Under the pieces are notes generated by a model that made no database searches, was not told where the DNA came from, and was given only the letters and a program-made list of their open reading frames with translations. The position numbers were made by a program, and so were the translations under genes. Shown piece by piece: positions 1-64,000 of a DNA stretch of 64,000 nt. The number at the start of each line of letters is the position of its first letter. Position 1 is the stretch's first letter. Source of the DNA: Carnobacterium viridans (lineage in GTDB: Bacteria > Bacillota > Bacilli > Lactobacillales > Carnobacteriaceae); the NCBI RefSeq assembly GCF_900102725.1, contig NZ_FNJW01000008.1, positions 2,392,501-2,456,500 of the forward strand, read 5' to 3'.

Positions 1-35
1 TAAAATGATAAATCTTAAAAATAGCTAAACCTATA

Positions 36-70
36 GGGTGTGAATGAAGAAATTCATTCATGCCTTTTTT
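36..70 (+). terminator. Intrinsic terminator of an upstream gene
   Basis: TGAATGA (41-47) pairs with TCATTCA (54-60), and G-U/G-C pairs extend the stem outward to about 37/64. Seven T follow. It most likely ends a plus-strand gene lying before the window. Confidence 0.7.
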
Positions 71-90
71 TGTGTCTAGTAAAAACCAAG

Positions 91-117
91 CGCCTATTCG
101 TTAAATTTAGGCGTTTT
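91..117 (+). terminator. Possible second terminator hairpin
   Basis: CGCCTA (91-96) pairs with TAGGCG (108-113), followed by TTTT. The stem is short and the U-tract weak, so this may be a back-up terminator or chance. The rest of 1-223 shows no gene. Confidence 0.35.
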
Positions 118-223
118 AAGGCCTTGAAATCCAAACTAAGATACTTATATGTAATTCTCTACAAAGATACTTAAAATAGCGTTATTTCATCCTGTCTAGG
201 TCTGTTATTCTCAAATACTGGAC

Positions 224-268
224 ACAAAAAAAGCAGTCCAAGAAATTTCTTTCTTGAACTGCTTTTTT
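224..268. terminator. Bidirectional terminator
   Basis: GCAGTCCAAGAAA pairs with TTTCTTGAACTGC with one mismatch. A-tracts and T-tracts flank both sides, so it can work on either strand. It lies just downstream of the minus-strand GlsB-like gene. Confidence 0.8.
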
Positions 269-278
269 ATGATTATTC

Positions 279-527
279 TTAACCTTTGCGTCTTCCAACA
301 ATAAGTGAGAAGATAAAAATTAAAATAATAGCTCCAATTAGTGCTGGAATAATCGCGAAACCGCCAATGATAGGTCCGAAATCGCTTAATAATGAACTAC
401 CGATCCATGATCCGATAAAACCAACAATAATGTTTCCGATAATTCCGCCTGGTACATCTTTACCAACTATCATACCTGCGATAGCTCCTAAAATTCCACC
501 TACAATTAATGACCAAATAAATCCCAT
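279..527 (-). CDS. GlsB/YeaQ/YmgE family membrane protein (transglycosylase-associated)
   Basis: An 82-residue, almost wholly hydrophobic protein with three predicted membrane segments and glycine-rich repeats (VGGILGAIAG, GNIIVGFIGSWIG). This is the hallmark of the GlsB/YeaQ transglycosylase-associated family. Family members are stress-induced in Gram-positive cocci and often sit beside Asp23/Gls24 genes; their biochemical role is unclear. The ATG at 527 is chosen because GGAGGA lies seven bases upstream; a TTG six codons earlier would overlap that ribosome binding site. Monocistronic, with its own terminator. Confidence 0.88.
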   Translation of the reverse strand: MGFIWSLIVGGILGAIAGMIVGKDVPGGIIGNIIVGFIGSWIGSSLLSDFGPIIGGFAIIPALIGAIILIFIFSLIVGRRKG

Positions 528-630
528 GTTCTTTTCCTCCTTCAAAAAATGTTATTCTCTATTACTCTTATTATTATAGTCACCTTTTGTTCACATATCA
601 AATGATATGCTCTTCGTAGTATCTGATGGA

Positions 631-684
631 TAAAAAAAGCATTTAGACAATCAATCGAAGGCTGCCAATTGATTATCTAAATGC
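631..684 (-). terminator. Terminator of the xpaC-telA operon
   Basis: GCATTTAGACAATCAAT (from 639) pairs with ATTGATTATCTAAATGC (668-684) with one mismatch. On the minus strand a run of T follows. It sits directly after the telA-like stop codon. Confidence 0.85.
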
Positions 685-690
685 AATTAT

Positions 691-1911
691 TTAACTTTTA
701 TCAGTTGTCAGTTCTAATAATTTATCACGTAAAGAGGTTTCCATAACGGATAATTCCCGTTCAGCTTCTTTTCGTTTGACTCGTCCATCTTGTTGAATTT
801 GCAATGTTTCTTGTAGAGTTTCAATTAAATCGTTTTGAGTTTTTTGCAAAGTCTCAATATCGATGATGCCGCGTTCGTTTTCTTTGGCAGTTTCAATAGA
901 TGAGATTTTTAACATTTCAGAATTCTTCTTCATTAAATCATTCGTTGTTTCGGATACTTGTCGTTGAGCTGTAACAGCATCTTTTTGACGAAGCAACGTA
1001 AGAGCAATCGCAATTTGGTTTTTCCAAAGAGGGATGGCCATATTAATCGAAGATTGGATTTTTTCAGCTAAGGCTTGATTGGTATTTTGAATCAAGCGAA
1101 TCTGTGGAGCTTGTTGAATCGTCATTTGACGCGCAAGTTTCAGATCATGGGTTCTTTTTTCTAAACGGTCTAAAAACTGATTTAAATCATTGACCGTTTG
1201 TACGTCCATTTGATTGGTACTCGTTTCCGCTTTTTTTACAGCCTCTGGAATAAGGTTATTAAGCAAATCGTCAATTTTTACTTCTCCAGCAGCGATGTAA
1301 ATATTTAAGGCATCAAAATAATCTTTGTTCTTATTATAAAGCTGTTCTAACATTAAATTATCGTTTAATAAACCGGCTTTTTCCTTATCTAATTTCACGG
1401 AAATCTTATCAATTTGTGCACCGATTTTTTGATATTTTGCAGTCATTTCATAAATTGATTTTTTTACACGGCCAAATATTTTTTTAAACATATTGCTATC
1501 TTCAGCACGCAAGTCTTCTGGGTTAGCTTCGTTTAAGCGATACATTAAATCATTTAAGGTATCACCAATTTCTCCAGTATCTTGGTTTTGAACATGATTT
1601 AACATAGAATGAGAAAACTCTCCAAGTTTTTGTTGCGCAGCTGAACCATACATCATAACAGATTGAGCGTTAGTGACATCAATTTGTTCAGCTAATGAAC
1701 GAGCTTGTTCTTGACGTTCTTTTGGCAAACTATCAATTAAGCGTGGCACTTGTTCTGTTTGGACCATTTCTTTTTCAATTTGTTCTTGTTTTTGTAAAAC
1801 AGGTGCGTTTTCAGATACATCTCCGAAAGGATTAGCTAATAAACTTTCTAATTCAGAGTCGACTTCTTTGACTGTAGAAGATTGTTTTAGTACTTCGTTT
1901 TCTTTATCCAT
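691..1911 (-). CDS. telA: TelA family protein (toxic anion resistance)
   Basis: A 406-residue, mostly helical and charged cytoplasmic protein matching the TelA/YaaN family, named for tellurite resistance and linked to cell-envelope stress tolerance. No catalytic motif is visible. It lies 19 bp downstream of an XpaC-like gene on the same strand, the pairing known from Bacillus xpaC-yaaN, which supports both calls. AAGGAG precedes the ATG at a normal distance. Its molecular function is not established. Confidence 0.88.
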
Positions 1912-1930
1912 CTTACCATCTCCTTAAAGA

Positions 1931-2635
1931 TTATAATTCTTCTGATTCTATTGATTGTGTATGACCATTATCGCGTTCAATTGCTTTCTTTGCAAGCTCT
2001 ACCTCTATGGCCATATCTTCAAAATCATCAGATTTAAACAGAACATAATCTTCAGCAATCAATTGACACATTTCATCTATTGTAGAGGCACTTTCGTCAA
2101 GAATATCAAAGGTTGATTTATTTTTTACTTCATGTTGACTAATTTCCAAATATTTATCTGTTAAATCGGTTAAAGAAGGGAGGTGGACATATAAAAATTT
2201 GTCGACTTCATGTAAACGATTGGGTTCTTCAGTGATACCTTTAAATAAAGATTTAGACAACTGGATTGTATTGTTTCGTTTTTCAATTGCTTCAAGTTTT
2301 GAAACACTGTGAAGGTTTTTTTCTAAGCGTAATAATTTTAATTTAGCTGTATGCATGGTTTCTCTAAAAAATTTAATTTCTTCCTTAGACATTCCTTTAG
2401 ATTTATAAAAAGCTTCTTTTTCAGGAGATAAACGATTTAGCTTTTTTAAAGACCTAGAATCCTCATTGACGGATTGCTTATAGATAAAGAAGGCTCCTAT
2501 AGCCATACTGATAATCAAGGACAAGAATAAATCAAAACCGAATAGAAAGTGGACAATAACGAAGATTAAAATAGTTGATAAACTGGTCAAGGTGTAATAA
2601 AAAATGTCACCTAAACTTTTGATATTTTTTTTCAT
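1931..2635 (-). CDS. xpaC: XpaC-like 5-bromo-4-chloroindolyl phosphate hydrolysis family protein
   Basis: About 234 residues with two adjacent N-terminal membrane segments (roughly residues 10-50) and a long charged helical cytoplasmic tail. This is the layout of the XpaC family, named after a Bacillus X-phos hydrolysis phenotype. First gene of the two-gene xpaC-telA operon. The ATG at 2635 is preferred over the GTG at 2644 because TTGGAG is correctly spaced for it. Real enzymatic activity of the family is doubtful. Confidence 0.8.
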   Translation of the reverse strand: MKKNIKSLGDIFYYTLTSLSTILIFVIVHFLFGFDLFLSLIISMAIGAFFIYKQSVNEDSRSLKKLNRLSPEKEAFYKSKGMSKEEIKFFRETMHTAKLKLLRLEKNLHSVSKLEAIEKRNNTIQLSKSLFKGITEEPNRLHEVDKFLYVHLPSLTDLTDKYLEISQHEVKNKSTFDILDESASTIDEMCQLIAEDYVLFKSDDFEDMAIEVELAKKAIERDNGHTQSIESEEL

Positions 2636-2886
2636 ATTTTTCACTCCAATAATTTATTTTTTTAATTGTTTTTAAGTTTTATTTTCTTACTCTTATTTTA
2701 GCATAAATAAGAGTGAATCTCCTATCAGACCTAAGAATGATTTCTTGCTACAACTAATGAAGTGGAGTAGCTTGTAGACAGTCTATAATTTATTTATAGA
2801 AAAGCAAGGAATGTAGACTTAATTGAAAAAAATGAAAAGGAGAGTTATGATAAGGCATAAGAAAATTTTTTTATGGAGGAAATAAA

Positions 2887-3438
2887 ATGATATTTGAAGA
2901 GAAAACACTCTCTACTGAAACTGTATACAAGGGGAATTTGATTGATTTTGTAGTGGATACTATTGAATTGCCTAATGGAGAAACGGCTACTAGAGAATTG
3001 GTTAAACATCCTGGTGCAGTAGCGATTATGGCGTTCACAGATGACAATAAAATGATTTTTGTTAAGCAATACCGAAAAGCCATTGAGCAAGTTCTTTTAG
3101 AGATTCCTGCTGGGAAAATTGATTTAACAGATGAAACTCCCTTGGAAACAGGAAAAAGAGAATTAGAAGAAGAAACCGGGTTCCAAGCAGAATCATTTGA
3201 AATGGAAACATCTTTTTATACTTCTCCAGGATTTGCAAATGAACTGATTTATGTTTATTCTGCTAAGGGACTTAAAAAAGTTGAAAATCCTCTTGCTCAA
3301 GATGAAGATGAATTTATTGAATTAGTTTACTTAACGTTTGATGAGGCTTGGGAAGCTTATGAGAACCACTTGATTTACGATGCAAAAACAGTATATGCTC
3401 TCATTGCTTGGAAACTTAAATTAGCCACAACGAAATAG
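2887..3438 (+). CDS. nudF: ADP-ribose pyrophosphatase (NUDIX hydrolase)
   Basis: A 183-residue NUDIX hydrolase expected to cleave ADP-ribose to AMP and ribose-5-phosphate. The NUDIX box is clear around residues 77-100 (start GKIDLTDE, end RELEEETG). One residue is inserted between the first Gly and the Glu compared with the canonical GX5EX7RE spacing; the metal-binding RELEEE core is intact. GGAGG precedes the ATG. It opens a three-gene run with a small membrane protein and mtnN, spacings 18 and 20 bp, probably one operon ending at the hairpin at 4425. Confidence 0.9.
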   Translation: MIFEEKTLSTETVYKGNLIDFVVDTIELPNGETATRELVKHPGAVAIMAFTDDNKMIFVKQYRKAIEQVLLEIPAGKIDLTDETPLETGKRELEEETGFQAESFEMETSFYTSPGFANELIYVYSAKGLKKVENPLAQDEDEFIELVYLTFDEAWEAYENHLIYDAKTVYALIAWKLKLATTK

Positions 3439-3456
3439 AAAGGGTGATTTTACTAG

Positions 3457-3708
3457 ATGGATCCAAAAACTAGAGCAGAAATTAGAAAAGAAAATGAATT
3501 AAAAGAAAAAGATCAAAAGAAAAGAGATAAAGAACGCGAAAAAGTTGAGCGAGAATACCAAAAGCAATTAGAAAAGGAAGGCATCGTTACGAAGAGCCGT
3601 AAGAATGAAAATGAAAAAGTTCGTGACAGAGGGCGTAAGCTGGATAAAATTATTTTAGTGGTAGCGATATTACTAGTTATTGTGTTGGCAATTGTATTTA
3701 TTATTTAG
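3457..3708 (+). CDS. Small tail-anchored membrane protein, unknown function
   Basis: 83 residues. The first ~60 are highly charged (Lys/Glu/Arg rich, probably a helical or coiled region), and one hydrophobic segment runs from about 64 to the end. This predicts a C-terminally anchored protein facing the cytoplasm. It lies between nudF and mtnN in the same transcription unit. I do not recognise the family and infer no function. Confidence 0.7.
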   Translation: MDPKTRAEIRKENELKEKDQKKRDKEREKVEREYQKQLEKEGIVTKSRKNENEKVRDRGRKLDKIILVVAILLVIVLAIVFII

Positions 3709-3728
3709 TCTAGAGAGGAATTTAAAGT

Positions 3729-4421
3729 ATGAAAATTGGGATTATCGGTGCTATGCAAGAAGAAGTAACCGTATTGAAAAATAGTATGAGCAATAAACAA
3801 GAGTGGGTAGAAGCGAATGCTTCGTTTGTATCTGGAAAAATTGAGCAAGTTGAAGTTATTTTAGTGCAATCCGGTATTGGAAAAGTTAATTCGGCCATTG
3901 CTGCAACGCTCTTGCTGTCTAAACACGAAGTGGATGCTATTATCAATACGGGGTCTGCTGGAGGAATAGGAGAAGGACTATCTGTAGGAGATGTGGTTAT
4001 TTCAACTGAAATGGCTTATCATGATGTTGATGCAACAGTCTTTGATTACGTTATTGGACAAGTTCCTCAAATGCCTGCTCGTTATCAAGCAGACCGTTCT
4101 CTGGTTGAACAAACCAGCAAAGCGGCTAAAAAAGTAGGTTTGCAAATGGTTCAAGGGTTGATCCTGACAAGTGATTCTTTTATTGCAGATAAAAAAATTG
4201 TGGATCAAATTAAACACCACTTTCCAGATGCTTTGGCTTCTGAAATGGAAGGTGCAGCCATTGCACAAGTTTGTTACCAATTTGATAAACCCTTCGTTAT
4301 CGTAAGAGCTATGTCAGATGTAGCAGATGAAGAAGCAGGAATGAGTTTTGATGAATTTATTATTGATGCAGGTAAAAAATCTGCTGAAATGGTGATGGAG
4401 CTGTTAAAAAACTTATCTTGA
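3729..4421 (+). CDS. mtnN: 5'-methylthioadenosine/S-adenosylhomocysteine nucleosidase
   Basis: 230 residues, the usual length. The N-terminus MKIGIIGAMQEEV, the NTGSAGG loop and the SEMEGAAIAQV motif with the ribose-binding Glu are diagnostic of MTA/SAH nucleosidase (Pfs). It hydrolyses S-adenosylhomocysteine to adenine and S-ribosylhomocysteine, the substrate of LuxS encoded at 7218-7682, so both steps of the activated-methyl cycle are in this window. Last gene of the nudF operon. Confidence 0.97.
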   Translation: MKIGIIGAMQEEVTVLKNSMSNKQEWVEANASFVSGKIEQVEVILVQSGIGKVNSAIAATLLLSKHEVDAIINTGSAGGIGEGLSVGDVVISTEMAYHDVDATVFDYVIGQVPQMPARYQADRSLVEQTSKAAKKVGLQMVQGLILTSDSFIADKKIVDQIKHHFPDALASEMEGAAIAQVCYQFDKPFVIVRAMSDVADEEAGMSFDEFIIDAGKKSAEMVMELLKNLS

Positions 4422-4424
4422 TAT

Positions 4425-4474
4425 AAAAAAATGAAGAGACAAGGATGAAAATATCCTTGTCTCTTCATTTTTTT
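4425..4474. terminator. Strong terminator after mtnN
   Basis: A perfect 16-bp stem: ATGAAGAGACAAGGAT (4431-4446) with its complement (4453-4468), flanked by A7 and T7. It can serve both the nudF-mtnN operon and the convergent acetyltransferase gene. Confidence 0.95.
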
Positions 4475-4502
4475 AGTGGTGTAAGAAGTGCAAAGAATAA
4501 CG

Positions 4503-4976
4503 TTAGAGTTGTTTGTAAGCTACTTCAGTGTAAACTTCATATCCCAATTGCTGGTACACTTTTTTTGCTCTTTCATTATCAGACCAATAATGCAGTTCCA
4601 GTTGGGAAATGCCGCGTTCTTTTGCAAAGTTATCAGCAAATGCTAAAAGTTTTTTGCTTAGGCCTTTTCCTTGGTAAGCCGGCATGATTAAGATATGGTG
4701 CAAGTATAATCTAGTGTAACCATAACGATAAACCGTTTCTGCTACAGCTTCTTCCTCTAACCAAAGATAAGCCGCAATTTGTTCGCGTTCTTGCTGATCA
4801 TCTATCCAAAGAAATACTTGTTGTTTTGGATTTTTAAATCGTTCTTGAAAATAATGTAAGATTGCTTCTTCATCGTATGGTTTGAAAAAATTAGGATACA
4901 TTTCTTTATGTTTTTCTTGCATGACATATCCTAATTTTGCCATTAGTTGCGCATCTCTTGTTTCAATAATCTTCAT
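4503..4976 (-). CDS. GNAT family N-acetyltransferase
   Basis: 157 residues with the GNAT acetyl-CoA site at about residues 95-110: HHILIMPAYQGKGLSKKLL carries the Q/R-x-x-G-x-G/A loop. The C-terminal WSDNERAKKVYQQLGY segment is also typical. The substrate cannot be predicted. Convergent with mtnN. The ATG at 4976 is the only reasonable start; the upstream ribosome binding site is weak. Confidence 0.85.
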   Translation of the reverse strand: MKIIETRDAQLMAKLGYVMQEKHKEMYPNFFKPYDEEAILHYFQERFKNPKQQVFLWIDDQQEREQIAAYLWLEEEAVAETVYRYGYTRLYLHHILIMPAYQGKGLSKKLLAFADNFAKERGISQLELHYWSDNERAKKVYQQLGYEVYTEVAYKQL

Positions 4977-5196
4977 ATTAAAGCCTCACTTATATTTAAT
5001 TTTCTAAATTATACACACCATAATAGTTTATCATGAGAAGGAAGAAAATAAAAATAGTAGATTTCTGAATACACATATAAAAAATGAAATAAGGTTTGCT
5101 ATAAAAGCGTAAACATTTTAAAATAGAGATATTATATCTAATCATATTAAACTCGTTCATTGGTGGAAGACAAAATTAGTAGGAAAGAGGCTTTAA

Positions 5197-5763
5197 GTGG
5201 TGACTATTATAGAAACGGAGCGTTTACTACTCGTACCTTATCAATTATCCTTTATTGAAGCTACACTAACTGGGGATGATAAATTACAGGAAGTGTCTGG
5301 TTATAGTGTTGCACAAGAATGGCCGGGTGTAGAATTTTTCTTTTATCTACCGTATGTGCTTGAAACAGTAAAACAAGACAAAATAAAAGAAAAATGGACC
5401 TATTTAGTGATCCTTAAAACTGAACAAAAAATTATTGGAGAAGTCAGTGCACAAGGCAATCCTGAACTGACGGGTGAAGCAGAGTTGGGTTATGGCATAG
5501 TAGAGGCCTATGCGGGTAATGGATATGCCACGGAAGGAGCGCAAGCTTTTTTAGATTGGCTTTTAACTGAGAATATCAAAAGTGTAAAAGCTAAAACATA
5601 TTTGTATCATAAGAAATCGCAACATATTTTAAAAAAATTAGGGTTTGTAAAAACAGGTGAAGGTTTATTTACTGGAGGAGACAGGGTAGCTTATTATGAA
5701 TGGCAATCCAATTCAATCACATCTATAAACAGTGAAGGATACGAAAAAAAAGCTAAAGGATAA
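5197..5763 (+). CDS. RimJ/RimL-type GNAT N-acetyltransferase
   Basis: 188 residues beginning with the ETERLLLVPY signature common at the N-terminus of RimL-like acetyltransferases. LGYGIVEAYAGNGYATEGAQAF (about residues 95-116) is the acetyl-CoA loop, and HILKKLGFVKTGEG is the C-terminal motif. Start is GTG with GAAAGAGG upstream. The last ~20 residues are polar, and the stop codon lies inside a hairpin loop. Substrate unknown. Confidence 0.82.
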   Translation: MVTIIETERLLLVPYQLSFIEATLTGDDKLQEVSGYSVAQEWPGVEFFFYLPYVLETVKQDKIKEKWTYLVILKTEQKIIGEVSAQGNPELTGEAELGYGIVEAYAGNGYATEGAQAFLDWLLTENIKSVKAKTYLYHKKSQHILKKLGFVKTGEGLFTGGDRVAYYEWQSNSITSINSEGYEKKAKG

Positions 5764-5776
5764 CGATTTAGCTTTT
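5748..5776. terminator. Terminator shared by convergent genes
   Basis: AAAAGCTAAA (5748-5757) pairs with TTTAGCTTTT (5767-5776) around a 9-nt loop that contains the TAA stop of the plus-strand acetyltransferase gene. The stem is mostly A-T, so strength is modest. Confidence 0.5.
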
Positions 5777-5787
5777 CACCGTATTCA

Positions 5788-6228
5788 TTATGAGAATAAT
5801 TTTTTGAAAAAAGACGGTTTCTTGTTCTCTTCTTTAGGAGGAGTCCTTAAAGGATATTTAACGGCTACGTCCACTTCAGTTTCATCAACTGCAGTCGATG
5901 AGACATAAATCAATCCAAGTGGACTACGTAGAGCTCCTTCATCAGATACGATCCGAAAAGAACAATTATATTCTTGGCATAGCTTGATATAGGGAGTTAA
6001 TTTGCTCATATCGATTTGTCCATTTAAGAGCAATTGTTGATTTGGATGAAGTTGAATTTCTTGTTTTAAAGCATCAATATAGTTTTCAGAAATAAGTTGT
6101 TCAATAGTCATGGATAAATAGACACGTTCTCTAAGACTGCCAAAATATTTATTTCTTTCATCAGGATTTGTTTTTTTATTTCCATGTATACCTTTTGATA
6201 AATAGTCTTGAGTCTCTCTGTCAGCCAT
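5788..6228 (-). CDS. YueI family protein (DUF1694)
   Basis: 146 residues resembling the YueI/DUF1694 family of Firmicutes: an N-terminal KYFGSLRERVYLSMTIEQL segment and a compact alpha/beta core with conserved GALRSPLGLIYVSS. The family fold resembles a pyrimidine/ribose-type alpha/beta domain, but the function is unknown. The last ~20 residues are basic and disordered. AGGAGG precedes the start. Monocistronic. Confidence 0.78.
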   Translation of the reverse strand: MADRETQDYLSKGIHGNKKTNPDERNKYFGSLRERVYLSMTIEQLISENYIDALKQEIQLHPNQQLLLNGQIDMSKLTPYIKLCQEYNCSFRIVSDEGALRSPLGLIYVSSTAVDETEVDVAVKYPLRTPPKEENKKPSFFKKLFS

Positions 6229-6526
6229 TTCAAAACCCTCCTTTTATAGTCATTGTTAATGAATTAAAGTTTTAATGTTCTCTTAGATTAAAAAACAGTA
6301 TAGCATGAACCCCACCGAAATAAAAATATTTTATATTTTGTCAAGCTGACAAAGAAAAGTTGAAAAATATGGATAAAAAATCTTATAAAAGCAACAATAT
6401 GAATGAAATCATGCCTTGATAGGTTAAAGATGTGATTTCATAAAATAGTGATTTCTATAAAAACAATCTAATTTGACTATTCATTTAGTAGAATAGAGAC
6501 AAGAATCAAGTTCAAGGAGTGGAAGA

Positions 6527-7156
6527 ATGGATAATGTCACGTTTACCAAAGACGATTTTGCGGTGTTTACTATTGAAGGGCTAGAACCTAGAATGTCAGC
6601 CATTCGAAAACAAATTCAACCAAAGTTTCATCTACTAGGACAGGGACTAGCAAAGGAGTTAGCAGCTGAATTGAATAAAGAAAGCCTGCCTGTTCATATT
6701 GCCCAACATATAAGAAGAACCAAGAATGCTCCAAAAGATACTTGGATGGCGATTGGTGGGAATAAAAGAGGGTACAAAAAATACCCTCATTTTCAATTAG
6801 GTTTATATGGAACACATATTTTTATTTGGTTGGCTTTTATTGATAATCCTCTGCATGAAGAAAAAATAGCTCAGAAAATTATCGAGGAACCAACTTTATT
6901 ATTTGATGTGCCTAATGATTATGTTGTTTCATGGGATCACACAAAAGAACAAGTGATCCCAATTCATCAAGCCGAATTACTTAGTGGATTAATGCGATGG
7001 AAAACGGTCAAAAAGGGAGAATTTTTAATTGGAAGACAGATTTTGGCCAATGATCCACTTTTGATGAATCCAAATCAGACCCAAAACTATATACTTGAAA
7101 CATTTATGCAGTTATTGCCATTGTATAAACAGGCTTACAGTGTACATGAACTATAA
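6527..7156 (+). CDS. UPF0637/YktB family protein (DUF1054)
   Basis: 209 residues, the normal family length, starting with FTKDDFAVFTIEGLEPRMSAIR, the recognisable N-terminus of the YktB/DUF1054 family. Cytoplasmic with no membrane segment; function unknown. CAAGGAGTGG precedes the ATG. Monocistronic, ended by a strong shared terminator. The 298 bp upstream are AT-rich and show no gene. Confidence 0.85.
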   Translation: MDNVTFTKDDFAVFTIEGLEPRMSAIRKQIQPKFHLLGQGLAKELAAELNKESLPVHIAQHIRRTKNAPKDTWMAIGGNKRGYKKYPHFQLGLYGTHIFIWLAFIDNPLHEEKIAQKIIEEPTLLFDVPNDYVVSWDHTKEQVIPIHQAELLSGLMRWKTVKKGEFLIGRQILANDPLLMNPNQTQNYILETFMQLLPLYKQAYSVHEL

Positions 7157-7168
7157 GAAATCAGCAGT

Positions 7169-7216
7169 TAAAAAAAGGGTTCAACACGATAATTATCGCG
7201 TTGAACCCTTTTTTAG
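7169..7216. terminator. Bidirectional terminator between yktB-like gene and luxS
   Basis: AAAAAAGGGTTCAAC pairs with GTTGAACCCTTTTTT, with CGATAATTATCG extending the stem after one mismatch. A/T tracts on both sides suit both convergent genes. Confidence 0.92.
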
Positions 7217-7217
7217 A

Positions 7218-7682
7218 TTAAGCAAATACAATGTGCCATTCATTTCGTTTAGATAAGAAATCTTTTGCTAATTGTTGTGCACCTTCTAAAGTATGATGAG
7301 CTGCCCAACCACATTGAGTTTCGTTACTTGCTGGAACTTCAGTAGCTATTAAAACGTCTTCCATTGTTTTTTGTAAAACTTCTAAAATTTCATCATAATT
7401 CTCATGGTTGATAACGGTTAGATAAAAACCTGTTTGGCAACCCATAGGACCAAAATCGATAATATAATCTGCATGGTTACGGATCAATTCTGCAGTTAAA
7501 TGTTCTAGTGAATGGACACTCATCATATCCATATGTTCTTTATTTGGTTGTGAGAAACGGACATCATATTTTAAAATTTTATCTCCATTTAATCCCATTT
7601 TTTTATCGGCTAATCTAACATAAGGTGCTTTAACTTTTGTATGATCTAAGTTAAAACTTTCCACATTCATTTTGCTTGTCAT
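7218..7682 (-). CDS. luxS: S-ribosylhomocysteine lyase (AI-2 synthase)
   Basis: About 154 residues. Cleaves S-ribosylhomocysteine to homocysteine and the AI-2 precursor DPD. Zinc ligands are visible in HSLEH (residues 57-61) and a later Cys in QCGWAAHH; the catalytic Cys lies in MGCQTGFY. The ATG at 7682 is taken because AGGAG lies ten bases upstream; a GTG at 7688 is the alternative. Works downstream of MtnN encoded at 3729-4421. Monocistronic. Confidence 0.97.
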
Positions 7683-7792
7683 CAACACTACACTCCTTAT
7701 TTTCTTCTAATGTTATTTAAGTTCCTATTCATTAGTGTACCACTTTTAGCTTCAGACTAAAAATAGTTATTTTTCAGCAGAGTTTCTAGAAA

Positions 7793-7823
7793 ATAAAAAA
7801 CGCTGAATGAAAATCTCAGCGTT
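7793..7823 (-). terminator. Terminator of the 56-residue gene
   Basis: On the minus strand AACGCTGA pairs with TTCAGCGTT around an 8-nt loop and is followed by T6. The stop codon of the small gene lies in the first arm. Confidence 0.75.
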
Positions 7824-7986
7824 TATCGTTGTTGTCATTATCTTTTTTTTCATTAAATTTACGGACAATAAATTCATAGTTTATAAGGGCATTAAAATCA
7901 TCTTGAAAATGAATCACTATTTTGGACTTGTTGCTCTTTAATTTGACGGCAGGACCAGTAACTTCAACTACTGTATGGTTAGACAC
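7816..7986 (-). CDS. Small conserved-looking protein, unknown function
   Basis: A 56-residue reading frame starting at GTG, with AAGGAG eight bases upstream and a terminator overlapping its stop, so it is a well-formed small gene. The product starts MSNHTVVEVTGPAVKLKSN, contains an alternating hydrophobic stretch (KIVIHFQDDF) and ends in a charged Asp/Asn/Lys tail. No signal peptide or membrane segment. I do not recognise the family. Confidence 0.6.
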   Translation of the reverse strand: MSNHTVVEVTGPAVKLKSNKSKIVIHFQDDFNALINYEFIVRKFNEKKDNDNNDKR

Positions 7987-8229
7987 ACTGTACACTCCTT
8001 TTTAATTAAATGAAATGGGGTAAATGACTATTTAAATTAAATATATATGGATAAAAAAGAATAATTGCTATTTATTAATCAACAAAGCTTACCATAAAAA
8101 TGTGGAAATTAAAATATACTTGAACTCCTTTTTTGAAATTCTCATCAAATTCATATAAAAATTGATTATCAGCCATTGGAAACGGTTGTTCATTTAGAAA
8201 AACTACCTAATTTTTCTAAAAAACAGAAC

Positions 8230-8275
8230 AAAAAAAGAACCAACGGAATGAATCTAGCCATTCCGTTGGTTCTTA
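8230..8275 (-). terminator. Terminator of rpsD
   Basis: AAGAACCAACGGAATG pairs perfectly with CATTCCGTTGGTTCTT around an 8-nt loop, with T7 following on the minus strand. The remaining 7,987-8,229 interval is AT-rich; I see no gene in it. Confidence 0.95.
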
Positions 8276-8287
8276 ATAAATTAGTTA

Positions 8288-8893
8288 TTAACGAGAGTAG
8301 TACTCAACGATGATTGTTTCATCGATTTCAGCAGATAATTCATCTCTTAATGGTAAACGGTTGTATGAACCTTCTAATTTTTCAACATCGAAAGTTACGT
8401 ATTCAGGACGGCCGAATAATGCTTCAGCAGCTGATTTAATAATATCCATGTTTTTAGATTTTTCACGTACAGAGATAACTTGTCCAACTGAAACGCTGTA
8501 TGATGGAATATCAACGCGTTTGCCATCAACAAGGATGTGGCCGTGATTTACTAATTGACGTGCTTGACGACGAGTAGTAGCTAAACCTAAACGGTAAACA
8601 ACATTGTCTAAACGTTGTTCTAAAAGGATCATGAAGTTTTCACCATGTTTACCTTCTTTGTTTTTACCAGCTTTTAAGAATAAGTTGCTAAATTGACGTT
8701 CGTTCATGCCAAACATGTGACGCAATTTTTGTTTTTCTTGTAATTGAAGACCGTATTCTGTTAATTTTTTACGGCTGTTTGGACCATGAGGACCTGGAGC
8801 GTAAGGACGGCGTTCGATTTCTTTACCTGTGCCAGAAAGTGAAATGCCTAAACGACGAGAAACTTTCCAACTTGGACCTGTATAACGTGACAT
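8288..8893 (-). CDS. rpsD: 30S ribosomal protein S4
   Basis: 201 residues. Starts [20 protein letters not shown] and carries the [15 protein letters not shown] segment and the S4 RNA-binding fold ([35 protein letters not shown]). It nucleates 16S rRNA assembly and in Firmicutes represses its own synthesis through its leader. The ATG at 8893 is chosen for family length and the perfectly placed GGAGGA. Monocistronic, with its own promoter, leader and terminator. Confidence 0.99.
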
Positions 8894-9069
8894 AATGTAA
8901 TTCCTCCAATAAATATTTTTTTTGGAGTAAAATAATAAGTTGAAGTTCAGTATTTCGTGCAGTCCATTTTTCAATCTTCACCTTTGCAGCCATAGGTTAC
9001 GCAATTGCACCATTACTGGCAATGAACTGTTGACGTGAATACCACTCTCACGCTGCATTATTTTACACA
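8894..9069 (-). promoter_or_regulatory. Long rpsD 5' leader, probable S4 autoregulatory RNA
   Basis: About 175 nt separate the promoter from the start codon, relatively GC-rich compared with surrounding spacers and containing several potential helices (for example GCAGCGTGAGAGTGG near the 5' end). Firmicute rpsD genes are known to carry an S4-binding leader, and the position fits. I did not fold it, so its class is inferred from context. Confidence 0.6.
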
Positions 9070-9075
9070 AACGCA

Positions 9076-9105
9076 ATTATACGCTATAAATCATTAGTAA
9101 GTCAA
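9076..9105 (-). promoter_or_regulatory. rpsD promoter
   Basis: On the minus strand, TTGACT (9105-9100), an 18-bp spacer and a perfect TATAAT (9081-9076). It starts immediately after the stop codon of the upstream GAF-domain gene. Confidence 0.85.
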
Positions 9106-9114
9106 GCCATTCTA

Positions 9115-9582
9115 CTATATAATCGAAGGAACTAATAGAATTTGAACAAATTCTTCTAAATATTTTTGGTCGATTGCGTCAAAACGGCTAGTAACAGGAG
9201 CATCGATATCTAAAACACCAATTACACGACCATCTTTGATTAAAGGAATAACAATTTCAGATTGGCTTGCTGCATCACAAGCAATATGTCCCGGGAATTG
9301 GTTAACATCTACAACGAAAATGCTCTCTCTTTTGGCAAATGCTGTTCCGCAAACGCCTTTACCATTTTGTATTCTTATGCAAGCTACTTTACCTTGGAAA
9401 GGCCCTAAGACCAGTTCGTCAGAAGTTGGTTCATATAAATAAAATCCTGCCCAATTGATAGTAGGTAAGTTCTCGAATAATAAAGCTGCTGCGTTACTTA
9501 AATTTGCAATGAAATTAGTTTCATCACCTATTACTGCACTAAGTTGTTTATTTGTTAATGAATAAGCAGATTCTTTTGTCAT
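9115..9582 (-). CDS. GAF domain protein, free methionine-(R)-sulfoxide reductase type
   Basis: 155 residues forming a single GAF domain of the YtsP/fRMsr type (NWAGFYLYE, VLGPFQGK, GVCGTAF, SEIVIPLI). The three cysteines typical of free-Met-R-SO reductases are present in VACIRI, GVCGTA and HIACDA, so catalysis is plausible: reduction of free methionine-R-sulfoxide with thioredoxin. Lies upstream of rpsD on the same strand, as ytsP does near rpsD in Bacillus. AAGGAG precedes the ATG. Confidence 0.88.
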   Translation of the reverse strand: MTKESAYSLTNKQLSAVIGDETNFIANLSNAAALLFENLPTINWAGFYLYEPTSDELVLGPFQGKVACIRIQNGKGVCGTAFAKRESIFVVDVNQFPGHIACDAASQSEIVIPLIKDGRVIGVLDIDAPVTSRFDAIDQKYLEEFVQILLVPSII

Positions 9583-9806
9583 ATAACTACTCCTTATAGG
9601 TCTCTCAACAACCTATCAGTAAAATGATTATTTTACTAGATTGAGGTGTGAGAATATTTTCTTCTATGTTATAATATACAATAGGTGTTTTTATAAGTAA
9701 ATCCTTTATAAAAATTAGACATACCATTACATTCCTACATAGAATGAAAGAACTATTTTTGTGAAATCAAAATGAACATAGCAGTAATCCAATCGGAGGT
9801 TTTAAA

Positions 9807-11528
9807 ATGAAAATAGAAACAGTTTTAATGGTTATCATTGTATTAGCTCTGGTAACTTATATAACCAGTTATATTATGAAAAAAAAGCATTATCAAACGA
9901 TCAACAAATTGGAACAAGAAAAATTTGACTTAATAGATACACCCATATCAGAAACCATTCAAAGTGTTAAGGATCTTTCTTTGACGGGTCAGACAAAGAA
10001 AAATTTTGAGCAATGGAAAGAAAAATGGAAAAAATTAGAGATGACAGCATTTCCTGATATAGAAAATCTTTTGTTCGATGCTGAACAGGCAACAGACCGT
10101 TTACAATTAATCAAAGCTAGTCAAGCTGAACAGAAAAGCAGCGAGCTGATGAACAGTACAAAACAGAGCATTAAAGAAATCCAATTAGCACTGAATGAAT
10201 TATTAAAAAGTGAAGAAAAAAATATTCAGGCTGTAAAAAAAGTCCAAGAAATGTATCAAAGTATTCGGAAAAAATTATTAACACAGAGTTTTTCTTTTGG
10301 CCCAGCACTGGATAGACTAGAAAAGAAACTCACTTTCTTAGAATTAAGTTTTGCTGATTTTTCTGATTTAACGGTTTCTGGGGACCACATTGAAGCTGAA
10401 GAAGTATTGAAGAAGCTTAATCATGAAACAAAAGAATTAAATGATGCAGTTATGACCATCCCTAGCTTAGTTAAAGAAATTAGTACCGAATTTCCGGCTC
10501 AAGTTCAAGAATTAAAAGAAGGATACCATGAATTAAAAGATGTGCAGCATTTCGTCTTTTTAGAAGATTCAATAGCCGCTGACATTGTGGATATTGAAAA
10601 GGATATCAAACAAGGTGAAAAATTACTTAAGCAATGTGAACCTGAAGAGGCCCAAAAGCTGAATGTGATAATTGAAGAAAAAATCAACCGGATCTATGAT
10701 GTTATGGAAGCAGAATTAACTGCAAAAGCAACAGTCGAAAAAGAGCAGACTATTTTGGCTGAATTTATTGGATTTGTGAATAAGAGAAATCAACAACTAA
10801 TGATTGAGATTGACCGCGTATCACAAAGTTATAAATTAAACGATGCTGTTTTAGAGCAAACAAAAAAAATGCAAGAACAAATTGATGAAATCAAACTTGA
10901 TTTTGAAACCTTTAAAAGTGGGATTGAAAAAAATCAAGCTGTCTATACTGTTGTTGAAGAAACCTATGCTGCAGATGGAGAAAAATTGACCCATATTGAA
11001 GAAGAGCAAGAAAAATTGATTACTCAATTAGCTGACTTACGCAAAGAAGAAACAGAAGTAAAAGAAAAAATTGATGATTTTGAGTTTAACATGCGTGGTA
11101 TAAAACGATATATTGAAAAGCAACACTTACCAGGGTTACCTGAAGAATACCTAGATTTGTTTTTTGTCACAACAGAGCGGATTGAAAAATTAGCTAAAGA
11201 ATTAAACAAATTGAAAATCGATATGACAGAGATAAAAAAAATGTGTGAACTGTGTGAAGATGATGTTGAATTGCTTATTGATAAGACCGAAGAAATCGTA
11301 GATAGTGCATTACTGACAGAGTACATGATGCAGTATGCGAATCGGTACCGAAATGAGCATCCTGAAATTGGAGAAGCCATTTTGGAAAGCAACGATTTGT
11401 TTAATAAAGAATTTCAGTATAAAGAAGCGCTTGAGGTTGTCTCTACAGCACTAGAAGTTGTGGAACCTGGAGCATTCAAAAAAGTTGAGAATCAGTATTA
11501 TGAAGAAAAAAGCCAAAGTGCTAAGTAA
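9807..11528 (+). CDS. ezrA: Septation ring formation regulator EzrA
   Basis: 573 residues with one N-terminal membrane segment (about residues 4-22) followed by long coiled-coil, spectrin-like repeats rich in Glu/Lys/Leu. This is the EzrA layout: a membrane-anchored, cytoplasmic negative regulator of FtsZ ring formation. The neighbours (GAF gene, cysteine desulfurase, thiI) match the conserved Bacillus ezrA locus. GGAGG precedes the ATG. Confidence 0.95.
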   Translation: MKIETVLMVIIVLALVTYITSYIMKKKHYQTINKLEQEKFDLIDTPISETIQSVKDLSLTGQTKKNFEQWKEKWKKLEMTAFPDIENLLFDAEQATDRLQLIKASQAEQKSSELMNSTKQSIKEIQLALNELLKSEEKNIQAVKKVQEMYQSIRKKLLTQSFSFGPALDRLEKKLTFLELSFADFSDLTVSGDHIEAEEVLKKLNHETKELNDAVMTIPSLVKEISTEFPAQVQELKEGYHELKDVQHFVFLEDSIAADIVDIEKDIKQGEKLLKQCEPEEAQKLNVIIEEKINRIYDVMEAELTAKATVEKEQTILAEFIGFVNKRNQQLMIEIDRVSQSYKLNDAVLEQTKKMQEQIDEIKLDFETFKSGIEKNQAVYTVVEETYAADGEKLTHIEEEQEKLITQLADLRKEETEVKEKIDDFEFNMRGIKRYIEKQHLPGLPEEYLDLFFVTTERIEKLAKELNKLKIDMTEIKKMCELCEDDVELLIDKTEEIVDSALLTEYMMQYANRYRNEHPEIGEAILESNDLFNKEFQYKEALEVVSTALEVVEPGAFKKVENQYYEEKSQSAK

Positions 11529-11559
11529 ATTAAAAAACTAAACCAATCAAGAAATAGTC

Positions 11560-11596
11560 AACAGAGTGGTGATTAGCACTGCTCTGTTTTATTTTG
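11560..11596 (+). terminator. Terminator after ezrA
   Basis: ACAGAG...GTG pairs with CAC..CTCTGT around a short loop, followed by TTTTATTTTG. The stem is slightly interrupted. Confidence 0.65.
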
Positions 11597-11614
11597 TTAA
11601 AAAAAAGAGACGTC

Positions 11615-11642
11615 TTGTATTCGGAAAAGTTTTTGTTATAAT
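11615..11642 (+). promoter_or_regulatory. Promoter of the cysteine desulfurase-thiI operon
   Basis: TTGTAT (11615-11620), a 16-bp spacer and TATAAT (11637-11642), 51 bp before the start codon. Confidence 0.65.
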
Positions 11643-11693
11643 AGTAAAGAATTTTCACTTGAGGAATAATTTAAAGGAAAGTGTGACAATACA

Positions 11694-12833
11694 ATGATTT
11701 ATTTTGATAATAGCGCAACAACAAGAATGGATAAAAATGTTTTACAAACTTTTGAAAAGGTAAGTCAAACGATCAATGGAAATCCTTCCAGTTTACACTT
11801 ATTAGGCAACTATGCGGATGGGTTGCTTCAGCAATCTAGAAAACAAATTGCTGATCTAATGCACGTTTTGCCTGAAGAGATTTACTTTACTAGTGGTGGA
11901 ACAGAAGGCGATAACTGGGCTATAAAAGGAACCGCTATTGAAAAAAGACAATTCGGCAAACACGTGATTACAACAGCGGTGGAACACCCTGCAGTCAAGG
12001 AATCTGTTGGTCAGTTGAAAATGTTGGGATTTGATGTAACTATTTTACCTGTTGATCAGAGTGGAAGAGTTTCCGTTTCTGATTTAAAAGAAGCATTAAG
12101 ATCGGATACTATTCTAGTGTCGGTAATGGTTGTAAATAACGAAGTGGGAAGTATTCAGCCAATTGCAGAGATTGGGGAAATGCTAAAAGATTACCCAACC
12201 GTTCATTTTCATGTGGATGCAGTACAAGCGATTGGAAAAGTACCATTATTATTAGGTAAAGAGTCAAGAGTTGACTTAGCTACTTTTTCTGCTCATAAAT
12301 TTCATGGGCCTAAAGGTATGGGATTTATGTATATTAAAAAAGGAAAAAAAATTGCCCCTCTTTTAAATGGTGGTGGACAGGAATCTGGCAAACGCAGTGG
12401 TACAGAAAACGTAGCTGGCGCAGCATCTATGGCTAAAGCTTTGCGCCTCGTACTTGAAAAGTCAGAAGAGAAGCAAAAGAATCAAAGAGAGATAAAAAAA
12501 TATTTGGTGCAGCAATTAGAAGGGTATAAAAAAGTTTCAGTTTTTTCTCAAACAGAAGGAGCACCTCATATAGTATGTTTTGCTTTAAAAGGGATTCGTG
12601 GAGAAGTCATGGTTCATGCTTTTGAAAAGAAAGATATTTATATTTCAACCACTAGCGCTTGTTCAAGCCGTAGTGGTGTGGGTTCTAGTACATTGGAAGC
12701 TATGCATGTCCCTGAAAAGTTAGCTACAAGTGCAGTGCGCATCAGTTTGACAGATACCAATGATTTAGCAGAAGCAAAACTTTTTATGGGCGAATTTGAC
12801 CAGCTGTACCAACAATTTAAAGATATCAAATAA
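11694..12833 (+). CDS. Cysteine desulfurase (NifS/IscS family, ThiI partner)
   Basis: 379-residue class V PLP aminotransferase fold. The PLP lysine is Lys202 in SAHKFHGPKG and the active-site cysteine is Cys323 in STTSACSSRSG. The N-terminus MIYFDNSATTRMD and the SGGTEGDNWA loop are also diagnostic. It releases sulfur from cysteine as enzyme persulfide. Its position 35 bp before thiI is the classic NifZ-ThiI pair that supplies sulfur for 4-thiouridine in tRNA and for thiamine. Confidence 0.95.
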   Translation: MIYFDNSATTRMDKNVLQTFEKVSQTINGNPSSLHLLGNYADGLLQQSRKQIADLMHVLPEEIYFTSGGTEGDNWAIKGTAIEKRQFGKHVITTAVEHPAVKESVGQLKMLGFDVTILPVDQSGRVSVSDLKEALRSDTILVSVMVVNNEVGSIQPIAEIGEMLKDYPTVHFHVDAVQAIGKVPLLLGKESRVDLATFSAHKFHGPKGMGFMYIKKGKKIAPLLNGGGQESGKRSGTENVAGAASMAKALRLVLEKSEEKQKNQREIKKYLVQQLEGYKKVSVFSQTEGAPHIVCFALKGIRGEVMVHAFEKKDIYISTTSACSSRSGVGSSTLEAMHVPEKLATSAVRISLTDTNDLAEAKLFMGEFDQLYQQFKDIK

Positions 12834-12868
12834 GTTTAAAGGGAATAAAGAGAGGAAGTTAGTAATAC

Positions 12869-14087
12869 ATGCAATACGATGAAGTAATGATCCGTTATGG
12901 TGAACTATCAACTAAAGGTAAAAACAAACGCATTTTTATCAGCAAACTGGCTCAAAATGTAAAGTTCGCTTTGCAAGATTTTGAAGAATTAAAAGTACAT
13001 GGAGAGCGTGACCGTATGCATTTAGAATTAAATGGTGCAGATAGTGATGCAGTATTGAAAAGATTAGAATCTATCTTTGGTATTCAAAACTATTCTCCGG
13101 TTAGACGTTTGGAACGAGACATTGAATTGTTGAAAAAAGTTGCAGTTGATATGGTCGAAGAGCTGTACACAGAAGGTAAAACATTTAAAGTCATGACTAG
13201 ACGTTCTGATCATGACTATGAATTAGATACGAACGATATGAATCAATTGTTGGGAGCAGAAATTTTCAGCAAAGTCGAAGGCATAAAAGTTCAAATGAAA
13301 AAACCTGACATTACATTGCGAGTTGAAATTCGTAATGAAGGATTCTTCTTATCAAGCAAGACTGTCATGGGAGCAGGTGGTCTACCTGTAGGGGCAAGTG
13401 GAAAAGGTATGCTAATGTTATCTGGTGGAATCGACTCACCTGTAGCAGGTTATTTAACCATGAAACGCGGCGTAAATTTAGAAGCTGTTCATTTCCACAG
13501 TCCTCCATACACAAGTCCAAGAGCTCTTCAAAAAGCGAAAGATTTAGCCGCTAAGTTAGCTGCTTTCTCAGGCAGTGTTCAATTTATTGAAGTTCCTTTT
13601 ACCGAAATTCAAGAAGAAATAAAGAAAATTGTTCCAGAGGGTTATTTAATGACAGTTACAAGAAGAATGATGATGAGATTGACCGGATAGTATCCGAGAA
13701 GAACGCAAAGGATTAGCAATCGTTAATGGCGAGTCATTAGGACAAGTAGCTTCACAAACATTGCATAGTATGATTGCAATCAATGACGTAACTCCAACTC
13801 CGGTCATTCGACCAGTTATTTCAATGGATAAAAATGAAATTATTGAGATTGCTCAAAAAATTGATACATTTGATTTATCTATCCAACCATTTGAAGATTG
13901 CTGTACAATTTTTGCTCCTCCAGCGCCTAAAACACAACCAAAACTCGAAAAAGCTCGTAAATATGAAGAGCGACTTGATGTTGAAGGACTAATTGAAAGA
14001 GCGATGAATGGTTTAGTGATCACTAAAATTACTGTTGGAGACACATTAGAAGCACAACAAAAAGCTGATTTTTCAAGTTTATTATAA
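12869..14087 (+). pseudogene. thiI: tRNA 4-thiouridine synthase ThiI, frameshifted
   Basis: Two frames together encode a full-length ThiI of about 405 residues: ferredoxin-like and THUMP domains, then the PP-loop SGGIDSPVA (residues 185-193). The first frame ends at 13,690 after MMMRLTG. Removing one base from the CCGG at 13683-13686 restores [20 protein letters not shown] and joins it to the C-terminal part ([20 protein letters not shown]). This is thus a +1 insertion. ThiI transfers persulfide sulfur to tRNA U8. It may be a true mutation or a sequencing error; the C-terminal frame shows no decay. Confidence 0.9.
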
Positions 14088-14116
14088 TTAAATGCAATCT
14101 TGAAACAAAGGTTGTA

Positions 14117-14563
14117 TGACAAATGGTGTGGATGCTTCAAAATAAAAATTCTTCTGGAATGGACGGATTTGCTTGTGGAGCCATGGGAGCGTCTGAAGTT
14201 GCTCTATTTTAGAACGTGTTTCAAAAAGCAAACCTGACGTCCACTTTGTCATGGCTGTAGTTGCTTTAGCTACGTACAGACATGATACACTTAGGCGTAA
14301 GCCTACAGTGCTTCTATTTAATGCTCGATGGTCGGTGACCATACTGCGCTTATTCGCTCCAGTTGCCCTAGCTCTTGCGGCTTTAGTCGCTTAGAGATAA
14401 GGTATGCGTTAGAAGTTTCAGGTCTAAACGCTTTTAGCCACACTCCCAATGAAGCGCTAACGATTTATAATTCTCATTGAATCCTATACAAGGCTACAAG
14501 CGACTCTATTCCTCTAGAAATTTTTGGTGAGTAGTTTGATTAATCTATCAGCACTAAAAATTA
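14117..14563. repeat. Inverted-repeat intergenic element, long form (copy A)
   Basis: The left arm (about 14,117-14,180, containing TTCTTCTGGAATGGACGG) is an imperfect inverted repeat of the right arm (about 14,492-14,563, containing CTATTCCTCTAGAAA). Both arms closely match the arms of the shorter element at 16,340-16,496. The ~310-bp interior is more GC-rich than the flanks and holds several small hairpins, such as TAGGC/GCCTA near 14,292 and TGGT/ACCA near 14,328. No convincing gene is inside. Could be a MITE-like element or carry a structured RNA. Confidence 0.6.
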
Positions 14564-14570
14564 CAAATCC

Positions 14571-14608
14571 AAAAAAGTTAGGCACAAAGTATGTGTTTAG
14601 CTTTTTTT
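14571..14608 (+). terminator. Terminator of the desulfurase-thiI operon
   Basis: AAAAAAGTTAGGCACA pairs with TGTGTTTAGCTTTTTT using a few G-U pairs, followed by a T run. It lies just beyond repeat element A, almost 500 bp after thiI. Confidence 0.75.
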
Positions 14609-14694
14609 ATCATTCTCCTTACGTAATTTAATACTGCTAAATAAAACTTAAGTGGGTATAATATAGATAGCGAATACGATAGGAGGATGTTAAA

Positions 14695-16299
14695 GTGAAG
14701 TTATGGAAAAATGGACTTTTTTTTACAATGGAAAAAGAAGACGAAACGGTTTCTGCAGTCCTTACTGATGGTGAAACCATTTTGGGTGTAGGCGAAGAAG
14801 AGGAATTGAAAAAAAAGTATGGCAATAAAATAAACGTGGAAATTGATTTAAATGGAGAAATGATATTTCCGGGGTTTGTAGATAGCCATTTGCATTTACT
14901 GTGGTATGGAATGAGTTTGTCTCGCTTAAATTTAAATCAAGTTAAAAGTAAAAAAACAAGTTTGGAACAAATTCGAAAAAAAGTTGAGCAACTAAATCTA
15001 GATGAATGGCTTTTTGTTGAGGGGTACAATGAAAATGAATGGGAAGACGATCCAACTCCTCTTACGAAAATGGACTTGGATGCTATTTCAACATCCCATC
15101 CCTTATTGGTTCGCAGAATCGATTACCATAATGTTGTGATCAACACACCGTTAATTAATAAGCTACAACTCAAAGATGGTCAGACATATGATGGTGGCGG
15201 CGAAATTCAATTAGATAAAGAAGGAAAATTAACCGGGATTTTAAAAGATGAAGCTACGAATTTGGCTATAAATGCTTTTCCTGAGACGACTCCTTTAGAA
15301 CAAGAAGAATACTTATCTTTAGCAATCGAAGATTTATGGTCAAAAGGAATAACCGGAGGGCATTCGGAGGACCTACATTACTTTAACGGCTTCCAAGGAA
15401 CCTTAAAGACGTTTCATACGGTTATTGAAGAAAAAAGAAAAGCTTTTCGAGTTCATCTCTTAATTCATCATGAGGAATTAAATGTCTACAATCAGTCAAA
15501 TGAAATGTATCTGGATGGAAATCCTTATATAGAACTAGGTGCAATGAAAATATTTTATGATGGAACAGTAGGATCTCGAACAGCTCTAATGAGCTACCCG
15601 TATCCTGGGACCACTGATTATGGGCTACAAGTTCAAACAGATGAAGTTTTTATAGCCCTTATCAAAGCTGCACGTAAAGCTAAACTTCCAGTAGCTATCC
15701 ATATTTTAGGAGATAAAGCATTTGAGAAAGTAATTGAAACGTTACGTCAATTTCCACCGCTGCCTGGACAACTTGATCGAATGATTCATACACCTTGGTT
15801 GAACACTGAATTACTAAAGAAAGCTAAAAACTTACCTTTGGTTTTTGATTTACAGCCGCAATTTATGAGTAGTGATCTTCCGTGGGCGCTAGATGTTTTG
15901 GGTAAAAATCATCCGCCTTTAGCCTTCGCATGGAAGACTATAAAAGATACAGGGTTTCCAATTGCAGGAGGTAGTGACGCTCCAGTTGAAATACCCAATC
16001 CATTTTTTGGTATACACGCAGCTGTTACTAGAATGAAAAAAGATGGGAAAGATAAAAAACGTTATTTTCCGGAAGAAGAGCTTTCTGTATTTGAAGCTTT
16101 ATCGCTTTACACAACTGGGAGTGCTATTGCAGGGTATAAAGAGGATACTAGAGGGAAAATAAAACCTGGTTATATCAGTGACTTTACAATTTTAAAACAA
16201 AATCCTTTTTTAATAGAAAAAGATAGTTTGAAAGACCTAGTCGTTTCGAAAACAGTTGTAGGTGGAAATGTCGTTTTTTCGATAAACGATTATGCATAG
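14695..16299 (+). CDS. YtcJ-like amidohydrolase
   Basis: 534-residue metal-dependent hydrolase of the amidohydrolase-3/YtcJ type. The metal-binding HxH sits in DSHLHL (residues 63-68) after the beta-sandwich start, AVAIHILGD-like and GGSDAPVE motifs follow, and GYISDFTIL closes the fold. The physiological substrate is unknown in this family. Start is GTG with AGGAGG upstream. The gene is bracketed by the two copies of the inverted-repeat element. Confidence 0.88.
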   Translation: MKLWKNGLFFTMEKEDETVSAVLTDGETILGVGEEEELKKKYGNKINVEIDLNGEMIFPGFVDSHLHLLWYGMSLSRLNLNQVKSKKTSLEQIRKKVEQLNLDEWLFVEGYNENEWEDDPTPLTKMDLDAISTSHPLLVRRIDYHNVVINTPLINKLQLKDGQTYDGGGEIQLDKEGKLTGILKDEATNLAINAFPETTPLEQEEYLSLAIEDLWSKGITGGHSEDLHYFNGFQGTLKTFHTVIEEKRKAFRVHLLIHHEELNVYNQSNEMYLDGNPYIELGAMKIFYDGTVGSRTALMSYPYPGTTDYGLQVQTDEVFIALIKAARKAKLPVAIHILGDKAFEKVIETLRQFPPLPGQLDRMIHTPWLNTELLKKAKNLPLVFDLQPQFMSSDLPWALDVLGKNHPPLAFAWKTIKDTGFPIAGGSDAPVEIPNPFFGIHAAVTRMKKDGKDKKRYFPEEELSVFEALSLYTTGSAIAGYKEDTRGKIKPGYISDFTILKQNPFLIEKDSLKDLVVSKTVVGGNVVFSINDYA

Positions 16300-16339
16300 G
16301 AAGTTTAGAAAGAAAGAAGACAAAAGTAAATAAGACTCT

Positions 16340-16496
16340 TCGTCAAATGGTGTTGATAGAAGTAAATAACATTTCTTCTGGAATAGACGGATTTGCTTGT
16401 GGAGAGCCATTGAATTCAATGCAAGCTACAAGTAAACCCTATTCCTCCAGAAGTTTCGTGCCATTAATTTAACTAAGCTATCAATACTAAAAAGTA
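16340..16496. repeat. Inverted-repeat intergenic element, short form (copy B)
   Basis: Arms of about 65-75 bp: left contains TTCTTCTGGAATAGACGG, right contains CTATTCCTCCAGAAG. A loop of about 20 bases includes ATTGAATTCAAT. Ends share TGTTGATAG / CTATCAATA. Related to copy A at roughly three quarters identity over the arms by eye. It lies between GAAGAC (about 16,315) and GTCTTCTTTTTTT (about 16,513), as if inside a terminator loop. It would form a long hairpin in RNA. Confidence 0.65.
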
Positions 16497-16528
16497 TAGA
16501 GCCGGAGATATCCGTCTTCTTTTTTTGT

Positions 16529-16564
16529 TCAATATAATTGTGATTAACATCACAATTATATTGA
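16529..16564. promoter_or_regulatory. Rex operator (autoregulation)
   Basis: A perfect palindrome with 16-base arms, TCAATATAATTGTGAT and its complement, around TAAC. Its centre, TTGTGATTAACATCACAA (16538-16555), matches the known Rex box TTGTGA-N6-TCACAA. It abuts and overlaps the -35 of the rex promoter, implying NADH-sensitive self-repression. Confidence 0.88.
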
Positions 16565-16589
16565 GTTAATCATTGAAAGATGATATGAT
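16561..16589 (+). promoter_or_regulatory. rex promoter
   Basis: TTGAGT (16561-16566), a 17-bp spacer and TATGAT (16584-16589). The -35 shares its first bases with the Rex palindrome. Confidence 0.65.
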
Positions 16590-16623
16590 AATGAAGAAAT
16601 TTAAAGGACAGGAGGCAGGATAA

Positions 16624-17292
16624 GTGGAGATAACGACTAAAATACATCAAATTCCAAATGCAACAGCTCAAAGGTTACCTATCTATTATCGTTCATTAAA
16701 AAAATTGAACGAAACAGGAGTAGAGCGCATAAAATCAAAAGAATTGAGTCAACTGACACAAATTCCTTCAGCGACGATTCGTCGAGATTTTTCTCATTTT
16801 GGTGAATTAGGAAGGAGCGGATACGGGTATGAGGTTGTTTATGTAACTGAAGTATTTCGTGAGTTATTAAATGTGAATAATATCATTAATGTAGTGCTTA
16901 TAGGAGTGGGGAATTTAGGGAAAGCTATTTTAACTAATAATTTCAAGAAAGAAAAAAACATTACGATCAAGTGTGCTTTTGACAGTCAATCGCCTTATTT
17001 AGGAAAAGAAATATCAGGTGTACCAATTTTTCCTATGGAAAGAATGAAAGAACTTGTTAGGAAACAACAAATTCAGACAGCTATTTGTGCTGTACCTAGT
17101 GAGGTATCACAAGAAGTAGTTGATGATCTAATTGATGCCGGTATCAATTCTATTTTAAATTTTGCTCCTGGAAGAATAAAAGTACCGGATACTATTCAAA
17201 TGAAATATATCGATTTCTCCAGTGAAATTTTTACAATGGTCTATCAAAACGAAGCACTATATCCTGGAAATCCAATTGAAAAAAATAATTGA
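16624..17292 (+). CDS. rex: Redox-sensing transcriptional repressor Rex
   Basis: 222 residues. N-terminal winged helix (TAQRLPIYYRSLKKL, IPSATIRRDFSHFGELGRSG with the recognition helix) and a Rossmann NAD(H)-binding domain starting VVLIGVGNLGKA near residue 91. Rex represses fermentative and respiratory genes when NADH is low and releases DNA when NADH rises. Start is GTG with AGGAGGCAGG upstream. The palindrome at 16,529 predicts autoregulation. Confidence 0.97.
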   Translation: MEITTKIHQIPNATAQRLPIYYRSLKKLNETGVERIKSKELSQLTQIPSATIRRDFSHFGELGRSGYGYEVVYVTEVFRELLNVNNIINVVLIGVGNLGKAILTNNFKKEKNITIKCAFDSQSPYLGKEISGVPIFPMERMKELVRKQQIQTAICAVPSEVSQEVVDDLIDAGINSILNFAPGRIKVPDTIQMKYIDFSSEIFTMVYQNEALYPGNPIEKNN

Positions 17293-17350
17293 AATAAAAA
17301 AAATTAGATAAGTTAGAAAACAATAGAATCTGACTATTTGTACGGAAATA

Positions 17351-17379
17351 TTGCTTTAAAAAATGATTATTCGTATACT
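17351..17379 (+). promoter_or_regulatory. tpx promoter
   Basis: TTGCTT (17351-17356), a 17-bp spacer and TATACT (17374-17379), 36 bp before the tpx start codon. Confidence 0.7.
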
Positions 17380-17414
17380 GTTCTAAGATAAGTCTTAGAA
17401 TAGGAGTGTTTAAT

Positions 17415-17906
17415 ATGGAAATTACTAGAAAAGGTACACCACATAAACTAAGAGGTATTCAAACAAAGGTTGGAGATAAAGCGCCTGAATTTAATATTAA
17501 AAACTTAGTGGATGAAACAGTTGGATTAAACGAATTTTCCGGAAAAGTTGTTTTAATCAGTGTCATTCCAGATATTGATACACGAGTATGTGCTTTACAA
17601 GCAAAAGAATTCAATAAAATCGCCAGCGAATTAGAGGGTGTGCAATTGATCACTATTTCAAATAACACCAAAGAAGAACAAGCTGAATGGTGTGCTGGAA
17701 AAGACATTTCAATGGAAATGTTGCATGATAGTGAATTAAGTTTTGGTAACGCGTATGGTTTAGTAATGGAAGATCTTGATCGATTAGCACGCTCAGTATT
17801 TGTTGTTAACCCAAGAGGTGAAATCACGTATCAAGAAATCGTTCCTGAAATGTCTAGTGAACCTGACTATGATAAAGCGATCAAAGCAGCTAGAGCAGCA
17901 CGTTAA
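17415..17906 (+). CDS. tpx: Thiol peroxidase (atypical 2-Cys peroxiredoxin)
   Basis: 163 residues. The peroxidatic cysteine is Cys59 in IPDIDTRVC (PxxxTxxC satisfied) and the resolving cysteine is Cys93 in EWCAG; the 34-residue spacing matches Tpx. It reduces hydrogen and alkyl hydroperoxides using thioredoxin in the cytoplasm. The ATG at 17415 follows TAGGAG at a normal distance; a GTG three codons earlier would overlap that site. Transcribed from its own promoter. Confidence 0.95.
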   Translation: MEITRKGTPHKLRGIQTKVGDKAPEFNIKNLVDETVGLNEFSGKVVLISVIPDIDTRVCALQAKEFNKIASELEGVQLITISNNTKEEQAEWCAGKDISMEMLHDSELSFGNAYGLVMEDLDRLARSVFVVNPRGEITYQEIVPEMSSEPDYDKAIKAARAAR

Positions 17907-17924
17907 TGAAATCCATAAGATGTA

Positions 17925-17953
17925 TTGAAAAATAACTTTTTTAATGCTACTAT
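17925..17953 (+). promoter_or_regulatory. valS promoter
   Basis: TTGAAA (17925-17930), a 17-bp spacer and TACTAT (17948-17953), placing transcription start near 17,960 at the head of the T-box leader. Confidence 0.7.
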
Positions 17954-17959
17954 GTAAAA

Positions 17960-18228
17960 ATAAAAGGCAATGAACAAGAAGAGTAATTTTATTTGCTGAC
18001 TGATAGAGAAAAGAACGAATGCTGGGAGTTCTTAGTCGTGATAAAATGAAGGTAGCTTGGGAGCTGACAAGGTGAATATACAGTAACTTTGTTCGGAGTA
18101 ACGATCCGTTAAAATTGGAACTAAGAGGTGTACTTTTGAAATTAGTAAAAGTACGCAATATAGGTGGTACCGCGAGTGAACAGCATTCGTCCTAATAATA
18201 ATTTATTATTAGGACGGGTGCTTTTTTT
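17960..18228 (+). promoter_or_regulatory. T-box riboswitch controlling valS
   Basis: The T-box core AGGTGGTACCGCG is at 18162-18174; its TGGT bulge can pair with the ACCA end of uncharged tRNA-Val. A strong terminator follows (CGTCCTAATAATA with its complement, T7 ending near 18,228). Stem I lies about 17,970-18,075, and the specifier is most likely GTA (18052-18054) after GAAG, a valine codon matching the downstream gene. Uncharged tRNA-Val would stabilise the antiterminator and allow valS expression. Confidence 0.95.
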
Positions 18229-18271
18229 GTTTGTATAAATCGTTTAATTAAAATTGTAAAGGAGAGATAGA

Positions 18272-20917
18272 ATGACTGATGAATTGAAAATGTCTACTAA
18301 ATACCAACCAAATGAAGTAGAAGCTGGTCGTTATGAAAAATGGGTAGAAAAAGGGCTATTTAAGCCAAGTGGAGATAAGACAAAAGAGGCTTACTCTGTC
18401 GTTATTCCTCCTCCAAACGTAACAGGGAAATTGCATTTAGGTCATGCATGGGATACAACCTTACAAGATATTATTGTTAGACAAAAAAGAATGCAAGGCT
18501 TTGACACTTTATGGTTGCCAGGTATGGATCATGCAGGGATTGCAACCCAAGCAAAAGTAGAAGCTAAATTAGCTGAAAATGGTATTTCACGCTACGATTT
18601 AGGACGTGAAAAGTTTATTGATACTGTCTGGGATTGGAAAGAAGAATACGCTAGTGTGATTCGTGAACAATGGGCAAAAGTTGGTATTTCAGTTGACTAT
18701 AGCCGTGAACGTTTTACATTAGATGACGGATTATCTGAAGCGGTTCGTAAAGTATTTGTAACGATGTACGATAAAAAACTAATTTACCGTGGAGAATATA
18801 TCATCAACTGGGATCCAAAAGCTAAAACAGCTTTATCAGATATTGAGGTTATTCACCAAGATGTTGAAGGTGCCTTTTATCATATGAGTTATCCTTTAAC
18901 AGATGGTAGCGGAGTAGTAGAAATTGCGACAACGCGACCTGAGACGATGCTAGGAGACACAGCAATTGCGGTTCATCCAGACGATGAGCGCTACCAACAA
19001 TTGATCGGTAAGACCGTTCTCTTGCCTTTAATGAATCGTGAAATCCCAATTATAGTAGATGATTATGTTGAAATGGATTTTGGTACAGGTGTTGTGAAAA
19101 TCACTCCTGCTCATGATCCGAATGACTTTGAAGTTGGGAAACGTCACAATTTGCCACAAATTAATGTGATGAATGATGATGGTTCAATGAATGAATTGGC
19201 TGGCAAGTATGAATCGATGGATCGTTTTGAAGCTCGTAAAGCCGTGGTAAAAGATTTAGAAGCTGAAGGACGAATGATCAAAATCGAAAAAGTGGTTCAC
19301 AGTGTTGGTCATTCAGAACGCACAGGAGTTGTAGTAGAACCAAGGTTATCTACGCAATGGTTTGTAAATATGGCACCACTAGCTAAAGAAGCAATCGAAA
19401 GCCAAGGAACAGAAGAGAAAGTTAATTTTGTGCCAGAGCGTTTCGAAAATACCTATATGCGTTGGATGGAAAATGTTCACGATTGGGTAATCTCACGCCA
19501 ATTGTGGTGGGGTCACCGTATTCCTGCTTGGTACCATAAAACAAGTGGTGAGTTATATGTAGGAATGGAAGCACCTGAAGATAATGAAAATTGGGTACAA
19601 GATCCAGATGTTTTGGATACGTGGTTTAGTTCAGCTTTATGGCCGTTTTCTACAATGGGATGGCCCGATGAAGATTCTGAAGATTTCAATCGTTATTTCC
19701 CTACCAATACTTTGGTAACAGGATACGACATTATTTTCTTCTGGGTTAGCCGCATGATGTTCCAAAGTTTAGAATTTACTGGAAAACGACCATTTAATAA
19801 TGTATTGATTCATGGTCTTATCCGTGATACAGATGGCCGTAAAATGAGTAAATCACTAGGCAATGGGATCGATCCTATGGATGTGATTGAAAAGTATGGA
19901 GCGGATGCACTGCGTTGGTTCTTGTCTAATGGTTCTGCTCCAGGGCAAGATGTTCGTTTTAGTTATGACAAAATGGATGCTGCATGGAACTTTATCAATA
20001 AGATATGGAATGCTAGCCGCTTTGCATTGATGAATATGGAAAACTTTACTGTCGATCAAATTGATTTAATAGGTGAAAAAACAGTTGCTGACCGCTGGAT
20101 CTTAACCAAATTAAATGAAACCATTGAAAAAGTAACCGACTTATTCGAGCGTTTTGAATTTGGTGAAGCGGGTCGCCACTTGTATCACTTTATTTGGGAT
20201 GATTTTTGTGACTGGTACATCGAAATGAGTAAGGAAGTATTATTTGGAGAAGATGAAAAAGCAAAACAAACGACTAGAAGTATTTTAGCTTATGTATTGG
20301 ATCAGACGTTACGTCTGTTACACCCAATCATGCCATTTGTTACTGAAGAGATTTGGGAAAATATTCCTCACGAAGGAGAATCCTTAGTGGTAGCAGAATA
20401 CCCAGTTGTTCATCCAGAACTTTCTGATGAAGCAGCGACTAAAGGGATGGATGTACTGATGGAATTGATTCGTTCGGTTCGTAATATCCGTTCTGAGGTA
20501 AATACACCATTATCTAAAAAAATTGAGATATTGATCAAAACAAACGATCAAACAATCGAACAATTCTTGAAAGATAATACTTCTTATATTGAACGCTTCT
20601 GTAATCCTGAAACATTGACAATCTCAAGTGATGTAGAAGCTCCCGAAACAGCTATGTCAGCTGTAATCACAGGTGCTGAAATTTACTTGCCTCTAGCTGG
20701 ATTGATCAATTTAGAAGAAGAAATCGCTCGTTTAGAAAAAGAATTGGATAAATGGAACAAAGAAGTGAAACGTGTAGAAGGAAAATTAGCGAATAAAAAA
20801 TTCGTAGATAATGCTCCTGATGCAGTAGTTGAAGCTGAAAAAGCAAAACAAGGCGATTACCTTGAAAAACATGCTGCAGTAAATGAACGTATAAAAGTAC
20901 TGAAAAATCAACTTTAA
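18272..20917 (+). CDS. valS: Valyl-tRNA synthetase
   Basis: 881 residues, normal for a class Ia ValRS. The HIGH signature is HLGH (residues 55-58) within [14 protein letters not shown], and KMSKS is at 524-528. The large editing domain ([17 protein letters not shown]) and the C-terminal coiled coil (final ~65 residues) are present. Charges tRNA-Val and hydrolyses mischarged Thr. AAAGGAG precedes the ATG. Regulated by the T-box leader directly upstream. Confidence 0.99.
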
Positions 20918-20936
20918 TCAGTAACCTATTATAAAT

Positions 20937-20986
20937 AAAACGAGTAAAAACTAGGATCGCTCTTAGCTTTTTACTCGTTTTATTGT
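20937..20986 (+). terminator. Terminator after valS
   Basis: AAAACGAGTAAAAA pairs with TTTTTACTCGTTTT, with an inner CTA/TAG pairing, followed by TATTG. This separates valS from folC. Confidence 0.85.
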
Positions 20987-21103
20987 TCTTTTGAGAAGGA
21001 ATTATAGTAAAGGATGGAATGAATGGCGATATTTTAATGGTTGAAATGAACAGGGTAGTTTATAATTAACTAGGTATGGAATATAAATAAGTGGAGGTAA
21101 GTC

Positions 21104-22411
21104 ATGTTCACTAAGTATGAAGAAGCATTGAACTGGATTCATGCAACAAGAACTTTTGGTGAAAAGCCAGGATTAAAGCGTATGGAATGGATGTTAGGTA
21201 AGTTAGGTCATCCAGAAAAAAAATTTAAATCGATTCATATAGCAGGCACCAATGGTAAAGGCTCTACATTGGCTTTCTTGAGGAATATGTTGGAAGCAAA
21301 TGGACAAATAGTTGGGACGTTCACTTCACCATATATTGAAATGTTTAACGAACGAGTGAGCGTCAATGGTGAACCACTGTCTGATGATGAGATTTTGCGT
21401 TTAGCAAATACTGTCTATCCTCTTACAGAAGAATTAAAAAAGATAGACCTAGGCGGACCAAGTGAATTTGAAATTATTACAATGATGATGTTGATTTATT
21501 TTGGTGAAGGACATGCAGATGTAGTACTAATTGAAGTGGGGATAGGTGGGTTGTATGATTCGACAAATGTTATTAACCCAGTAGTCTCAGTTATTACAAC
21601 GATAGGAATGGATCACATGAATTTGCTTGGAGAGACATTGTCTGAGATTGCTTTGAATAAGGCAGGTATTATTAAGACAGCTATTCCTGTTGTAACCGGG
21701 AAAATTGGAAAAGAAGCTTTAGAAGTAATCGAACAGAAAGCAGCTGATCAAGATAGCCTTATAATGAAATATAATAAAGATTTTTTTGTTACAAAATGGC
21801 AGACCCTTCCTACTTGGGGGGAGCAATTCGTATTTGAAGATGATTTTATGCGACTTAGTCCTATCCAAATAGAAATGTTGGGAAGGCATCAAGTAGAAAA
21901 TGCAGCAGTAGCAATTGAAGCATTAAGAGTTTACAGTCATGAAACAGGTCTAGCTGTGAATCATGAAAAAATACGAAGTGGTCTAAAAAATACTTTTTGG
22001 CCTGGAAGAATGGAAAAAATAAACGATCAACCGCTGCTGATTTTAGATGGTGCTCATAATGAACATGCAATAAAGACATTAGTTGAAACGATTAAAAAAA
22101 ACTTTGCTCAACAAGAGGTCTCTATCATTATGGCAGCTATGCGGGATAAAGACATTCAGGGGATGGCAGATCAATTGCAATCTATACCGAATTGCCGTTT
22201 GATTCTGACGAGTTTCAACTATCCTAGAGCTGCTGGAATCGATGACTTAAACAAACTAATGCTAAAGAACGGAACAGTAATCGAACATTGGCAAGAAGCA
22301 TTGGTAGAGTCTCTTAATGAAATGGATGAAAATGGTGTAGTGATTGTAACAGGATCTTTGTATTTTGTTTCTGAAGTGAGAGCATACATTAAAGTAGCAA
22401 ATAAGAAATAA
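21104..22411 (+). CDS. folC: Folylpolyglutamate synthase / dihydrofolate synthase
   Basis: 435 residues of the Mur-ligase superfamily. The ATP-binding P-loop is GTNGKGS (residues 48-54), TSPYIEMFNERV follows, and ILDGAHNEHA marks the C-terminal domain. Adds glutamates to folates and may also make dihydrofolate. GTGGAGG lies upstream. It follows valS, a conserved Bacilli order (valS-folC), and is 18 bp from the HAD gene, probably one transcript. Confidence 0.96.
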   Translation: MFTKYEEALNWIHATRTFGEKPGLKRMEWMLGKLGHPEKKFKSIHIAGTNGKGSTLAFLRNMLEANGQIVGTFTSPYIEMFNERVSVNGEPLSDDEILRLANTVYPLTEELKKIDLGGPSEFEIITMMMLIYFGEGHADVVLIEVGIGGLYDSTNVINPVVSVITTIGMDHMNLLGETLSEIALNKAGIIKTAIPVVTGKIGKEALEVIEQKAADQDSLIMKYNKDFFVTKWQTLPTWGEQFVFEDDFMRLSPIQIEMLGRHQVENAAVAIEALRVYSHETGLAVNHEKIRSGLKNTFWPGRMEKINDQPLLILDGAHNEHAIKTLVETIKKNFAQQEVSIIMAAMRDKDIQGMADQLQSIPNCRLILTSFNYPRAAGIDDLNKLMLKNGTVIEHWQEALVESLNEMDENGVVIVTGSLYFVSEVRAYIKVANKK

Positions 22412-22429
22412 AAATTTGGAGGAGAAATC

Positions 22430-23089
22430 ATGACCAAAATTGAAGCAGTTATTTTTGATATGGATGGACTAATGTTTGATACAGAAGTGCTTTACTATGA
22501 AGCAAATCGAACGATTGCTAAAAGGATTGATTTGGCGTATACGTGGGAGTTTCACGAAAAATATATTGGTGTCTCCGATGAAGAATTCCATAAGGAGCTT
22601 TATTTAACATTTGAAACAGAAGCAGCTGAGACACTTATTAATGAAGGCGGTCAGGCTTTGCTAGAGCATGTAGAAGTTAACGGGTTGCGCAAGAAAAAAG
22701 GACTGATTGAATTACTGGACTATTTAGAAAGTAAAAATATAAAAAAGATAGTTGCTTCTAGCAGTATCAAATCGGTTGTTTCATTATTTTTAGAAAAAGA
22801 ACAACTCACTTCGTATTTTGATGCCATTATTGGAGGAGATGAAGTAACTCGAGCAAAACCAAGCCCGGAAATTTATGAAAAGGCATGGTTAAAAACGCAG
22901 GTTCCAAAAGAGCATACACTTGTTTTAGAGGATTCGCTTAATGGAATTCGAGCAAGTTATGATGCTAACATCCCAGTTATTATGATACCGGATTTAATAC
23001 TGCCAACGAATGAAGCAAAAGAAAAAACGCTCATGATTTTAGATGATTTAAATCAAGTGAAAACCTTTATTAAACAACAAAATCAATAG
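22430..23089 (+). CDS. HAD superfamily phosphatase, beta-phosphoglucomutase-like
   Basis: 219 residues. Motif I is DMDGLMFDTE with nucleophile Asp10 and Asp12; motif II is VASSS; the RAKPSPEIY lysine and LVLEDSLNGIRAS motif IV follow. A helical cap lies between motifs I and II. This fits the beta-phosphoglucomutase/phosphatase subgroup; the substrate cannot be assigned. GGAGGAG precedes the ATG. Co-transcribed with folC and followed by the radC hairpin. Confidence 0.88.
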   Translation: MTKIEAVIFDMDGLMFDTEVLYYEANRTIAKRIDLAYTWEFHEKYIGVSDEEFHKELYLTFETEAAETLINEGGQALLEHVEVNGLRKKKGLIELLDYLESKNIKKIVASSSIKSVVSLFLEKEQLTSYFDAIIGGDEVTRAKPSPEIYEKAWLKTQVPKEHTLVLEDSLNGIRASYDANIPVIMIPDLILPTNEAKEKTLMILDDLNQVKTFIKQQNQ

Positions 23090-23106
23090 GAAAATAAAAA
23101 ATTGCC

Positions 23107-23152
23107 TCCTCCCTTTTCGCGGATAATATTAATGTGAAAAAGGAGGATTTTT
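23107..23152 (+). promoter_or_regulatory. Hairpin covering the radC ribosome binding site
   Basis: TCCTCCCTTTTC (23107-23118) pairs with GAAAAAGGAGGA (23136-23147), 11 of 12 positions, around a 17-nt loop. The 3' arm is the radC Shine-Dalgarno sequence, and TTTTT then ATG follow. It could hide the ribosome binding site or act as a terminator of folC-HAD transcripts. A weak promoter (TTGCCT, 16 bp, TAATAT) overlaps it. Confidence 0.6.
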
Positions 23153-23623
23153 ATGACAATAAAAAGTATGAATCTTATAAAAGAAGTTCCCATTCAATCA
23201 AGGCCTAGAGAAAGACTAGAGCAATATGGTGAGAAAGCTCTTGCTAACCACGAATTGCTTGCTATCTTGCTTAGAACAGGAACAAAAGGAACAAATGTTG
23301 TTACGTTAGCGTTATCCATGCTCAATCAGTTTGAAGATCTCTATTATTTGAAGACAGCCTCTTGTCAAGAGCTGATGACAGTTGCTGGGATTGGGAGAAT
23401 CAAAGCAATTGAATTAAAAGCAGCAATTGAATTAGGTCTTCGTATTTCGCAAGCCTCTCAAATCAAAATAGGACAAATTACTTCTAGTACGAAAGCAGGA
23501 GAAATGTTGCTTTTAGAAATGCGTGGTCTGCAACAAGAACATCTAGTCGTTCTTTACTTAAATACAAAAAATGAAATTATTAAAAAAGAAACTATTTTTA
23601 TTGGAGGACTTAATTCTAGTATA
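23153..23623 (+). pseudogene. radC: DNA repair protein RadC, cut by prophage insertion
   Basis: The first 157 codons encode the RadC N-terminus: the SRPRERLEQYG segment, a helix-hairpin-helix (MTVAGIGRIKAIELKAAIELG) and the start of the JAB/MPN domain up to GGLNSSI. The prophage begins here, so the metal-binding HxHPSGDP segment is lost from this side. The frame runs on for 57 foreign residues to 23,797, antisense to the integrase gene. The missing 3' end should lie beyond the window at attR. Confidence 0.93.
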
Positions 23624-23642
23624 AGCAATCCTTTTAGCTATA
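23600..23642. other. attL: radC-prophage left junction
   Basis: Sequence to the left encodes RadC. From T23617 onward (TAGTATAAGCAATCC) the sequence is identical to the site at 57,806. The first shared bases, TA/AG, therefore include the crossover point of the serine integrase. Confidence 0.85.
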
Positions 23643-25026
23643 AATTCCAAACTATGTCTAATTGTTCGCCATTTACAGTGATAGTATCAACAAACGTGTC
23701 CATTATTTTTATTTTTGCTAATGTATTTTCTTCTTCCCAATTAAAATCATTTAGATTTTTTAAAGACTCTTGTATAACTTTTTCATCCTTTTTATAATCT
23801 ATTTCATTTAAAAGTAAGTCTAAGTTAATTTTTTGCACATTTAATTTTTCAATGCGTCCGTTTATTTTTTCAGGTGTTATTGATCCGAATTGAAATAATT
23901 CGATTAGTTTTTCTATTTGATTATCAATGGATTTTATTTCTTTTTTTATCGTTGACCTTTTTTCGATATCACCATTTTTTTCTGGAACAGTCAAATCTTT
24001 CAAAGTTAGTTTTTTTAATCTTTCAATAACTCGATTTTCTAACTGTTCTACGTTATATCTATTATTATCGCATTTTCTATCTTTAATTAGTTTTGGAGAA
24101 CTCCAATTTTTAGAGGAACAAGCATATTTAATGTATCGATACTTTTTGCTGCCGGTAACTTGTCTATAGTATTTTGCACCACATTTACCACAATACAACT
24201 TACCATTCAATAATCCCTTTTGTTCGTGGCCAGAGTAGTTATAAAGTATTCTGCTATCTCTTATTTTTTGAGCAGCATTGAAAGTTTCTTCATCAACAAT
24301 TGATTCGTGTTGTCCGTCGTGTATTTCTCCAGCAAAAGTTACTTTACCAATATAGAGCGGGTTAGAGAGTACACCTTTAATTTTAGTTCTTGTAGTTACT
24401 TGTTCTGGATATTTGTCGTGCAGTTCCATAACTATTTGACGAACACCTTTCTTTTGGAGATATAGACTATATATTTCTTTTACCACCATAGCTTCAAATT
24501 CATTTACTATTAACATATGATCTATATAATCGTATCCAAGTGGCGTAAAATTACCGCCTCCATGATACAAACCCGTTTTCGCTCTCTCTACACGACCCAT
24601 CGTTAAACGTTCTGTAATCGTATCTCTTTCGAGTTGTGCGAACACAGATAAAATACCAATCATAGCACGTCCGAAAGAAGAGGTAGTGTCGAACGATTCG
24701 CTCATTGAAACAAAGTTAACGTTATTTTTTAGAAACACATCTTCAATTAAATAAAGAGTATGCTTTTGAGAACGGGAAAGTCTATCTAATTTATAAACAA
24801 GAATAATGTCTAATTTGTTATTTTTAATATCTTCAATCATACTTTGGAGACCTGGTCTGTCTAGTTTTGCACCACTATGTCCAGGATCTATATATTTTGC
24901 TACTAAGTTGTAATCTTTTGCTAAAGCAAAGTTAGTTAGCCTTTCTTCTTGTGCTTGTAAAGAGTAACCTTCTTTAACTTGCTCAAATGTGGAAACTCTT
25001 AAATAGATACCAGCCCTTAATTTCAT
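23638..25026 (-). CDS. int: Large serine recombinase (phage integrase), copy 1
   Basis: 462 residues. The N-terminal resolvase domain has the nucleophile Ser12 in YLRVSTFEQ, the YKLDRLSRS motif and the ERDTITERL helix. A recombinase domain, a zinc ribbon (CGKCG... CSSK) and a coiled-coil stretch near the C-terminus follow. Such enzymes join attP to attB without host factors and need a separate directionality factor for excision. Its stop lies 21 bp from the core, as expected. GGAGG precedes the ATG. The target is radC. Confidence 0.96.
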   Translation of the reverse strand: MKLRAGIYLRVSTFEQVKEGYSLQAQEERLTNFALAKDYNLVAKYIDPGHSGAKLDRPGLQSMIEDIKNNKLDIILVYKLDRLSRSQKHTLYLIEDVFLKNNVNFVSMSESFDTTSSFGRAMIGILSVFAQLERDTITERLTMGRVERAKTGLYHGGGNFTPLGYDYIDHMLIVNEFEAMVVKEIYSLYLQKKGVRQIVMELHDKYPEQVTTRTKIKGVLSNPLYIGKVTFAGEIHDGQHESIVDEETFNAAQKIRDSRILYNYSGHEQKGLLNGKLYCGKCGAKYYRQVTGSKKYRYIKYACSSKNWSSPKLIKDRKCDNNRYNVEQLENRVIERLKKLTLKDLTVPEKNGDIEKRSTIKKEIKSIDNQIEKLIELFQFGSITPEKINGRIEKLNVQKINLDLLLNEIDYKKDEKVIQESLKNLNDFNWEEENTLAKIKIMDTFVDTITVNGEQLDIVWNL

Positions 25027-25109
25027 TTATTTTTCCTCCAATATATGATAAAATTAAGCAAAGCAAATAGCACCGTATGACAGCGTGGCATTTTGCATAA
25101 TATTATGGT

Positions 25110-25154
25110 GAACACCACTTTCGCTTTGGTCGGGGAGAGTGGTGTTCTTTTTTT
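25110..25154 (+). terminator. Plus-strand terminator antisense to the lysogeny cluster
   Basis: GAACACCACT (25110-25119) pairs perfectly with AGTGGTGTTC (25138-25147), then T7. The T-tract is only on the plus strand, but no plus-strand gene lies upstream; the neighbours are all on the minus strand. It may end a short RNA starting near 25,050 or reads coming from radC. Confidence 0.7.
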
Positions 25155-25157
25155 ATA

Positions 25158-25790
25158 TTAATGTAAGTTAATTAATTCTGTTTCAGTTCCAAAAGCGCCA
25201 GTAGCAACTTCTAATTGTGTTTTTGTAGAGTTTGCTTGTTCTTCAGAAATATCAAATACAATTTTTCCTTGCATTTCAATATCAGGATTTAAGTTTTCTA
25301 AGAAGAAAGAGTTTGTAATTTGTCCATCGTCTCCTTGATTAGCAGACATAGAACCCGCAGCATCTGCTTCAAAACTTTTATCACCTTCTTTTAATTTGAA
25401 GAAAGAACTATCAACCATTACAGCTTCGTTTCCGTTATTTTTAACTGTTAAATCCACAATCAAGAAAGTTCCTTTAGCTTCTGTAGGCATGATGCTTGGA
25501 CCAACTGATTTGCTAACTTCCAATCCATTAACTGTATATTCCATATCTCCAACGGTCACTACATCGCCAACTTTAAATGTTGGTTCTTCTTTAGCTGGAG
25601 TTGATTCAGTTGTTTCTTTTGTATCAGCAGCAGTCGTGTCAGATGTAGTTTCTTCTCCGCCTAAACCTCCACCAATAGCAGCTACAACAATAACAGCTAA
25701 AACCCAGAACCAAACTTTCTTATAAAAAGGTTTTTTTAATTTACCTTTCACTTCATTACCGTGTTCGTCAAACAATTTCTTCTTCGCCAT
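25158..25790 (-). CDS. Membrane-anchored DUF4352-type protein, copy 1
   Basis: 210 residues. A short basic cytoplasmic part, one membrane segment (about residues 26-44, VWFWVLAVIVVAAIGGGLGG), a Thr/Glu-rich linker, then a beta-sandwich of the DUF4352/telokin-like type (VGDVVTVGDMEYTVNG, FLIVDLTVKNNGNEAV). It would face the outside of the cell. Located between integrase and repressor, so it is probably expressed in the lysogen and could alter surface properties or superinfection, which is inference. GGAGG precedes the ATG. Confidence 0.8.
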   Translation of the reverse strand: MAKKKLFDEHGNEVKGKLKKPFYKKVWFWVLAVIVVAAIGGGLGGEETTSDTTAADTKETTESTPAKEEPTFKVGDVVTVGDMEYTVNGLEVSKSVGPSIMPTEAKGTFLIVDLTVKNNGNEAVMVDSSFFKLKEGDKSFEADAAGSMSANQGDDGQITNSFFLENLNPDIEMQGKIVFDISEEQANSTKTQLEVATGAFGTETELINLH

Positions 25791-25826
25791 TTTTCATTCC
25801 TCCAATGTATATGTATTTTTTATTAC

Positions 25827-25862
25827 CCCTGCTGATTGGCAACCGGCAGGGATATTTTTTTA
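25827..25862 (+). terminator. Possible second plus-strand terminator
   Basis: CCCTGC (25827-25832) pairs with GCAGGG (25846-25851), followed by ATATTTTTTT on the plus strand. The U-tract again points against the direction of the flanking minus-strand genes. Weaker than the hairpin at 25,110. Confidence 0.4.
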
Positions 25863-26063
25863 TTTTTTAAACAAGTCAAATATTGAGAATGTTGTCTTTT
25901 TGTAAACTGCATTATAAGCAGCTTTCTTAGGATCTTTAATCCATCCAGAACCTTTTTTACCATAGAAAGGAATGACTGATTTTTTAATTGCTCTTTTAGC
26001 CCTGCTAGTAGTTCGAGCTCTAATCAATTTCTTTAAACTTGGTTTACGCATTCCGAACTTCAT
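25860..26063 (-). CDS. Small basic phage protein, copy 1
   Basis: 67 residues, very rich in Lys and Arg (MKFGMRKPSLKKLIRARTTS at the start), ending TTFSIFDLFKK. No membrane segment. Similar small basic proteins occur in lysogeny modules of Firmicute prophages without known function; nucleic-acid binding is possible from the charge only. AGGAGCG precedes the ATG. Confidence 0.65.
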   Translation of the reverse strand: MKFGMRKPSLKKLIRARTTSRAKRAIKKSVIPFYGKKGSGWIKDPKKAAYNAVYKKTTFSIFDLFKK

Positions 26064-26126
26064 TTGATCGCTCCTTTTTATGTAATGATTTCATTATAAC
26101 GCATGTACCAATTATAATGTTACCTT

Positions 26127-26471
26127 TTATTTAATTTTGCCTTCCCAACCTATACCTAAATTATACTTTTCTAAAACACTCGAATAATTGAATTGTCCTT
26201 CACATTCATTTATCAAGTATTTAATCATAAACTTAGTTGCTTCGTTTTCCATTTTAGAACGGTATGATTTATTGCTATATAAAGAAGCTAAATCCTTATG
26301 ATTAAGAACATGTCCTAATTCATGAAGGATGACCTCTTTTTGTTTTTCCTCATCTAATAGTTGATTAATGAAAATGATATTTAGAGCAGGATCATAATAT
26401 CCATTGCTCTCAATACTTATCAAAACTAACTCAATGTTATTTAGTTCAAGTAAATCAAAGACGCTATCCAT
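26127..26471 (-). CDS. ImmA/IrrE family metallo-endopeptidase, copy 1
   Basis: About 114 residues with the zinc motif HELGH in EVILHELGHVLNHKD. ImmA-type proteases cleave or antagonise the phage repressor encoded next to them, giving induction after DNA damage; here the repressor gene lies 10 bp upstream in the same operon. The start at 26,471 is chosen for GAGGG just upstream; an in-frame start 21 codons earlier would overlap the repressor gene. Confidence 0.85.
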   Translation of the reverse strand: MDSVFDLLELNNIELVLISIESNGYYDPALNIIFINQLLDEEKQKEVILHELGHVLNHKDLASLYSNKSYRSKMENEATKFMIKYLINECEGQFNYSSVLEKYNLGIGWEGKIK

Positions 26472-26481
26472 ATATTTTCCC

Positions 26482-26802
26482 TCACTTATCGCTAAATCTT
26501 CCTTCAAGATAAGCACGAATTGACTCTCTATCATTTTCAGTCATAGGTTTTCCGTCAAAACTCATCATGCCGTCTAAAACTTTATCTAAATCAGTAGGCA
26601 ACGTAACTTTAGTATCTTTTCCTCGTAGGTAGTCAACTGAAACATCAAAGTAATCAGCCACTTTTTCTATATTCTCTAATTTTGGAGAAGCAGTATCCCA
26701 TCTTCTAATTTGTCCATTAGATAAACCTACGTGTCTTTCAACCTCCGCAAAAGTCGTTTTATGACTATCGCACAATATTTTTATTCTGTCTACTATTCCC
26801 AT
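26482..26802 (-). CDS. cI-like repressor (XRE family), copy 1
   Basis: 106 residues. An N-terminal helix-turn-helix (TTFAEVERHVGLSNGQIRRW, residues about 16-35) and the VADYFDVSVDYLRGKDT segment are typical of XRE-type phage repressors. There is no C-terminal LexA-type peptidase domain, in keeping with a partner ImmA protease. Likely binds the AGCT-centred repeats at 26,839-27,043. The ATG at 26,802 follows AAAGG. Confidence 0.88.
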   Translation of the reverse strand: MGIVDRIKILCDSHKTTFAEVERHVGLSNGQIRRWDTASPKLENIEKVADYFDVSVDYLRGKDTKVTLPTDLDKVLDGMMSFDGKPMTENDRESIRAYLEGRFSDK

Positions 26803-26859
26803 GGTTATCACCTTTCAAAGGCTCACGAAAATAAATATTAACTTTTAAGCTATTTTAGT

Positions 26860-26888
26860 TTGACAAATAACTTTTAAGCTATTATACT
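26860..26888 (+). promoter_or_regulatory. Rightward early promoter, copy 1
   Basis: Perfect TTGACA (26860-26865), a 17-bp spacer and TATACT (26883-26888). The spacer contains an operator repeat, so bound repressor would block it. Confidence 0.85.
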
Positions 26889-26991
26889 ATGTTCATAAGC
26901 TAGTTTGTTAGCTAATAAGTTATCGACATTTTTTTAACACGTTCCCCAACGTTGTTGTTATGGTCGTTTTGCGCTTATTTGCTATGGGTTT

Positions 26992-27020
26992 ATATTAGCA
27001 TAAAAGCTATTTACGGTCAA
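26992..27020 (-). promoter_or_regulatory. Leftward repressor promoter, copy 1
   Basis: On the minus strand TTGACC (27020-27015), a 17-bp spacer and TAATAT (26997-26992). It faces the rightward promoter, so the two transcripts overlap by roughly 100 nt. Confidence 0.6.
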
Positions 27021-27076
27021 TCATTAGCTTACAAATTAGCTTATTTTTCTTAATTTATTTTTAGGAGGTTGTAGAG

Positions 27077-27268
27077 ATGCCAGAAACACAAGCTTTGAGA
27101 AGTAAGATTTTAAATCATTTAGAAGAACACACTATTCCGCAAAGACACTTAGCTATGTTGATAGACGAAAATCCTCAATATTTAAGCGAAGTTTTAAACG
27201 GAAAAAAAACAGGTCCAAAAGCAAATGTAATGTTACTGACAATAGTTAAAGTCTTGGGGGTCAAATAA
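27077..27268 (+). CDS. Cro-like small regulator, copy 1
   Basis: 63 residues with a helix-turn-helix (IPQRHLAMLIDENPQYLSEV, about 23-42) and the VLNGKKTGPKANVMLL continuation of XRE domains. First gene of the rightward early operon, opposite the repressor, so a Cro or anti-repressor role is likely. TAGGAGG precedes the ATG. Confidence 0.75.
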   Translation: MPETQALRSKILNHLEEHTIPQRHLAMLIDENPQYLSEVLNGKKTGPKANVMLLTIVKVLGVK

Positions 27269-27282
27269 GGAGGTTTTGTACC

Positions 27283-27438
27283 GTGGCAACTAAAACAAAA
27301 AAGAAAGAAATAAATTTTATCATAACGGACTATGACAAAAACGGAAACGTTATTAAGGATTTATCAAAAGTGGTTGTTCCGCTTGAAATGCAGCTAGAAC
27401 TATTGAAAGAATTAAATAATTTGAGGAGAAGGAGATGA
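27283..27438 (+). CDS. Small early phage protein, copy 1
   Basis: 51 residues from a GTG start with AAGGAGG upstream. Lysine-rich N-terminus, then an amphipathic segment (VVVPLEMQLELLKELNNL) that is probably helical. Stop overlaps the next ribosome binding site. Family unknown. Confidence 0.6.
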   Translation: MATKTKKKEINFIITDYDKNGNVIKDLSKVVVPLEMQLELLKELNNLRRRR

Positions 27439-27442
27439 TCAC

Positions 27443-27598
27443 ATGTCCCTAGAAACAATCAAAAAGTTAATCTGGTCCTCGAATATGTTCTTCTTTGGGA
27501 GCAAGAGGATAGACAAGAATAGTTTCTACTGGTTTTACGGATTCATCACCGCTTGCTTCATGATGTTAGTTTTGTTGGTTGATGTGTGGGTTATATGA
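27443..27598 (+). CDS. Small single-pass membrane protein, copy 1
   Basis: 51 residues with one C-terminal membrane segment (FYGFITACFMMLVLLVDVWV, about 31-50) after a short charged region. GGAGAAGGAG lies upstream. Family and role unknown. Confidence 0.6.
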   Translation: MSLETIKKLIWSSNMFFFGSKRIDKNSFYWFYGFITACFMMLVLLVDVWVI

Positions 27599-27610
27599 GA
27601 GGAGAAAAAT

Positions 27611-27829
27611 ATGTATCCAACTAGACGCTTTGTTATAAAAATAGGAGGTTCTTTTGTAACCGAAATAGAAGTGATTGGTTTCACTAGAAAAGGTAATGAA
27701 TTTATAGGCACATACAAACACAAAGTTAGCCAAAACACAGCTAAAATATTTAAAGCTAACGGTGAATCAACTTATTCTGAAGTTAAAAGTATAGCAGATG
27801 GAGTTAACGGCGTACTAATAGAACTGTAA
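27611..27829 (+). CDS. Early phage protein, unknown, copy 1
   Basis: 72 residues, predicted mostly beta (RFVIKIGGSFVTEIEVIGFT). GAGGAG precedes the ATG, 12 bp after the previous gene. No recognised family. Confidence 0.6.
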   Translation: MYPTRRFVIKIGGSFVTEIEVIGFTRKGNEFIGTYKHKVSQNTAKIFKANGESTYSEVKSIADGVNGVLIEL

Positions 27830-27843
27830 AGGAGGAAAAAATA

Positions 27844-28020
27844 ATGAGTGTAAAACATATTAGTTCAGAAGACGTAGCGATGGTTATTGAAGGAATTTTA
27901 TATGGTGATGATTCAGGATTCGAAAGCGTGTTAGAAAATGGATTCAACGAACTTGAAGCATTTGCAGAAAAGATGAGAGAAGCTAACAAAACATATACAA
28001 TAGCTACTTTTGATAATTAG
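27844..28020 (+). CDS. Small acidic early phage protein, copy 1
   Basis: 58 residues, acidic (SEDVAMVIEGILYGDDSGFE), helical. GGAGG precedes the ATG. No recognised family; acidic small early proteins are sometimes host-takeover or anti-defence factors, but nothing here shows that. Confidence 0.6.
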   Translation: MSVKHISSEDVAMVIEGILYGDDSGFESVLENGFNELEAFAEKMREANKTYTIATFDN

Positions 28021-28031
28021 GAGGTTCACAA

Positions 28032-28166
28032 GTGTTTTATGTAATTAGTAAAGATTTACCCACAGTCGCCATGTTCGTTCAGATAAGCCGAGCATATGCG
28101 TTCAGAAAGACGTTACTAGACAAAGGTTTAGTAGCAATCGTGATACAGACTGACAAGGAGGAATAA
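28032..28166 (+). CDS. Very small early phage protein, copy 1
   Basis: 44 residues from GTG with TAGGAGG upstream; the stop overlaps the next gene's ribosome binding site. Contains FVQISRAYAFRKTLLDKG. No recognised family. Confidence 0.5.
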   Translation: MFYVISKDLPTVAMFVQISRAYAFRKTLLDKGLVAIVIQTDKEE

Positions 28167-28169
28167 ACG

Positions 28170-28406
28170 ATGACAATTGGAGAATTAAAAGAGCTTTTAA
28201 AAGACAGTGAAGATATAGACGTGGTACTTGTGGAAATTGGTGGTAGTAGATTGACCGGAGGAGATATTCGTGTTGTGGATGGCGCTGAAAAAATAACTGA
28301 AAAAGGATTTGCTATATTTTGTAATTCTGTTGAACCTACAGAAGAAGAAATAGAAGATTGGAAATTTATCCATAAATCTTTAGTTATCAAGGAGGAAAAC
28401 AATTGA
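28170..28406 (+). CDS. Early phage protein, paralogue of 37,223 gene, copy 1
   Basis: 78 residues starting MTIGELKELLKDSEDIDVVL. The first ~20 residues resemble those of the 53-residue protein encoded at 37,223-37,384, indicating a small phage family with a helix plus strand N-terminus. The stop overlaps the next start by four bases. Function unknown. Confidence 0.65.
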   Translation: MTIGELKELLKDSEDIDVVLVEIGGSRLTGGDIRVVDGAEKITEKGFAIFCNSVEPTEEEIEDWKFIHKSLVIKEENN

Positions 28407-28657
28407 CATACAAACTAAACGGAATCAATTATACAGAAATGTTGGTGACGGATGAAGAGTTGGCGGTGGTTAGGGCGATGAGAGAAAAGGATGCAAAAAT
28501 AAACGTATTCGTAAATCGTAAGAACGAAAAAGAAGCTGTGGAATATGCGAATAGTTTTCCTAAAGTAGATGAAGCACTATCTGTAGCCGGCAGTGATTTC
28601 TTTTATAGCTCTAATGTAAAAACGGGTGTTTTTGCTAATTACGAAAAAAAAGACTAA
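28403..28657 (+). CDS. Early phage protein, unknown, copy 1
   Basis: 84 residues from TTG in a TTGA overlap with the previous stop, with AAGGAGG nine bases upstream. Alpha/beta in appearance (ELAVVRAMREKDAKINVFVN). The 75 bp after it hold no gene. Confidence 0.6.
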   Translation: MTYKLNGINYTEMLVTDEELAVVRAMREKDAKINVFVNRKNEKEAVEYANSFPKVDEALSVAGSDFFYSSNVKTGVFANYEKKD

Positions 28658-28732
28658 AAGGATCCCACTCCAATTAGTCCGATACGTTAATAAGTTACCC
28701 ATAGTTTACCACATGAAAGGCGGTAAATAAAT

Positions 28733-28933
28733 ATGTTTGAAGAATTACCACGATTTTTATTAGATCCACCAGAAGACAGACCCATCGCATTTGATTGGAA
28801 TCAATCAGAAATTTATCCAGGTGATGAAGTTTATACAATCATGGAAGAAACCGGAAAAGTAGTCCTAGTGTTAAAAGAGGACTTGGAAAATTATATTGAA
28901 AATCAATTTGGGGAAGCGGAGGTTATGCAGTAA
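28733..28933 (+). CDS. Early phage protein, unknown, copy 1
   Basis: 66 acidic residues (FEELPRFLLDPPEDRP) with a YPGDEVYTIMEETGKVVL core that looks like a small beta-rich domain. GGCGG lies upstream; the stop overlaps the Gp157 start by one base. Confidence 0.6.
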   Translation: MFEELPRFLLDPPEDRPIAFDWNQSEIYPGDEVYTIMEETGKVVLVLKEDLENYIENQFGEAEVMQ

Positions 28934-29409
28934 TGAATTTATACAAACTAACACAAAACTATCAAAATGTACTAGAAATTGCTGAACAATTAGATGCTGA
29001 AACGTTAAAAGACACACTAGATTCAATTGACGAAGCTATTAATGACAAAGTTGAAAACACTGCTTACGTGATTAAACAATTAGGTGCAAATGTAGATGCT
29101 TATGCAAGTGAAATTAAACGGATGCAAGCTGCTAAGTCAGCGATGGAAAACAATGCTAAAAACTTAAAACTTTACATCCAAGAGTCAATGGAAAAAGTTG
29201 GATTGGACAAGGTGCAAGGCAAATTAATCAAAGTGGCCATCCAGAAAAACCAGCCAAGTGTAGTGGTAACTGATGAAAAGAAACTATCTAAGTATTTCAT
29301 TGAACAGCCGCCACAATTGAATAAAACGATCCTTAAAGAAGATTTGAATAATGGCGTAAAAGTAGACGGTGCTGAGTTACAAAGCACTAGAAGTATTCGG
29401 ATTAGATAA
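28933..29409 (+). CDS. Siphovirus Gp157 family protein, copy 1
   Basis: 158 residues with the pattern of Siphovirus Gp157: N-terminal MNLYKLTQNYQNVLEIAEQ, central coiled coil (YASEIKRMQAAKSAMENNAK) and C-terminal beta part (KVAIQKNQPSVVV). The family is encoded beside phage recombination/replication ATPases and has been linked to phage resistance in streptococci. Precedes the AAA ATPase by 15 bp. Confidence 0.85.
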   Translation: MNLYKLTQNYQNVLEIAEQLDAETLKDTLDSIDEAINDKVENTAYVIKQLGANVDAYASEIKRMQAAKSAMENNAKNLKLYIQESMEKVGLDKVQGKLIKVAIQKNQPSVVVTDEKKLSKYFIEQPPQLNKTILKEDLNNGVKVDGAELQSTRSIRIR

Positions 29410-29424
29410 GGGAGGTGAGAAAGA

Positions 29425-30111
29425 TTGGAAGTAATGAAAGCAACCGATATTAAAAAATATCAAAATTGGTCATGCATTATTTATTCCGAACCAGGCATAG
29501 GTAAAACAACCATGATTAAATCATTAACTGGTAAAACGATTGTGTTTTCTATCGATGGCATGTATCAAGTTCTTCACAATTTGGAGAACGTTGACATCAT
29601 AACAATGGACGCACAAGAACCAAATAAAGAATTAGGTAACTTTTACCGCTTTGTTGTAAAGAACAAAGACGAGTATGACAACATCGTAATCGATAACTTA
29701 TCAACGTTCCAAAAGTTCTGGTTAAATGCACAAGCAACATTATCCAAAAGCGGCATGCCAGAAATAAAAGATTATGGAGTAATCGATAGAGTGCTACTTG
29801 ATTTCATCGCAAGCTTCAAAAAACTTAAAAAAAATCTATTGTTTTTTGCACACGAAAAGAAAGTTGAAATCACGCGAGAAAGTGGCGGAGTATATACCCA
29901 ATTTCAACCAGATATTCGCAACCTTGACGCAATTATGGGAATTGTTCCTATTGTGGGGCGCATGGTCATTATGAAAGAACCAGAAACACAAAAAAGAAAA
30001 AGAGTCATCGTACTCCAGCCTACTCAATCGACTAGGGCTAAAGATCAACTTATTGGAAACCTACAAACGATTGATCAATTAGAATTGTTACCAACTTTAC
30101 AAAAAAACTAA
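29425..30111 (+). CDS. Phage AAA family ATPase / nucleotide-binding protein, copy 1
   Basis: 228 residues. Walker A is SEPGIGKTT near residues 21-29, and a Walker B-like VIDNLSTFQKFW follows. It belongs to the phage nucleotide-binding AAA group found with Gp157 and DUF669 in Firmicute phages, probably a recombination/replication loader. Start is TTG with GGGAGG upstream. The second copy of this gene is frameshifted at its Walker A codons. Confidence 0.87.
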   Translation: MEVMKATDIKKYQNWSCIIYSEPGIGKTTMIKSLTGKTIVFSIDGMYQVLHNLENVDIITMDAQEPNKELGNFYRFVVKNKDEYDNIVIDNLSTFQKFWLNAQATLSKSGMPEIKDYGVIDRVLLDFIASFKKLKKNLLFFAHEKKVEITRESGGVYTQFQPDIRNLDAIMGIVPIVGRMVIMKEPETQKRKRVIVLQPTQSTRAKDQLIGNLQTIDQLELLPTLQKN

Positions 30112-30131
30112 ACTAAAAGGGGATTATTAAA

Positions 30132-30632
30132 ATGGGATTATTAGACACATTGAAACAAGTAAAACAAGAAGGATTTAACGCAGAAACGGACTCAATCGCA
30201 ACAAATTCAAAACTAGCAGCGGGTAAATATCCAGTTCGCTTCAAATCTTCGCAAGTGAGCGTGGATAAAGCAAGCCGAACACAATTAGGAATTGCTTTGG
30301 AAGTTGTATCAGGAAAAGATAAAGGGCGTATGGAATTCATTTATTTAAGTTTCGATGAAGGTTTGCCAGAGTTTGTTTTAAACAAAAATGGACGTACTCT
30401 TTTAAAACTAGCCAGCATGTTGGACATTGAATTTACAAATAAAGACTTAGCTGATGAAGTAGCGACAAACGAAGCATTATCGAAAGGTATCGGAAAACAG
30501 TTTGAAATGGATTTAACTATCGCAGCTAACAAAAAGAATCCTGATTTTCCTTACAGAAATTATGATTTTAAACAATTAATTTCAGAACTAGATGATTCAA
30601 TTGATGAAGATGAACTAGATTTACCGTTCTAA
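30132..30632 (+). CDS. DUF669 phage protein (likely ssDNA-binding/replication accessory)
   Basis: 166 residues, starting MGLLDTLKQVKQEGFNAETD and containing GIALEVVSGKDKGRMEFIYL and NPDFPYRNYDF, the DUF669 pattern. The acidic tail (DDSIDEDELDLPF) resembles single-strand-binding proteins, where such tails recruit partners; that analogy is inference. Follows the AAA ATPase by 20 bp. Confidence 0.85.
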   Translation: MGLLDTLKQVKQEGFNAETDSIATNSKLAAGKYPVRFKSSQVSVDKASRTQLGIALEVVSGKDKGRMEFIYLSFDEGLPEFVLNKNGRTLLKLASMLDIEFTNKDLADEVATNEALSKGIGKQFEMDLTIAANKKNPDFPYRNYDFKQLISELDDSIDEDELDLPF

Positions 30633-30645
30633 AGGAGTTATTAAA

Positions 30646-30849
30646 GTGAAAAGTGAAACAGAAATGAAAATGATTAAAAGGAAACGCTCGAAAGAAGTCA
30701 CTGTTAGAAATAAATTTACAGGTGAAGAAAAAGTCTTCAACACCGTGGGAGAAGCTAGTGAGTTTTTAGGATGTTCCAGAGTTCATTTATCCGGAATAAT
30801 TTCAGGGAAAAGAAAAAACAGAACGGAATACATCTTCTCGACAGATTAA
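30646..30849 (+). CDS. Stand-alone NUMOD1-like DNA-binding protein
   Basis: 67 residues. KFTGEEKVFNTVGEASEFLG and CSRVHLSGIISGKRKNRTEY match the NUMOD1-type helix-turn-helix usually found at the end of homing endonucleases. No nuclease domain is attached. It sits just before the iteron cluster, so it could bind there or be the leftover of a homing endonuclease. Start GTG or nearby with AGGAG upstream. Confidence 0.65.
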   Translation: MKSETEMKMIKRKRSKEVTVRNKFTGEEKVFNTVGEASEFLGCSRVHLSGIISGKRKNRTEYIFSTD

Positions 30850-30856
30850 AAAACAG

Positions 30857-31131
30857 GTTACAAAACATGGTTACAGAAAATAAGACTTGTAACTTTTTCA
30901 ATAGCACCAAGGGTTTGCGAGGTTACAAAAAAGTTATGTCGAGCAATAAATAACCAAAAAAATAAAAAAAGTTACAAAATGTTTGTAAAAATAACCTCGG
31001 CATAACCATTCTTGTAACCTACGTAACCGTTGGTATTAAAGAGTTTCTAAGCAAAAGTTACAAAGTTACACCTAGTAAACTAAATTATTAATATATATAA
31101 GAAAAAAAGACGTTACCCTCTTTTTTGTAAC
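30857..31131. repeat. GTTACAA iteron cluster, candidate replication origin
   Basis: Seven exact GTTACAA or TTGTAAC heptamers (30857, 30887, 30922, 30971, 31012, 31057, 31125) plus near copies at 30870, 31065 and 31112, in both orientations over 275 bp. An AT-rich stretch (ATTAATATATATAAG) lies at about 31,087-31,101. There is no gene. Position directly before the replication genes suggests an initiator-binding origin. Confidence 0.65.
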
Positions 31132-31207
31132 TTTCACAAAATTTTGAGGGCAACATCTTTTAAATTGGGTGTTCTGTTGAATTGAATATAACACATAGAA
31201 AGGCAGG

Positions 31208-33046
31208 ATGCAAGTGGGAGAAATAGTTTTTGACAAATCAAGAAAAAATCTAAAAAAAATATATGATCGCATCCGTTCCAAAAGTTTAGCAAAGCATGTT
31301 GGAAAAGAAGAAGTGCTATTTCTGGCCATGGGCGGCTATAACCGAACTTATGAATTAATGCGCGAATTAGGTTTAGAAAAAGATGATATCGCTACATTTT
31401 CAAACTTAAACCTAACACAAAATTTCTTAATGGAAACACACGAAAAAAAACTGATCCTTATTCAAAAAATAAACTATACAACCAGCATAAACAAAAATAC
31501 GTCTTTTACTTTAAAGAAACTAGATTTGAACGTAGCGGATGGTTTTGAAGAAAGTATGCTTATTTATAAAAATGCTGAAAGAACACTTGGGCAAAAAATA
31601 ACTAATCGCCTAACTTGGCAGAAGCCAGCTATTGTTATATTGGACGACCCTTCTCTTAACCTTCAATACGAAGGGCATAGGTTTCGTTATCAAAATGAAA
31701 TAGGTTTCGTCCAAACTCGTAACCCGAACGCAGACCCCAAATTAATAGTAGCTGAAATAGAACAAGTTGAAGCTGCTGATCGTATGATGTTTGCTTTGTA
31801 CCAACAAAACGTATCAACAGAAACAGAAATGGTAGAAGCTTTGGCACGTTTGAGTGGTTCAGTTCAAATAAAAATCGAAACAAACTGGTATATGAAGCCT
31901 ACACAATACAAACAAGTTGTCGGTTCGCAAGACCTCGCAACTACCTTAAAAGAAACGACAGAAATCGGCATTTATCAATTAAACAAAAACAAAAAGATAG
32001 GTAAAGAAAACGCGCGATGGATTGTAATACCTGAATCTGCATTCTTCTTTAATGGATTCAATTACATGGATGAAGAAGATTTATTTGCAGAAGAACTAAA
32101 AAATGAAGAAGATGCAGAGTCTAAACATGAGAAAGAACAAGAACTCCTACTACAAGACGTTTTATCAACAACTATGCCATTCAACATCCAAACTGGTTAC
32201 GTTACAAGCCAAATGAACAACAGTCCTTCTGAGAGCCTTAAATCGTTCTTGGCAGACGTTGACGAAATAGAAGAACAAAAGGTACATGGAGTAGAACTTC
32301 TTTTAGGAGCAACAACCGAAGAAGAATACAAACACATAAAAAAACACAACCTTGCTTATTTCTTAGATGGTTCTTATCGAAACGATGACCGAAAAGACTC
32401 CAATTATCAAGGTGGTAAAAGACTTATTTCAATAGATGTGGATGATGGCGAATATACAAGGGAAGAAATCGAGAAGAAACTAGAACTACAAGACTTCTTT
32501 GGAATCATTTACCCAACAGCTAAATATTACTTTGACAATTCTAAAAGATGGAGAATCATCCTTATTGCAGATACAGAAATGTCTAAAGAAGATTACAAAA
32601 ACACAGTTGAAGGTGTAGCAGCACTTTTGGATTTAGAAATAGACAATGCTAGCAAAAAGCTTTCTCAATTAATGGGTTATCCACTAGTTCAATCCCACGT
32701 ATCAACTGTAATTGGTGGTTTTGTAAATGTTTCTCAATTTGCTAAAGAAAAACCATTGGCTCAAAAATATGCAAATGTGTATGACATTAAGCCGAAAAGC
32801 AATAAATCACTAATGGATTTCAATCATGATCAAGCTAGAATCGTACACGAAATAATGAATGGTGGTTTACGAGAAGGTGAGCGTAACGAAAAATATCGTC
32901 AAGCTTACATGTTCTTACGTGACACACTAAGTAATCCAGAATTAGAACAATGGCATACAGAAGCTTCCGAACTAATCAATGCAACTCGTTCGCAGGCATC
33001 GGCAGACGGACTACCTGAAAAAGAAGTGGAGGCGATTTACCGATGA
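31208..33046 (+). CDS. Putative archaeo-eukaryotic-type primase with unknown N-terminal half
   Basis: 612 residues. Around residues 403-500 the pattern RLISIDVDDG (Asp410/Asp412), RWRIILIAD and DNASKKLSQLMGYPLV resembles the metal-binding hhDhD motif and the following conserved blocks of AEP-superfamily primases. The first ~400 residues match nothing I recognise, apart from an acidic region near 300-335. The stop overlaps the helicase start (ATGA), showing coupled expression. Likely primes phage DNA synthesis; the alternative is a replication initiator binding the upstream GTTACAA repeats. Confidence 0.6.
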   Translation: MQVGEIVFDKSRKNLKKIYDRIRSKSLAKHVGKEEVLFLAMGGYNRTYELMRELGLEKDDIATFSNLNLTQNFLMETHEKKLILIQKINYTTSINKNTSFTLKKLDLNVADGFEESMLIYKNAERTLGQKITNRLTWQKPAIVILDDPSLNLQYEGHRFRYQNEIGFVQTRNPNADPKLIVAEIEQVEAADRMMFALYQQNVSTETEMVEALARLSGSVQIKIETNWYMKPTQYKQVVGSQDLATTLKETTEIGIYQLNKNKKIGKENARWIVIPESAFFFNGFNYMDEEDLFAEELKNEEDAESKHEKEQELLLQDVLSTTMPFNIQTGYVTSQMNNSPSESLKSFLADVDEIEEQKVHGVELLLGATTEEEYKHIKKHNLAYFLDGSYRNDDRKDSNYQGGKRLISIDVDDGEYTREEIEKKLELQDFFGIIYPTAKYYFDNSKRWRIILIADTEMSKEDYKNTVEGVAALLDLEIDNASKKLSQLMGYPLVQSHVSTVIGGFVNVSQFAKEKPLAQKYANVYDIKPKSNKSLMDFNHDQARIVHEIMNGGLREGERNEKYRQAYMFLRDTLSNPELEQWHTEASELINATRSQASADGLPEKEVEAIYR

Positions 33047-34512
33047 AACCTTTTACGCAATCTTTAGAATCAAATATCAAACAAACATTTACCTATTCTC
33101 ATGCAAAAAACAAGTACAACTATGAAGGCCGGGCAGAGGGATACGATTCTCTGTCTTTCTTCAAAAGAATGTTAGTGCAAAAAAATCCTTTTCAAATACT
33201 GATGGATTTGGATCGAGTAGCTTTTAAACGCGCTAAACAAATCATTTTAACTCACGAAATACCTTATACACCAAAACAAGAAGAACAAGCTCGCATTTAT
33301 CATGAAGTAACTGAACGTATGCAAAAGGATAGAAGTGATATCGTACCGATGTATCAAGAAAATTTAGAAGGAACAGGCGTAGTTATTTACAAAGAACCCT
33401 TCTTTTTAACAACAGTCGAAACAATCAAGCTTCATGACATCATCAACCATATGCCGAAGTCACAAAAGACGCATAACGTCGTATATGAACATCGTTTATC
33501 TAAACAAATATCGTCGTCAAAAGAACAACTTAACGCCTTGCAGAAATGTTTATCAAATCAAACATCTGTATTAATTGGTGGAGCAGGAACAGGAAAAAGT
33601 TTTGTAACAGCCGAAATTATTAAGCAACTACAAGCGAACGGAAAAAATGTTTCTGTACTTGCACCAACTCACAAAGCGAAAGAAGCACTACAAGATAAGA
33701 TAGGCACGACTTCAACCGTCCGTACTATTCATTCATTCGTACACAAGCCAAATGATTGCGATGCAATTGTGATAGATGAAAGCGGCATGTTGTCAACACC
33801 ACTACTTTTAAAACTGCTGAACCATCACACGACTGAACAATTGATATTCGTTGGTGATAAAAACCAACTGCCGCCAATCGAATATGGCAGACCTTTTGAA
33901 CGTATTCAAAAACTGTTCCCAACAAGTGAATTAAAAGAAAATAAACGATCAGAATCAGCTGACATTATCGCATTAGGCCGTGAAATACTAGGTATTCCTC
34001 AAAACGCAAACATGAGAATGCCAAACATTGCTTTAGTTTCTTCAATATCTGAAGCACATGCACAAGGTGCGGAAGTTGTGCTTTCGTTCATGAATAACAC
34101 TGTTAAACAAATAAATGAAGAACGAAAAATAAAGAATGGTATTCAAACACTTTCTCCATTATTTTCAGTCGGCGATAAAATCATCGCAACAACAAACGAA
34201 GCTGGACGATTCTACAATGGTCAACTATTTAAAATTACACATCCAAATCGTGCAGTCAATCAAAAAACAAACGTGCCTATCATATTCCGTTCCAGAAAAG
34301 ACTTGGAACACAACTTTTCACTTGCTTACGGTCTAACCATCCACAAATCACAAGGAAGTGAATGGGACGTAGTAGCTTATCAACCAAGTTCTTATGACAC
34401 ACAGAATTTAGCTTATGTTGCTGTAACTCGTGCTAAAAAACGTCTTATCATCATTGGAAATGACATAAAGAACGAGTACAAAAAAGACAAAGATTGGAGC
34501 CAACTCGTTTGA
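33043..34512 (+). CDS. SF1 DNA helicase, RecD-like
   Basis: 489 residues. Walker A is GGAGTGKS (residues 179-186), followed by VLAPTHKAKEAL (motif Ia), IVIDESGM (motif II, Asp245/Glu246), FVGDKNQLPPIE (motif III), LTIHKSQGSEWD (motif V) and YVAVTRAKKRLIIIG (motif VI). These are SF1B/RecD-type signatures. The first ~150 residues are a separate region. Partner of the primase-like protein encoded immediately upstream. Confidence 0.9.
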   Translation: MKPFTQSLESNIKQTFTYSHAKNKYNYEGRAEGYDSLSFFKRMLVQKNPFQILMDLDRVAFKRAKQIILTHEIPYTPKQEEQARIYHEVTERMQKDRSDIVPMYQENLEGTGVVIYKEPFFLTTVETIKLHDIINHMPKSQKTHNVVYEHRLSKQISSSKEQLNALQKCLSNQTSVLIGGAGTGKSFVTAEIIKQLQANGKNVSVLAPTHKAKEALQDKIGTTSTVRTIHSFVHKPNDCDAIVIDESGMLSTPLLLKLLNHHTTEQLIFVGDKNQLPPIEYGRPFERIQKLFPTSELKENKRSESADIIALGREILGIPQNANMRMPNIALVSSISEAHAQGAEVVLSFMNNTVKQINEERKIKNGIQTLSPLFSVGDKIIATTNEAGRFYNGQLFKITHPNRAVNQKTNVPIIFRSRKDLEHNFSLAYGLTIHKSQGSEWDVVAYQPSSYDTQNLAYVAVTRAKKRLIIIGNDIKNEYKKDKDWSQLV

Positions 34513-34976
34513 AACTTATCGCATTTGACCAATCCACCACTGCAACTGGTTGGTGTCTAATGGATCAAGAAACGTCAACCATTTTAGAACATGGTGTAAT
34601 CACTCCAGAAGGTTCGACGAATGAACGTATTCGCAAAATAATTAAGAAGTGTATGTACTTATGCGACTTTCACCAAGTGACGTTTGTTTTCATCGAAGGC
34701 ATCCAAGTTCAGAAAAATCCTAAAGTATACGAAATACTAGCAAAACTTCAAGGTACGCTAGAAATATGTTTAGAAGAAAGAAACTACATTGTCAACGTGG
34801 TCAAATCATCTGAATGGCGTAAACGTGTAGGAATCAAATCAAAAAAACGCATAGAACTAAAAGCAGAAGCCATTCAAATGGTTAGCGAACTTTATAACAT
34901 AAATCCTACAGAAGATGAATGTGAAGCCATCCTTTTTGCTAGAGCTTACTCAGAACAACTGGAGGTATCCAAATGA
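34509..34976 (+). CDS. RuvC-like Holliday junction resolvase
   Basis: 155 residues with the RNase H-like fold of phage RuvC: the first catalytic Asp in LIAFDQSTTATGW, Glu in FVFIEGIQVQ, and the C-terminal ECEAILFARAY acidic cluster. Resolves recombination intermediates before packaging. TTG start in a TTGA overlap with the helicase stop, with TTGGAG eight bases upstream. Confidence 0.87.
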   Translation: MKLIAFDQSTTATGWCLMDQETSTILEHGVITPEGSTNERIRKIIKKCMYLCDFHQVTFVFIEGIQVQKNPKVYEILAKLQGTLEICLEERNYIVNVVKSSEWRKRVGIKSKKRIELKAEAIQMVSELYNINPTEDECEAILFARAYSEQLEVSK

Positions 34977-35140
34977 CACGCGTAAAAGTCAAGCTAACCG
35001 AAGATTACGAAACTACGATCATGAAGCTTATCACGACACAGTTGAATCTGGCTGACATGATTGAACCAGAAAAGAAGAAGGAAGTTTTGAAAGAATTAGG
35101 GTATTTAGGGATAACGGTAGTGGATAAGGGGGATAAGTAG
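34973..35140 (+). CDS. Small phage protein, unknown
   Basis: 55 residues, charged, with a probable helix (EDYETTIMKLITTQLNLADM). ATGA overlap with the RuvC stop and GGAGG upstream indicate translational coupling. Family unknown. Confidence 0.6.
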   Translation: MTRVKVKLTEDYETTIMKLITTQLNLADMIEPEKKKEVLKELGYLGITVVDKGDK

Positions 35141-35142
35141 AG

Positions 35143-35946
35143 ATGGGTAAAATTAAAATGGAATTATACAGAGATCACTTTCAAAATTATAAAAGGTACA
35201 ACATACCAAAAGCACAATTGGTAATCGCAGATATACCGTATAACTTAGGGAACAATGCATATGCTTCAAGCAATCAATGGTACGTAGGTGGAGACAATAA
35301 AAACGGAGAAAGTAAGTTAGCAAACACTTCTTTTTTTAAAACGGACGAAAATTTCAACCTTGCTGAATACATGCACTTTTGTAGCAAATTATTAAAAAAA
35401 GAACCTAAAGAAAAGAATCAAGCTCCTGCCATGATTGTATTTTGCTCTTACCAACAAATGCCAATAGTTGAAGAATACGGACGAAAGTACGGATTTAAAA
35501 ATTCATATCCTTTGTTCTTTATAAAAAACACAAGTTCTCAAGTGTTGAAATCGAACATGAAAATTGTTGGAGCAACTGAGCATGCTGTAGTGCTTTACCG
35601 CGATAAGTTACCCAAGTTCAGGAACGGAAAAACAGAAGATGTGAAAGGCAAAATGATTAAAAACTGGTTTGAGTGGAAGCGTGACAGTAAAAAAGAATAT
35701 CCAAGAGTACATCCAACACAAAAACCAGTAAATGTTATTAAACAATTGATAGAAATATTTACAGATGAAGGTGATGTAGTCATTGATCCTTGTGCTGGAA
35801 GTGGTTCAACATTAAGAGCGGCTTATGAATTAGACAGAAATAGTTTTGGCTTCGAAATCGAAAAAGAATTTTATGAAAAATCAAAAGAGACCATGTTGAA
35901 CGTTGAGCATATTGTTAAAAACGAACAATTAGAAATGAGTATTTAA
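35143..35946 (+). CDS. Orphan DNA N-methyltransferase (beta-type)
   Basis: 267 residues. Catalytic motif IV is DIPY (ADIPYNLG, about residue 27-34), an uncommon variant of DPPY, and the SAM-binding motif I is DPCAGSGSTLRAA near the C-terminus. That order defines the beta class (N4-cytosine or N6-adenine). No restriction enzyme gene is adjacent, so it likely protects phage DNA from host restriction. Confidence 0.9.
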   Translation: MGKIKMELYRDHFQNYKRYNIPKAQLVIADIPYNLGNNAYASSNQWYVGGDNKNGESKLANTSFFKTDENFNLAEYMHFCSKLLKKEPKEKNQAPAMIVFCSYQQMPIVEEYGRKYGFKNSYPLFFIKNTSSQVLKSNMKIVGATEHAVVLYRDKLPKFRNGKTEDVKGKMIKNWFEWKRDSKKEYPRVHPTQKPVNVIKQLIEIFTDEGDVVIDPCAGSGSTLRAAYELDRNSFGFEIEKEFYEKSKETMLNVEHIVKNEQLEMSI

Positions 35947-35968
35947 AAATTGAATCGGAGGAAAACAA

Positions 35969-36159
35969 ATGAAGAAACTACTAAAAGCAACACTTATCAC
36001 ATTAATCGCAGTATTCGCATTACTTGGAGCAAGCGTGACAGCTCTAGCTACAAGTTAAAGGAAACGTCTTCCAACGAAGCAAACAAGCTTAAACAGGCTG
36101 AAATTGATATGTCAGACGTAGACCAGAAATCTAAAGATGTGCTGAATAAATTGAGATAG
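35969..36159 (+). pseudogene. Small membrane protein gene, apparent frameshift
   Basis: A 29-residue frame (MKKLLKATLITLIAVFALLG...) with GGAGG upstream encodes just a membrane segment or signal peptide and stops at 36,058. The -1 frame continues as SSYKLKETSSNEANKLKQAE and runs to 36,159 in a typical coiled tail. Adding one base near 36,040 would join them into a ~63-residue single-pass protein. It may be a sequencing error, a real mutation, or a genuine 29-residue peptide. Confidence 0.6.
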
Positions 36160-36170
36160 GAGGAAAAACA

Positions 36171-36341
36171 ATGAAAGTTTATATCGTTGCCTATACAGAC
36201 GGAGTTGTCATGTTTCCTGCACACAATAAATTTTACAGAAGCAAAGATGCCGCGAAAAAGAAATGCAATCAAATGAATGAAGGTCGAAAAGCAAATAATC
36301 AAGTTTCAGTATTTTGTGCAGATAACTGGCATAAAGAATAG
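36171..36341 (+). CDS. Small phage protein, unknown
   Basis: 56 residues (MKVYIVAYTDGVVMFPAHNK) with TAGGAGG upstream. Predicted two strands followed by a basic helix (SKDAAKKKCNQMNE). Family unknown. Confidence 0.6.
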   Translation: MKVYIVAYTDGVVMFPAHNKFYRSKDAAKKKCNQMNEGRKANNQVSVFCADNWHKE

Positions 36342-36372
36342 ACGGATTGCTATTGAATTGGAGGAAGAATAG

Positions 36373-36519
36373 ATGAGCGAAAAAGTTTATCGAGTTTATT
36401 GCGGCATTGATGTAATGGTAAATGAATGGCTTTGGGAAAATCGAGATGTTGAAATAGTGGACATTAAAATAACAGGCACTCGGGGTGAAGAACTGGTTAT
36501 GGTCGTTTACAAAATTTAA
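36373..36519 (+). CDS. Small phage protein, unknown
   Basis: 48 residues, mostly beta in pattern, with TTGGAGG upstream. Family unknown. Confidence 0.55.
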   Translation: MSEKVYRVYCGIDVMVNEWLWENRDVEIVDIKITGTRGEELVMVVYKI

Positions 36520-36533
36520 TTGGAGGAAGAGAA

Positions 36534-36773
36534 ATGAGTAAAGAAAAGAAATATCATGTAATTTTGCCAAATGTTAAGAATTGTTATTTGGCTAAGTCCA
36601 TTGAATCGAAATTTTCAGACGAGTTTTATAATTTTTTAGACCATATTCCAGTTATGCCAGAACGATGGACGAATAAATGGGGTATGGGTTGGCAAGTTGA
36701 ATTTACAGAACAAGAAATAAAAGCAGTCGATTCACGATACTTTCAGTTTGCGGAAGAGGTGCCAAATGAATGA
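36534..36773 (+). CDS. Small phage protein, DUF1642-like ending
   Basis: 79 residues. The end, FTEQEIKAVDSRYFQFAEEV, is reminiscent of the DUF1642 C-terminus of Gram-positive phages; the match is weak. TTGGAGG precedes the ATG, and the stop overlaps the next gene. Confidence 0.55.
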   Translation: MSKEKKYHVILPNVKNCYLAKSIESKFSDEFYNFLDHIPVMPERWTNKWGMGWQVEFTEQEIKAVDSRYFQFAEEVPNE

Positions 36774-36999
36774 ACGTTACCACTTCTACCGTTGCACAGA
36801 CCCAAAAAACGCTCCACCATATTCTTTCATAGATTACGCTAACGGTTTAGTTGGCTATCCAAACAAACTAGCACAGGCGGTATCGAATTATGCAGGAGCC
36901 TACTATCTAGGATTCATGACAGAGAAAGAAGTATTGAATCGTCCGAAAAGTGGTAGACGACCAGCGAAATTGAATAAAAAGAAAACGAGTAAGTATTAG
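36766..36999 (+). CDS. Small phage protein, unknown
   Basis: 77 residues, aromatic-rich N-terminus (YHFYRCTDPKNAPPYSFIDY) and a very basic tail. The ATG at 36,766 overlaps the previous gene by eight bases and has GGAAGAGG upstream. Family unknown. Confidence 0.6.
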   Translation: MNERYHFYRCTDPKNAPPYSFIDYANGLVGYPNKLAQAVSNYAGAYYLGFMTEKEVLNRPKSGRRPAKLNKKKTSKY

Positions 37000-37012
37000 G
37001 GGCTGAGAAGAT

Positions 37013-37210
37013 ATGGGGAACGATTGGAGATATTTAGATGAAAACTCTCCTTCAAAAATTAGCGAAGGAGATCTGTTTCAAGTGCTTTGGAATGGAACTG
37101 TAATGATTGCTAAACTCGTATTTGATAACAACGGAAGAGACTGTTATTTCGAAAACAAGTATGGAAACAGCATAGTGGGGCATGTTAAATATCGCGAGGA
37201 TAACGACTAA
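37013..37210 (+). CDS. Small phage protein, unknown
   Basis: 65 residues with an SH3-like beta pattern (GDLFQVLWNGTVMIAKLVFD, YFENKYGNSIVG). Weak ribosome binding site. Family unknown. Confidence 0.55.
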   Translation: MGNDWRYLDENSPSKISEGDLFQVLWNGTVMIAKLVFDNNGRDCYFENKYGNSIVGHVKYREDND

Positions 37211-37222
37211 GGAGGAAAAATC

Positions 37223-37384
37223 ATGAATGTAGGAGAATTAAGAGAATTAATTAAAGATGTTCCAGACAATGAAATAGTATGTTTAGAATTAAATGACAAT
37301 TGGATAGAACCGGCTAGCAAAACTTGGGTAAATGGTATGTGTGGATTTGTAATATCTTGCGAATCAGACGAAGAGGAGGAATAA
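37223..37384 (+). CDS. Small phage protein, paralogue of 28,170 gene
   Basis: 53 residues. MNVGELRELIKDVPDNEIVC parallels the N-terminus of the protein at 28,170. Acidic tail (SDEEEE). AAGGAGG precedes the ATG. Function unknown. Confidence 0.6.
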   Translation: MNVGELRELIKDVPDNEIVCLELNDNWIEPASKTWVNGMCGFVISCESDEEEE

Positions 37385-37386
37385 CC

Positions 37387-37530
37387 ATGTACGAATACAC
37401 AATGAAGTTAACGTTAGCTGATAAAAAGCAACGAATCATATCCATTATTGCTGACAATGAAAAAGAAGCAATGAAATTGGCTAATGTTACTAAAACAGAA
37501 ATCTTGTGGGAAAGTAAGGTGAGATTATGA
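37387..37530 (+). CDS. Small phage protein, unknown
   Basis: 47 residues, beta-beta-alpha in appearance (YEYTMKLTLADKKQRIISII, DNEKEAMKLA). GAGGAGG precedes the ATG; the stop overlaps the next start (ATGA). Confidence 0.6.
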   Translation: MYEYTMKLTLADKKQRIISIIADNEKEAMKLANVTKTEILWESKVRL

Positions 37531-37880
37531 AACTATCAACCGAATTTTACGACCAATTAAACGCAATCAAAAACTTCAACCAATTAGATTACAACGATCC
37601 ACAAGTGGTGGCTATCAGATTGCGTGCAGACCATGAGTTAACTGCTATGGATCAAAAAGGTGAATACACTAGCTTAAAAAAATCTCCACGCCAAAAAAGA
37701 CCAAATTCTATTTACGACTTATATGAGAATGGTAAAGTAATAGCTACTGGTACTGCGAATGAGATAGCAGAACAAACGGGAATTAAAAAGAATACAATTG
37801 TTAAATTTGGAACGCCTAAGTACGTTCAAGGGATAGATAAGAAGGTAAATAAATACGCTGAGAAAGTTGGTAAGAAATGA
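37527..37880 (+). CDS. Phage HTH-type protein
   Basis: 117 residues. The C-terminal half (YDLYENGKVIATGTANEIAE, QTGIKKNTIVKFG) is a compact helix-turn-helix of a type seen in Gram-positive phages, related in style to NUMOD-like modules. The N-terminal half is helical and unrecognised. Overlaps both neighbours by four bases. Confidence 0.65.
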   Translation: MKLSTEFYDQLNAIKNFNQLDYNDPQVVAIRLRADHELTAMDQKGEYTSLKKSPRQKRPNSIYDLYENGKVIATGTANEIAEQTGIKKNTIVKFGTPKYVQGIDKKVNKYAEKVGKK

Positions 37881-38089
37881 GTAAAGAAACCGTATCGAAT
37901 CTATTAACTTATATTTTATTTCTTGTCCTAGTAATCGGATTCGCGTTTATGCTGATAGAAAATACACGCCTAACAGTCGTTAACCATCGACTTGAATCAG
38001 AGCTAGTAGACAGCCAGAATTTAGCGAATGGGTATGAGTGGCAGTTAGAGCAGATTAATAGCAGTAATGGATGGGGTGGGGACGAATGA
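37877..38089 (+). CDS. Single-pass membrane protein with coiled tail
   Basis: 70 residues: one membrane segment (LLTYILFLVLVIGFAFMLI, about 9-27) then a coiled helix. Similar layout to the product reconstructed at 35,969. Overlaps the next start by four bases. Role unknown. Confidence 0.65.
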   Translation: MSKETVSNLLTYILFLVLVIGFAFMLIENTRLTVVNHRLESELVDSQNLANGYEWQLEQINSSNGWGGDE

Positions 38090-38280
38090 AACTAACAGAA
38101 CAGCAATTCCTGAAAGACGTTAAATCGTACGCAAAAGTAAAACAGCATGAACAACAAACAGCAATCGACCATCTTAAACCGATCCCGACGATTGAATTTG
38201 CGAAAGGTAATAAGAAGGCGTGGATGGAAATCGAGTTTTTATTAGGCAGACGATTAGAAGAAGTGGAGGGTATGGAATGA
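38086..38280 (+). CDS. Small phage protein, unknown
   Basis: 64 residues, helical and basic (MKLTEQQFLKDVKSYAKVKQ). ATGA overlap with the previous stop and with the next start. Family unknown. Confidence 0.6.
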   Translation: MKLTEQQFLKDVKSYAKVKQHEQQTAIDHLKPIPTIEFAKGNKKAWMEIEFLLGRRLEEVEGME

Positions 38281-38495
38281 ATGACATTATCAACAAACCA
38301 GACCACTATCATTCAAATGGCATAGACGTTATAGGATTTGCAGAAGCTCAGTTCAGCGATGATGAATTGAAAGGGTTCTACCGGATTAATGCGATTAAGT
38401 ATTTAACGAGGTATGACAAAAAAGGGACGCCAGAAGATGATTTGCAAAAAGCTGATTTTTATTTGAGAAAACTAACCGAATTAAATAGGAGCTGA
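38277..38495 (+). CDS. DUF3310 family phage protein
   Basis: 72 residues matching DUF3310: KPDHYHSNGIDVIGFAE, FYRINAIKYLTRYDKKGT and EDDLQKADFYLRKL. Usually encoded among phage nucleotide metabolism genes; molecular role unknown. Translationally coupled to the previous gene through ATGA. Confidence 0.87.
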   Translation: MNDIINKPDHYHSNGIDVIGFAEAQFSDDELKGFYRINAIKYLTRYDKKGTPEDDLQKADFYLRKLTELNRS

Positions 38496-38499
38496 TAGC

Positions 38500-38649
38500 G
38501 TGGAAGAAGAATACGATTTGACAAAAGTAGAACATCCAGAATTAATTGATTTCATGAACGACTTGCTGAAAGTGAATGAGCGGATAAAAGTCAACGAAAC
38601 GGACAAGGAAATAGAAACGCATTATGCAGGAACTAATCCATTAGACTAG
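38500..38649 (+). CDS. Small acidic phage protein, unknown
   Basis: 49 residues from GTG with AGGAG upstream, acidic, helical in the middle (ELIDFMNDLLKVNERIKV). Family unknown. Confidence 0.55.
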   Translation: MEEEYDLTKVEHPELIDFMNDLLKVNERIKVNETDKEIETHYAGTNPLD

Positions 38650-38660
38650 GAGGAACGCAT

Positions 38661-39074
38661 TTGAGAAAAGGAACCTATTCATTCATCGAACAAACCTTAC
38701 TTGATTACAATGAAATAGATAAACACATAAAGAATCGTGTTGAAGAGATTACTTATCCAGTTAGTATTCCAGATGATAACATTGGTGGTTCTTCTGCAGG
38801 TACTATCTCTAATCCTACTGAAAGGCTCGCTGTAACGATTATTGACGATATGCTGATAAGTAACTTGAACCGTACAAAGAATGTAGTGGATGAAGTGTTA
38901 GAAGGATTAGAACCAGATGCAAGAAAGGTTATCTATCTTTACTACATTGATAGTCCTAGAAAGTATACATGGACTGGTGTAGCTTTAGAATCCAACTTCT
39001 CGGAAAGTTATTGCAGAAAGATTCGAAACGTCGTGTTCGAGAAGATAGCTAAGAAGTTAGGTATGCCAATATAG
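38661..39074 (+). CDS. ArpU-family late transcription regulator
   Basis: 137 residues. The C-terminal half has a sigma-region-4-like helix-turn-helix (EPDARKVIYLYYID, WTGVALESNFSESYCRKIRN). Position at the end of the middle genes and before packaging genes is that of ArpU/RinA-type late activators in Gram-positive phages. TTG start with AGGAGG upstream. Likely turns on packaging and structural genes from the noncoding region that follows. Confidence 0.82.
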   Translation: MRKGTYSFIEQTLLDYNEIDKHIKNRVEEITYPVSIPDDNIGGSSAGTISNPTERLAVTIIDDMLISNLNRTKNVVDEVLEGLEPDARKVIYLYYIDSPRKYTWTGVALESNFSESYCRKIRNVVFEKIAKKLGMPI

Positions 39075-39126
39075 AGTGCGGATATAGGGACGTTTCGACA
39101 CTTAAATAACTGGTATATTTGTATTA

Positions 39127-39184
39127 TCAAGAGAGCGTAGGAAATCACATTATTGTATTTAATTATTCGGTACGACTCTCTTGA
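39127..39184 (+). other. Long-stem hairpin before packaging genes
   Basis: TCAAGAGAG plus CGTA (39127-39139) pairs with TACG plus CTCTCTTGA (39171-39184) with one bulged A: 13 base pairs around a 31-nt AT-rich loop. There is no T-tract, so it is not a terminator. Confidence 0.6.
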
Positions 39185-39190
39185 GTAAGT

Positions 39191-39243
39191 AGGATAAATG
39201 GCTATGAGATTCAAACATTGCGGTTCGATTCCGCATTATCCTA
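39191..39243 (+). ncRNA. tRNA-like element lacking an anticodon arm
   Basis: AGGATAA (39191-39197) pairs perfectly with TTATCCT (39236-39242) as an acceptor stem. TGCGG-TTCGATT-CCGCA (39219-39235) is a canonical T arm joined directly to it, containing the box GGTTCGATTCC. Only 21 nt lie between, too short for both D and anticodon arms, and no CCA is encoded. Either a degenerate tRNA or a tRNA mimic. Confidence 0.6.
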
Positions 39244-39285
39244 TTATGGATTGCGGAAACAGTCTGTATATGTCGCTTATTATTT

Positions 39286-39316
39286 AAAGCACTTCACTCC
39301 GGTGGGTGCTTTTTTA
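39286..39316 (+). terminator. Terminator of the middle-gene operon
   Basis: AAAGCAC (39286-39292) pairs with GTGCTTT (39306-39312) with an inner CAC/GTG pairing, then a T run. It separates the ArpU gene from the packaging genes. Confidence 0.8.
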
Positions 39317-39347
39317 TATACCCTACCACCTAAAAGGAAGTGACCCC

Positions 39348-39680
39348 ATGGTAAGAGCAGACAGGCAAGGAGCACACAGGGTTGCGTTTGATAAGAACAG
39401 AAAGATAATCATCAAGACTCAATCAACCTGTGGTATCTGTGGCAAGCCAGTAGATATCAATCTTAAACCGCCACATCCTTTGGCTCCAACGATTGATCAC
39501 ATCGTACCAGTGGCTAAAGGCGGTCATCCAAGTGCGATAGATAACTTACAACTAACTCACGCGACTTGCAACAGACAGAAGTCAGACAAACTATTTAATA
39601 ATAAAGAAAAAAAAGAACCAAAAATAATAGGCAATAGAAATCTGCCACAGAGTTGTGACTGGACTTTATACAAGTCATAG
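39348..39680 (+). CDS. HNH endonuclease (packaging-associated)
   Basis: 110 residues with a zinc-type HNH nuclease: CGICGKPVDI, then TIDHIVPVAKGGHPSAIDNL and LTHATCNRQKSD. Small HNH proteins next to terminases stimulate cos cleavage in HK97-like phages, so this fits a cos packaging system. The ATG at 39,348 has AAGGAAG upstream. Confidence 0.92.
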   Translation: MVRADRQGAHRVAFDKNRKIIIKTQSTCGICGKPVDINLKPPHPLAPTIDHIVPVAKGGHPSAIDNLQLTHATCNRQKSDKLFNNKEKKEPKIIGNRNLPQSCDWTLYKS

Positions 39681-39828
39681 GTAACAACACTAAATTAAAC
39701 GCAGGATAGCTTAGGCGTGAAGTATGGGGGCGTGGTACCCTATCTTGGAAATGTTTCCGTCATTCAGCTGTTACTGCACATATTTTCTCGTGAGGGTTAT
39801 GTTTGTAAACGAAAAGGAGTTGAAAACA

Positions 39829-41058
39829 GTGCTAGGACTTGATTATTTAAGAAAAAAACTCGACCAATATAGGCGAGGTGCTTTATATCGCAATAAGGTT
39901 TACGACATGAAAGATGTGGACGCAGAAGTAGGCATCACCATCCCGCCAGAACTTCGCCGACAGTACCGCGCAACGTCTGGTTGGTGTGCAAAGGCAGTTG
40001 ATAGCATATCTGACAGATTGGTTTTTCGTGAATTTGCGAATGATACGTTCAACATTAACGACATTTTTAAAATGAATAGTTCGGACGTTTTTTTCGATGA
40101 TGCTATTTTATCCGCCCTCGTAAACTCGTGTAGTTTTGTTTATATCTCACAAGGCGATGAAGAAGTACCGCGTTTGCAAGTTATTCAAGGTTCGGATGCA
40201 ACTGGCGTATTAGATCCTATCACTCGATTGCTGACAGAAGGATATGCGGTGTTAGCTAGAAATGATCTTGGAAATCCAATTGAAGAATTACACTTCTTGC
40301 CAGATAGAACTGACCATTATAAGAATGGAGATTTATTCGTTTCTCTCCCACACAATGCAGGTTATCCGTTATTAGTGCCTATCATTCACAGGTCTGATTC
40401 AAACAAACCTTTTGGTCGTTCACGAATTACACCTTCTGCATTGTATTATCAAAAATATGCAAAACGCACCTTAGAACGTTCTGATATCACGGCAGAATTT
40501 TATTCATTTCCGCAAAAGTATGTAGTTGGTCTCTCTCAAAATGCTGAACCGATGGACACATGGAAAGCGACTGTTTCTTCAATGCTTCAATTTACAAAAG
40601 ATGAAGATGGAGATAGTCCTAAAATCGGACAATTTACCGTTCCTTCTATGACGCCATTTACCGAACAACTTCGTACCGCAGCCGCAGGGTTTGCTGGAGA
40701 AACAGGGTTAACAGTGGATGACTTAGGGTTCGTTACTGACAATCCATCGTCTGCTGAAGCGATTAAGGCAAGTCATGAAACATTAAGATTGCAAGCAGAA
40801 AAAGCGCAAAGGGATTTCGCGTTAGGTTTATTGAATGTGGGTTATCTAGCGGCATGTTTGCGTGATGGTTTTCCTTATAAACGTAATCAATTTTATCTAA
40901 CAACTGCTAAATGGGAACCAGTATTTAAGCCAGATGCATCAACTATTTCTTCATTAGGTGATGGAGCAATCAAAGTCAATCAAGCAATACCTGGCTATTT
41001 TGATAAAGAAAACTTGCGTGACATGACAGGGATAGAAGGTGCTAATAGTGGACAATGA
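39829..41058 (+). CDS. Portal protein (SPP1 Gp6-like)
   Basis: About 409 residues of the SPP1-Gp6-type portal family (ELRRQYRATSGWCAKAVDSI, GRSRITPSALYYQKYAKRTL, then a clip/stem-like region). It forms the dodecameric DNA gate at one capsid vertex. The GTG at 39,829 is chosen for AAGGAG nine bases upstream; an in-frame ATG at 39,799 is possible. It is encoded upstream of the large terminase, unlike the common order. No small terminase gene is found before it. Confidence 0.85.
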   Translation: MLGLDYLRKKLDQYRRGALYRNKVYDMKDVDAEVGITIPPELRRQYRATSGWCAKAVDSISDRLVFREFANDTFNINDIFKMNSSDVFFDDAILSALVNSCSFVYISQGDEEVPRLQVIQGSDATGVLDPITRLLTEGYAVLARNDLGNPIEELHFLPDRTDHYKNGDLFVSLPHNAGYPLLVPIIHRSDSNKPFGRSRITPSALYYQKYAKRTLERSDITAEFYSFPQKYVVGLSQNAEPMDTWKATVSSMLQFTKDEDGDSPKIGQFTVPSMTPFTEQLRTAAAGFAGETGLTVDDLGFVTDNPSSAEAIKASHETLRLQAEKAQRDFALGLLNVGYLAACLRDGFPYKRNQFYLTTAKWEPVFKPDASTISSLGDGAIKVNQAIPGYFDKENLRDMTGIEGANSGQ

Positions 41059-41752
41059 TATCGTACCTGAATTGCTAGAAAACATAAAAAAAGATTTCAA
41101 TAAAAACATGCGTAAAAGCAGCCGGTTAAAAGCTATTTCAGAATTAATCAAAAACGGTAATGCGAGTTATTCAGATGCAAATGAGTATGCGATTGAGATA
41201 GGTGAGCTTCTAGCTAAATCTTTCAATCGCTTTTTAACTGTCGATACTTTGCCTGATGGGCGCATGTATTACAACATTGCAGAACGCATCTTAAATGACA
41301 CATTAAACACAAATCACGCATTGGTTTCTGCAGCAACATCTGAAATTCAAGGCAAATTAAATGTAAAAGCCGGTTTCCAGATTAAAGGAATCGCACCTAA
41401 ATTAAATCAAGATCGAATTGATGGATTAATCGAACGTGTATCGAATGAAGAAGTATTTGAAGAAATTAAATGGATTTTAAAAGAACCGATTGTAAATTTT
41501 ACTCAATCCATTGTAGATGATTCGATAAAAGAGAATGCGGAATTTCATTCTCAATCTGGTTTGTCGCCGAAAATCATAAGAACTGTTGATGGAGCAAATG
41601 CATGCAGTTGGTGCAAAGAGGTAGCTGGTGTTTTTAAGTACCCGGATGTTCCTGAAGATGTGTACAGACGGCACGATAGATGCAGATGCACAGTTGAATA
41701 CGATCCAAGCGACAGCAAACGACAAAACGTATGGACGAAAGAATGGCGATAG
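41048..41752 (+). CDS. Minor head protein (MuF-like)
   Basis: 234 residues. The C-terminal part (TVDGANACSWCKEVAGVFKY, VYRRHDRCRCTVEYDP) is the Cys/His-rich ending of Gram-positive phage minor head proteins encoded after portals. Possibly delivered with DNA or involved in head assembly. GTG start with AGAAGG upstream, overlapping the portal stop by 11 bases. Confidence 0.8.
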   Translation: MDNDIVPELLENIKKDFNKNMRKSSRLKAISELIKNGNASYSDANEYAIEIGELLAKSFNRFLTVDTLPDGRMYYNIAERILNDTLNTNHALVSAATSEIQGKLNVKAGFQIKGIAPKLNQDRIDGLIERVSNEEVFEEIKWILKEPIVNFTQSIVDDSIKENAEFHSQSGLSPKIIRTVDGANACSWCKEVAGVFKYPDVPEDVYRRHDRCRCTVEYDPSDSKRQNVWTKEWR

Positions 41753-41794
41753 TTCCTAAAGGCTAGGAAAAGGCTAAAAAAAGGAATGGATAAA

Positions 41795-43195
41795 ATGGAA
41801 AAGCGAATTGGCTCACAGAAGCCAACTAAAAAGCTGTTTTTGCCATATCAAGAAACGATAGCAGATGAAGCCGTTGAATCTTATGAGAAATCGGGCCGGA
41901 AAGCTTACGATTGGCAAAAGAATCTAGTTAATCCAATGATGGGTTTAAATGACGATGGATTGTGGACGCATTTAAAGTTTGGTTTTTCTATCCCACGGCA
42001 AAACGGTAAAAATGAAGTGGTGGCCATTCGTGAATTTGAAGGATTAAAACGAAGCGAACGAATTTTGCACACGGCCCACAGAACCACTACCAGTGCTGCT
42101 GCATTTAATCGTTTGTTAGGCATTATGGAATCAAGCGGTTTGGAAGAAAAAACACACTTCAATAAAATTAAGGCGACTGGTCGAGAAAGTATTGAATTAA
42201 TCGACGGTGGTCGTATTGACTTTAGGACCCGAACGTCATCTGGTGGTTTGGGAGAAAGTTTTGACTTATTGGTTATTGATGAAGCGCAAGAATACACCAC
42301 AGACCAAGAATCGGCATTGATGTATACGATCGCTGCAAGTCAGAACCCACAGACTGTTTATTGTGGAACGCCACCTACGCCAATTTCAAGCGGTACGATT
42401 TTTAATGACCTTAGAAATATGGTTTTTGAAGGCGATTCAATCGACACAGGTTGGGCCGAGTGGAGTGTGGAAGAGCAATCAGAAATGCGTGACGTTGAAT
42501 TGTGGTATAAAACGAATCCAAGTTTAGGTTTGCGTTTATCTGAGCGTAATATCCAATCAGAAGTACGTGGCGATGAAATAGACTTTAATATTCAACGTTT
42601 AGGACTTTGGATTAAATACAATCTTAAGTCAGCTATTAGCAGAGAAGAATGGGACAGATTGCAAGTGCCGGCATTGCCTAAACTTAAAGGCAAATTATTC
42701 GCTGGTATTAAATACGGATATGATGGCACCAATGTGGCTTTATCCATCGCGGTCAAGACAGATGACGACAAAGTGTTTGTTGAAGCTATTGATTGTCGTT
42801 CGATTCGCACCGGTAACAAGTGGCTTATTGATTTCTTACTTAAGGCAGATGTTCAAGAAGTTGTTATTGATGGAGCGAGTGGTCAAAATATCCTAGCAGA
42901 AGATATGAAGAAAGCTAAATTAAAGAAACCACTATTGCCCACAGTAAAAGAGTACATTGTTGCGAGTTCTACTTTTGAACAATCGTTATTTCAAGAGAAT
43001 ATTTCGCATGCAGGTCAACCCTCTCTCTCTGAGGTCGTAACAAACAGCGAAAAACGAACCATCGGAACACAAGGAGGATTTGGATATAAATCACAGTTAG
43101 ATGATTTTGATATTGCGTTAATGGAAAGCATGATTCTTGCGAACTGGTCATGTGTGACGGCTAAAGAAATTAAAAAACAAAAGATTCAATATTAA
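41795..43195 (+). CDS. terL: Terminase large subunit
   Basis: 466 residues. ATPase domain with Walker A-like SIPRQNGKNE (about residue 64-73) and Walker B LLVIDEAQEY, coupling motif CGTPPTP, and a C-terminal nuclease half with acidic residues (GIKYGYDGTNVALSI, VVIDGASGQN, LDDFDIALMES). Drives DNA packaging and cutting. The ATG at 41,795 is properly spaced from AAAAGGA; the ATG at 41,786 directly abuts it. Located after portal and minor head genes. Confidence 0.9.
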   Translation: MEKRIGSQKPTKKLFLPYQETIADEAVESYEKSGRKAYDWQKNLVNPMMGLNDDGLWTHLKFGFSIPRQNGKNEVVAIREFEGLKRSERILHTAHRTTTSAAAFNRLLGIMESSGLEEKTHFNKIKATGRESIELIDGGRIDFRTRTSSGGLGESFDLLVIDEAQEYTTDQESALMYTIAASQNPQTVYCGTPPTPISSGTIFNDLRNMVFEGDSIDTGWAEWSVEEQSEMRDVELWYKTNPSLGLRLSERNIQSEVRGDEIDFNIQRLGLWIKYNLKSAISREEWDRLQVPALPKLKGKLFAGIKYGYDGTNVALSIAVKTDDDKVFVEAIDCRSIRTGNKWLIDFLLKADVQEVVIDGASGQNILAEDMKKAKLKKPLLPTVKEYIVASSTFEQSLFQENISHAGQPSLSEVVTNSEKRTIGTQGGFGYKSQLDDFDIALMESMILANWSCVTAKEIKKQKIQY

Positions 43196-43209
43196 GGGTG
43201 GTTGTTTAG

Positions 43210-43353
43210 ATGATAGGTAATTTACGTTTATTCATTCATAAGTTTATAAAACAACAAATAACATGTGAACACGACTATAAATACCATGAATTGTACGGAC
43301 ATCCTTATTGTCATTTTGACAAGTGTAAGAAATGCGGAAAAACTAAATACTGA
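43210..43353 (+). CDS. Small Cys/His-rich phage protein
   Basis: 47 residues ending in a zinc-ribbon-like pattern (TCEHDYKYHEL, HPYCHFDKCKKCGKTK). GGGTGG upstream. The 121 bp after it hold only tiny frames, each about ten codons. Function unknown. Confidence 0.6.
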   Translation: MIGNLRLFIHKFIKQQITCEHDYKYHELYGHPYCHFDKCKKCGKTKY

Positions 43354-43474
43354 ACGTATAAAAATTATTAAGGGTGGTGATGACTTATCTATTCAGAAAC
43401 ATACCAAACTGAAGAATAGGAAGTGATCCAATGCTGAAATATGCCGTATCTAAATTATATTAGGAGTTGAAATA

Positions 43475-43696
43475 ATGGACTTTGCAGAAGCTAAACAACA
43501 TAAAGAACGTGGTATGAGTGTTAAAGATGTTTTAGAAAATGCTTTGAAATATTCAAGCGAAACAGAATCAATTGTTATCGTTCGTAAAATGAAGAATAGC
43601 GATGTGCCGACTAGTTTTAGTTGGGAAAGTTCTTTAGAAGCATTGGGAATGTTAGAAATAGCAAAAGCGGATATTGTGGGCTATATGGCAGAATAA
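43475..43696 (+). CDS. Small phage protein, unknown
   Basis: 73 residues, helical N-terminus (MDFAEAKQHKERGMSVKDVL). Its ribosome binding site and first six codons are an exact copy of those of the next gene (29-bp direct repeat at 43462 and 43698). Family unknown. Confidence 0.65.
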   Translation: MDFAEAKQHKERGMSVKDVLENALKYSSETESIVIVRKMKNSDVPTSFSWESSLEALGMLEIAKADIVGYMAE

Positions 43697-43710
43697 AAGG
43701 AGTTGAAATA

Positions 43711-44169
43711 ATGGACTTTGCAGAAGAGCGATGTAAAACAGACACTGTGAAACATATAAATCTAGTTAGAAAACATTTGTATAGTGTTATAGATGAATTA
43801 GATAAACGTGCAAAAGTTCATGATGATTCAAAACTAAAATCTCCAGAACTAGAGACGTTTGTTAAATTCACACCTAAATTAGCTGGTAGCACTTATGGTT
43901 CTGAAGAATACAAGAAAAATTTAGAAGGTATGCAAGTTGCGTTAAAACATCATTATGAAGTCAATAGTCACCATCCAGAACATTATGAGAATGGTATCAA
44001 AGGAATGGATTTACTAGATGTAATTGAAATGTTTTGCGATTGGAAAGCTGCCACTGAAAGACATGAAGATGGGGATATAAATAAATCAATAGAAATTAAT
44101 CAGAAAAGATTTAAATATTCAGATGATTTGAAAAACATATTTAAAAATACTGTTAACGTATTAAATTAA
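43711..44169 (+). CDS. DUF5662 family phage protein
   Basis: 152 residues with a His/Asp-rich pattern of DUF5662: KHINLVRKHLYSVIDELDKR, VHDDSKLKSPE, ALKHHYEVNSHHPEHYENG and EMFCDWKAATERHEDGD. The arrangement HD...HH...D looks like an HD-type metal site; activity unproven. AGGAG precedes the ATG. Ended by a hairpin terminator. Confidence 0.8.
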   Translation: MDFAEERCKTDTVKHINLVRKHLYSVIDELDKRAKVHDDSKLKSPELETFVKFTPKLAGSTYGSEEYKKNLEGMQVALKHHYEVNSHHPEHYENGIKGMDLLDVIEMFCDWKAATERHEDGDINKSIEINQKRFKYSDDLKNIFKNTVNVLN

Positions 44170-44196
44170 GTCACTCATTCGTGGGTGGCTATTTTT
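44169..44196 (+). terminator. Terminator before the capsid operon
   Basis: AGTCACTCA (44169-44177) pairs with TGGGTGGCT (44182-44190) using several G-U pairs around TTCG, then ATTTTTATT. Confidence 0.65.
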
Positions 44197-44204
44197 ATTG
44201 CATT

Positions 44205-44266
44205 GAAGCGACCAAAGTAGGATGTCGTTAAACCTCAACTACGGCCGTCGGTGTCGTTGCACCGTC
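44205..44266 (+). promoter_or_regulatory. Structured leader before the scaffold-capsid genes
   Basis: Three successive short helices: GCGAC/GTCGT (44208-44228), the palindrome ACGGCCGT (44241-44248) and CGGTG/CACCG (44249-44264). Clearly more GC-rich than its surroundings and placed between a terminator and the scaffold gene, so a regulatory RNA leader for the structural genes is likely. Confidence 0.5.
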
Positions 44267-44292
44267 AAAAAAACGAAGAGGAGAAATGAATT

Positions 44293-44760
44293 ATGGATAG
44301 AAAGTTTTTAGAAAGTTTAGGTTTAGAAAAAGAAGCGATTGATAAAGTAATGGCTGAACATGGCAAAACTATTCAAGCAGCAAAACCTACCGATTACGAC
44401 GATTTGAAAAGCGCTAAGGAAACTCTCGAGAAACAAATCGAAGAATTGAATGGAACGTTGACTGCTACGAATGATAAATACACGCAACAAGAATCAACTT
44501 TAGGCGATTTACAAAAACAAGTTAAGTGTTACGAAGTAGATACTTTAAAAACTCGCATTGCTAGTCAAGCTGGATTACCACTTGATTTGGCAGGTCGTTT
44601 ATCGGGTGAAACAGAAGAAGAAATCAAAGCAGATGCTGAGAAGTTCGCTTCATTCGTAGGCAAACCTGCTCCATTGCCGCTTAAACCAACAGAACAAACG
44701 AACGATAAAACTTCACCGTATAAAAATATGTTAGAAAATTTGAAATTAGAAGGAGAGTAA
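44293..44760 (+). CDS. Capsid scaffolding protein
   Basis: 155 residues, acidic, with a central coiled coil (SAKETLEKQIEELNGTLTAT) and a charged C-terminus that likely contacts the capsid protein, as in Gp20/DUF4355-like scaffolds. Directly upstream of the major capsid gene by 6 bp, the expected position. GAGGAG precedes the ATG. Confidence 0.85.
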   Translation: MDRKFLESLGLEKEAIDKVMAEHGKTIQAAKPTDYDDLKSAKETLEKQIEELNGTLTATNDKYTQQESTLGDLQKQVKCYEVDTLKTRIASQAGLPLDLAGRLSGETEEEIKADAEKFASFVGKPAPLPLKPTEQTNDKTSPYKNMLENLKLEGE

Positions 44761-44766
44761 CAAATT

Positions 44767-45648
44767 ATGGTATTAGAAAGAGGAAGTTTATTTGAACCAA
44801 CATTAGTAACAGATTTAGTATCGAAAGTACAAGGAAAGAGTTCGTTAGCAGTATTGTCTGGACAAACTCCAATCCCATTTAATGGTCAAAAAGAATTTGT
44901 ATTCACAATGGATTCAGAAATTGATGTTGTTGCAGAATCTGGCAAGAAAACACATGGTGGTATTTCTTTAGCGCCTCGTACAATCGTGCCAATCAAAGTA
45001 GAATATGGTGCGCGTGTTTCTGATGAATTTTTATATGCTGCTGAAGCTGAACAAATCAGTATTTTACAAGCGTTTAACGATGGATTTGCTAAAAAAGTCG
45101 CTCGTGGTTTAGATTTAATGGCGTTTCACGGTGTTAACCCACGATCTGGAACTAATTCTGCTGTAATCGGAACAAACCACTTTGACGGATTGGTAACTCA
45201 AACAGTAACTGCTACAGTTGATGCTAATGCAGACATTGAAACAGCTGTTGGTAAAGTTCAAGAAGCTGGTGGAGAAGTTAGTGCATTAGCAATCGCTCCT
45301 GCATTCCGCACTGGTTTAGCTGGATTGACTAAAACTGATGGTAACGCAATGTTCCCTGAATTAGCTTGGGGCGGCGCACCTGCTACATTGAACGGTGTTC
45401 GTGTGGACGTTAACAAAACTGTTTCTGATATGTCTACTGATTTGGCAGTTATTGGCGATTTCGTTAGTTCATTCAAATGGGGATACGCAAAAGAAATTCC
45501 TATGGAAGTTATCCGCTTTGGTGACCCTGATAATTCTGGTTTAGACTTAAAAGGTTACAACCAAGTTTACATTCGTGCTGAACTTTATCTTGGATGGGGT
45601 ATTTTAGAGCCTAACAACTTTGCTCGCGTTATTGAAGCAGGTGCATAA
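44767..45648 (+). CDS. Major capsid protein (HK97 fold)
   Basis: 293 residues. HK97-type features: an extended N-arm, an E-loop-like segment (FTMDSEIDVVAESGKKTHGG), the spine helix (ILQAFNDGFAKKVARGLDLM) and the C-terminal beta strands (YIRAELYLGWGILEPN). Codon use is biased to GGT/GCT/AAA, as expected for a highly expressed gene. Follows the scaffold gene. Confidence 0.92.
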   Translation: MVLERGSLFEPTLVTDLVSKVQGKSSLAVLSGQTPIPFNGQKEFVFTMDSEIDVVAESGKKTHGGISLAPRTIVPIKVEYGARVSDEFLYAAEAEQISILQAFNDGFAKKVARGLDLMAFHGVNPRSGTNSAVIGTNHFDGLVTQTVTATVDANADIETAVGKVQEAGGEVSALAIAPAFRTGLAGLTKTDGNAMFPELAWGGAPATLNGVRVDVNKTVSDMSTDLAVIGDFVSSFKWGYAKEIPMEVIRFGDPDNSGLDLKGYNQVYIRAELYLGWGILEPNNFARVIEAGA

Positions 45649-45650
45649 TC

Positions 45651-45779
45651 ATGAAATACGAAAATATTAAAACTGGGGATATCATTGATATCCCTTATAA
45701 AATTAAAGACGAAAATTTCAAACCTGTAGAAGATAAGAAACCAGCGCCTAAGAAAGAACCTCGTAAAACAAAGGAGTGA
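45651..45779 (+). CDS. Small head-region phage protein
   Basis: 42 residues ending in a Pro/Lys-rich tail. Immediately after the capsid gene. Small proteins in this position are often head decoration or connector-related; no family is recognised. The start is taken from the only well-placed ATG. Confidence 0.5.
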   Translation: MKYENIKTGDIIDIPYKIKDENFKPVEDKKPAPKKEPRKTKE

Positions 45780-45783
45780 TTAC

Positions 45784-46206
45784 ATGCTTGATTTCGCTAC
45801 CATAGAAGACGTTAACCGACTTTGGAGAGAATTGACCGTAGAAGAAATTGAACGTGCTGAATCGCTACTAGAAGTCATTTCTAACAGCCTTCGGGTTGAA
45901 GCGGATAGTGTGGGCAAAGATTTAGATTTAATGGTTGCAGCTTCACCTGTTTATGCAAGTGTTGTTAAATCCGTTACAGTCGATGTCGTTGCTCGTACTC
46001 TTATGACATCCACTAATCAAGAACCCATCACACAGGCATCTGAATCTGCACTAGGTTACTCCTGGTCAGGTTCTTATTTAGTGCCTGGTGGCGGTTTGTT
46101 TATCAAAAAAACAGAACTAGCTAGATTAGGTTTGCGCCGTCAACGTTATGGGGTGATTGATTTTTATGAGCAAGATAAAAGGCATAACGATTACTTTAGT
46201 GGATAA
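45784..46206 (+). CDS. Head-tail connector (Gp19/Gp15/Gp42 family)
   Basis: 140 residues. DFATIEDVNRLWRELTVEEI and ERAESLLEVISNSLR are typical of the Gp15-type adaptor that binds under the portal. The end includes GLFIKKTELARLG. AAGGAG precedes the ATG. Encoded right after the capsid, matching SPP1-like gene order. Confidence 0.85.
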   Translation: MLDFATIEDVNRLWRELTVEEIERAESLLEVISNSLRVEADSVGKDLDLMVAASPVYASVVKSVTVDVVARTLMTSTNQEPITQASESALGYSWSGSYLVPGGGLFIKKTELARLGLRRQRYGVIDFYEQDKRHNDYFSG

Positions 46207-46504
46207 AATTAAATCTAATGAAGATCCTTTTGGTAATCCAATCTTTACTGATGCTGAAATACCTATTGAAAATGTGTTGATTAGTCCTACATCATCCGAT
46301 GATGTGGTCAATCAACTTGATTTAACAGGTCGGAAAGCCGTTTACACTTTAGCAATCCCTAAAGGCGATACGCACAATTGGGAAAATAAAGAAGTTAAGT
46401 TTTTTAATCAAAGATGGAAAACGTTTGGCATTCCACTTGAAGGAATCGAACATTTAATCCCACTAGATTGGAACAAGAAAGTTATGGTGGAGCGTTATGA
46501 GTAA
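46166..46504 (+). CDS. Head closure / stopper protein
   Basis: 112 residues, mainly beta (VYTLAIPKGDTHNWENKEVK, FGIPLEGIEHLIPLDW), as in the SPP1 gp16 stopper family. The start overlaps the connector gene by 41 bases; the ATG at 46,166 has GGGGTG upstream. Seals the capsid after packaging. Confidence 0.78.
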   Translation: MSKIKGITITLVDKIKSNEDPFGNPIFTDAEIPIENVLISPTSSDDVVNQLDLTGRKAVYTLAIPKGDTHNWENKEVKFFNQRWKTFGIPLEGIEHLIPLDWNKKVMVERYE

Positions 46505-46733
46505 AATGCAATTCAAATTAAACAGTAGTGGTGTTTCAAGCTTGTTAAAATCAGCTGAAATGCAAAGCGTTCTCGAAAAGAAAGCTACTGATGTCAAAAA
46601 CAGATGTGGCGATGGTTACGAACAAGATATTTATGTTGGTAAAAACCGTGCAAATGCAATGGTTCGTGCTGAAACAACTAAAGCTAAAAAAGATAATTAC
46701 AATAACAATACTTTATTAAAGGCGGTGCGGTAA
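46497..46733 (+). CDS. HK97 gp10-like minor structural protein (short)
   Basis: 78 residues: FKLNSSGVSSLLKSAEMQSV at the start, YVGKNRANAMVRAETTKAKK later. Resembles short HK97 gp10-type tail-joining proteins. Overlaps the previous gene by eight bases and abuts the next. Confidence 0.72.
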   Translation: MSKMQFKLNSSGVSSLLKSAEMQSVLEKKATDVKNRCGDGYEQDIYVGKNRANAMVRAETTKAKKDNYNNNTLLKAVR

Positions 46734-47069
46734 ATGATAGAGATAATCATAAAACAATTTCTCGACGGTCATTTGTCTGCACCGTCTTTTTTGGAATTAC
46801 CGGCAACTAAGCCTGATAGGTATGTCGTTTTCGAGAAGACAAGCAGCTCGAAAAGCAATTATTTACCTTCGGCAACATTTGCATTTCAAAGTTACGCTAA
46901 AACGATGTATGAAGTAGCATTATTAAATGAAGAACTAAAAGAAGTCGTTGAAAATTTAATCTTATTGAATGAAATCAGTGGGGTTAGATTAAACAGCGAC
47001 TATAATTTCACAGACACAACAACAAAAGAATACAGATACCAAGCGGTATTTGATATTAATCATTATTAG
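46734..47069 (+). CDS. Tail terminator / tail completion protein
   Basis: 111 residues of alpha/beta type ([40 protein letters not shown]) in the position of the tail terminator, between gp10-like and major tail protein genes. The assignment rests mostly on gene order. Confidence 0.7.
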
Positions 47070-47080
47070 GAGGAATACGA

Positions 47081-47650
47081 ATGGCACAAACAGCAAATGT
47101 TTCAACAGCTAAACCGAAAGTAGGAGGGGCAATTTATTCAGCTCCTTTAGGTACAGCATTACCTGCAGATGCAATTACAGACTTAGCAGCTACATTTAAA
47201 AGTTTAGGTTACATCTCAGAAGACGGTTTAACGAACTCAAACACACCTTCATCCGAAACAATCAAAGCATGGGGTGGAGATATCGTTGCATCTGTTCAAA
47301 CAGAAAAAGAAGATACATTCACTTACACATTGATTGAAGCGACTAACGCTGACGTTTTGAAAGAAATCTATGGTTCTGAGAACGTTAATGGAACTTTAGA
47401 AACAGGCATTGTAATCAAAGCAAACTCAAAAGAACTAGAAGAACATGTCCTGGTTGTGGATGTGGTCCTTAAAGCAGGCGTTTTAAAACGTATCGTTATC
47501 CCTAATGGTAAAGTTTCAGAGATTGGCGAAATTAGTTACACAGATGCCGATGCAATTGGATACGAAACAACTATTGCAGCTATGCCAGATACAACAGGTA
47601 ACACGCATTACGAATACATTCAAAAACCAACAGCTGGCGGTGAAGAATAA
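47081..47650 (+). CDS. Major tail protein
   Basis: 189 residues: [20 protein letters not shown] and [20 protein letters not shown] near the N-terminus, then a beta-sandwich that forms the tail tube rings. GGAGG precedes the ATG. Followed by G/GT chaperones and the tape measure, the standard order. Confidence 0.9.
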
Positions 47651-47907
47651 TGGTAAAAACTAAATCAGGATTCGAAATTGAATTATCTAAAGATCGATTG
47701 AACAACTATGAATTGCTAGAAGCTGTTAGCGAAATTGATGAAGATCCATCTGCCATTACAAGAGTATTAAAACTGCTCTTAGGAAAAGAAGATACCAATC
47801 GTTTGAAAGATCACATAAGAACCGAAGATGGAATTGTTCCAGCTGATAAGTTGACTGATGAAATCACAGAAATGTTCCAATCTATGGTTGAAACAAAAAA
47901 CTCTTAG
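47650..47907 (+). CDS. Tail assembly chaperone G
   Basis: 85 residues, acidic and helical, with the first half (TKSGFEIELSKDRLNNYELL) typical of Gram-positive phage G proteins. Its last codons contain a slippery sequence that makes a longer GT product. Acts with GT to assemble tape measure protein into tails. Confidence 0.85.
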   Translation: MVKTKSGFEIELSKDRLNNYELLEAVSEIDEDPSAITRVLKLLLGKEDTNRLKDHIRTEDGIVPADKLTDEITEMFQSMVETKNS

Positions 47908-48296
47908 TCCTTGCTAGAATGATAAAAACTGACGAGGATGCGCTGATTTGTGACCTCGCAGAAACTTATCACATATACGATTACAGACAGTTGCCACTAA
48001 AAATGGTAGCTGTTTTTTCTGTTGGTTTGAGGAATAACTCACGCATAAAGATGAGGATGAACAAACAACCTGTCGAATTAGACACTCTTTTACTGGCTGG
48101 AATCAGTGATAAATTAAGCACGATGATGTGGTGGCAAACCAAAGACGGTCAAAAAGGTGTCAACAGACCAGATTCATTAGTAGACGTGATTACAAATAGT
48201 CAACCAAAAGAAAAGAATGTGATTGCATTTAGTTCTGGCGAGGACTTTACAAACAGAAGAAATGAACTCCTAAAAAACACGAAAGGAGGAAAATAA
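47650..48296 (+). CDS. Tail assembly chaperone GT, made by -1 frameshift
   Basis: At A-AAA-AAC (47895-47901) a -1 shift avoids the TAG at 47,905 and continues LLVLARMIKTDEDALICD to 48,296, giving about 215 residues. The T part (about 47,902-48,296) has no good ribosome binding site for separate translation. The G to GT ratio is fixed by slippage frequency and controls tail assembly, as in lambda G/GT. Confidence 0.85.
47895..47901 (+). promoter_or_regulatory. Slippery heptamer for programmed -1 frameshift
   Basis: AAAAAAC in the reading phase A-AAA-AAC, two codons before the G stop. This is a classic efficient slippery sequence in the conserved place for G/GT genes. Confidence 0.85.
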
Positions 48297-50699
48297 TTGG
48301 CAACAGAATTAGGTCAAGCTTATATACAAATTATGCCTTCAGCTAAAGGTATATCTGGCTCTATTCAAAAACAATTTGATCCAGAAGCTGAATCTGCTGG
48401 TAAAAGTGCAGGTAGTAAGTTAGGTGCAGGATTAAAAATAGCAGCAGTAGCGGCAGTTGCAGCAACAGGTGTTGCTTTAGGTGCAATTATTGGAAAGTCT
48501 TTGACAGAAGGTGCAGCACTCCAACAATCTTTAGGTGGTATCGAAACCCTATTTAAAGGTAGCGGCGATAAAGTAAAAGCCTATGCAAACGAAGCTTATA
48601 AAACAGCTGGGTTGTCTTCTAATGCTTATATGCAAGCTGTTACAAGTTTTAGTGCGAGTCTTTTGCAATCTATGGGTGGAGATACTGAAGCTGCGGCAGA
48701 TACTGCAAATATGGCTTTAATAGATATGTCCGATAACGCAAATAAAATGGGTACTTCGATGGAAAGTATTCAAGATGCTTATAAAGGCTTTGCAAAGCAG
48801 AATTATACGATGCTGGACAATTTAAGTCTTGGTTACGGTGGGACAAAAACGGAAATGGAACGTCTCTTAGCTGATGCCACGAAATTAACAGGTGTCAAAT
48901 ACGATATAAGCAATTTAGGTGACGTTTACGATGCTATCCATGCAGTACAAGAAGAAATGGGTATCACAGGAACAACAGCTGAAGAATCTGCTGCAACATT
49001 CAGCGGGTCGCTCGATTCAATGAAAGCAGCTTTTGCAAACGTAATGGGTGGTCTATCACTAGGTCAAGATATTAAACCAGCATTACAAGCTTTGGCCACA
49101 ACCACATCTACGTTCTTATTTGGTAACTTTTTACCAATGGTAAAGAATATTTTATCCGCATTACCAGGAGCCATTGCTACATTATTCCAATCAGCTGCTC
49201 CATTATTTATGCAGGCAGGAACTGATTTTTTAAATAGTTTAGGTATTGGAATAACTGGAGGTATGGGCGGTTTACTTGCAACAGTTATGACAACCATTGC
49301 TCCAGTTATCAATGCATTTAAGACAGCTTTTGGACAGTTACCACTCTTGTTTCAAACAATTGTTGGTGCCATTTCTCCAATCATTAGCACAATAGCTACT
49401 GCTTTTACTCAACTAGATTTTAGCGGACTCCAAACATTAATTTCGGCTATTGTTCCAGCTATAACAAATGCTTTTAGCGTGATGATGGCAATTGTTGCTC
49501 CAGCCATTGATATGGTTGTTGCTTCATTTGTTAGAATGTGGAATGCGGCTCAACCGTTAATATCTGTTTTAGCAAGTGCTTTAATGCCAGTTTTACAAGT
49601 TGTAGGTGCATTTATTGGTGGAGTATTAAAAGGTGTTTTAATGGGTATTTCAGCCACATTCGACACGATTACTTCAGTAATAGGATTCTTAACTCCAGTT
49701 ATTGCAGTTTTAGTTAATGGTTTTAAAGCAATCGTTCCAGCATTAACCACAGTAGCTACATGGGTAGGGACAGTTATTGGGTTCTTCATGAATTTAGGCG
49801 GAGCAGGAAATTCTTTAAAATCTATTTTAACTAGTGCGTGGTCAAATATAAAAAACGGCATCTCTCTTGCCGGTTCGGGAATTTCAGCTGTTATCAATGT
49901 TATCAAATCAGCATTCAGTGGTGTAGGTTCAGCAGGTGGTGTTCTTAAAGCTATTTTAAGTGGCGCTTGGAACGGCATTCGTTCTGTTATATCCGCGGTA
50001 GGAGGAGCAGTTGGCGGAGTAATCAACGGTATCAAATCCGTATTTAACGGATTGAAAAGTACAGGTACTTCACTAAGTTCAGGAATTTCTGGAGCTTTTA
50101 ACGGAATGAAAAACGTTATTTCGAGTGTATCTGGATCAATCAAATCAACGATAGATACTGTTAAAAATGTATTTAACAGCTTGAAAGATATCGACATAAG
50201 TGGTGCAGGTGCAGCAATCATGGATGGTTTCTTCAGTGGATTGAAAAAAACTTGGGGTAAAGTTACAGACTTTGTTGGAGGTATTGCAGGTTGGATTGCT
50301 GATAACAAAGGCCCGATTGACTACGATAGAAAGTTATTGATACCCGCTGGTGATGCTATCATGGGCGGTTTGAATTCAAGTTTGCAAGATAAATTTAAAA
50401 GCGTGCAAAAGACAGTTTCCGGAATGGCCGGAGCATTATCTGACCAGTTTAGTGTAGAACCTTCAACGTTTGAAGCAACGAAAAATGTTGTTTATGGACT
50501 ATCAGCTAGTCAGTTTAAAGCACAACTTTCTTCAAGTAATTATCGAGGGAACGACAATTCAGAAATGATTCGATTATTAAAAAATTTAGGTAACTTAACT
50601 GTTGTTTTGGAAGATGGAACGATTGTTGGAAAGTTAGCTCCAGCATTTAACCAATATTTAGGTAATGAAGCGAATATGAACAGGAGGTATGGCCGATGA
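48297..50699 (+). CDS. Tail tape measure protein
   Basis: 800 residues with long hydrophobic helical stretches in the middle and glycine/alanine-rich repeats. Starts IQIMPSAKGISGSIQKQFDP, a usual tape measure start. The C-terminal part contains KGPIDYDRKLLIPAGDAIMG, common in Firmicute tape measures. Sets tail length (short here; about 100-130 nm by the 0.15 nm per residue rule). TTG start with AGGAGG upstream. Confidence 0.95.
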   Translation: MATELGQAYIQIMPSAKGISGSIQKQFDPEAESAGKSAGSKLGAGLKIAAVAAVAATGVALGAIIGKSLTEGAALQQSLGGIETLFKGSGDKVKAYANEAYKTAGLSSNAYMQAVTSFSASLLQSMGGDTEAAADTANMALIDMSDNANKMGTSMESIQDAYKGFAKQNYTMLDNLSLGYGGTKTEMERLLADATKLTGVKYDISNLGDVYDAIHAVQEEMGITGTTAEESAATFSGSLDSMKAAFANVMGGLSLGQDIKPALQALATTTSTFLFGNFLPMVKNILSALPGAIATLFQSAAPLFMQAGTDFLNSLGIGITGGMGGLLATVMTTIAPVINAFKTAFGQLPLLFQTIVGAISPIISTIATAFTQLDFSGLQTLISAIVPAITNAFSVMMAIVAPAIDMVVASFVRMWNAAQPLISVLASALMPVLQVVGAFIGGVLKGVLMGISATFDTITSVIGFLTPVIAVLVNGFKAIVPALTTVATWVGTVIGFFMNLGGAGNSLKSILTSAWSNIKNGISLAGSGISAVINVIKSAFSGVGSAGGVLKAILSGAWNGIRSVISAVGGAVGGVINGIKSVFNGLKSTGTSLSSGISGAFNGMKNVISSVSGSIKSTIDTVKNVFNSLKDIDISGAGAAIMDGFFSGLKKTWGKVTDFVGGIAGWIADNKGPIDYDRKLLIPAGDAIMGGLNSSLQDKFKSVQKTVSGMAGALSDQFSVEPSTFEATKNVVYGLSASQFKAQLSSSNYRGNDNSEMIRLLKNLGNLTVVLEDGTIVGKLAPAFNQYLGNEANMNRRYGR

Positions 50700-51625
50700 G
50701 TGGGTTTATATTTAATGGAAAACATATTAATGAAGAATTTCCAAATTTAAAATTAGTTGAACGTTCTACACCACCTCCTGAAGATATTCCAATTAAAGAT
50801 TCTGTTATCGGTATGCAAGGAGACTATGATTTTACAATTGCTTTGTTTGGCGAACGGCTATACGAAAATAGAGAACTAATTTTTGTTTTTAACGGTAAAG
50901 AACTAAACAATAGCAATAAAACTTTTAATAAAAGAATGTTAGAAAACTGGTTATTAAGTGGAAGTTATATGCCATTATATGACGACAAAGAGCATATGCA
51001 TTATTATATGGCGAGGTGCGTAGATGTTAAATTAGAAAGCGATGATGGGATACTTAAAGCTCCTTACACGCTAACGTTCGATGCTTATCCGTTTAAAATA
51101 AAAAAAACAATTGAAGGTAGTCCGTATTGGGATGATTACGATGTGTCTGATTATTATCAAAAAACTAGTTTTGAATTAAGGAGAACGACATTTAAATCAT
51201 TACCAATCGGTGAAGTTGGAACCATTGGAGCATGGTCCACTCAATATGATGGGTTTGAGAGCATAGCGAAACAATTATTAGGCCAATCTTATACAATTAC
51301 TGATAAAAGAACAACAAGCCAATCTGTTAGTAGTTACTCTTATTATTTAAGTGGTTTAAATAAGTGGGTAATCGAACAAGATATTGTTCAAACACAGAAT
51401 GGCGCACAAAAAATTGATTTATTTAATAACGGAGTAGCTTCAATTATTCCTAAAGTTACAGCGACTGGACCAATCACGATCATTCGTGGCAATGAGGTGT
51501 TTAATTTATTTACTGGTGTAACAGAATCTGATCTTTTTAGAATAAATGTCGGATACAACCATTTAGTTGTTGCTAGCGGAACTGCAGCGGACATTAAAAT
51601 TGAAATGCACAAGGAAGTGATTTAA
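50696..51625 (+). CDS. Distal tail protein (Dit)
   Basis: 309 residues. The N-terminal half (FIFNGKHINEEFPNLKLVER, LFGERLYENRELIFVF) is the Dit hub domain found after the tape measure gene in siphoviruses; the C-terminal half is a beta domain. Starts in an ATGA overlap with the tape measure stop. Forms the baseplate hub. Confidence 0.9.
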   Translation: MSGFIFNGKHINEEFPNLKLVERSTPPPEDIPIKDSVIGMQGDYDFTIALFGERLYENRELIFVFNGKELNNSNKTFNKRMLENWLLSGSYMPLYDDKEHMHYYMARCVDVKLESDDGILKAPYTLTFDAYPFKIKKTIEGSPYWDDYDVSDYYQKTSFELRRTTFKSLPIGEVGTIGAWSTQYDGFESIAKQLLGQSYTITDKRTTSQSVSSYSYYLSGLNKWVIEQDIVQTQNGAQKIDLFNNGVASIIPKVTATGPITIIRGNEVFNLFTGVTESDLFRINVGYNHLVVASGTAADIKIEMHKEVI

Positions 51626-53190
51626 TGTATCGAGTAATTGTTTATGATGGACCAAACGACGGTATTGGAACACTTATTCATTCTACTTATGCAAACACTC
51701 AAAAAGTATCATCTGGTAGCGTTCAGCAAGTTGTTGAAGGGATTGACTCAATGGACTTTACAATCAATCCTAGAAACGCTGGTTGGGGAAAAATTAAGCC
51801 GTTAACCACATTGATAAAGGTAATGAATATAAAAACAGGTTTAAATGAGTTTGAGGGTAGAATACTAAAGCCAAAACAAAACATGAGTGCAGGTGGATTA
51901 TTTACGATTCAATATGAATGTGAATCATTTTTAGCTTATTTATTGGATTCTTCTCAAAGACATGATGAGATTCATAACAAAACCATAGCACAATTCTTAC
52001 AAATTATTTTAGATAATCACAATTCGCAAGTTGAAGCTCATAAACGCTTTAAATTAGGTAATGTTACTGTTACGAATACGACCGATAACGTGTATCGATA
52101 TTTAGGTTACGAAAGCACTTACGACACAATCAAAGATAAGCTAATCGATAGATTAGGCGGTTATTTAGTCGTTCGGCATGAAGCAGATGGTTTGTATTTA
52201 GATTATCTAGCAGAAGTAGGAACACTGTCCACAACCACAATCAATTTAAAACGTAACCTAAAAAGCATGTCACGAGAGATTGATCCGACGGAAGTTATCA
52301 CTCGATTGGTTCCTTTAGGCGCTCAAATCGACAGTGAAGATGAAGGCTCGACTGACGCTAGTAAAGCAAGGGTAGATATCAAAACAGTCAATGGTGGATT
52401 AGATTATATCGATGATGTGAAACTGATTGCTGAGTTTGGTATTATCGAAAAAACCATCACGTTTGACGATGTTAACCAGCCAAATATTGTAAAAAATAGA
52501 GGACAGCAATACCTAGCTAGTCAAAAAACATCTAAGAATGCATTTGAATTAACGCCGCTTGATTTAAGTTTAAATGATTTAGATGCTGAAAGTATCGTTC
52601 GCGGAGATTGGTACCAAGTTGAAAACCCTATATTTGTTATCAATGAGCCGTTACAAGTCGTTCAAAAGAATTTAAATATCGTTAATCCGTTGGACATCAA
52701 AACAACGATAGGTGATAAGTTTAAGACATTAACGCAGTATCAAGTTGAAGCTAATAAAGGTTTGAAGCAATTCGATAAATTAAGAACAGCAGTAACGAAT
52801 CAATCCCTAACAATAGCAACATTAAAAAAATCAAACACTGAAATTACAGCAAGCTACAACGCTATGCAACTATCTTACAATAATTTAGCTACAACGTTAG
52901 AAATTGACGCAGATACTGGAACAAGTTTAGCGTTGAATCATCTGAAAACAGCTATTGATAATCTTGGAGACAAAATTGTCAGTTATGGCGCAGCAACCAG
53001 TTCAAGTGATGGTTTAATGAGCTCGGCAGATAAAATCAAGTTAGATAACTTGAGAGAAGCGACTCAATCACAGAGTGGTCTTTTAAGTGCCACCGATAAG
53101 GTTAAGTTGGATTTAGTTGTTACTAGTAGTAGAATTGATTTAAACGATGTAATGGCAAGAATAATAGCTTTAGAAAACCCTACAGTATAG
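51625..53190 (+). CDS. Tail-associated protein (Tal, prophage tail family)
   Basis: 521 residues. The N-terminal gp27-like region (VIVYDGPNDGIGTLIHSTYA, MDFTINPRNAGWGKIKPLTT) is that of prophage-tail/minor structural proteins forming the tail tip. A helical region near 385-430 follows, and the end has two SSADKIKLDNL / SATDKVKLDLV fibre-type repeats. No peptidase motif is evident. Shares a base with the Dit stop. Confidence 0.88.
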   Translation: MYRVIVYDGPNDGIGTLIHSTYANTQKVSSGSVQQVVEGIDSMDFTINPRNAGWGKIKPLTTLIKVMNIKTGLNEFEGRILKPKQNMSAGGLFTIQYECESFLAYLLDSSQRHDEIHNKTIAQFLQIILDNHNSQVEAHKRFKLGNVTVTNTTDNVYRYLGYESTYDTIKDKLIDRLGGYLVVRHEADGLYLDYLAEVGTLSTTTINLKRNLKSMSREIDPTEVITRLVPLGAQIDSEDEGSTDASKARVDIKTVNGGLDYIDDVKLIAEFGIIEKTITFDDVNQPNIVKNRGQQYLASQKTSKNAFELTPLDLSLNDLDAESIVRGDWYQVENPIFVINEPLQVVQKNLNIVNPLDIKTTIGDKFKTLTQYQVEANKGLKQFDKLRTAVTNQSLTIATLKKSNTEITASYNAMQLSYNNLATTLEIDADTGTSLALNHLKTAIDNLGDKIVSYGAATSSSDGLMSSADKIKLDNLREATQSQSGLLSATDKVKLDLVVTSSRIDLNDVMARIIALENPTV

Positions 53191-53207
53191 ATAAGGAGTG
53201 ATAAGAT

Positions 53208-55559
53208 TTGGTAGAAACAACTGAAGAGTATCGCACAAGAATCAATCAACTACAATCAAGTATATTATCAGAACCGTACATGAAAAAAATGCGCCCGGAT
53301 ATAGCAGAAGGAATTGGTAAAACAGGAAATAGACAAGCGGATTTAGAAGTTAAAATAGAAAAACGACAACTAGCGATTGAGGTAGACCAAATACGGTTAC
53401 AAGACGGTTTTTCAGCGGCACAACAAGATGCACGTTCTACTAGTCCAAACGGTGCTGAACTAGCTGTAGCTGCTGGAAAGTACGGCACTTTGGACGCTAG
53501 ATTGAATGCAAAAGAAAAACAATTAGCACAAAAAACTTTTTTTGCGGATACGGTGGCGGTTATGAAGACCATAAACTATCTAAAAGGAGACGTCATTTAT
53601 ACCAAAGGCTATTACGAAGCGAATGATGGTGGGGCAGCCGAATATCATGTAACAGATACCGTATTGATTGATGAAGGAACGTTTTCACACACGCTAGCTG
53701 GTGGGTTGTATGCCGAATTAGTAGCTGTTAAAGAAGTGCACGTCAACCAATTGGGTGCAAAGCCGAACTACTGGGGCGACGACATAGATAACTTTTCGAT
53801 CATTCAAAAAGCCTTTGACAGTAACGTCCCTACTATCCAGTTTCAAGGCAGCGGGTACTATGTACGAGACGCGGGCAAACGGCTAAACACAAAACGAAAA
53901 GTGACGCTTGAAGGAAACGGGGCGACGCTGCTAGCAAGTAACGGGGTATTCCTAGACACGAACGGATCTGCTAAAAAAGTCACAGCTCGAAACTTAAACG
54001 TCGTATCAAACAACACACACGACGGCGATCAAGAAAGAGTGGGCGTAGGGATTGAAATGGCTAACTTAATAGCGGGCGTTCCCGCATGGGGCGCTTGTGT
54101 CGATTTTACCAACATAAGGTCCGAAGGCTTTAGCGTAGGAGTTAGAGGAGATTGTCTTTTTCAAGCAAAAATGGACAACGTCGCTGCACCCTATTGCAAC
54201 ATTTCGTTTGATTTAATTTCGTCACCTATTTTTAGTAATGTGAATACGTTTAATCAATTAACAGCCATGTACGCTAAGTACGGAATCGTGATGGAAGATT
54301 TTCGTAATGCTATCTTTACGAATACGACAATCGAAAATGTGGACTATGGCGTCGTCGTAGATACAGAATCGGAGTTAACGGTTTTTGAAACCAACTGGTT
54401 TGAATACATTCATAACGCGCCCGTTGTATTTGGAAAAGTAGTACGTGAAAGCATGACACTAAAACGATCAAACAAAACAAACACTTCCGTGACTTTTAAA
54501 GGCAATCGCTATTCTCTCAGCGAGTACCAAGAAGGAAAAGAACACTCTGATTTATTTTTCGACAAGTCTACTTCGTTTTCTTCTAGCTATAAAAAGGCGG
54601 ACAAGGCAAACTCAGACTATACAGAATTGATGACTAGCGGCGTTGCTTACAAAAACTTAAGTCCGGATACGCTAGCAGTAACTTATCAAACCGGTGGTGT
54701 CTTGACAAACACAACTAAAGCTACTCCATTCGGTCAAAAAACTGTTTTGACAGCAGCAGGCGTTGATCTTTCAAAACCGTTTTTCGTTCACTGCAATTAC
54801 AAAGATTGGATTCCGTCACACGTGTATTTGTTAAAAGTTAGATTACGAGTAAGCAAGCCTTTGAGTACGATGCTAACCGTGCCTTCCAGCCCTGCTGCTT
54901 TCACGGACATATCAAATTCCACATTAGTTCCAGCGGAAGCTTGGACAAATGTATCCTCTATTGTCAAAATGAAAGAAACGTTTTCTGGAATTGTGTTAGA
55001 CGACGGTGGAAGATTTGGGTTTAGTTTTTATGGTGACCCAAGCGGGACCGCAGATATAGATGTTATTGAACCAATGATTGTTGATTTAACTGTCATTTTC
55101 GGTGCAGGTAATGAACCGGATGTCGGTTTGAACAAGGAGATAGGAAACCACTTAACTTACGTTAATCAATATGTAACTAGCAAAACCGGAAACCAGTCAG
55201 TTGATGTCAGTAATAAAAAGCGGGTGACCGTTTCACTACAAAACGGCTGGACGGGATCTGCTTCCTACAAATATTTAGGAAACGGATTGACCGAAATAAG
55301 CGGATACGAATTGGGTACAGGTGCTATAGCCTCTGCAGGCGTTCTTTTATTTACAATACCTTTAGATTATGCGCCTATCGCATCATCTATACAGATGGCT
55401 TTAGTCACCAATATAGATCCGTTTAACAAAATGATGACCGTCATTGTAAAAAAAGACGGAAAGGTAATGATCCAACCCTTTGTGGGTCATGAGATAGCAG
55501 CAAATTCACCTTTAGCATCCGTTCAGTTTCATTTTGTTATAGCTTCAAATGTATTATAA
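53208..55559 (+). CDS. Tail spike with beta-helix (receptor-binding)
   Basis: 783 residues. Coiled N-terminal attachment part (EVKIEKRQLAIEVDQIRLQD), a link domain (YLKGDVIYTKGYYEANDGGA), then a pectate-lyase-type parallel beta-helix start (GAKPNYWGDDIDNFSIIQKA, VTLEGNGATLLASNG), typical of phage spikes and depolymerases. The C-terminal carbohydrate-type domains end with FTIPLDYAPIASS, a phage fibre tip module. Likely binds or cuts a surface polysaccharide. More GC-rich than neighbours in 53,600-54,600. TTG start, AAGGAG upstream. Confidence 0.85.
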   Translation: MVETTEEYRTRINQLQSSILSEPYMKKMRPDIAEGIGKTGNRQADLEVKIEKRQLAIEVDQIRLQDGFSAAQQDARSTSPNGAELAVAAGKYGTLDARLNAKEKQLAQKTFFADTVAVMKTINYLKGDVIYTKGYYEANDGGAAEYHVTDTVLIDEGTFSHTLAGGLYAELVAVKEVHVNQLGAKPNYWGDDIDNFSIIQKAFDSNVPTIQFQGSGYYVRDAGKRLNTKRKVTLEGNGATLLASNGVFLDTNGSAKKVTARNLNVVSNNTHDGDQERVGVGIEMANLIAGVPAWGACVDFTNIRSEGFSVGVRGDCLFQAKMDNVAAPYCNISFDLISSPIFSNVNTFNQLTAMYAKYGIVMEDFRNAIFTNTTIENVDYGVVVDTESELTVFETNWFEYIHNAPVVFGKVVRESMTLKRSNKTNTSVTFKGNRYSLSEYQEGKEHSDLFFDKSTSFSSSYKKADKANSDYTELMTSGVAYKNLSPDTLAVTYQTGGVLTNTTKATPFGQKTVLTAAGVDLSKPFFVHCNYKDWIPSHVYLLKVRLRVSKPLSTMLTVPSSPAAFTDISNSTLVPAEAWTNVSSIVKMKETFSGIVLDDGGRFGFSFYGDPSGTADIDVIEPMIVDLTVIFGAGNEPDVGLNKEIGNHLTYVNQYVTSKTGNQSVDVSNKKRVTVSLQNGWTGSASYKYLGNGLTEISGYELGTGAIASAGVLLFTIPLDYAPIASSIQMALVTNIDPFNKMMTVIVKKDGKVMIQPFVGHEIAANSPLASVQFHFVIASNVL

Positions 55560-55574
55560 AAGACAGTATTAGAT

Positions 55575-55602
55575 AAAGGTAACCTTAATCGGTTGCCTTT
55601 TT
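55575..55602 (+). terminator. Terminator after the tail spike gene
   Basis: AAAGGTAACC (55575-55584) pairs with GGTTGCCTTT (55591-55600) with one G-U pair and is followed by TT and AT. Lies before the lysis genes. Confidence 0.7.
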
Positions 55603-55629
55603 ATTATGCAAAAGAAAGGTGGTCAGCAA

Positions 55630-55956
55630 TTGGAATGGAGTGTACATGTGTCACAAATAGCAACTCTCATCGGTTCGTTCACAGTAATTGGTAGTGCGTT
55701 GATTTGGGTTTACAAAAAACTAGTATCTGATCCCGATAAAAGAATGGCCGAAAAGATTCAGAGAGAAAATTCGGAGTCGTTAAAAAAGACCGTTGAACCA
55801 TTAACGAAGTCAATCGAGTTGTTGAATCACAATTTAGCTGAAAGCGAAAAAGATAGAATCCAGTTGAATAAGCAGATGGGTAAACACAATGTGATTTTAA
55901 ACAATCACGAAACAAGAATCACGGTCTTAGAAGACTGGAGAAAAGGGGAAATTTAA
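55630..55956 (+). CDS. Membrane protein with coiled coil, lysis cassette
   Basis: About 108 residues: membrane segment (IATLIGSFTVIGSALIWVYK, roughly 8-27) and a long coiled helix. Similar to small hemolysin-XhlA-like or phage membrane proteins before holins; the exact family is uncertain. The TTG at 55,630 is preferred for AAAGGTGG; an ATG at 55,606 has no ribosome binding site. Confidence 0.7.
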   Translation: MEWSVHVSQIATLIGSFTVIGSALIWVYKKLVSDPDKRMAEKIQRENSESLKKTVEPLTKSIELLNHNLAESEKDRIQLNKQMGKHNVILNNHETRITVLEDWRKGEI

Positions 55957-55957
55957 T

Positions 55958-56224
55958 ATGGAAAGTATTTTAACAACATTAATTTTATCAGCAATTGGAG
56001 GAAGCATTGTTGTTTCCGGAATCACAGAAGTTGTGAAGCAAAATAGCAAACTATCAGGCATTTGGGTAATCGTATTTGCTCTCGTGGTAGGCGTGGTTCT
56101 GTTCGGTGCAATTGCTTTGGTATTTGACCTACCACTTGCTGAATCGTTGCTAACTGGATTTTTGACAGGCTGGGCGAGCGTTGGGGCATTTAACTCTTAC
56201 GACCAAACTAAAGGAGGAATTTAA
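55958..56224 (+). CDS. Holin
   Basis: 88 residues, two to three membrane segments (TLILSAIGGSIVVSGITEVV, WVIVFALVVGVVLFGAIALV, LLTGFLTGWASVGAF) and a short polar tail (SYDQTKGGI). Right before the endolysin by 2 bp, so it very likely makes the lysis pore. A118-like by size and layout. Confidence 0.87.
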   Translation: MESILTTLILSAIGGSIVVSGITEVVKQNSKLSGIWVIVFALVVGVVLFGAIALVFDLPLAESLLTGFLTGWASVGAFNSYDQTKGGI

Positions 56225-56226
56225 TC

Positions 56227-57324
56227 ATGGTAGAAATCAAAAAACAACATACAAAAGTAAACTTCACCAATGTAAATATTAAAGTAGAATACATCGTAGA
56301 ACACGATACGGGCGTCCTAGGTCAGACAGCTAAAAATAATGCTGACTATTTTGAAAAGACAAACCGTGGAGCTTCTGCTAATTACTTTGTTGATAAAACA
56401 TCTATTTACGAAGTTGTCCCTCCAGGTAAAAAAGCTTGGCATGTTGGTGACGACCGTGATGATTCTGACGATGGTATCAACAACGGCAATACTATTGGTA
56501 TTGAGTTGTGTGCTGAGAAAGATGGTACTTTCCACCCAAATACATTAGCAAACGCTGCTTGGTTGACTCAGAAACTTATGAAAGATTACAATGTACCAGC
56601 TAAAAAAGTAGTTCGCCATTATGATGCTTCTGGTAAAAATTGCCCGCAAAGAATGAACACTGATGGAAAATGGACATTGTGGTATAAGTACCACAAACAA
56701 TTAACAGGAGCTACATCTGTATCTGTCCCTTTACCTTCAAATAACACTAAGGAATCACAGCATACCGTTAAATCTGGCGATACTCTTTGGGGATTGTCTA
56801 AACAGTATAATGCAACTGTTGCTGACTTGAAGAAATGGAACAACCTTAAATCTGATATTATTGTTGTAGGCACTAAATTAAATTTAGGAAATAACGTTAA
56901 AGTGCCTACTGCAAATCCTACACCTGTTGCAAGTACTCCAAAAGCTACCAAATCTATTCAACAACTTGTCAATGAAACCAAAGCCGGTAAACATGGTAAT
57001 GGAGATGCGCGCAAGAAATCATTAGGTTCCAACTATGATGCAGTAATGAAAGTTATCAACGGTGGCTCAAAACCTGCAGCTAAACCAGTCACTAATAAAA
57101 AACGTGTCTATCTTCCCAAATCAGCTAAAACGTGGAGAGTTTACAAAACTTCAGGACCATATACTACTGGTAAAGAAGTTGGATTCTTAGCACCAGCACA
57201 ATATGGCGGTTTGAATTATGAAATCATTAAAGCATTAGCTACTGATGTTTATGAAATTAAAACAAGTGCATTTGGCAACGTAGCAATCTATGCTGCTAAA
57301 TCTACTGGAGCAACAATTAAATAA
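56227..57324 (+). CDS. Endolysin: amidase with LysM, CW_7-like and SH3-like modules
   Basis: 365 residues. An N-terminal N-acetylmuramoyl-L-alanine amidase (Amidase_2) with zinc His in YIVEHDTG, WHVGD and VVRHYDASGKNCPQ; LysM at about 177-220 (HTVKSGDTLWGLSKQYNATV); a CW_7-like repeat around 245-278 (VNETKAGKHGNGDARKKSLG); and an SH3-like tail from about 290. Three binding modules of different types are unusual. Cuts the stem peptide from MurNAc. AAGGAGG precedes the ATG. Confidence 0.93.
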   Translation: MVEIKKQHTKVNFTNVNIKVEYIVEHDTGVLGQTAKNNADYFEKTNRGASANYFVDKTSIYEVVPPGKKAWHVGDDRDDSDDGINNGNTIGIELCAEKDGTFHPNTLANAAWLTQKLMKDYNVPAKKVVRHYDASGKNCPQRMNTDGKWTLWYKYHKQLTGATSVSVPLPSNNTKESQHTVKSGDTLWGLSKQYNATVADLKKWNNLKSDIIVVGTKLNLGNNVKVPTANPTPVASTPKATKSIQQLVNETKAGKHGNGDARKKSLGSNYDAVMKVINGGSKPAAKPVTNKKRVYLPKSAKTWRVYKTSGPYTTGKEVGFLAPAQYGGLNYEIIKALATDVYEIKTSAFGNVAIYAAKSTGATIK

Positions 57325-57365
57325 ATTCTAAAGTGGTCGAAATCGACCAGTTATGAAAAGTAAGT

Positions 57366-57403
57366 ATAACCCTATCTCTTAATTGAGGTAGGGTTATTTT
57401 TTT
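57366..57403 (+). terminator. Terminator of late genes
   Basis: ATAACCCTA pairs with TAGGGTTAT, partly extended inward, followed by T7. It lies between the endolysin gene and the convergent minus-strand gene. Confidence 0.88.
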
Positions 57404-57405
57404 GC

Positions 57406-57648
57406 TCAAAATTCGTCAAAAAAGTCTTCTACAGATTTTATTTTTTCTAAATACTCATTAATCATTAAGTCAGCAAAATATTGAGCTTCATCGATAGTTC
57501 TGAAAGGATAGGTAGATAAATCTTTTTCGTAACTAATATTTACATATGGCGATTTTATAACGGATATAAAAGCCTCTATCTTTAATCCTTCATGTTTAAA
57601 ACATACTATTCTTAAATCTGGTGGTAAAAATTCTACAAATACCTTCAT
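57406..57648 (-). CDS. Prophage-end gene, unknown (possible moron)
   Basis: 80 residues, beta-rich then acidic helix (MKVFVEFLPPDLRIVCFKHE, TIDEAQYFADLMINEYLEKI). It lies on the opposite strand to the late genes, between endolysin and attachment site, where lysogenic-conversion genes are common. AAAAGGAG precedes the ATG. Family unknown. Confidence 0.65.
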   Translation of the reverse strand: MKVFVEFLPPDLRIVCFKHEGLKIEAFISVIKSPYVNISYEKDLSTYPFRTIDEAQYFADLMINEYLEKIKSVEDFFDEF

Positions 57649-57715
57649 TTAAGATTCTCCTTTTAAATGTGATACTTACAATATACGCAGATTAATTTGA
57701 ATGATTTATTTTTGT

Positions 57716-57785
57716 TATAATTTATTCATCATCCTACTCGTTAAAGTTTAGAACTTACTAGTTACTATAGTAGGTTCTTTTTTTA
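57716..57785 (+). ncRNA. Candidate ~60-nt RNA beside the attachment site
   Basis: A perfect TATAAT (57716-57721) with a weak TTAATT 18 bp upstream would start RNA near 57,728. A strong terminator follows: AGAACTTACTA (57750-57760) with TAGTAGGTTCT (57768-57778) and T6. No reading frame is present. Confidence 0.4.
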
Positions 57786-57830
57786 TCGCTCAATGGATTG
57801 GCAATTAGTATAAGCAATCCTTTTAGCTAT
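57786..57830. other. attP-like junction between prophage copies
   Basis: Joins the prophage right end to its left end. GGATTG (57795-57800) and CAATCC (57815-57820) are inverted around 57,807/57,808, and identity with attL starts at T57806, one base away. That agrees with a serine-integrase crossover at the TA or AG there. Confidence 0.82.
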
Positions 57831-59215
57831 AAATTCCAAACTATGTCTAATTGTTCGCCATTTACAGTGATAGTATCAACAAACGTGTCCATTATTTTTA
57901 TTTTTGCTAATGTATTTTCTTCTTCCCAATTAAAATCATTTAGATTTTTTAAAGACTCTTGTATAACTTTTTCATCCTTTTTATAATCTATTTCATTTAA
58001 AAGTAAGTCTAAGTTAATTTTTTGCACATTTAATTTTTCAATGCGTCCGTTTATTTTTTCAGGTGTTATTGATCCGAATTGAAATAATTCGATTAGTTTT
58101 TCTATTTGATTATCAATGGATTTTATTTCTTTTTTTATCGTTGACCTTTTTTCGATATCACCATTTTTTTCTGGAACAGTCAAATCTTTCAAAGTTAGTT
58201 TTTTTAATCTTTCAATAACTCGATTTTCTAACTGTTCTACGTTATATCTATTATTATCGCATTTTCTATCTTTAATTAGTTTTGGAGAACTCCAATTTTT
58301 AGAGGAACAAGCATATTTAATGTATCGATACTTTTTGCTGCCGGTAACTTGTCTATAGTATTTTGCACCACATTTACCACAATACAACTTACCATTCAAT
58401 AATCCCTTTTGTTCGTGGCCAGAGTAGTTATAAAGTATTCTGCTATCTCTTATTTTTTGAGCAGCATTGAAAGTTTCTTCATCAACAATTGATTCGTGTT
58501 GTCCGTCGTGTATTTCTCCAGCAAAAGTTACTTTACCAATATAGAGCGGGTTAGAGAGTACACCTTTAATTTTAGTTCTTGTAGTTACTTGTTCTGGATA
58601 TTTGTCGTGCAGTTCCATAACTATTTGACGAACACCTTTCTTTTGGAGATATAGACTATATATTTCTTTTACCACCATAGCTTCAAATTCATTTACTATT
58701 AACATATGATCTATATAATCGTATCCAAGTGGCGTAAAATTACCGCCTCCATGATACAAACCCGTTTTCGCTCTCTCTACACGACCCATCGTTAAACGTT
58801 CTGTAATCGTATCTCTTTCGAGTTGTGCGAACACAGATAAAATACCAATCATAGCACGTCCGAAAGAAGAGGTAGTGTCGAACGATTCGCTCATTGAAAC
58901 AAAGTTAACGTTATTTTTTAGAAACACATCTTCAATTAAATAAAGAGTATGCTTTTGAGAACGGGAAAGTCTATCTAATTTATAAACAAGAATAATGTCT
59001 AATTTGTTATTTTTAATATCTTCAATCATACTTTGGAGACCTGGTCTGTCTAGTTTTGCACCACTATGTCCAGGATCTATATATTTTGCTACTAAGTTGT
59101 AATCTTTTGCTAAAGCAAAGTTAGTTAGCCTTTCTTCTTGTGCTTGTAAAGAGTAACCTTCTTTAACTTGCTCAAATGTGGAAACTCTTAAATAGATACC
59201 AGCCCTTAATTTCAT
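57827..59215 (-). CDS. int: Large serine recombinase, copy 2
   Basis: Identical protein to the integrase at 23,638. In copy 2 it borders the attP-like junction rather than radC, so in a true tandem lysogen two integrase genes are present. Confidence 0.95.
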   Translation of the reverse strand: MKLRAGIYLRVSTFEQVKEGYSLQAQEERLTNFALAKDYNLVAKYIDPGHSGAKLDRPGLQSMIEDIKNNKLDIILVYKLDRLSRSQKHTLYLIEDVFLKNNVNFVSMSESFDTTSSFGRAMIGILSVFAQLERDTITERLTMGRVERAKTGLYHGGGNFTPLGYDYIDHMLIVNEFEAMVVKEIYSLYLQKKGVRQIVMELHDKYPEQVTTRTKIKGVLSNPLYIGKVTFAGEIHDGQHESIVDEETFNAAQKIRDSRILYNYSGHEQKGLLNGKLYCGKCGAKYYRQVTGSKKYRYIKYACSSKNWSSPKLIKDRKCDNNRYNVEQLENRVIERLKKLTLKDLTVPEKNGDIEKRSTIKKEIKSIDNQIEKLIELFQFGSITPEKINGRIEKLNVQKINLDLLLNEIDYKKDEKVIQESLKNLNDFNWEEENTLAKIKIMDTFVDTITVNGEQLDIVWNL

Positions 59216-59298
59216 TTATTTTTCCTCCAATATATGATAAAATTAAGCAAAGCAAATAGCACCGTATGACAGCGTGGCATTTTGCATAATATTATGGT

Positions 59299-59343
59299 GA
59301 ACACCACTTTCGCTTTGGTCGGGGAGAGTGGTGTTCTTTTTTT
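59299..59343 (+). terminator. Plus-strand terminator, copy 2
   Basis: Same GAACACCACT/AGTGGTGTTC stem and T7 as at 25,110. Here reads coming from the endolysin side or from the RNA near 57,728 would be antisense to the integrase gene. Confidence 0.65.
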
Positions 59344-59346
59344 ATA

Positions 59347-59979
59347 TTAATGTAAGTTAATTAATTCTGTTTCAGTTCCAAAAGCGCCAGTAGCAACTTC
59401 TAATTGTGTTTTTGTAGAGTTTGCTTGTTCTTCAGAAATATCAAATACAATTTTTCCTTGCATTTCAATATCAGGATTTAAGTTTTCTAAGAAGAAAGAG
59501 TTTGTAATTTGTCCATCGTCTCCTTGATTAGCAGACATAGAACCCGCAGCATCTGCTTCAAAACTTTTATCACCTTCTTTTAATTTGAAGAAAGAACTAT
59601 CAACCATTACAGCTTCGTTTCCGTTATTTTTAACTGTTAAATCCACAATCAAGAAAGTTCCTTTAGCTTCTGTAGGCATGATGCTTGGACCAACTGATTT
59701 GCTAACTTCCAATCCATTAACTGTATATTCCATATCTCCAACGGTCACTACATCGCCAACTTTAAATGTTGGTTCTTCTTTAGCTGGAGTTGATTCAGTT
59801 GTTTCTTTTGTATCAGCAGCAGTCGTGTCAGATGTAGTTTCTTCTCCGCCTAAACCTCCACCAATAGCAGCTACAACAATAACAGCTAAAACCCAGAACC
59901 AAACTTTCTTATAAAAAGGTTTTTTTAATTTACCTTTCACTTCATTACCGTGTTCGTCAAACAATTTCTTCTTCGCCAT
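59347..59979 (-). CDS. Membrane-anchored DUF4352-type protein, copy 2
   Basis: Identical 210-residue product to that at 25,158: membrane anchor, Thr/Glu-rich linker and external beta-sandwich. Confidence 0.8.
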   Translation of the reverse strand: MAKKKLFDEHGNEVKGKLKKPFYKKVWFWVLAVIVVAAIGGGLGGEETTSDTTAADTKETTESTPAKEEPTFKVGDVVTVGDMEYTVNGLEVSKSVGPSIMPTEAKGTFLIVDLTVKNNGNEAVMVDSSFFKLKEGDKSFEADAAGSMSANQGDDGQITNSFFLENLNPDIEMQGKIVFDISEEQANSTKTQLEVATGAFGTETELINLH

Positions 59980-60048
59980 TTTTCATTCCTCCAATGTATA
60001 TGTATTTTTTATTACCCCTGCTGATTGGCAACCGGCAGGGATATTTTT

Positions 60049-60252
60049 TTATTTTTTAAACAAGTCAAATATTGAGAATGTTGTCTTTTTGTAAACTGCA
60101 TTATAAGCAGCTTTCTTAGGATCTTTAATCCATCCAGAACCTTTTTTACCATAGAAAGGAATGACTGATTTTTTAATTGCTCTTTTAGCCCTGCTAGTAG
60201 TTCGAGCTCTAATCAATTTCTTTAAACTTGGTTTACGCATTCCGAACTTCAT
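60049..60252 (-). CDS. Small basic phage protein, copy 2
   Basis: Identical to the 67-residue product at 25,860. Unknown function. Confidence 0.65.
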   Translation of the reverse strand: MKFGMRKPSLKKLIRARTTSRAKRAIKKSVIPFYGKKGSGWIKDPKKAAYNAVYKKTTFSIFDLFKK

Positions 60253-60315
60253 TTGATCGCTCCTTTTTATGTAATGATTTCATTATAACGCATGTACCAA
60301 TTATAATGTTACCTT

Positions 60316-60660
60316 TTATTTAATTTTGCCTTCCCAACCTATACCTAAATTATACTTTTCTAAAACACTCGAATAATTGAATTGTCCTTCACATTCATTT
60401 ATCAAGTATTTAATCATAAACTTAGTTGCTTCGTTTTCCATTTTAGAACGGTATGATTTATTGCTATATAAAGAAGCTAAATCCTTATGATTAAGAACAT
60501 GTCCTAATTCATGAAGGATGACCTCTTTTTGTTTTTCCTCATCTAATAGTTGATTAATGAAAATGATATTTAGAGCAGGATCATAATATCCATTGCTCTC
60601 AATACTTATCAAAACTAACTCAATGTTATTTAGTTCAAGTAAATCAAAGACGCTATCCAT
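60316..60660 (-). CDS. ImmA/IrrE family metallo-endopeptidase, copy 2
   Basis: Identical to the product at 26,127, with HELGH intact. Start chosen as for copy 1. Confidence 0.85.
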   Translation of the reverse strand: MDSVFDLLELNNIELVLISIESNGYYDPALNIIFINQLLDEEKQKEVILHELGHVLNHKDLASLYSNKSYRSKMENEATKFMIKYLINECEGQFNYSSVLEKYNLGIGWEGKIK

Positions 60661-60670
60661 ATATTTTCCC

Positions 60671-60991
60671 TCACTTATCGCTAAATCTTCCTTCAAGATA
60701 AGCACGAATTGACTCTCTATCATTTTCAGTCATAGGTTTTCCGTCAAAACTCATCATGCCGTCTAAAACTTTATCTAAATCAGTAGGCAACGTAACTTTA
60801 GTATCTTTTCCTCGTAGGTAGTCAACTGAAACATCAAAGTAATCAGCCACTTTTTCTATATTCTCTAATTTTGGAGAAGCAGTATCCCATCTTCTAATTT
60901 GTCCATTAGATAAACCTACGTGTCTTTCAACCTCCGCAAAAGTCGTTTTATGACTATCGCACAATATTTTTATTCTGTCTACTATTCCCAT
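60671..60991 (-). CDS. cI-like repressor, copy 2
   Basis: Identical to the product at 26,482. Two repressor genes would raise repressor dose and could change induction threshold in a double lysogen; that is inference. Confidence 0.88.
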   Translation of the reverse strand: MGIVDRIKILCDSHKTTFAEVERHVGLSNGQIRRWDTASPKLENIEKVADYFDVSVDYLRGKDTKVTLPTDLDKVLDGMMSFDGKPMTENDRESIRAYLEGRFSDK

Positions 60992-61027
60992 GGTTATCAC
61001 CTTTCAAAGGCTCACGAAAATAAATAT

Positions 61028-61232
61028 TAACTTTTAAGCTATTTTAGTTTGACAAATAACTTTTAAGCTATTATACTATGTTCATAAGCTAGTTTGTTAG
61101 CTAATAAGTTATCGACATTTTTTTAACACGTTCCCCAACGTTGTTGTTATGGTCGTTTTGCGCTTATTTGCTATGGGTTTATATTAGCATAAAAGCTATT
61201 TACGGTCAATCATTAGCTTACAAATTAGCTTA
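61028..61232. promoter_or_regulatory. Lysis-lysogeny operator region, copy 2
   Basis: Same repeats and facing promoters as at 26,839-27,043 (TTGACA at 61,049, TATACT at 61,072). Confidence 0.75.
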
Positions 61233-61265
61233 TTTTTCTTAATTTATTTTTAGGAGGTTGTAGAG

Positions 61266-61457
61266 ATGCCAGAAACACAAGCTTTGAGAAGTAAGATTTT
61301 AAATCATTTAGAAGAACACACTATTCCGCAAAGACACTTAGCTATGTTGATAGACGAAAATCCTCAATATTTAAGCGAAGTTTTAAACGGAAAAAAAACA
61401 GGTCCAAAAGCAAATGTAATGTTACTGACAATAGTTAAAGTCTTGGGGGTCAAATAA
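61266..61457 (+). CDS. Cro-like small regulator, copy 2
   Basis: Identical to the 63-residue product at 27,077. Confidence 0.75.
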   Translation: MPETQALRSKILNHLEEHTIPQRHLAMLIDENPQYLSEVLNGKKTGPKANVMLLTIVKVLGVK

Positions 61458-61471
61458 GGAGGTTTTGTACC

Positions 61472-61627
61472 GTGGCAACTAAAACAAAAAAGAAAGAAAT
61501 AAATTTTATCATAACGGACTATGACAAAAACGGAAACGTTATTAAGGATTTATCAAAAGTGGTTGTTCCGCTTGAAATGCAGCTAGAACTATTGAAAGAA
61601 TTAAATAATTTGAGGAGAAGGAGATGA
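61472..61627 (+). CDS. Small early phage protein, copy 2
   Basis: Same as 27,283-27,438, 51 residues, GTG start. Confidence 0.6.
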   Translation: MATKTKKKEINFIITDYDKNGNVIKDLSKVVVPLEMQLELLKELNNLRRRR

Positions 61628-61631
61628 TCAC

Positions 61632-61787
61632 ATGTCCCTAGAAACAATCAAAAAGTTAATCTGGTCCTCGAATATGTTCTTCTTTGGGAGCAAGAGGATA
61701 GACAAGAATAGTTTCTACTGGTTTTACGGATTCATCACCGCTTGCTTCATGATGTTAGTTTTGTTGGTTGATGTGTGGGTTATATGA
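61632..61787 (+). CDS. Small single-pass membrane protein, copy 2
   Basis: Same as 27,443-27,598, 51 residues with one C-terminal membrane segment. Confidence 0.6.
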   Translation: MSLETIKKLIWSSNMFFFGSKRIDKNSFYWFYGFITACFMMLVLLVDVWVI

Positions 61788-61799
61788 GAGGAGAAAAAT

Positions 61800-62018
61800 A
61801 TGTATCCAACTAGACGCTTTGTTATAAAAATAGGAGGTTCTTTTGTAACCGAAATAGAAGTGATTGGTTTCACTAGAAAAGGTAATGAATTTATAGGCAC
61901 ATACAAACACAAAGTTAGCCAAAACACAGCTAAAATATTTAAAGCTAACGGTGAATCAACTTATTCTGAAGTTAAAAGTATAGCAGATGGAGTTAACGGC
62001 GTACTAATAGAACTGTAA
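61800..62018 (+). CDS. Early phage protein, unknown, copy 2
   Basis: Identical to the 72-residue product at 27,611. Confidence 0.6.
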   Translation: MYPTRRFVIKIGGSFVTEIEVIGFTRKGNEFIGTYKHKVSQNTAKIFKANGESTYSEVKSIADGVNGVLIEL

Positions 62019-62032
62019 AGGAGGAAAAAATA

Positions 62033-62209
62033 ATGAGTGTAAAACATATTAGTTCAGAAGACGTAGCGATGGTTATTGAAGGAATTTTATATGGTGATGA
62101 TTCAGGATTCGAAAGCGTGTTAGAAAATGGATTCAACGAACTTGAAGCATTTGCAGAAAAGATGAGAGAAGCTAACAAAACATATACAATAGCTACTTTT
62201 GATAATTAG
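62033..62209 (+). CDS. Small acidic early phage protein, copy 2
   Basis: Same as 27,844-28,020, 58 residues. Confidence 0.6.
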   Translation: MSVKHISSEDVAMVIEGILYGDDSGFESVLENGFNELEAFAEKMREANKTYTIATFDN

Positions 62210-62220
62210 GAGGTTCACAA

Positions 62221-62355
62221 GTGTTTTATGTAATTAGTAAAGATTTACCCACAGTCGCCATGTTCGTTCAGATAAGCCGAGCATATGCGTTCAGAAAGAC
62301 GTTACTAGACAAAGGTTTAGTAGCAATCGTGATACAGACTGACAAGGAGGAATAA
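62221..62355 (+). CDS. Very small early phage protein, copy 2
   Basis: Same as 28,032-28,166, 44 residues, GTG start. Confidence 0.5.
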   Translation: MFYVISKDLPTVAMFVQISRAYAFRKTLLDKGLVAIVIQTDKEE

Positions 62356-62358
62356 ACG

Positions 62359-62595
62359 ATGACAATTGGAGAATTAAAAGAGCTTTTAAAAGACAGTGAA
62401 GATATAGACGTGGTACTTGTGGAAATTGGTGGTAGTAGATTGACCGGAGGAGATATTCGTGTTGTGGATGGCGCTGAAAAAATAACTGAAAAAGGATTTG
62501 CTATATTTTGTAATTCTGTTGAACCTACAGAAGAAGAAATAGAAGATTGGAAATTTATCCATAAATCTTTAGTTATCAAGGAGGAAAACAATTGA
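62359..62595 (+). CDS. Early phage protein, paralogue of 37,223 gene, copy 2
   Basis: Identical to the 78-residue product at 28,170. Confidence 0.65.
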   Translation: MTIGELKELLKDSEDIDVVLVEIGGSRLTGGDIRVVDGAEKITEKGFAIFCNSVEPTEEEIEDWKFIHKSLVIKEENN

Positions 62596-62846
62596 CATAC
62601 AAACTAAACGGAATCAATTATACAGAAATGTTGGTGACGGATGAAGAGTTGGCGGTGGTTAGGGCGATGAGAGAAAAGGATGCAAAAATAAACGTATTCG
62701 TAAATCGTAAGAACGAAAAAGAAGCTGTGGAATATGCGAATAGTTTTCCTAAAGTAGATGAAGCACTATCTGTAGCCGGCAGTGATTTCTTTTATAGCTC
62801 TAATGTAAAAACGGGTGTTTTTGCTAATTACGAAAAAAAAGACTAA
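62592..62846 (+). CDS. Early phage protein, unknown, copy 2
   Basis: Identical to the 84-residue product at 28,403; TTGA overlap retained. Confidence 0.6.
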   Translation: MTYKLNGINYTEMLVTDEELAVVRAMREKDAKINVFVNRKNEKEAVEYANSFPKVDEALSVAGSDFFYSSNVKTGVFANYEKKD

Positions 62847-62921
62847 AAGGATCCCACTCCAATTAGTCCGATACGTTAATAAGTTACCCATAGTTTACCA
62901 CATGAAAGGCGGTAAATAAAT

Positions 62922-63122
62922 ATGTTTGAAGAATTACCACGATTTTTATTAGATCCACCAGAAGACAGACCCATCGCATTTGATTGGAATCAATCAGAAA
63001 TTTATCCAGGTGATGAAGTTTATACAATCATGGAAGAAACCGGAAAAGTAGTCCTAGTGTTAAAAGAGGACTTGGAAAATTATATTGAAAATCAATTTGG
63101 GGAAGCGGAGGTTATGCAGTAA
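62922..63122 (+). CDS. Early phage protein, unknown, copy 2
   Basis: Identical to the 66-residue product at 28,733. Confidence 0.6.
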   Translation: MFEELPRFLLDPPEDRPIAFDWNQSEIYPGDEVYTIMEETGKVVLVLKEDLENYIENQFGEAEVMQ

Positions 63123-63598
63123 TGAATTTATACAAACTAACACAAAACTATCAAAATGTACTAGAAATTGCTGAACAATTAGATGCTGAAACGTTAAAAG
63201 ACACACTAGATTCAATTGACGAAGCTATTAATGACAAAGTTGAAAACACTGCTTACGTGATTAAACAATTAGGTGCAAATGTAGATGCTTATGCAAGTGA
63301 AATTAAACGGATGCAAGCTGCTAAGTCAGCGATGGAAAACAATGCTAAAAACTTAAAACTTTACATCCAAGAGTCAATGGAAAAAGTTGGATTGGACAAG
63401 GTGCAAGGCAAATTAATCAAAGTGGCCATCCAGAAAAACCAGCCAAGTGTAGTGGTAACTGATGAAAAGAAACTATCTAAGTATTTCATTGAACAGCCGC
63501 CACAATTGAATAAAACGATCCTTAAAGAAGATTTGAATAATGGCGTAAAAGTAGACGGTGCTGAGTTACAAAGCACTAGAAGTATTCGGATTAGATAA
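63122..63598 (+). CDS. Siphovirus Gp157 family protein, copy 2
   Basis: Identical to the 158-residue product at 28,933. Confidence 0.85.
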   Translation: MNLYKLTQNYQNVLEIAEQLDAETLKDTLDSIDEAINDKVENTAYVIKQLGANVDAYASEIKRMQAAKSAMENNAKNLKLYIQESMEKVGLDKVQGKLIKVAIQKNQPSVVVTDEKKLSKYFIEQPPQLNKTILKEDLNNGVKVDGAELQSTRSIRIR

Positions 63599-63613
63599 GG
63601 GAGGTGAGAAAGA

Positions 63614-64000
63614 TTGGAAGTAATGAAAGCAACCGATATTAAAAAATATCAAAATTGGTCATGCATTATTTATTCCGAACCAGGCATAGGTAAAAACAAC
63701 CATGATTAAATCATTAACTGGTAAAACGATTGTGTTTTCTATCGATGGCATGTATCAAGTTCTTCACAATTTGGAGAACGTTGACATCATAACAATGGAC
63801 GCACAAGAACCAAATAAAGAATTAGGTAACTTTTACCGCTTTGTTGTAAAGAACAAAGACGAGTATGACAACATCGTAATCGATAACTTATCAACGTTCC
63901 AAAAGTTCTGGTTAAATGCACAAGCAACATTATCCAAAAGCGGCATGCCAGAAATAAAAGATTATGGAGTAATCGATAGAGTGCTACTTGATTTCATCGC
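63614..64000 (+). pseudogene. Phage AAA ATPase, copy 2, frameshifted and cut by the window end
   Basis: Matches 29,425 onward, but TAAAAC has become TAAAAAC (A5 at 63,692-63,696). Translation from TTG reads SEPGIGKNNHD and stops at 63,709 after 31 residues, inside Walker A. The downstream sequence is otherwise unchanged to the window end, so the change is recent or a sequencing error in a homopolymer. Confidence 0.85.

Follow-up and report, generated by a model that had tools for sequence, protein, structure and literature searches.

An apparent tandem prophage in radC of Carnobacterium viridans, probably one excising prophage joined to its own freed DNA by the assembler

Introduction

Near the end of the chromosome contig of Carnobacterium viridans, a prophage that interrupts radC appears to be followed directly by a second copy of itself. 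This raises the question whether the strain carries two prophages in tandem at one attachment site, or whether one prophage and freed phage DNA were joined during assembly. The window analysed here, meaning the whole stretch of 64,000 nucleotides, corresponds to positions 2,392,501-2,456,500 of the chromosome contig C8, within a genome assembly of nine contigs and 2.76 Mb. The features of the locus are listed in Table 1.

Table 1. Predicted features of the radC prophage locus. Positions refer to the window unless preceded by C8.
Feature	Position	Strand	Basis or remark
radC 5' part, host gene, interrupted by the prophage	23,153-23,616	+	Pfam UPF0758_N, RadC; the frame continues to a stop at 23,797 in phage DNA
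attL core TAGTAT	23,617-23,622	+	Common to attL, attP and attR
Prophage copy 1, complete, 34,189 bp	23,617-57,805	+	att cores at both ends; phage gene order
Large serine recombinase (phage integrase), 462 aa	23,638-25,026	-	Pfam Resolvase, Recombinase, Zn_ribbon_recom; phrog_95 integrase
ImmA/IrrE-type metallopeptidase	26,127-26,534	-	Pfam Peptidase_M78; phrog_87
Repressor-type HTH regulator	26,482-26,811	-	phrog_8 transcriptional regulator, phrog_4 transcriptional repressor
Siphovirus Gp157 / Mu Gam-like protein	28,933-29,409	+	Family match
Sak4-like annealing protein	29,425-30,111	+	phrog_124; site of the sole difference between the copies in the window
Dda/RecD-like helicase	33,043-34,512	+	Family match
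HNH endonuclease, portal, minor head protein, large terminase	39,306-43,195	+	PHROG matches
Scaffold, major head, tail terminator, major tail, tape measure, tail protein	44,293-53,190	+	
Holin and amidase endolysin with LysM, CW_7	55,958-57,324	+	Pfam, PHROG
attP core TAGTAT	57,806-57,811	+	Between the end of copy 1 and the start of copy 2
Copy 2, start	57,806-64,000	+	Runs 3,845 bases beyond the window to the contig end
attR core TAGTAT	C8:10,895-10,900		6-bp core common with attL and attP

Structure of the repeat

The original prediction had described this locus as an exact tandem repeat of a whole prophage with a period of 34,189 bp. Alignment of the two copies confirmed this period, and likewise that the left end of the prophage at 23,617 recurs at 57,806; leftward of both positions the similarity stops. 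Inside the window, the copies align over 6,195 columns up to the last base, with one gap and no mismatches (99.984% identity), so that the word exact fails by a single-base indel. Copy 2 carries an extra A in an A-run, opposite position 29,503 and within the gene of the Sak4-like protein, where the register is shifted. A near-identical repeat of 6 kb is, on this alignment, far above what chance would give.

The claim that the whole prophage is repeated did not hold. Contig C8 comprises 2,460,345 bases, of which the last 10,040 belong to copy 2, and 13,267 bases of any second copy (39%) are found nowhere in C8. The same contig opens with 10,900 bases from the right end of this phage, core included, and then continues into the 3' half of radC. 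Up to where the contig stops, the predicted order attL-phage-attP-phage is correct, and so is the reading of a radC gene split by a serine-integrase prophage; the contig does not establish a two-copy order in the chromosome.

Error pattern of the contig ends

Compared with copy 1, the end piece of C8 has 17 differences in 10,040 bases, all of them in the last 4,153, and the start piece has 17 differences in 10,900 bases, all of them in the first 2,059. Under uniform placement, the chance of such clustering would be 3e-7 for the end piece and 5e-13 for the start piece, values that are indicative only, as their bounds were derived from the data. The whole set of 34 differences consists of single-base indels, with no substitutions, and these indels break two of nine tested frames in the end piece and three of eight in the start piece. 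Judged from the sequence, this is the pattern of thinly covered, unpolished ends of a long-read contig, and it is unlike that of a diverging second prophage. Real divergence between the two copies was ruled out on the grounds that every difference is a one-base indel near a contig end.

The error-free arm measures 5.9 kb beside attP versus 8.8 kb beside attR. The shorter clean arm at attP gives a weak hint that fewer reads may have covered attP than attR; the length of a clean arm is a weak proxy for depth, because the error-affected stretches at the ends of the large contigs C2, C3 and C9 differ widely in length (0.2 to 3.3 kb).

Contigs that repeat their own starts

Of the eight other contigs, six contain their own start sequence more than once, namely C2 (1.28 copies), C3 (1.14), C4 (3.68), C5 (4.21), C7 (8.25) and C9 (1.79), and no such repeat was found in C1 and C6. 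The repeat reaches the last base in five of these six contigs, and in C3 it ends 1,556 bases short. In the three large contigs C2, C3 and C9, the overlaps amount to 12.4, 12.9 and 13.5 kb, respectively, and their differences also cluster near the contig ends, with two substitutions in C3. These three contigs are the cleaner analogues of the ends of C8.

Contigs C4, C5 and C7, with unit sizes of about 6.4, 6.2 and 2.95 kb, lend weaker support, because small plasmids can be truly multimeric, the relative of C4 holds about two units, and the repeats of C5 differ from each other. The nearest public relative of C4 has 12,886 bases, about twice the 6.4-kb unit, and the repeats of C5 differ by 36 substitutions in one self-alignment. 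All three could be true multimers; unless the plasmids are truly multimeric, these multiply written contigs inflate the genome size and the gene counts. Contig C4 had also been read as 1.8 turns of a 12.9-kb plasmid, which was replaced by 3.7 copies of the 6.4-kb unit. Comparison of 20,000 bases each of C4 and C2 with plasmid records gave C. viridans (99.4%) as the best match of C4 and C. inhibens (95.8%) as the best match of C2, and the matches of C2 comprised five Carnobacterium and six Enterococcus records.

A second prophage and its attP junction

A second prophage of about 40 kb is present once in the chromosome contig, at C8:887,866-928,299, with attL and attR, and its att core lies at a tRNA-Leu(GAG) gene. 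Contig C6 (18,496 bases; locus L012) joins C8:921,836-928,299, from the right end of this prophage, to C8:887,866-899,940, from its left end, via a shared stretch of 61 bases (6,424-6,484) that contains the att core, and this junction is the attP of the second prophage. Contig C6 is of poor quality, with 62 gap letters and three substitutions relative to the chromosome. One of these substitutions falls on the single variable base of the core, where C6 has the letter of attR and not that of attL, which can fit a recombination product. Apart from the core base, the clean stretches beside this attP extend over about 2.9 and 1.4 kb, and are shorter than the 5.9 kb at the attP of the radC prophage. 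Plasmid records contained no match to C6. The attP junctions of two prophages are present in one assembly; this suggests that the strain carries at least two prophages that excise.

Among the genes of the second prophage, a 413-aa ORF (L092:6,906-8,147) resembles, by eye, a tyrosine integrase. Near the left end of this prophage, between L090 8,221 and 8,470, there is a palindrome similar to the LexA box of Gram-positive bacteria. An exact search of the window for LexA-type boxes found none.

Origin of the apparent second copy

Serine integrases, together with a directionality factor, recombine attL and attR into attP and attB, which yields a circle and an empty chromosome. It is likely that one prophage resides in radC, that it was excising in the sequenced culture, and that the assembler joined it to freed phage DNA. 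What was seen directly comprises attL, attP and attR, both ends of the contig, the placement of the errors, the self-repeating contigs and the attP contig of the second prophage. The attP junction is present and the contig breaks inside the repeat with low-quality ends, as would be expected of excised phage DNA joined to a lysogen by an assembler. The original prediction offered two readings. The one in which the assembly linked the lysogen with circles or concatemers of phage DNA is favoured, since copy 2 is cut off where the contig ends, its differences are indels near that end, further contigs also run into their own start sequence again, and an attP contig exists for the second prophage; the double lysogen is possible but less favoured.

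The sequence of events could have been as follows. Part of the phage DNA would have been excised as circles, or would have replicated as concatemers, which would place attP reads, derived from excised DNA, beside the attL and attR reads of a single chromosomal copy. On the presumed long-read platform, with reads shorter than the 34-kb phage, the junctions could not have been placed relative to each other. The assembler, if it behaved as we infer, would have taken the path from attL through the phage to attP and come to a halt roughly a read length (10.0 kb) further on, and at the other end of the chromosome the leftward extension from attR would have stopped 10.9 kb inside the same phage. The overlaps of 12.4-13.5 kb in the plasmid contigs are near the lengths of these two phage pieces, as would be expected if both reflect one long read. 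Against the excision of a single prophage, attP reads cannot have been rare, since the assembler left copy 1 by attP rather than by attR, and intact radC, which excision should also yield, is missing from the assembly. The simpler case of a circular chromosome with one prophage, no free phage and a plain overlap of the contig ends was ruled out, as the attP junction would then not exist.

Published assemblies offer close parallels. In Lactobacillus hokkaidonensis LOOC260, sequenced with PacBio and assembled with HGAP, one contig had a misassembled region that was ascribed to an excised circular phage, and the excision was shown by PCR (PMC4377027). Similar to LOOC260, the present case concerns a long-read assembly of a lactic acid bacterium with a contig probably misassembled from excised phage; unlike in LOOC260, with its PCR test, the excision is here deduced from the assembly alone. 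HGAP assemblies often have duplicated, overlapping ends, and phage integration is named among the features that break assemblies, according to a further report (PMC5513972). Similar to the circular molecules in that report, six of the eight other contigs here repeat their starts at their ends. In contrast to such end overlaps, the two end pieces of C8 do not overlap and both stop inside the phage, so that a fork, at attP or attR, is needed as well. An assembly artefact arising from an excised prophage is of a kind already known, and ordinary.

The strongest rival, which we consider unlikely, is a true tandem double lysogen in radC, with the order attL-phage-attP-phage-attR, formed by recombination between the resident prophage and a circular phage, and with an assembly that broke within copy 2 for want of longer reads. 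Such a tandem would produce the same assembly graph, with attL, attP and attR in the proportion 1:1:1. All three junctions do exist, the order in the contig agrees as far as it reaches, and the two end pieces fit within one second copy without overlapping each other. Tandem prophages at one site are also known, for instance in Mycobacterium abscessus, and share with the present locus the phage-att-phage order at one attachment site; in the case described, however, M. abscessus T36 carries two different phages with non-identical att cores, whereas here a perfect repeat runs off the contig end (PMC9934374). Two complete copies between attL and attR were not found, only 10,040 and 10,900 bases at opposite ends of the contig, with 39% of the second copy missing. 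Outside the error-rich contig ends the copies have no differences, and this assembly also contains an attP contig belonging to the second prophage, which is single in the chromosome contig. In addition, a perfect direct repeat of 34 kb is expected to be lost through recombination.

There is a slim chance that the phage leaves radC frequently and persists for a time in circular form while the cell survives, in which case radC would alternate between an on and an off state. Known examples of such active lysogeny are comK of Listeria and hlb of Staphylococcus; here it would make attP reads abundant enough to steer the assembly. It is hardly credible that the junction at 57,806 is a random assembler chimera with no such DNA in the sample, for although it lies within the terminal 10.1 kb of the contig, where misjoins could gather, the join falls exactly at the att core, at the expected crossover and with the expected attP arms, where chance would not place it, and a metagenomic relative (L030) has the same arrangement. 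The junction is very probably real DNA.

With one prophage and freed phage DNA as the preferred reading, the locus serves as a warning that contig ends and excised phage DNA can mimic a tandem prophage in draft genomes from long reads, and that annotation should not count a second copy of this type as a further repressor locus.

Gene content and relatives of the phage

The integrase gene ends at 23,638 and the att core begins at 23,617; the integrase adjoins att. PHROG matches were obtained for 25 of the 29 distinct phage proteins submitted, tail and lysis genes included, and four had none (E limit 1e-3 in one search and 1e-4 in the others). An ORF amid the head and tail genes (50,696-51,625) was without a family match. 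The locus has integrase domains beside att, a short core at which the host gene is restored, and head, tail, lysis and regulatory modules, all of which belong to the description of a temperate siphophage with a large serine integrase. From these features, the prophage is predicted to be a temperate siphophage inserted in radC by its own large serine integrase.

Relatives of the integrase were found in 29 loci of IMG/VR. The nearest, L030 (81%), aligns across the attP of the window in one piece at 76.6%, with its lysin end joined to its integrase end, an arrangement that also speaks for excised phage DNA at the radC locus. The genome_contigs collection yielded seven integrase relatives (best 49%), and within the bacterial family a match at E <=1e-60 was present in 4 of 18 genomes, the own genome included, with identities of 35 to 44% in the other three. 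Integrase identity was below 60% in all 1,211 matching phage records, and the best matches among the 20 of these records listed were Enterococcus phages phiFC1 and EFC-1 and Brochothrix phage BL3, with 45 to 49%. Against the first 24.4 of the 34.2 kb, DNA matches of known phage records cover at most 6%; of the 15 records concerned, 13 are from lactococcal phages, r1t and phiLC3 among them. No exact match to the 26-base attP pattern was present in IMG/VR, from which records of the own genome may be left out. By these comparisons the phage itself appears to be new, and its kind is well known.

A stretch of about 113 bases beside attP (window 57,673-57,785) recurs at 78% close to where the second prophage begins on the left (L090 8,253-8,364), and overlapping parts of 61 and 53 bases are repeated on contigs C2 and C3 (L020 and L021, near 1,501-1,561). 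Judged by eye, this stretch may represent a promoter region and terminator that these elements share. The Rfam search of window 57,000-58,200 gave no match at E <=1, and an 80-aa ORF beside the stretch (57,406-57,648) had neither Pfam nor PHROG matches.

The interrupted radC gene

Joining both host flanks restores an uninterrupted RadC of 230 aa, and radC is whole in all five other Carnobacterium genomes examined. Intact radC, that is, the empty attB, is absent from the nine contigs of the own assembly, from which a minority form would escape. Among loci L023-L071, examined for radC beside relatives of the integrase, it lies there in the own genome only, a weak result, since many of these loci end close to the integrase. 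The literature matches listed for radC as the site of such a prophage included no Carnobacterium case. In two of these sources, bIL285 in Lactococcus sits between ykhD and radC, and a transposon lies within staphylococcal radC (PMC6127208, PMC11769447).

Downstream of the 3' half of radC there are two tandem cspA-like cold-shock regions (L016 2,590-2,945 and 3,117-3,474), which score 71.0 and 66.8 bits with Rfam cspA, under its gathering score of 78. RadC-like paralogues were also found in relatives, at G003:C10:718,409-728,314 and G002:C5:52,916-58,042. In the former genome, two RadC-like paralogues lie less than 10 kb from two adjacent recombinase matches (28 and 30%), and are perhaps located on a mobile island.
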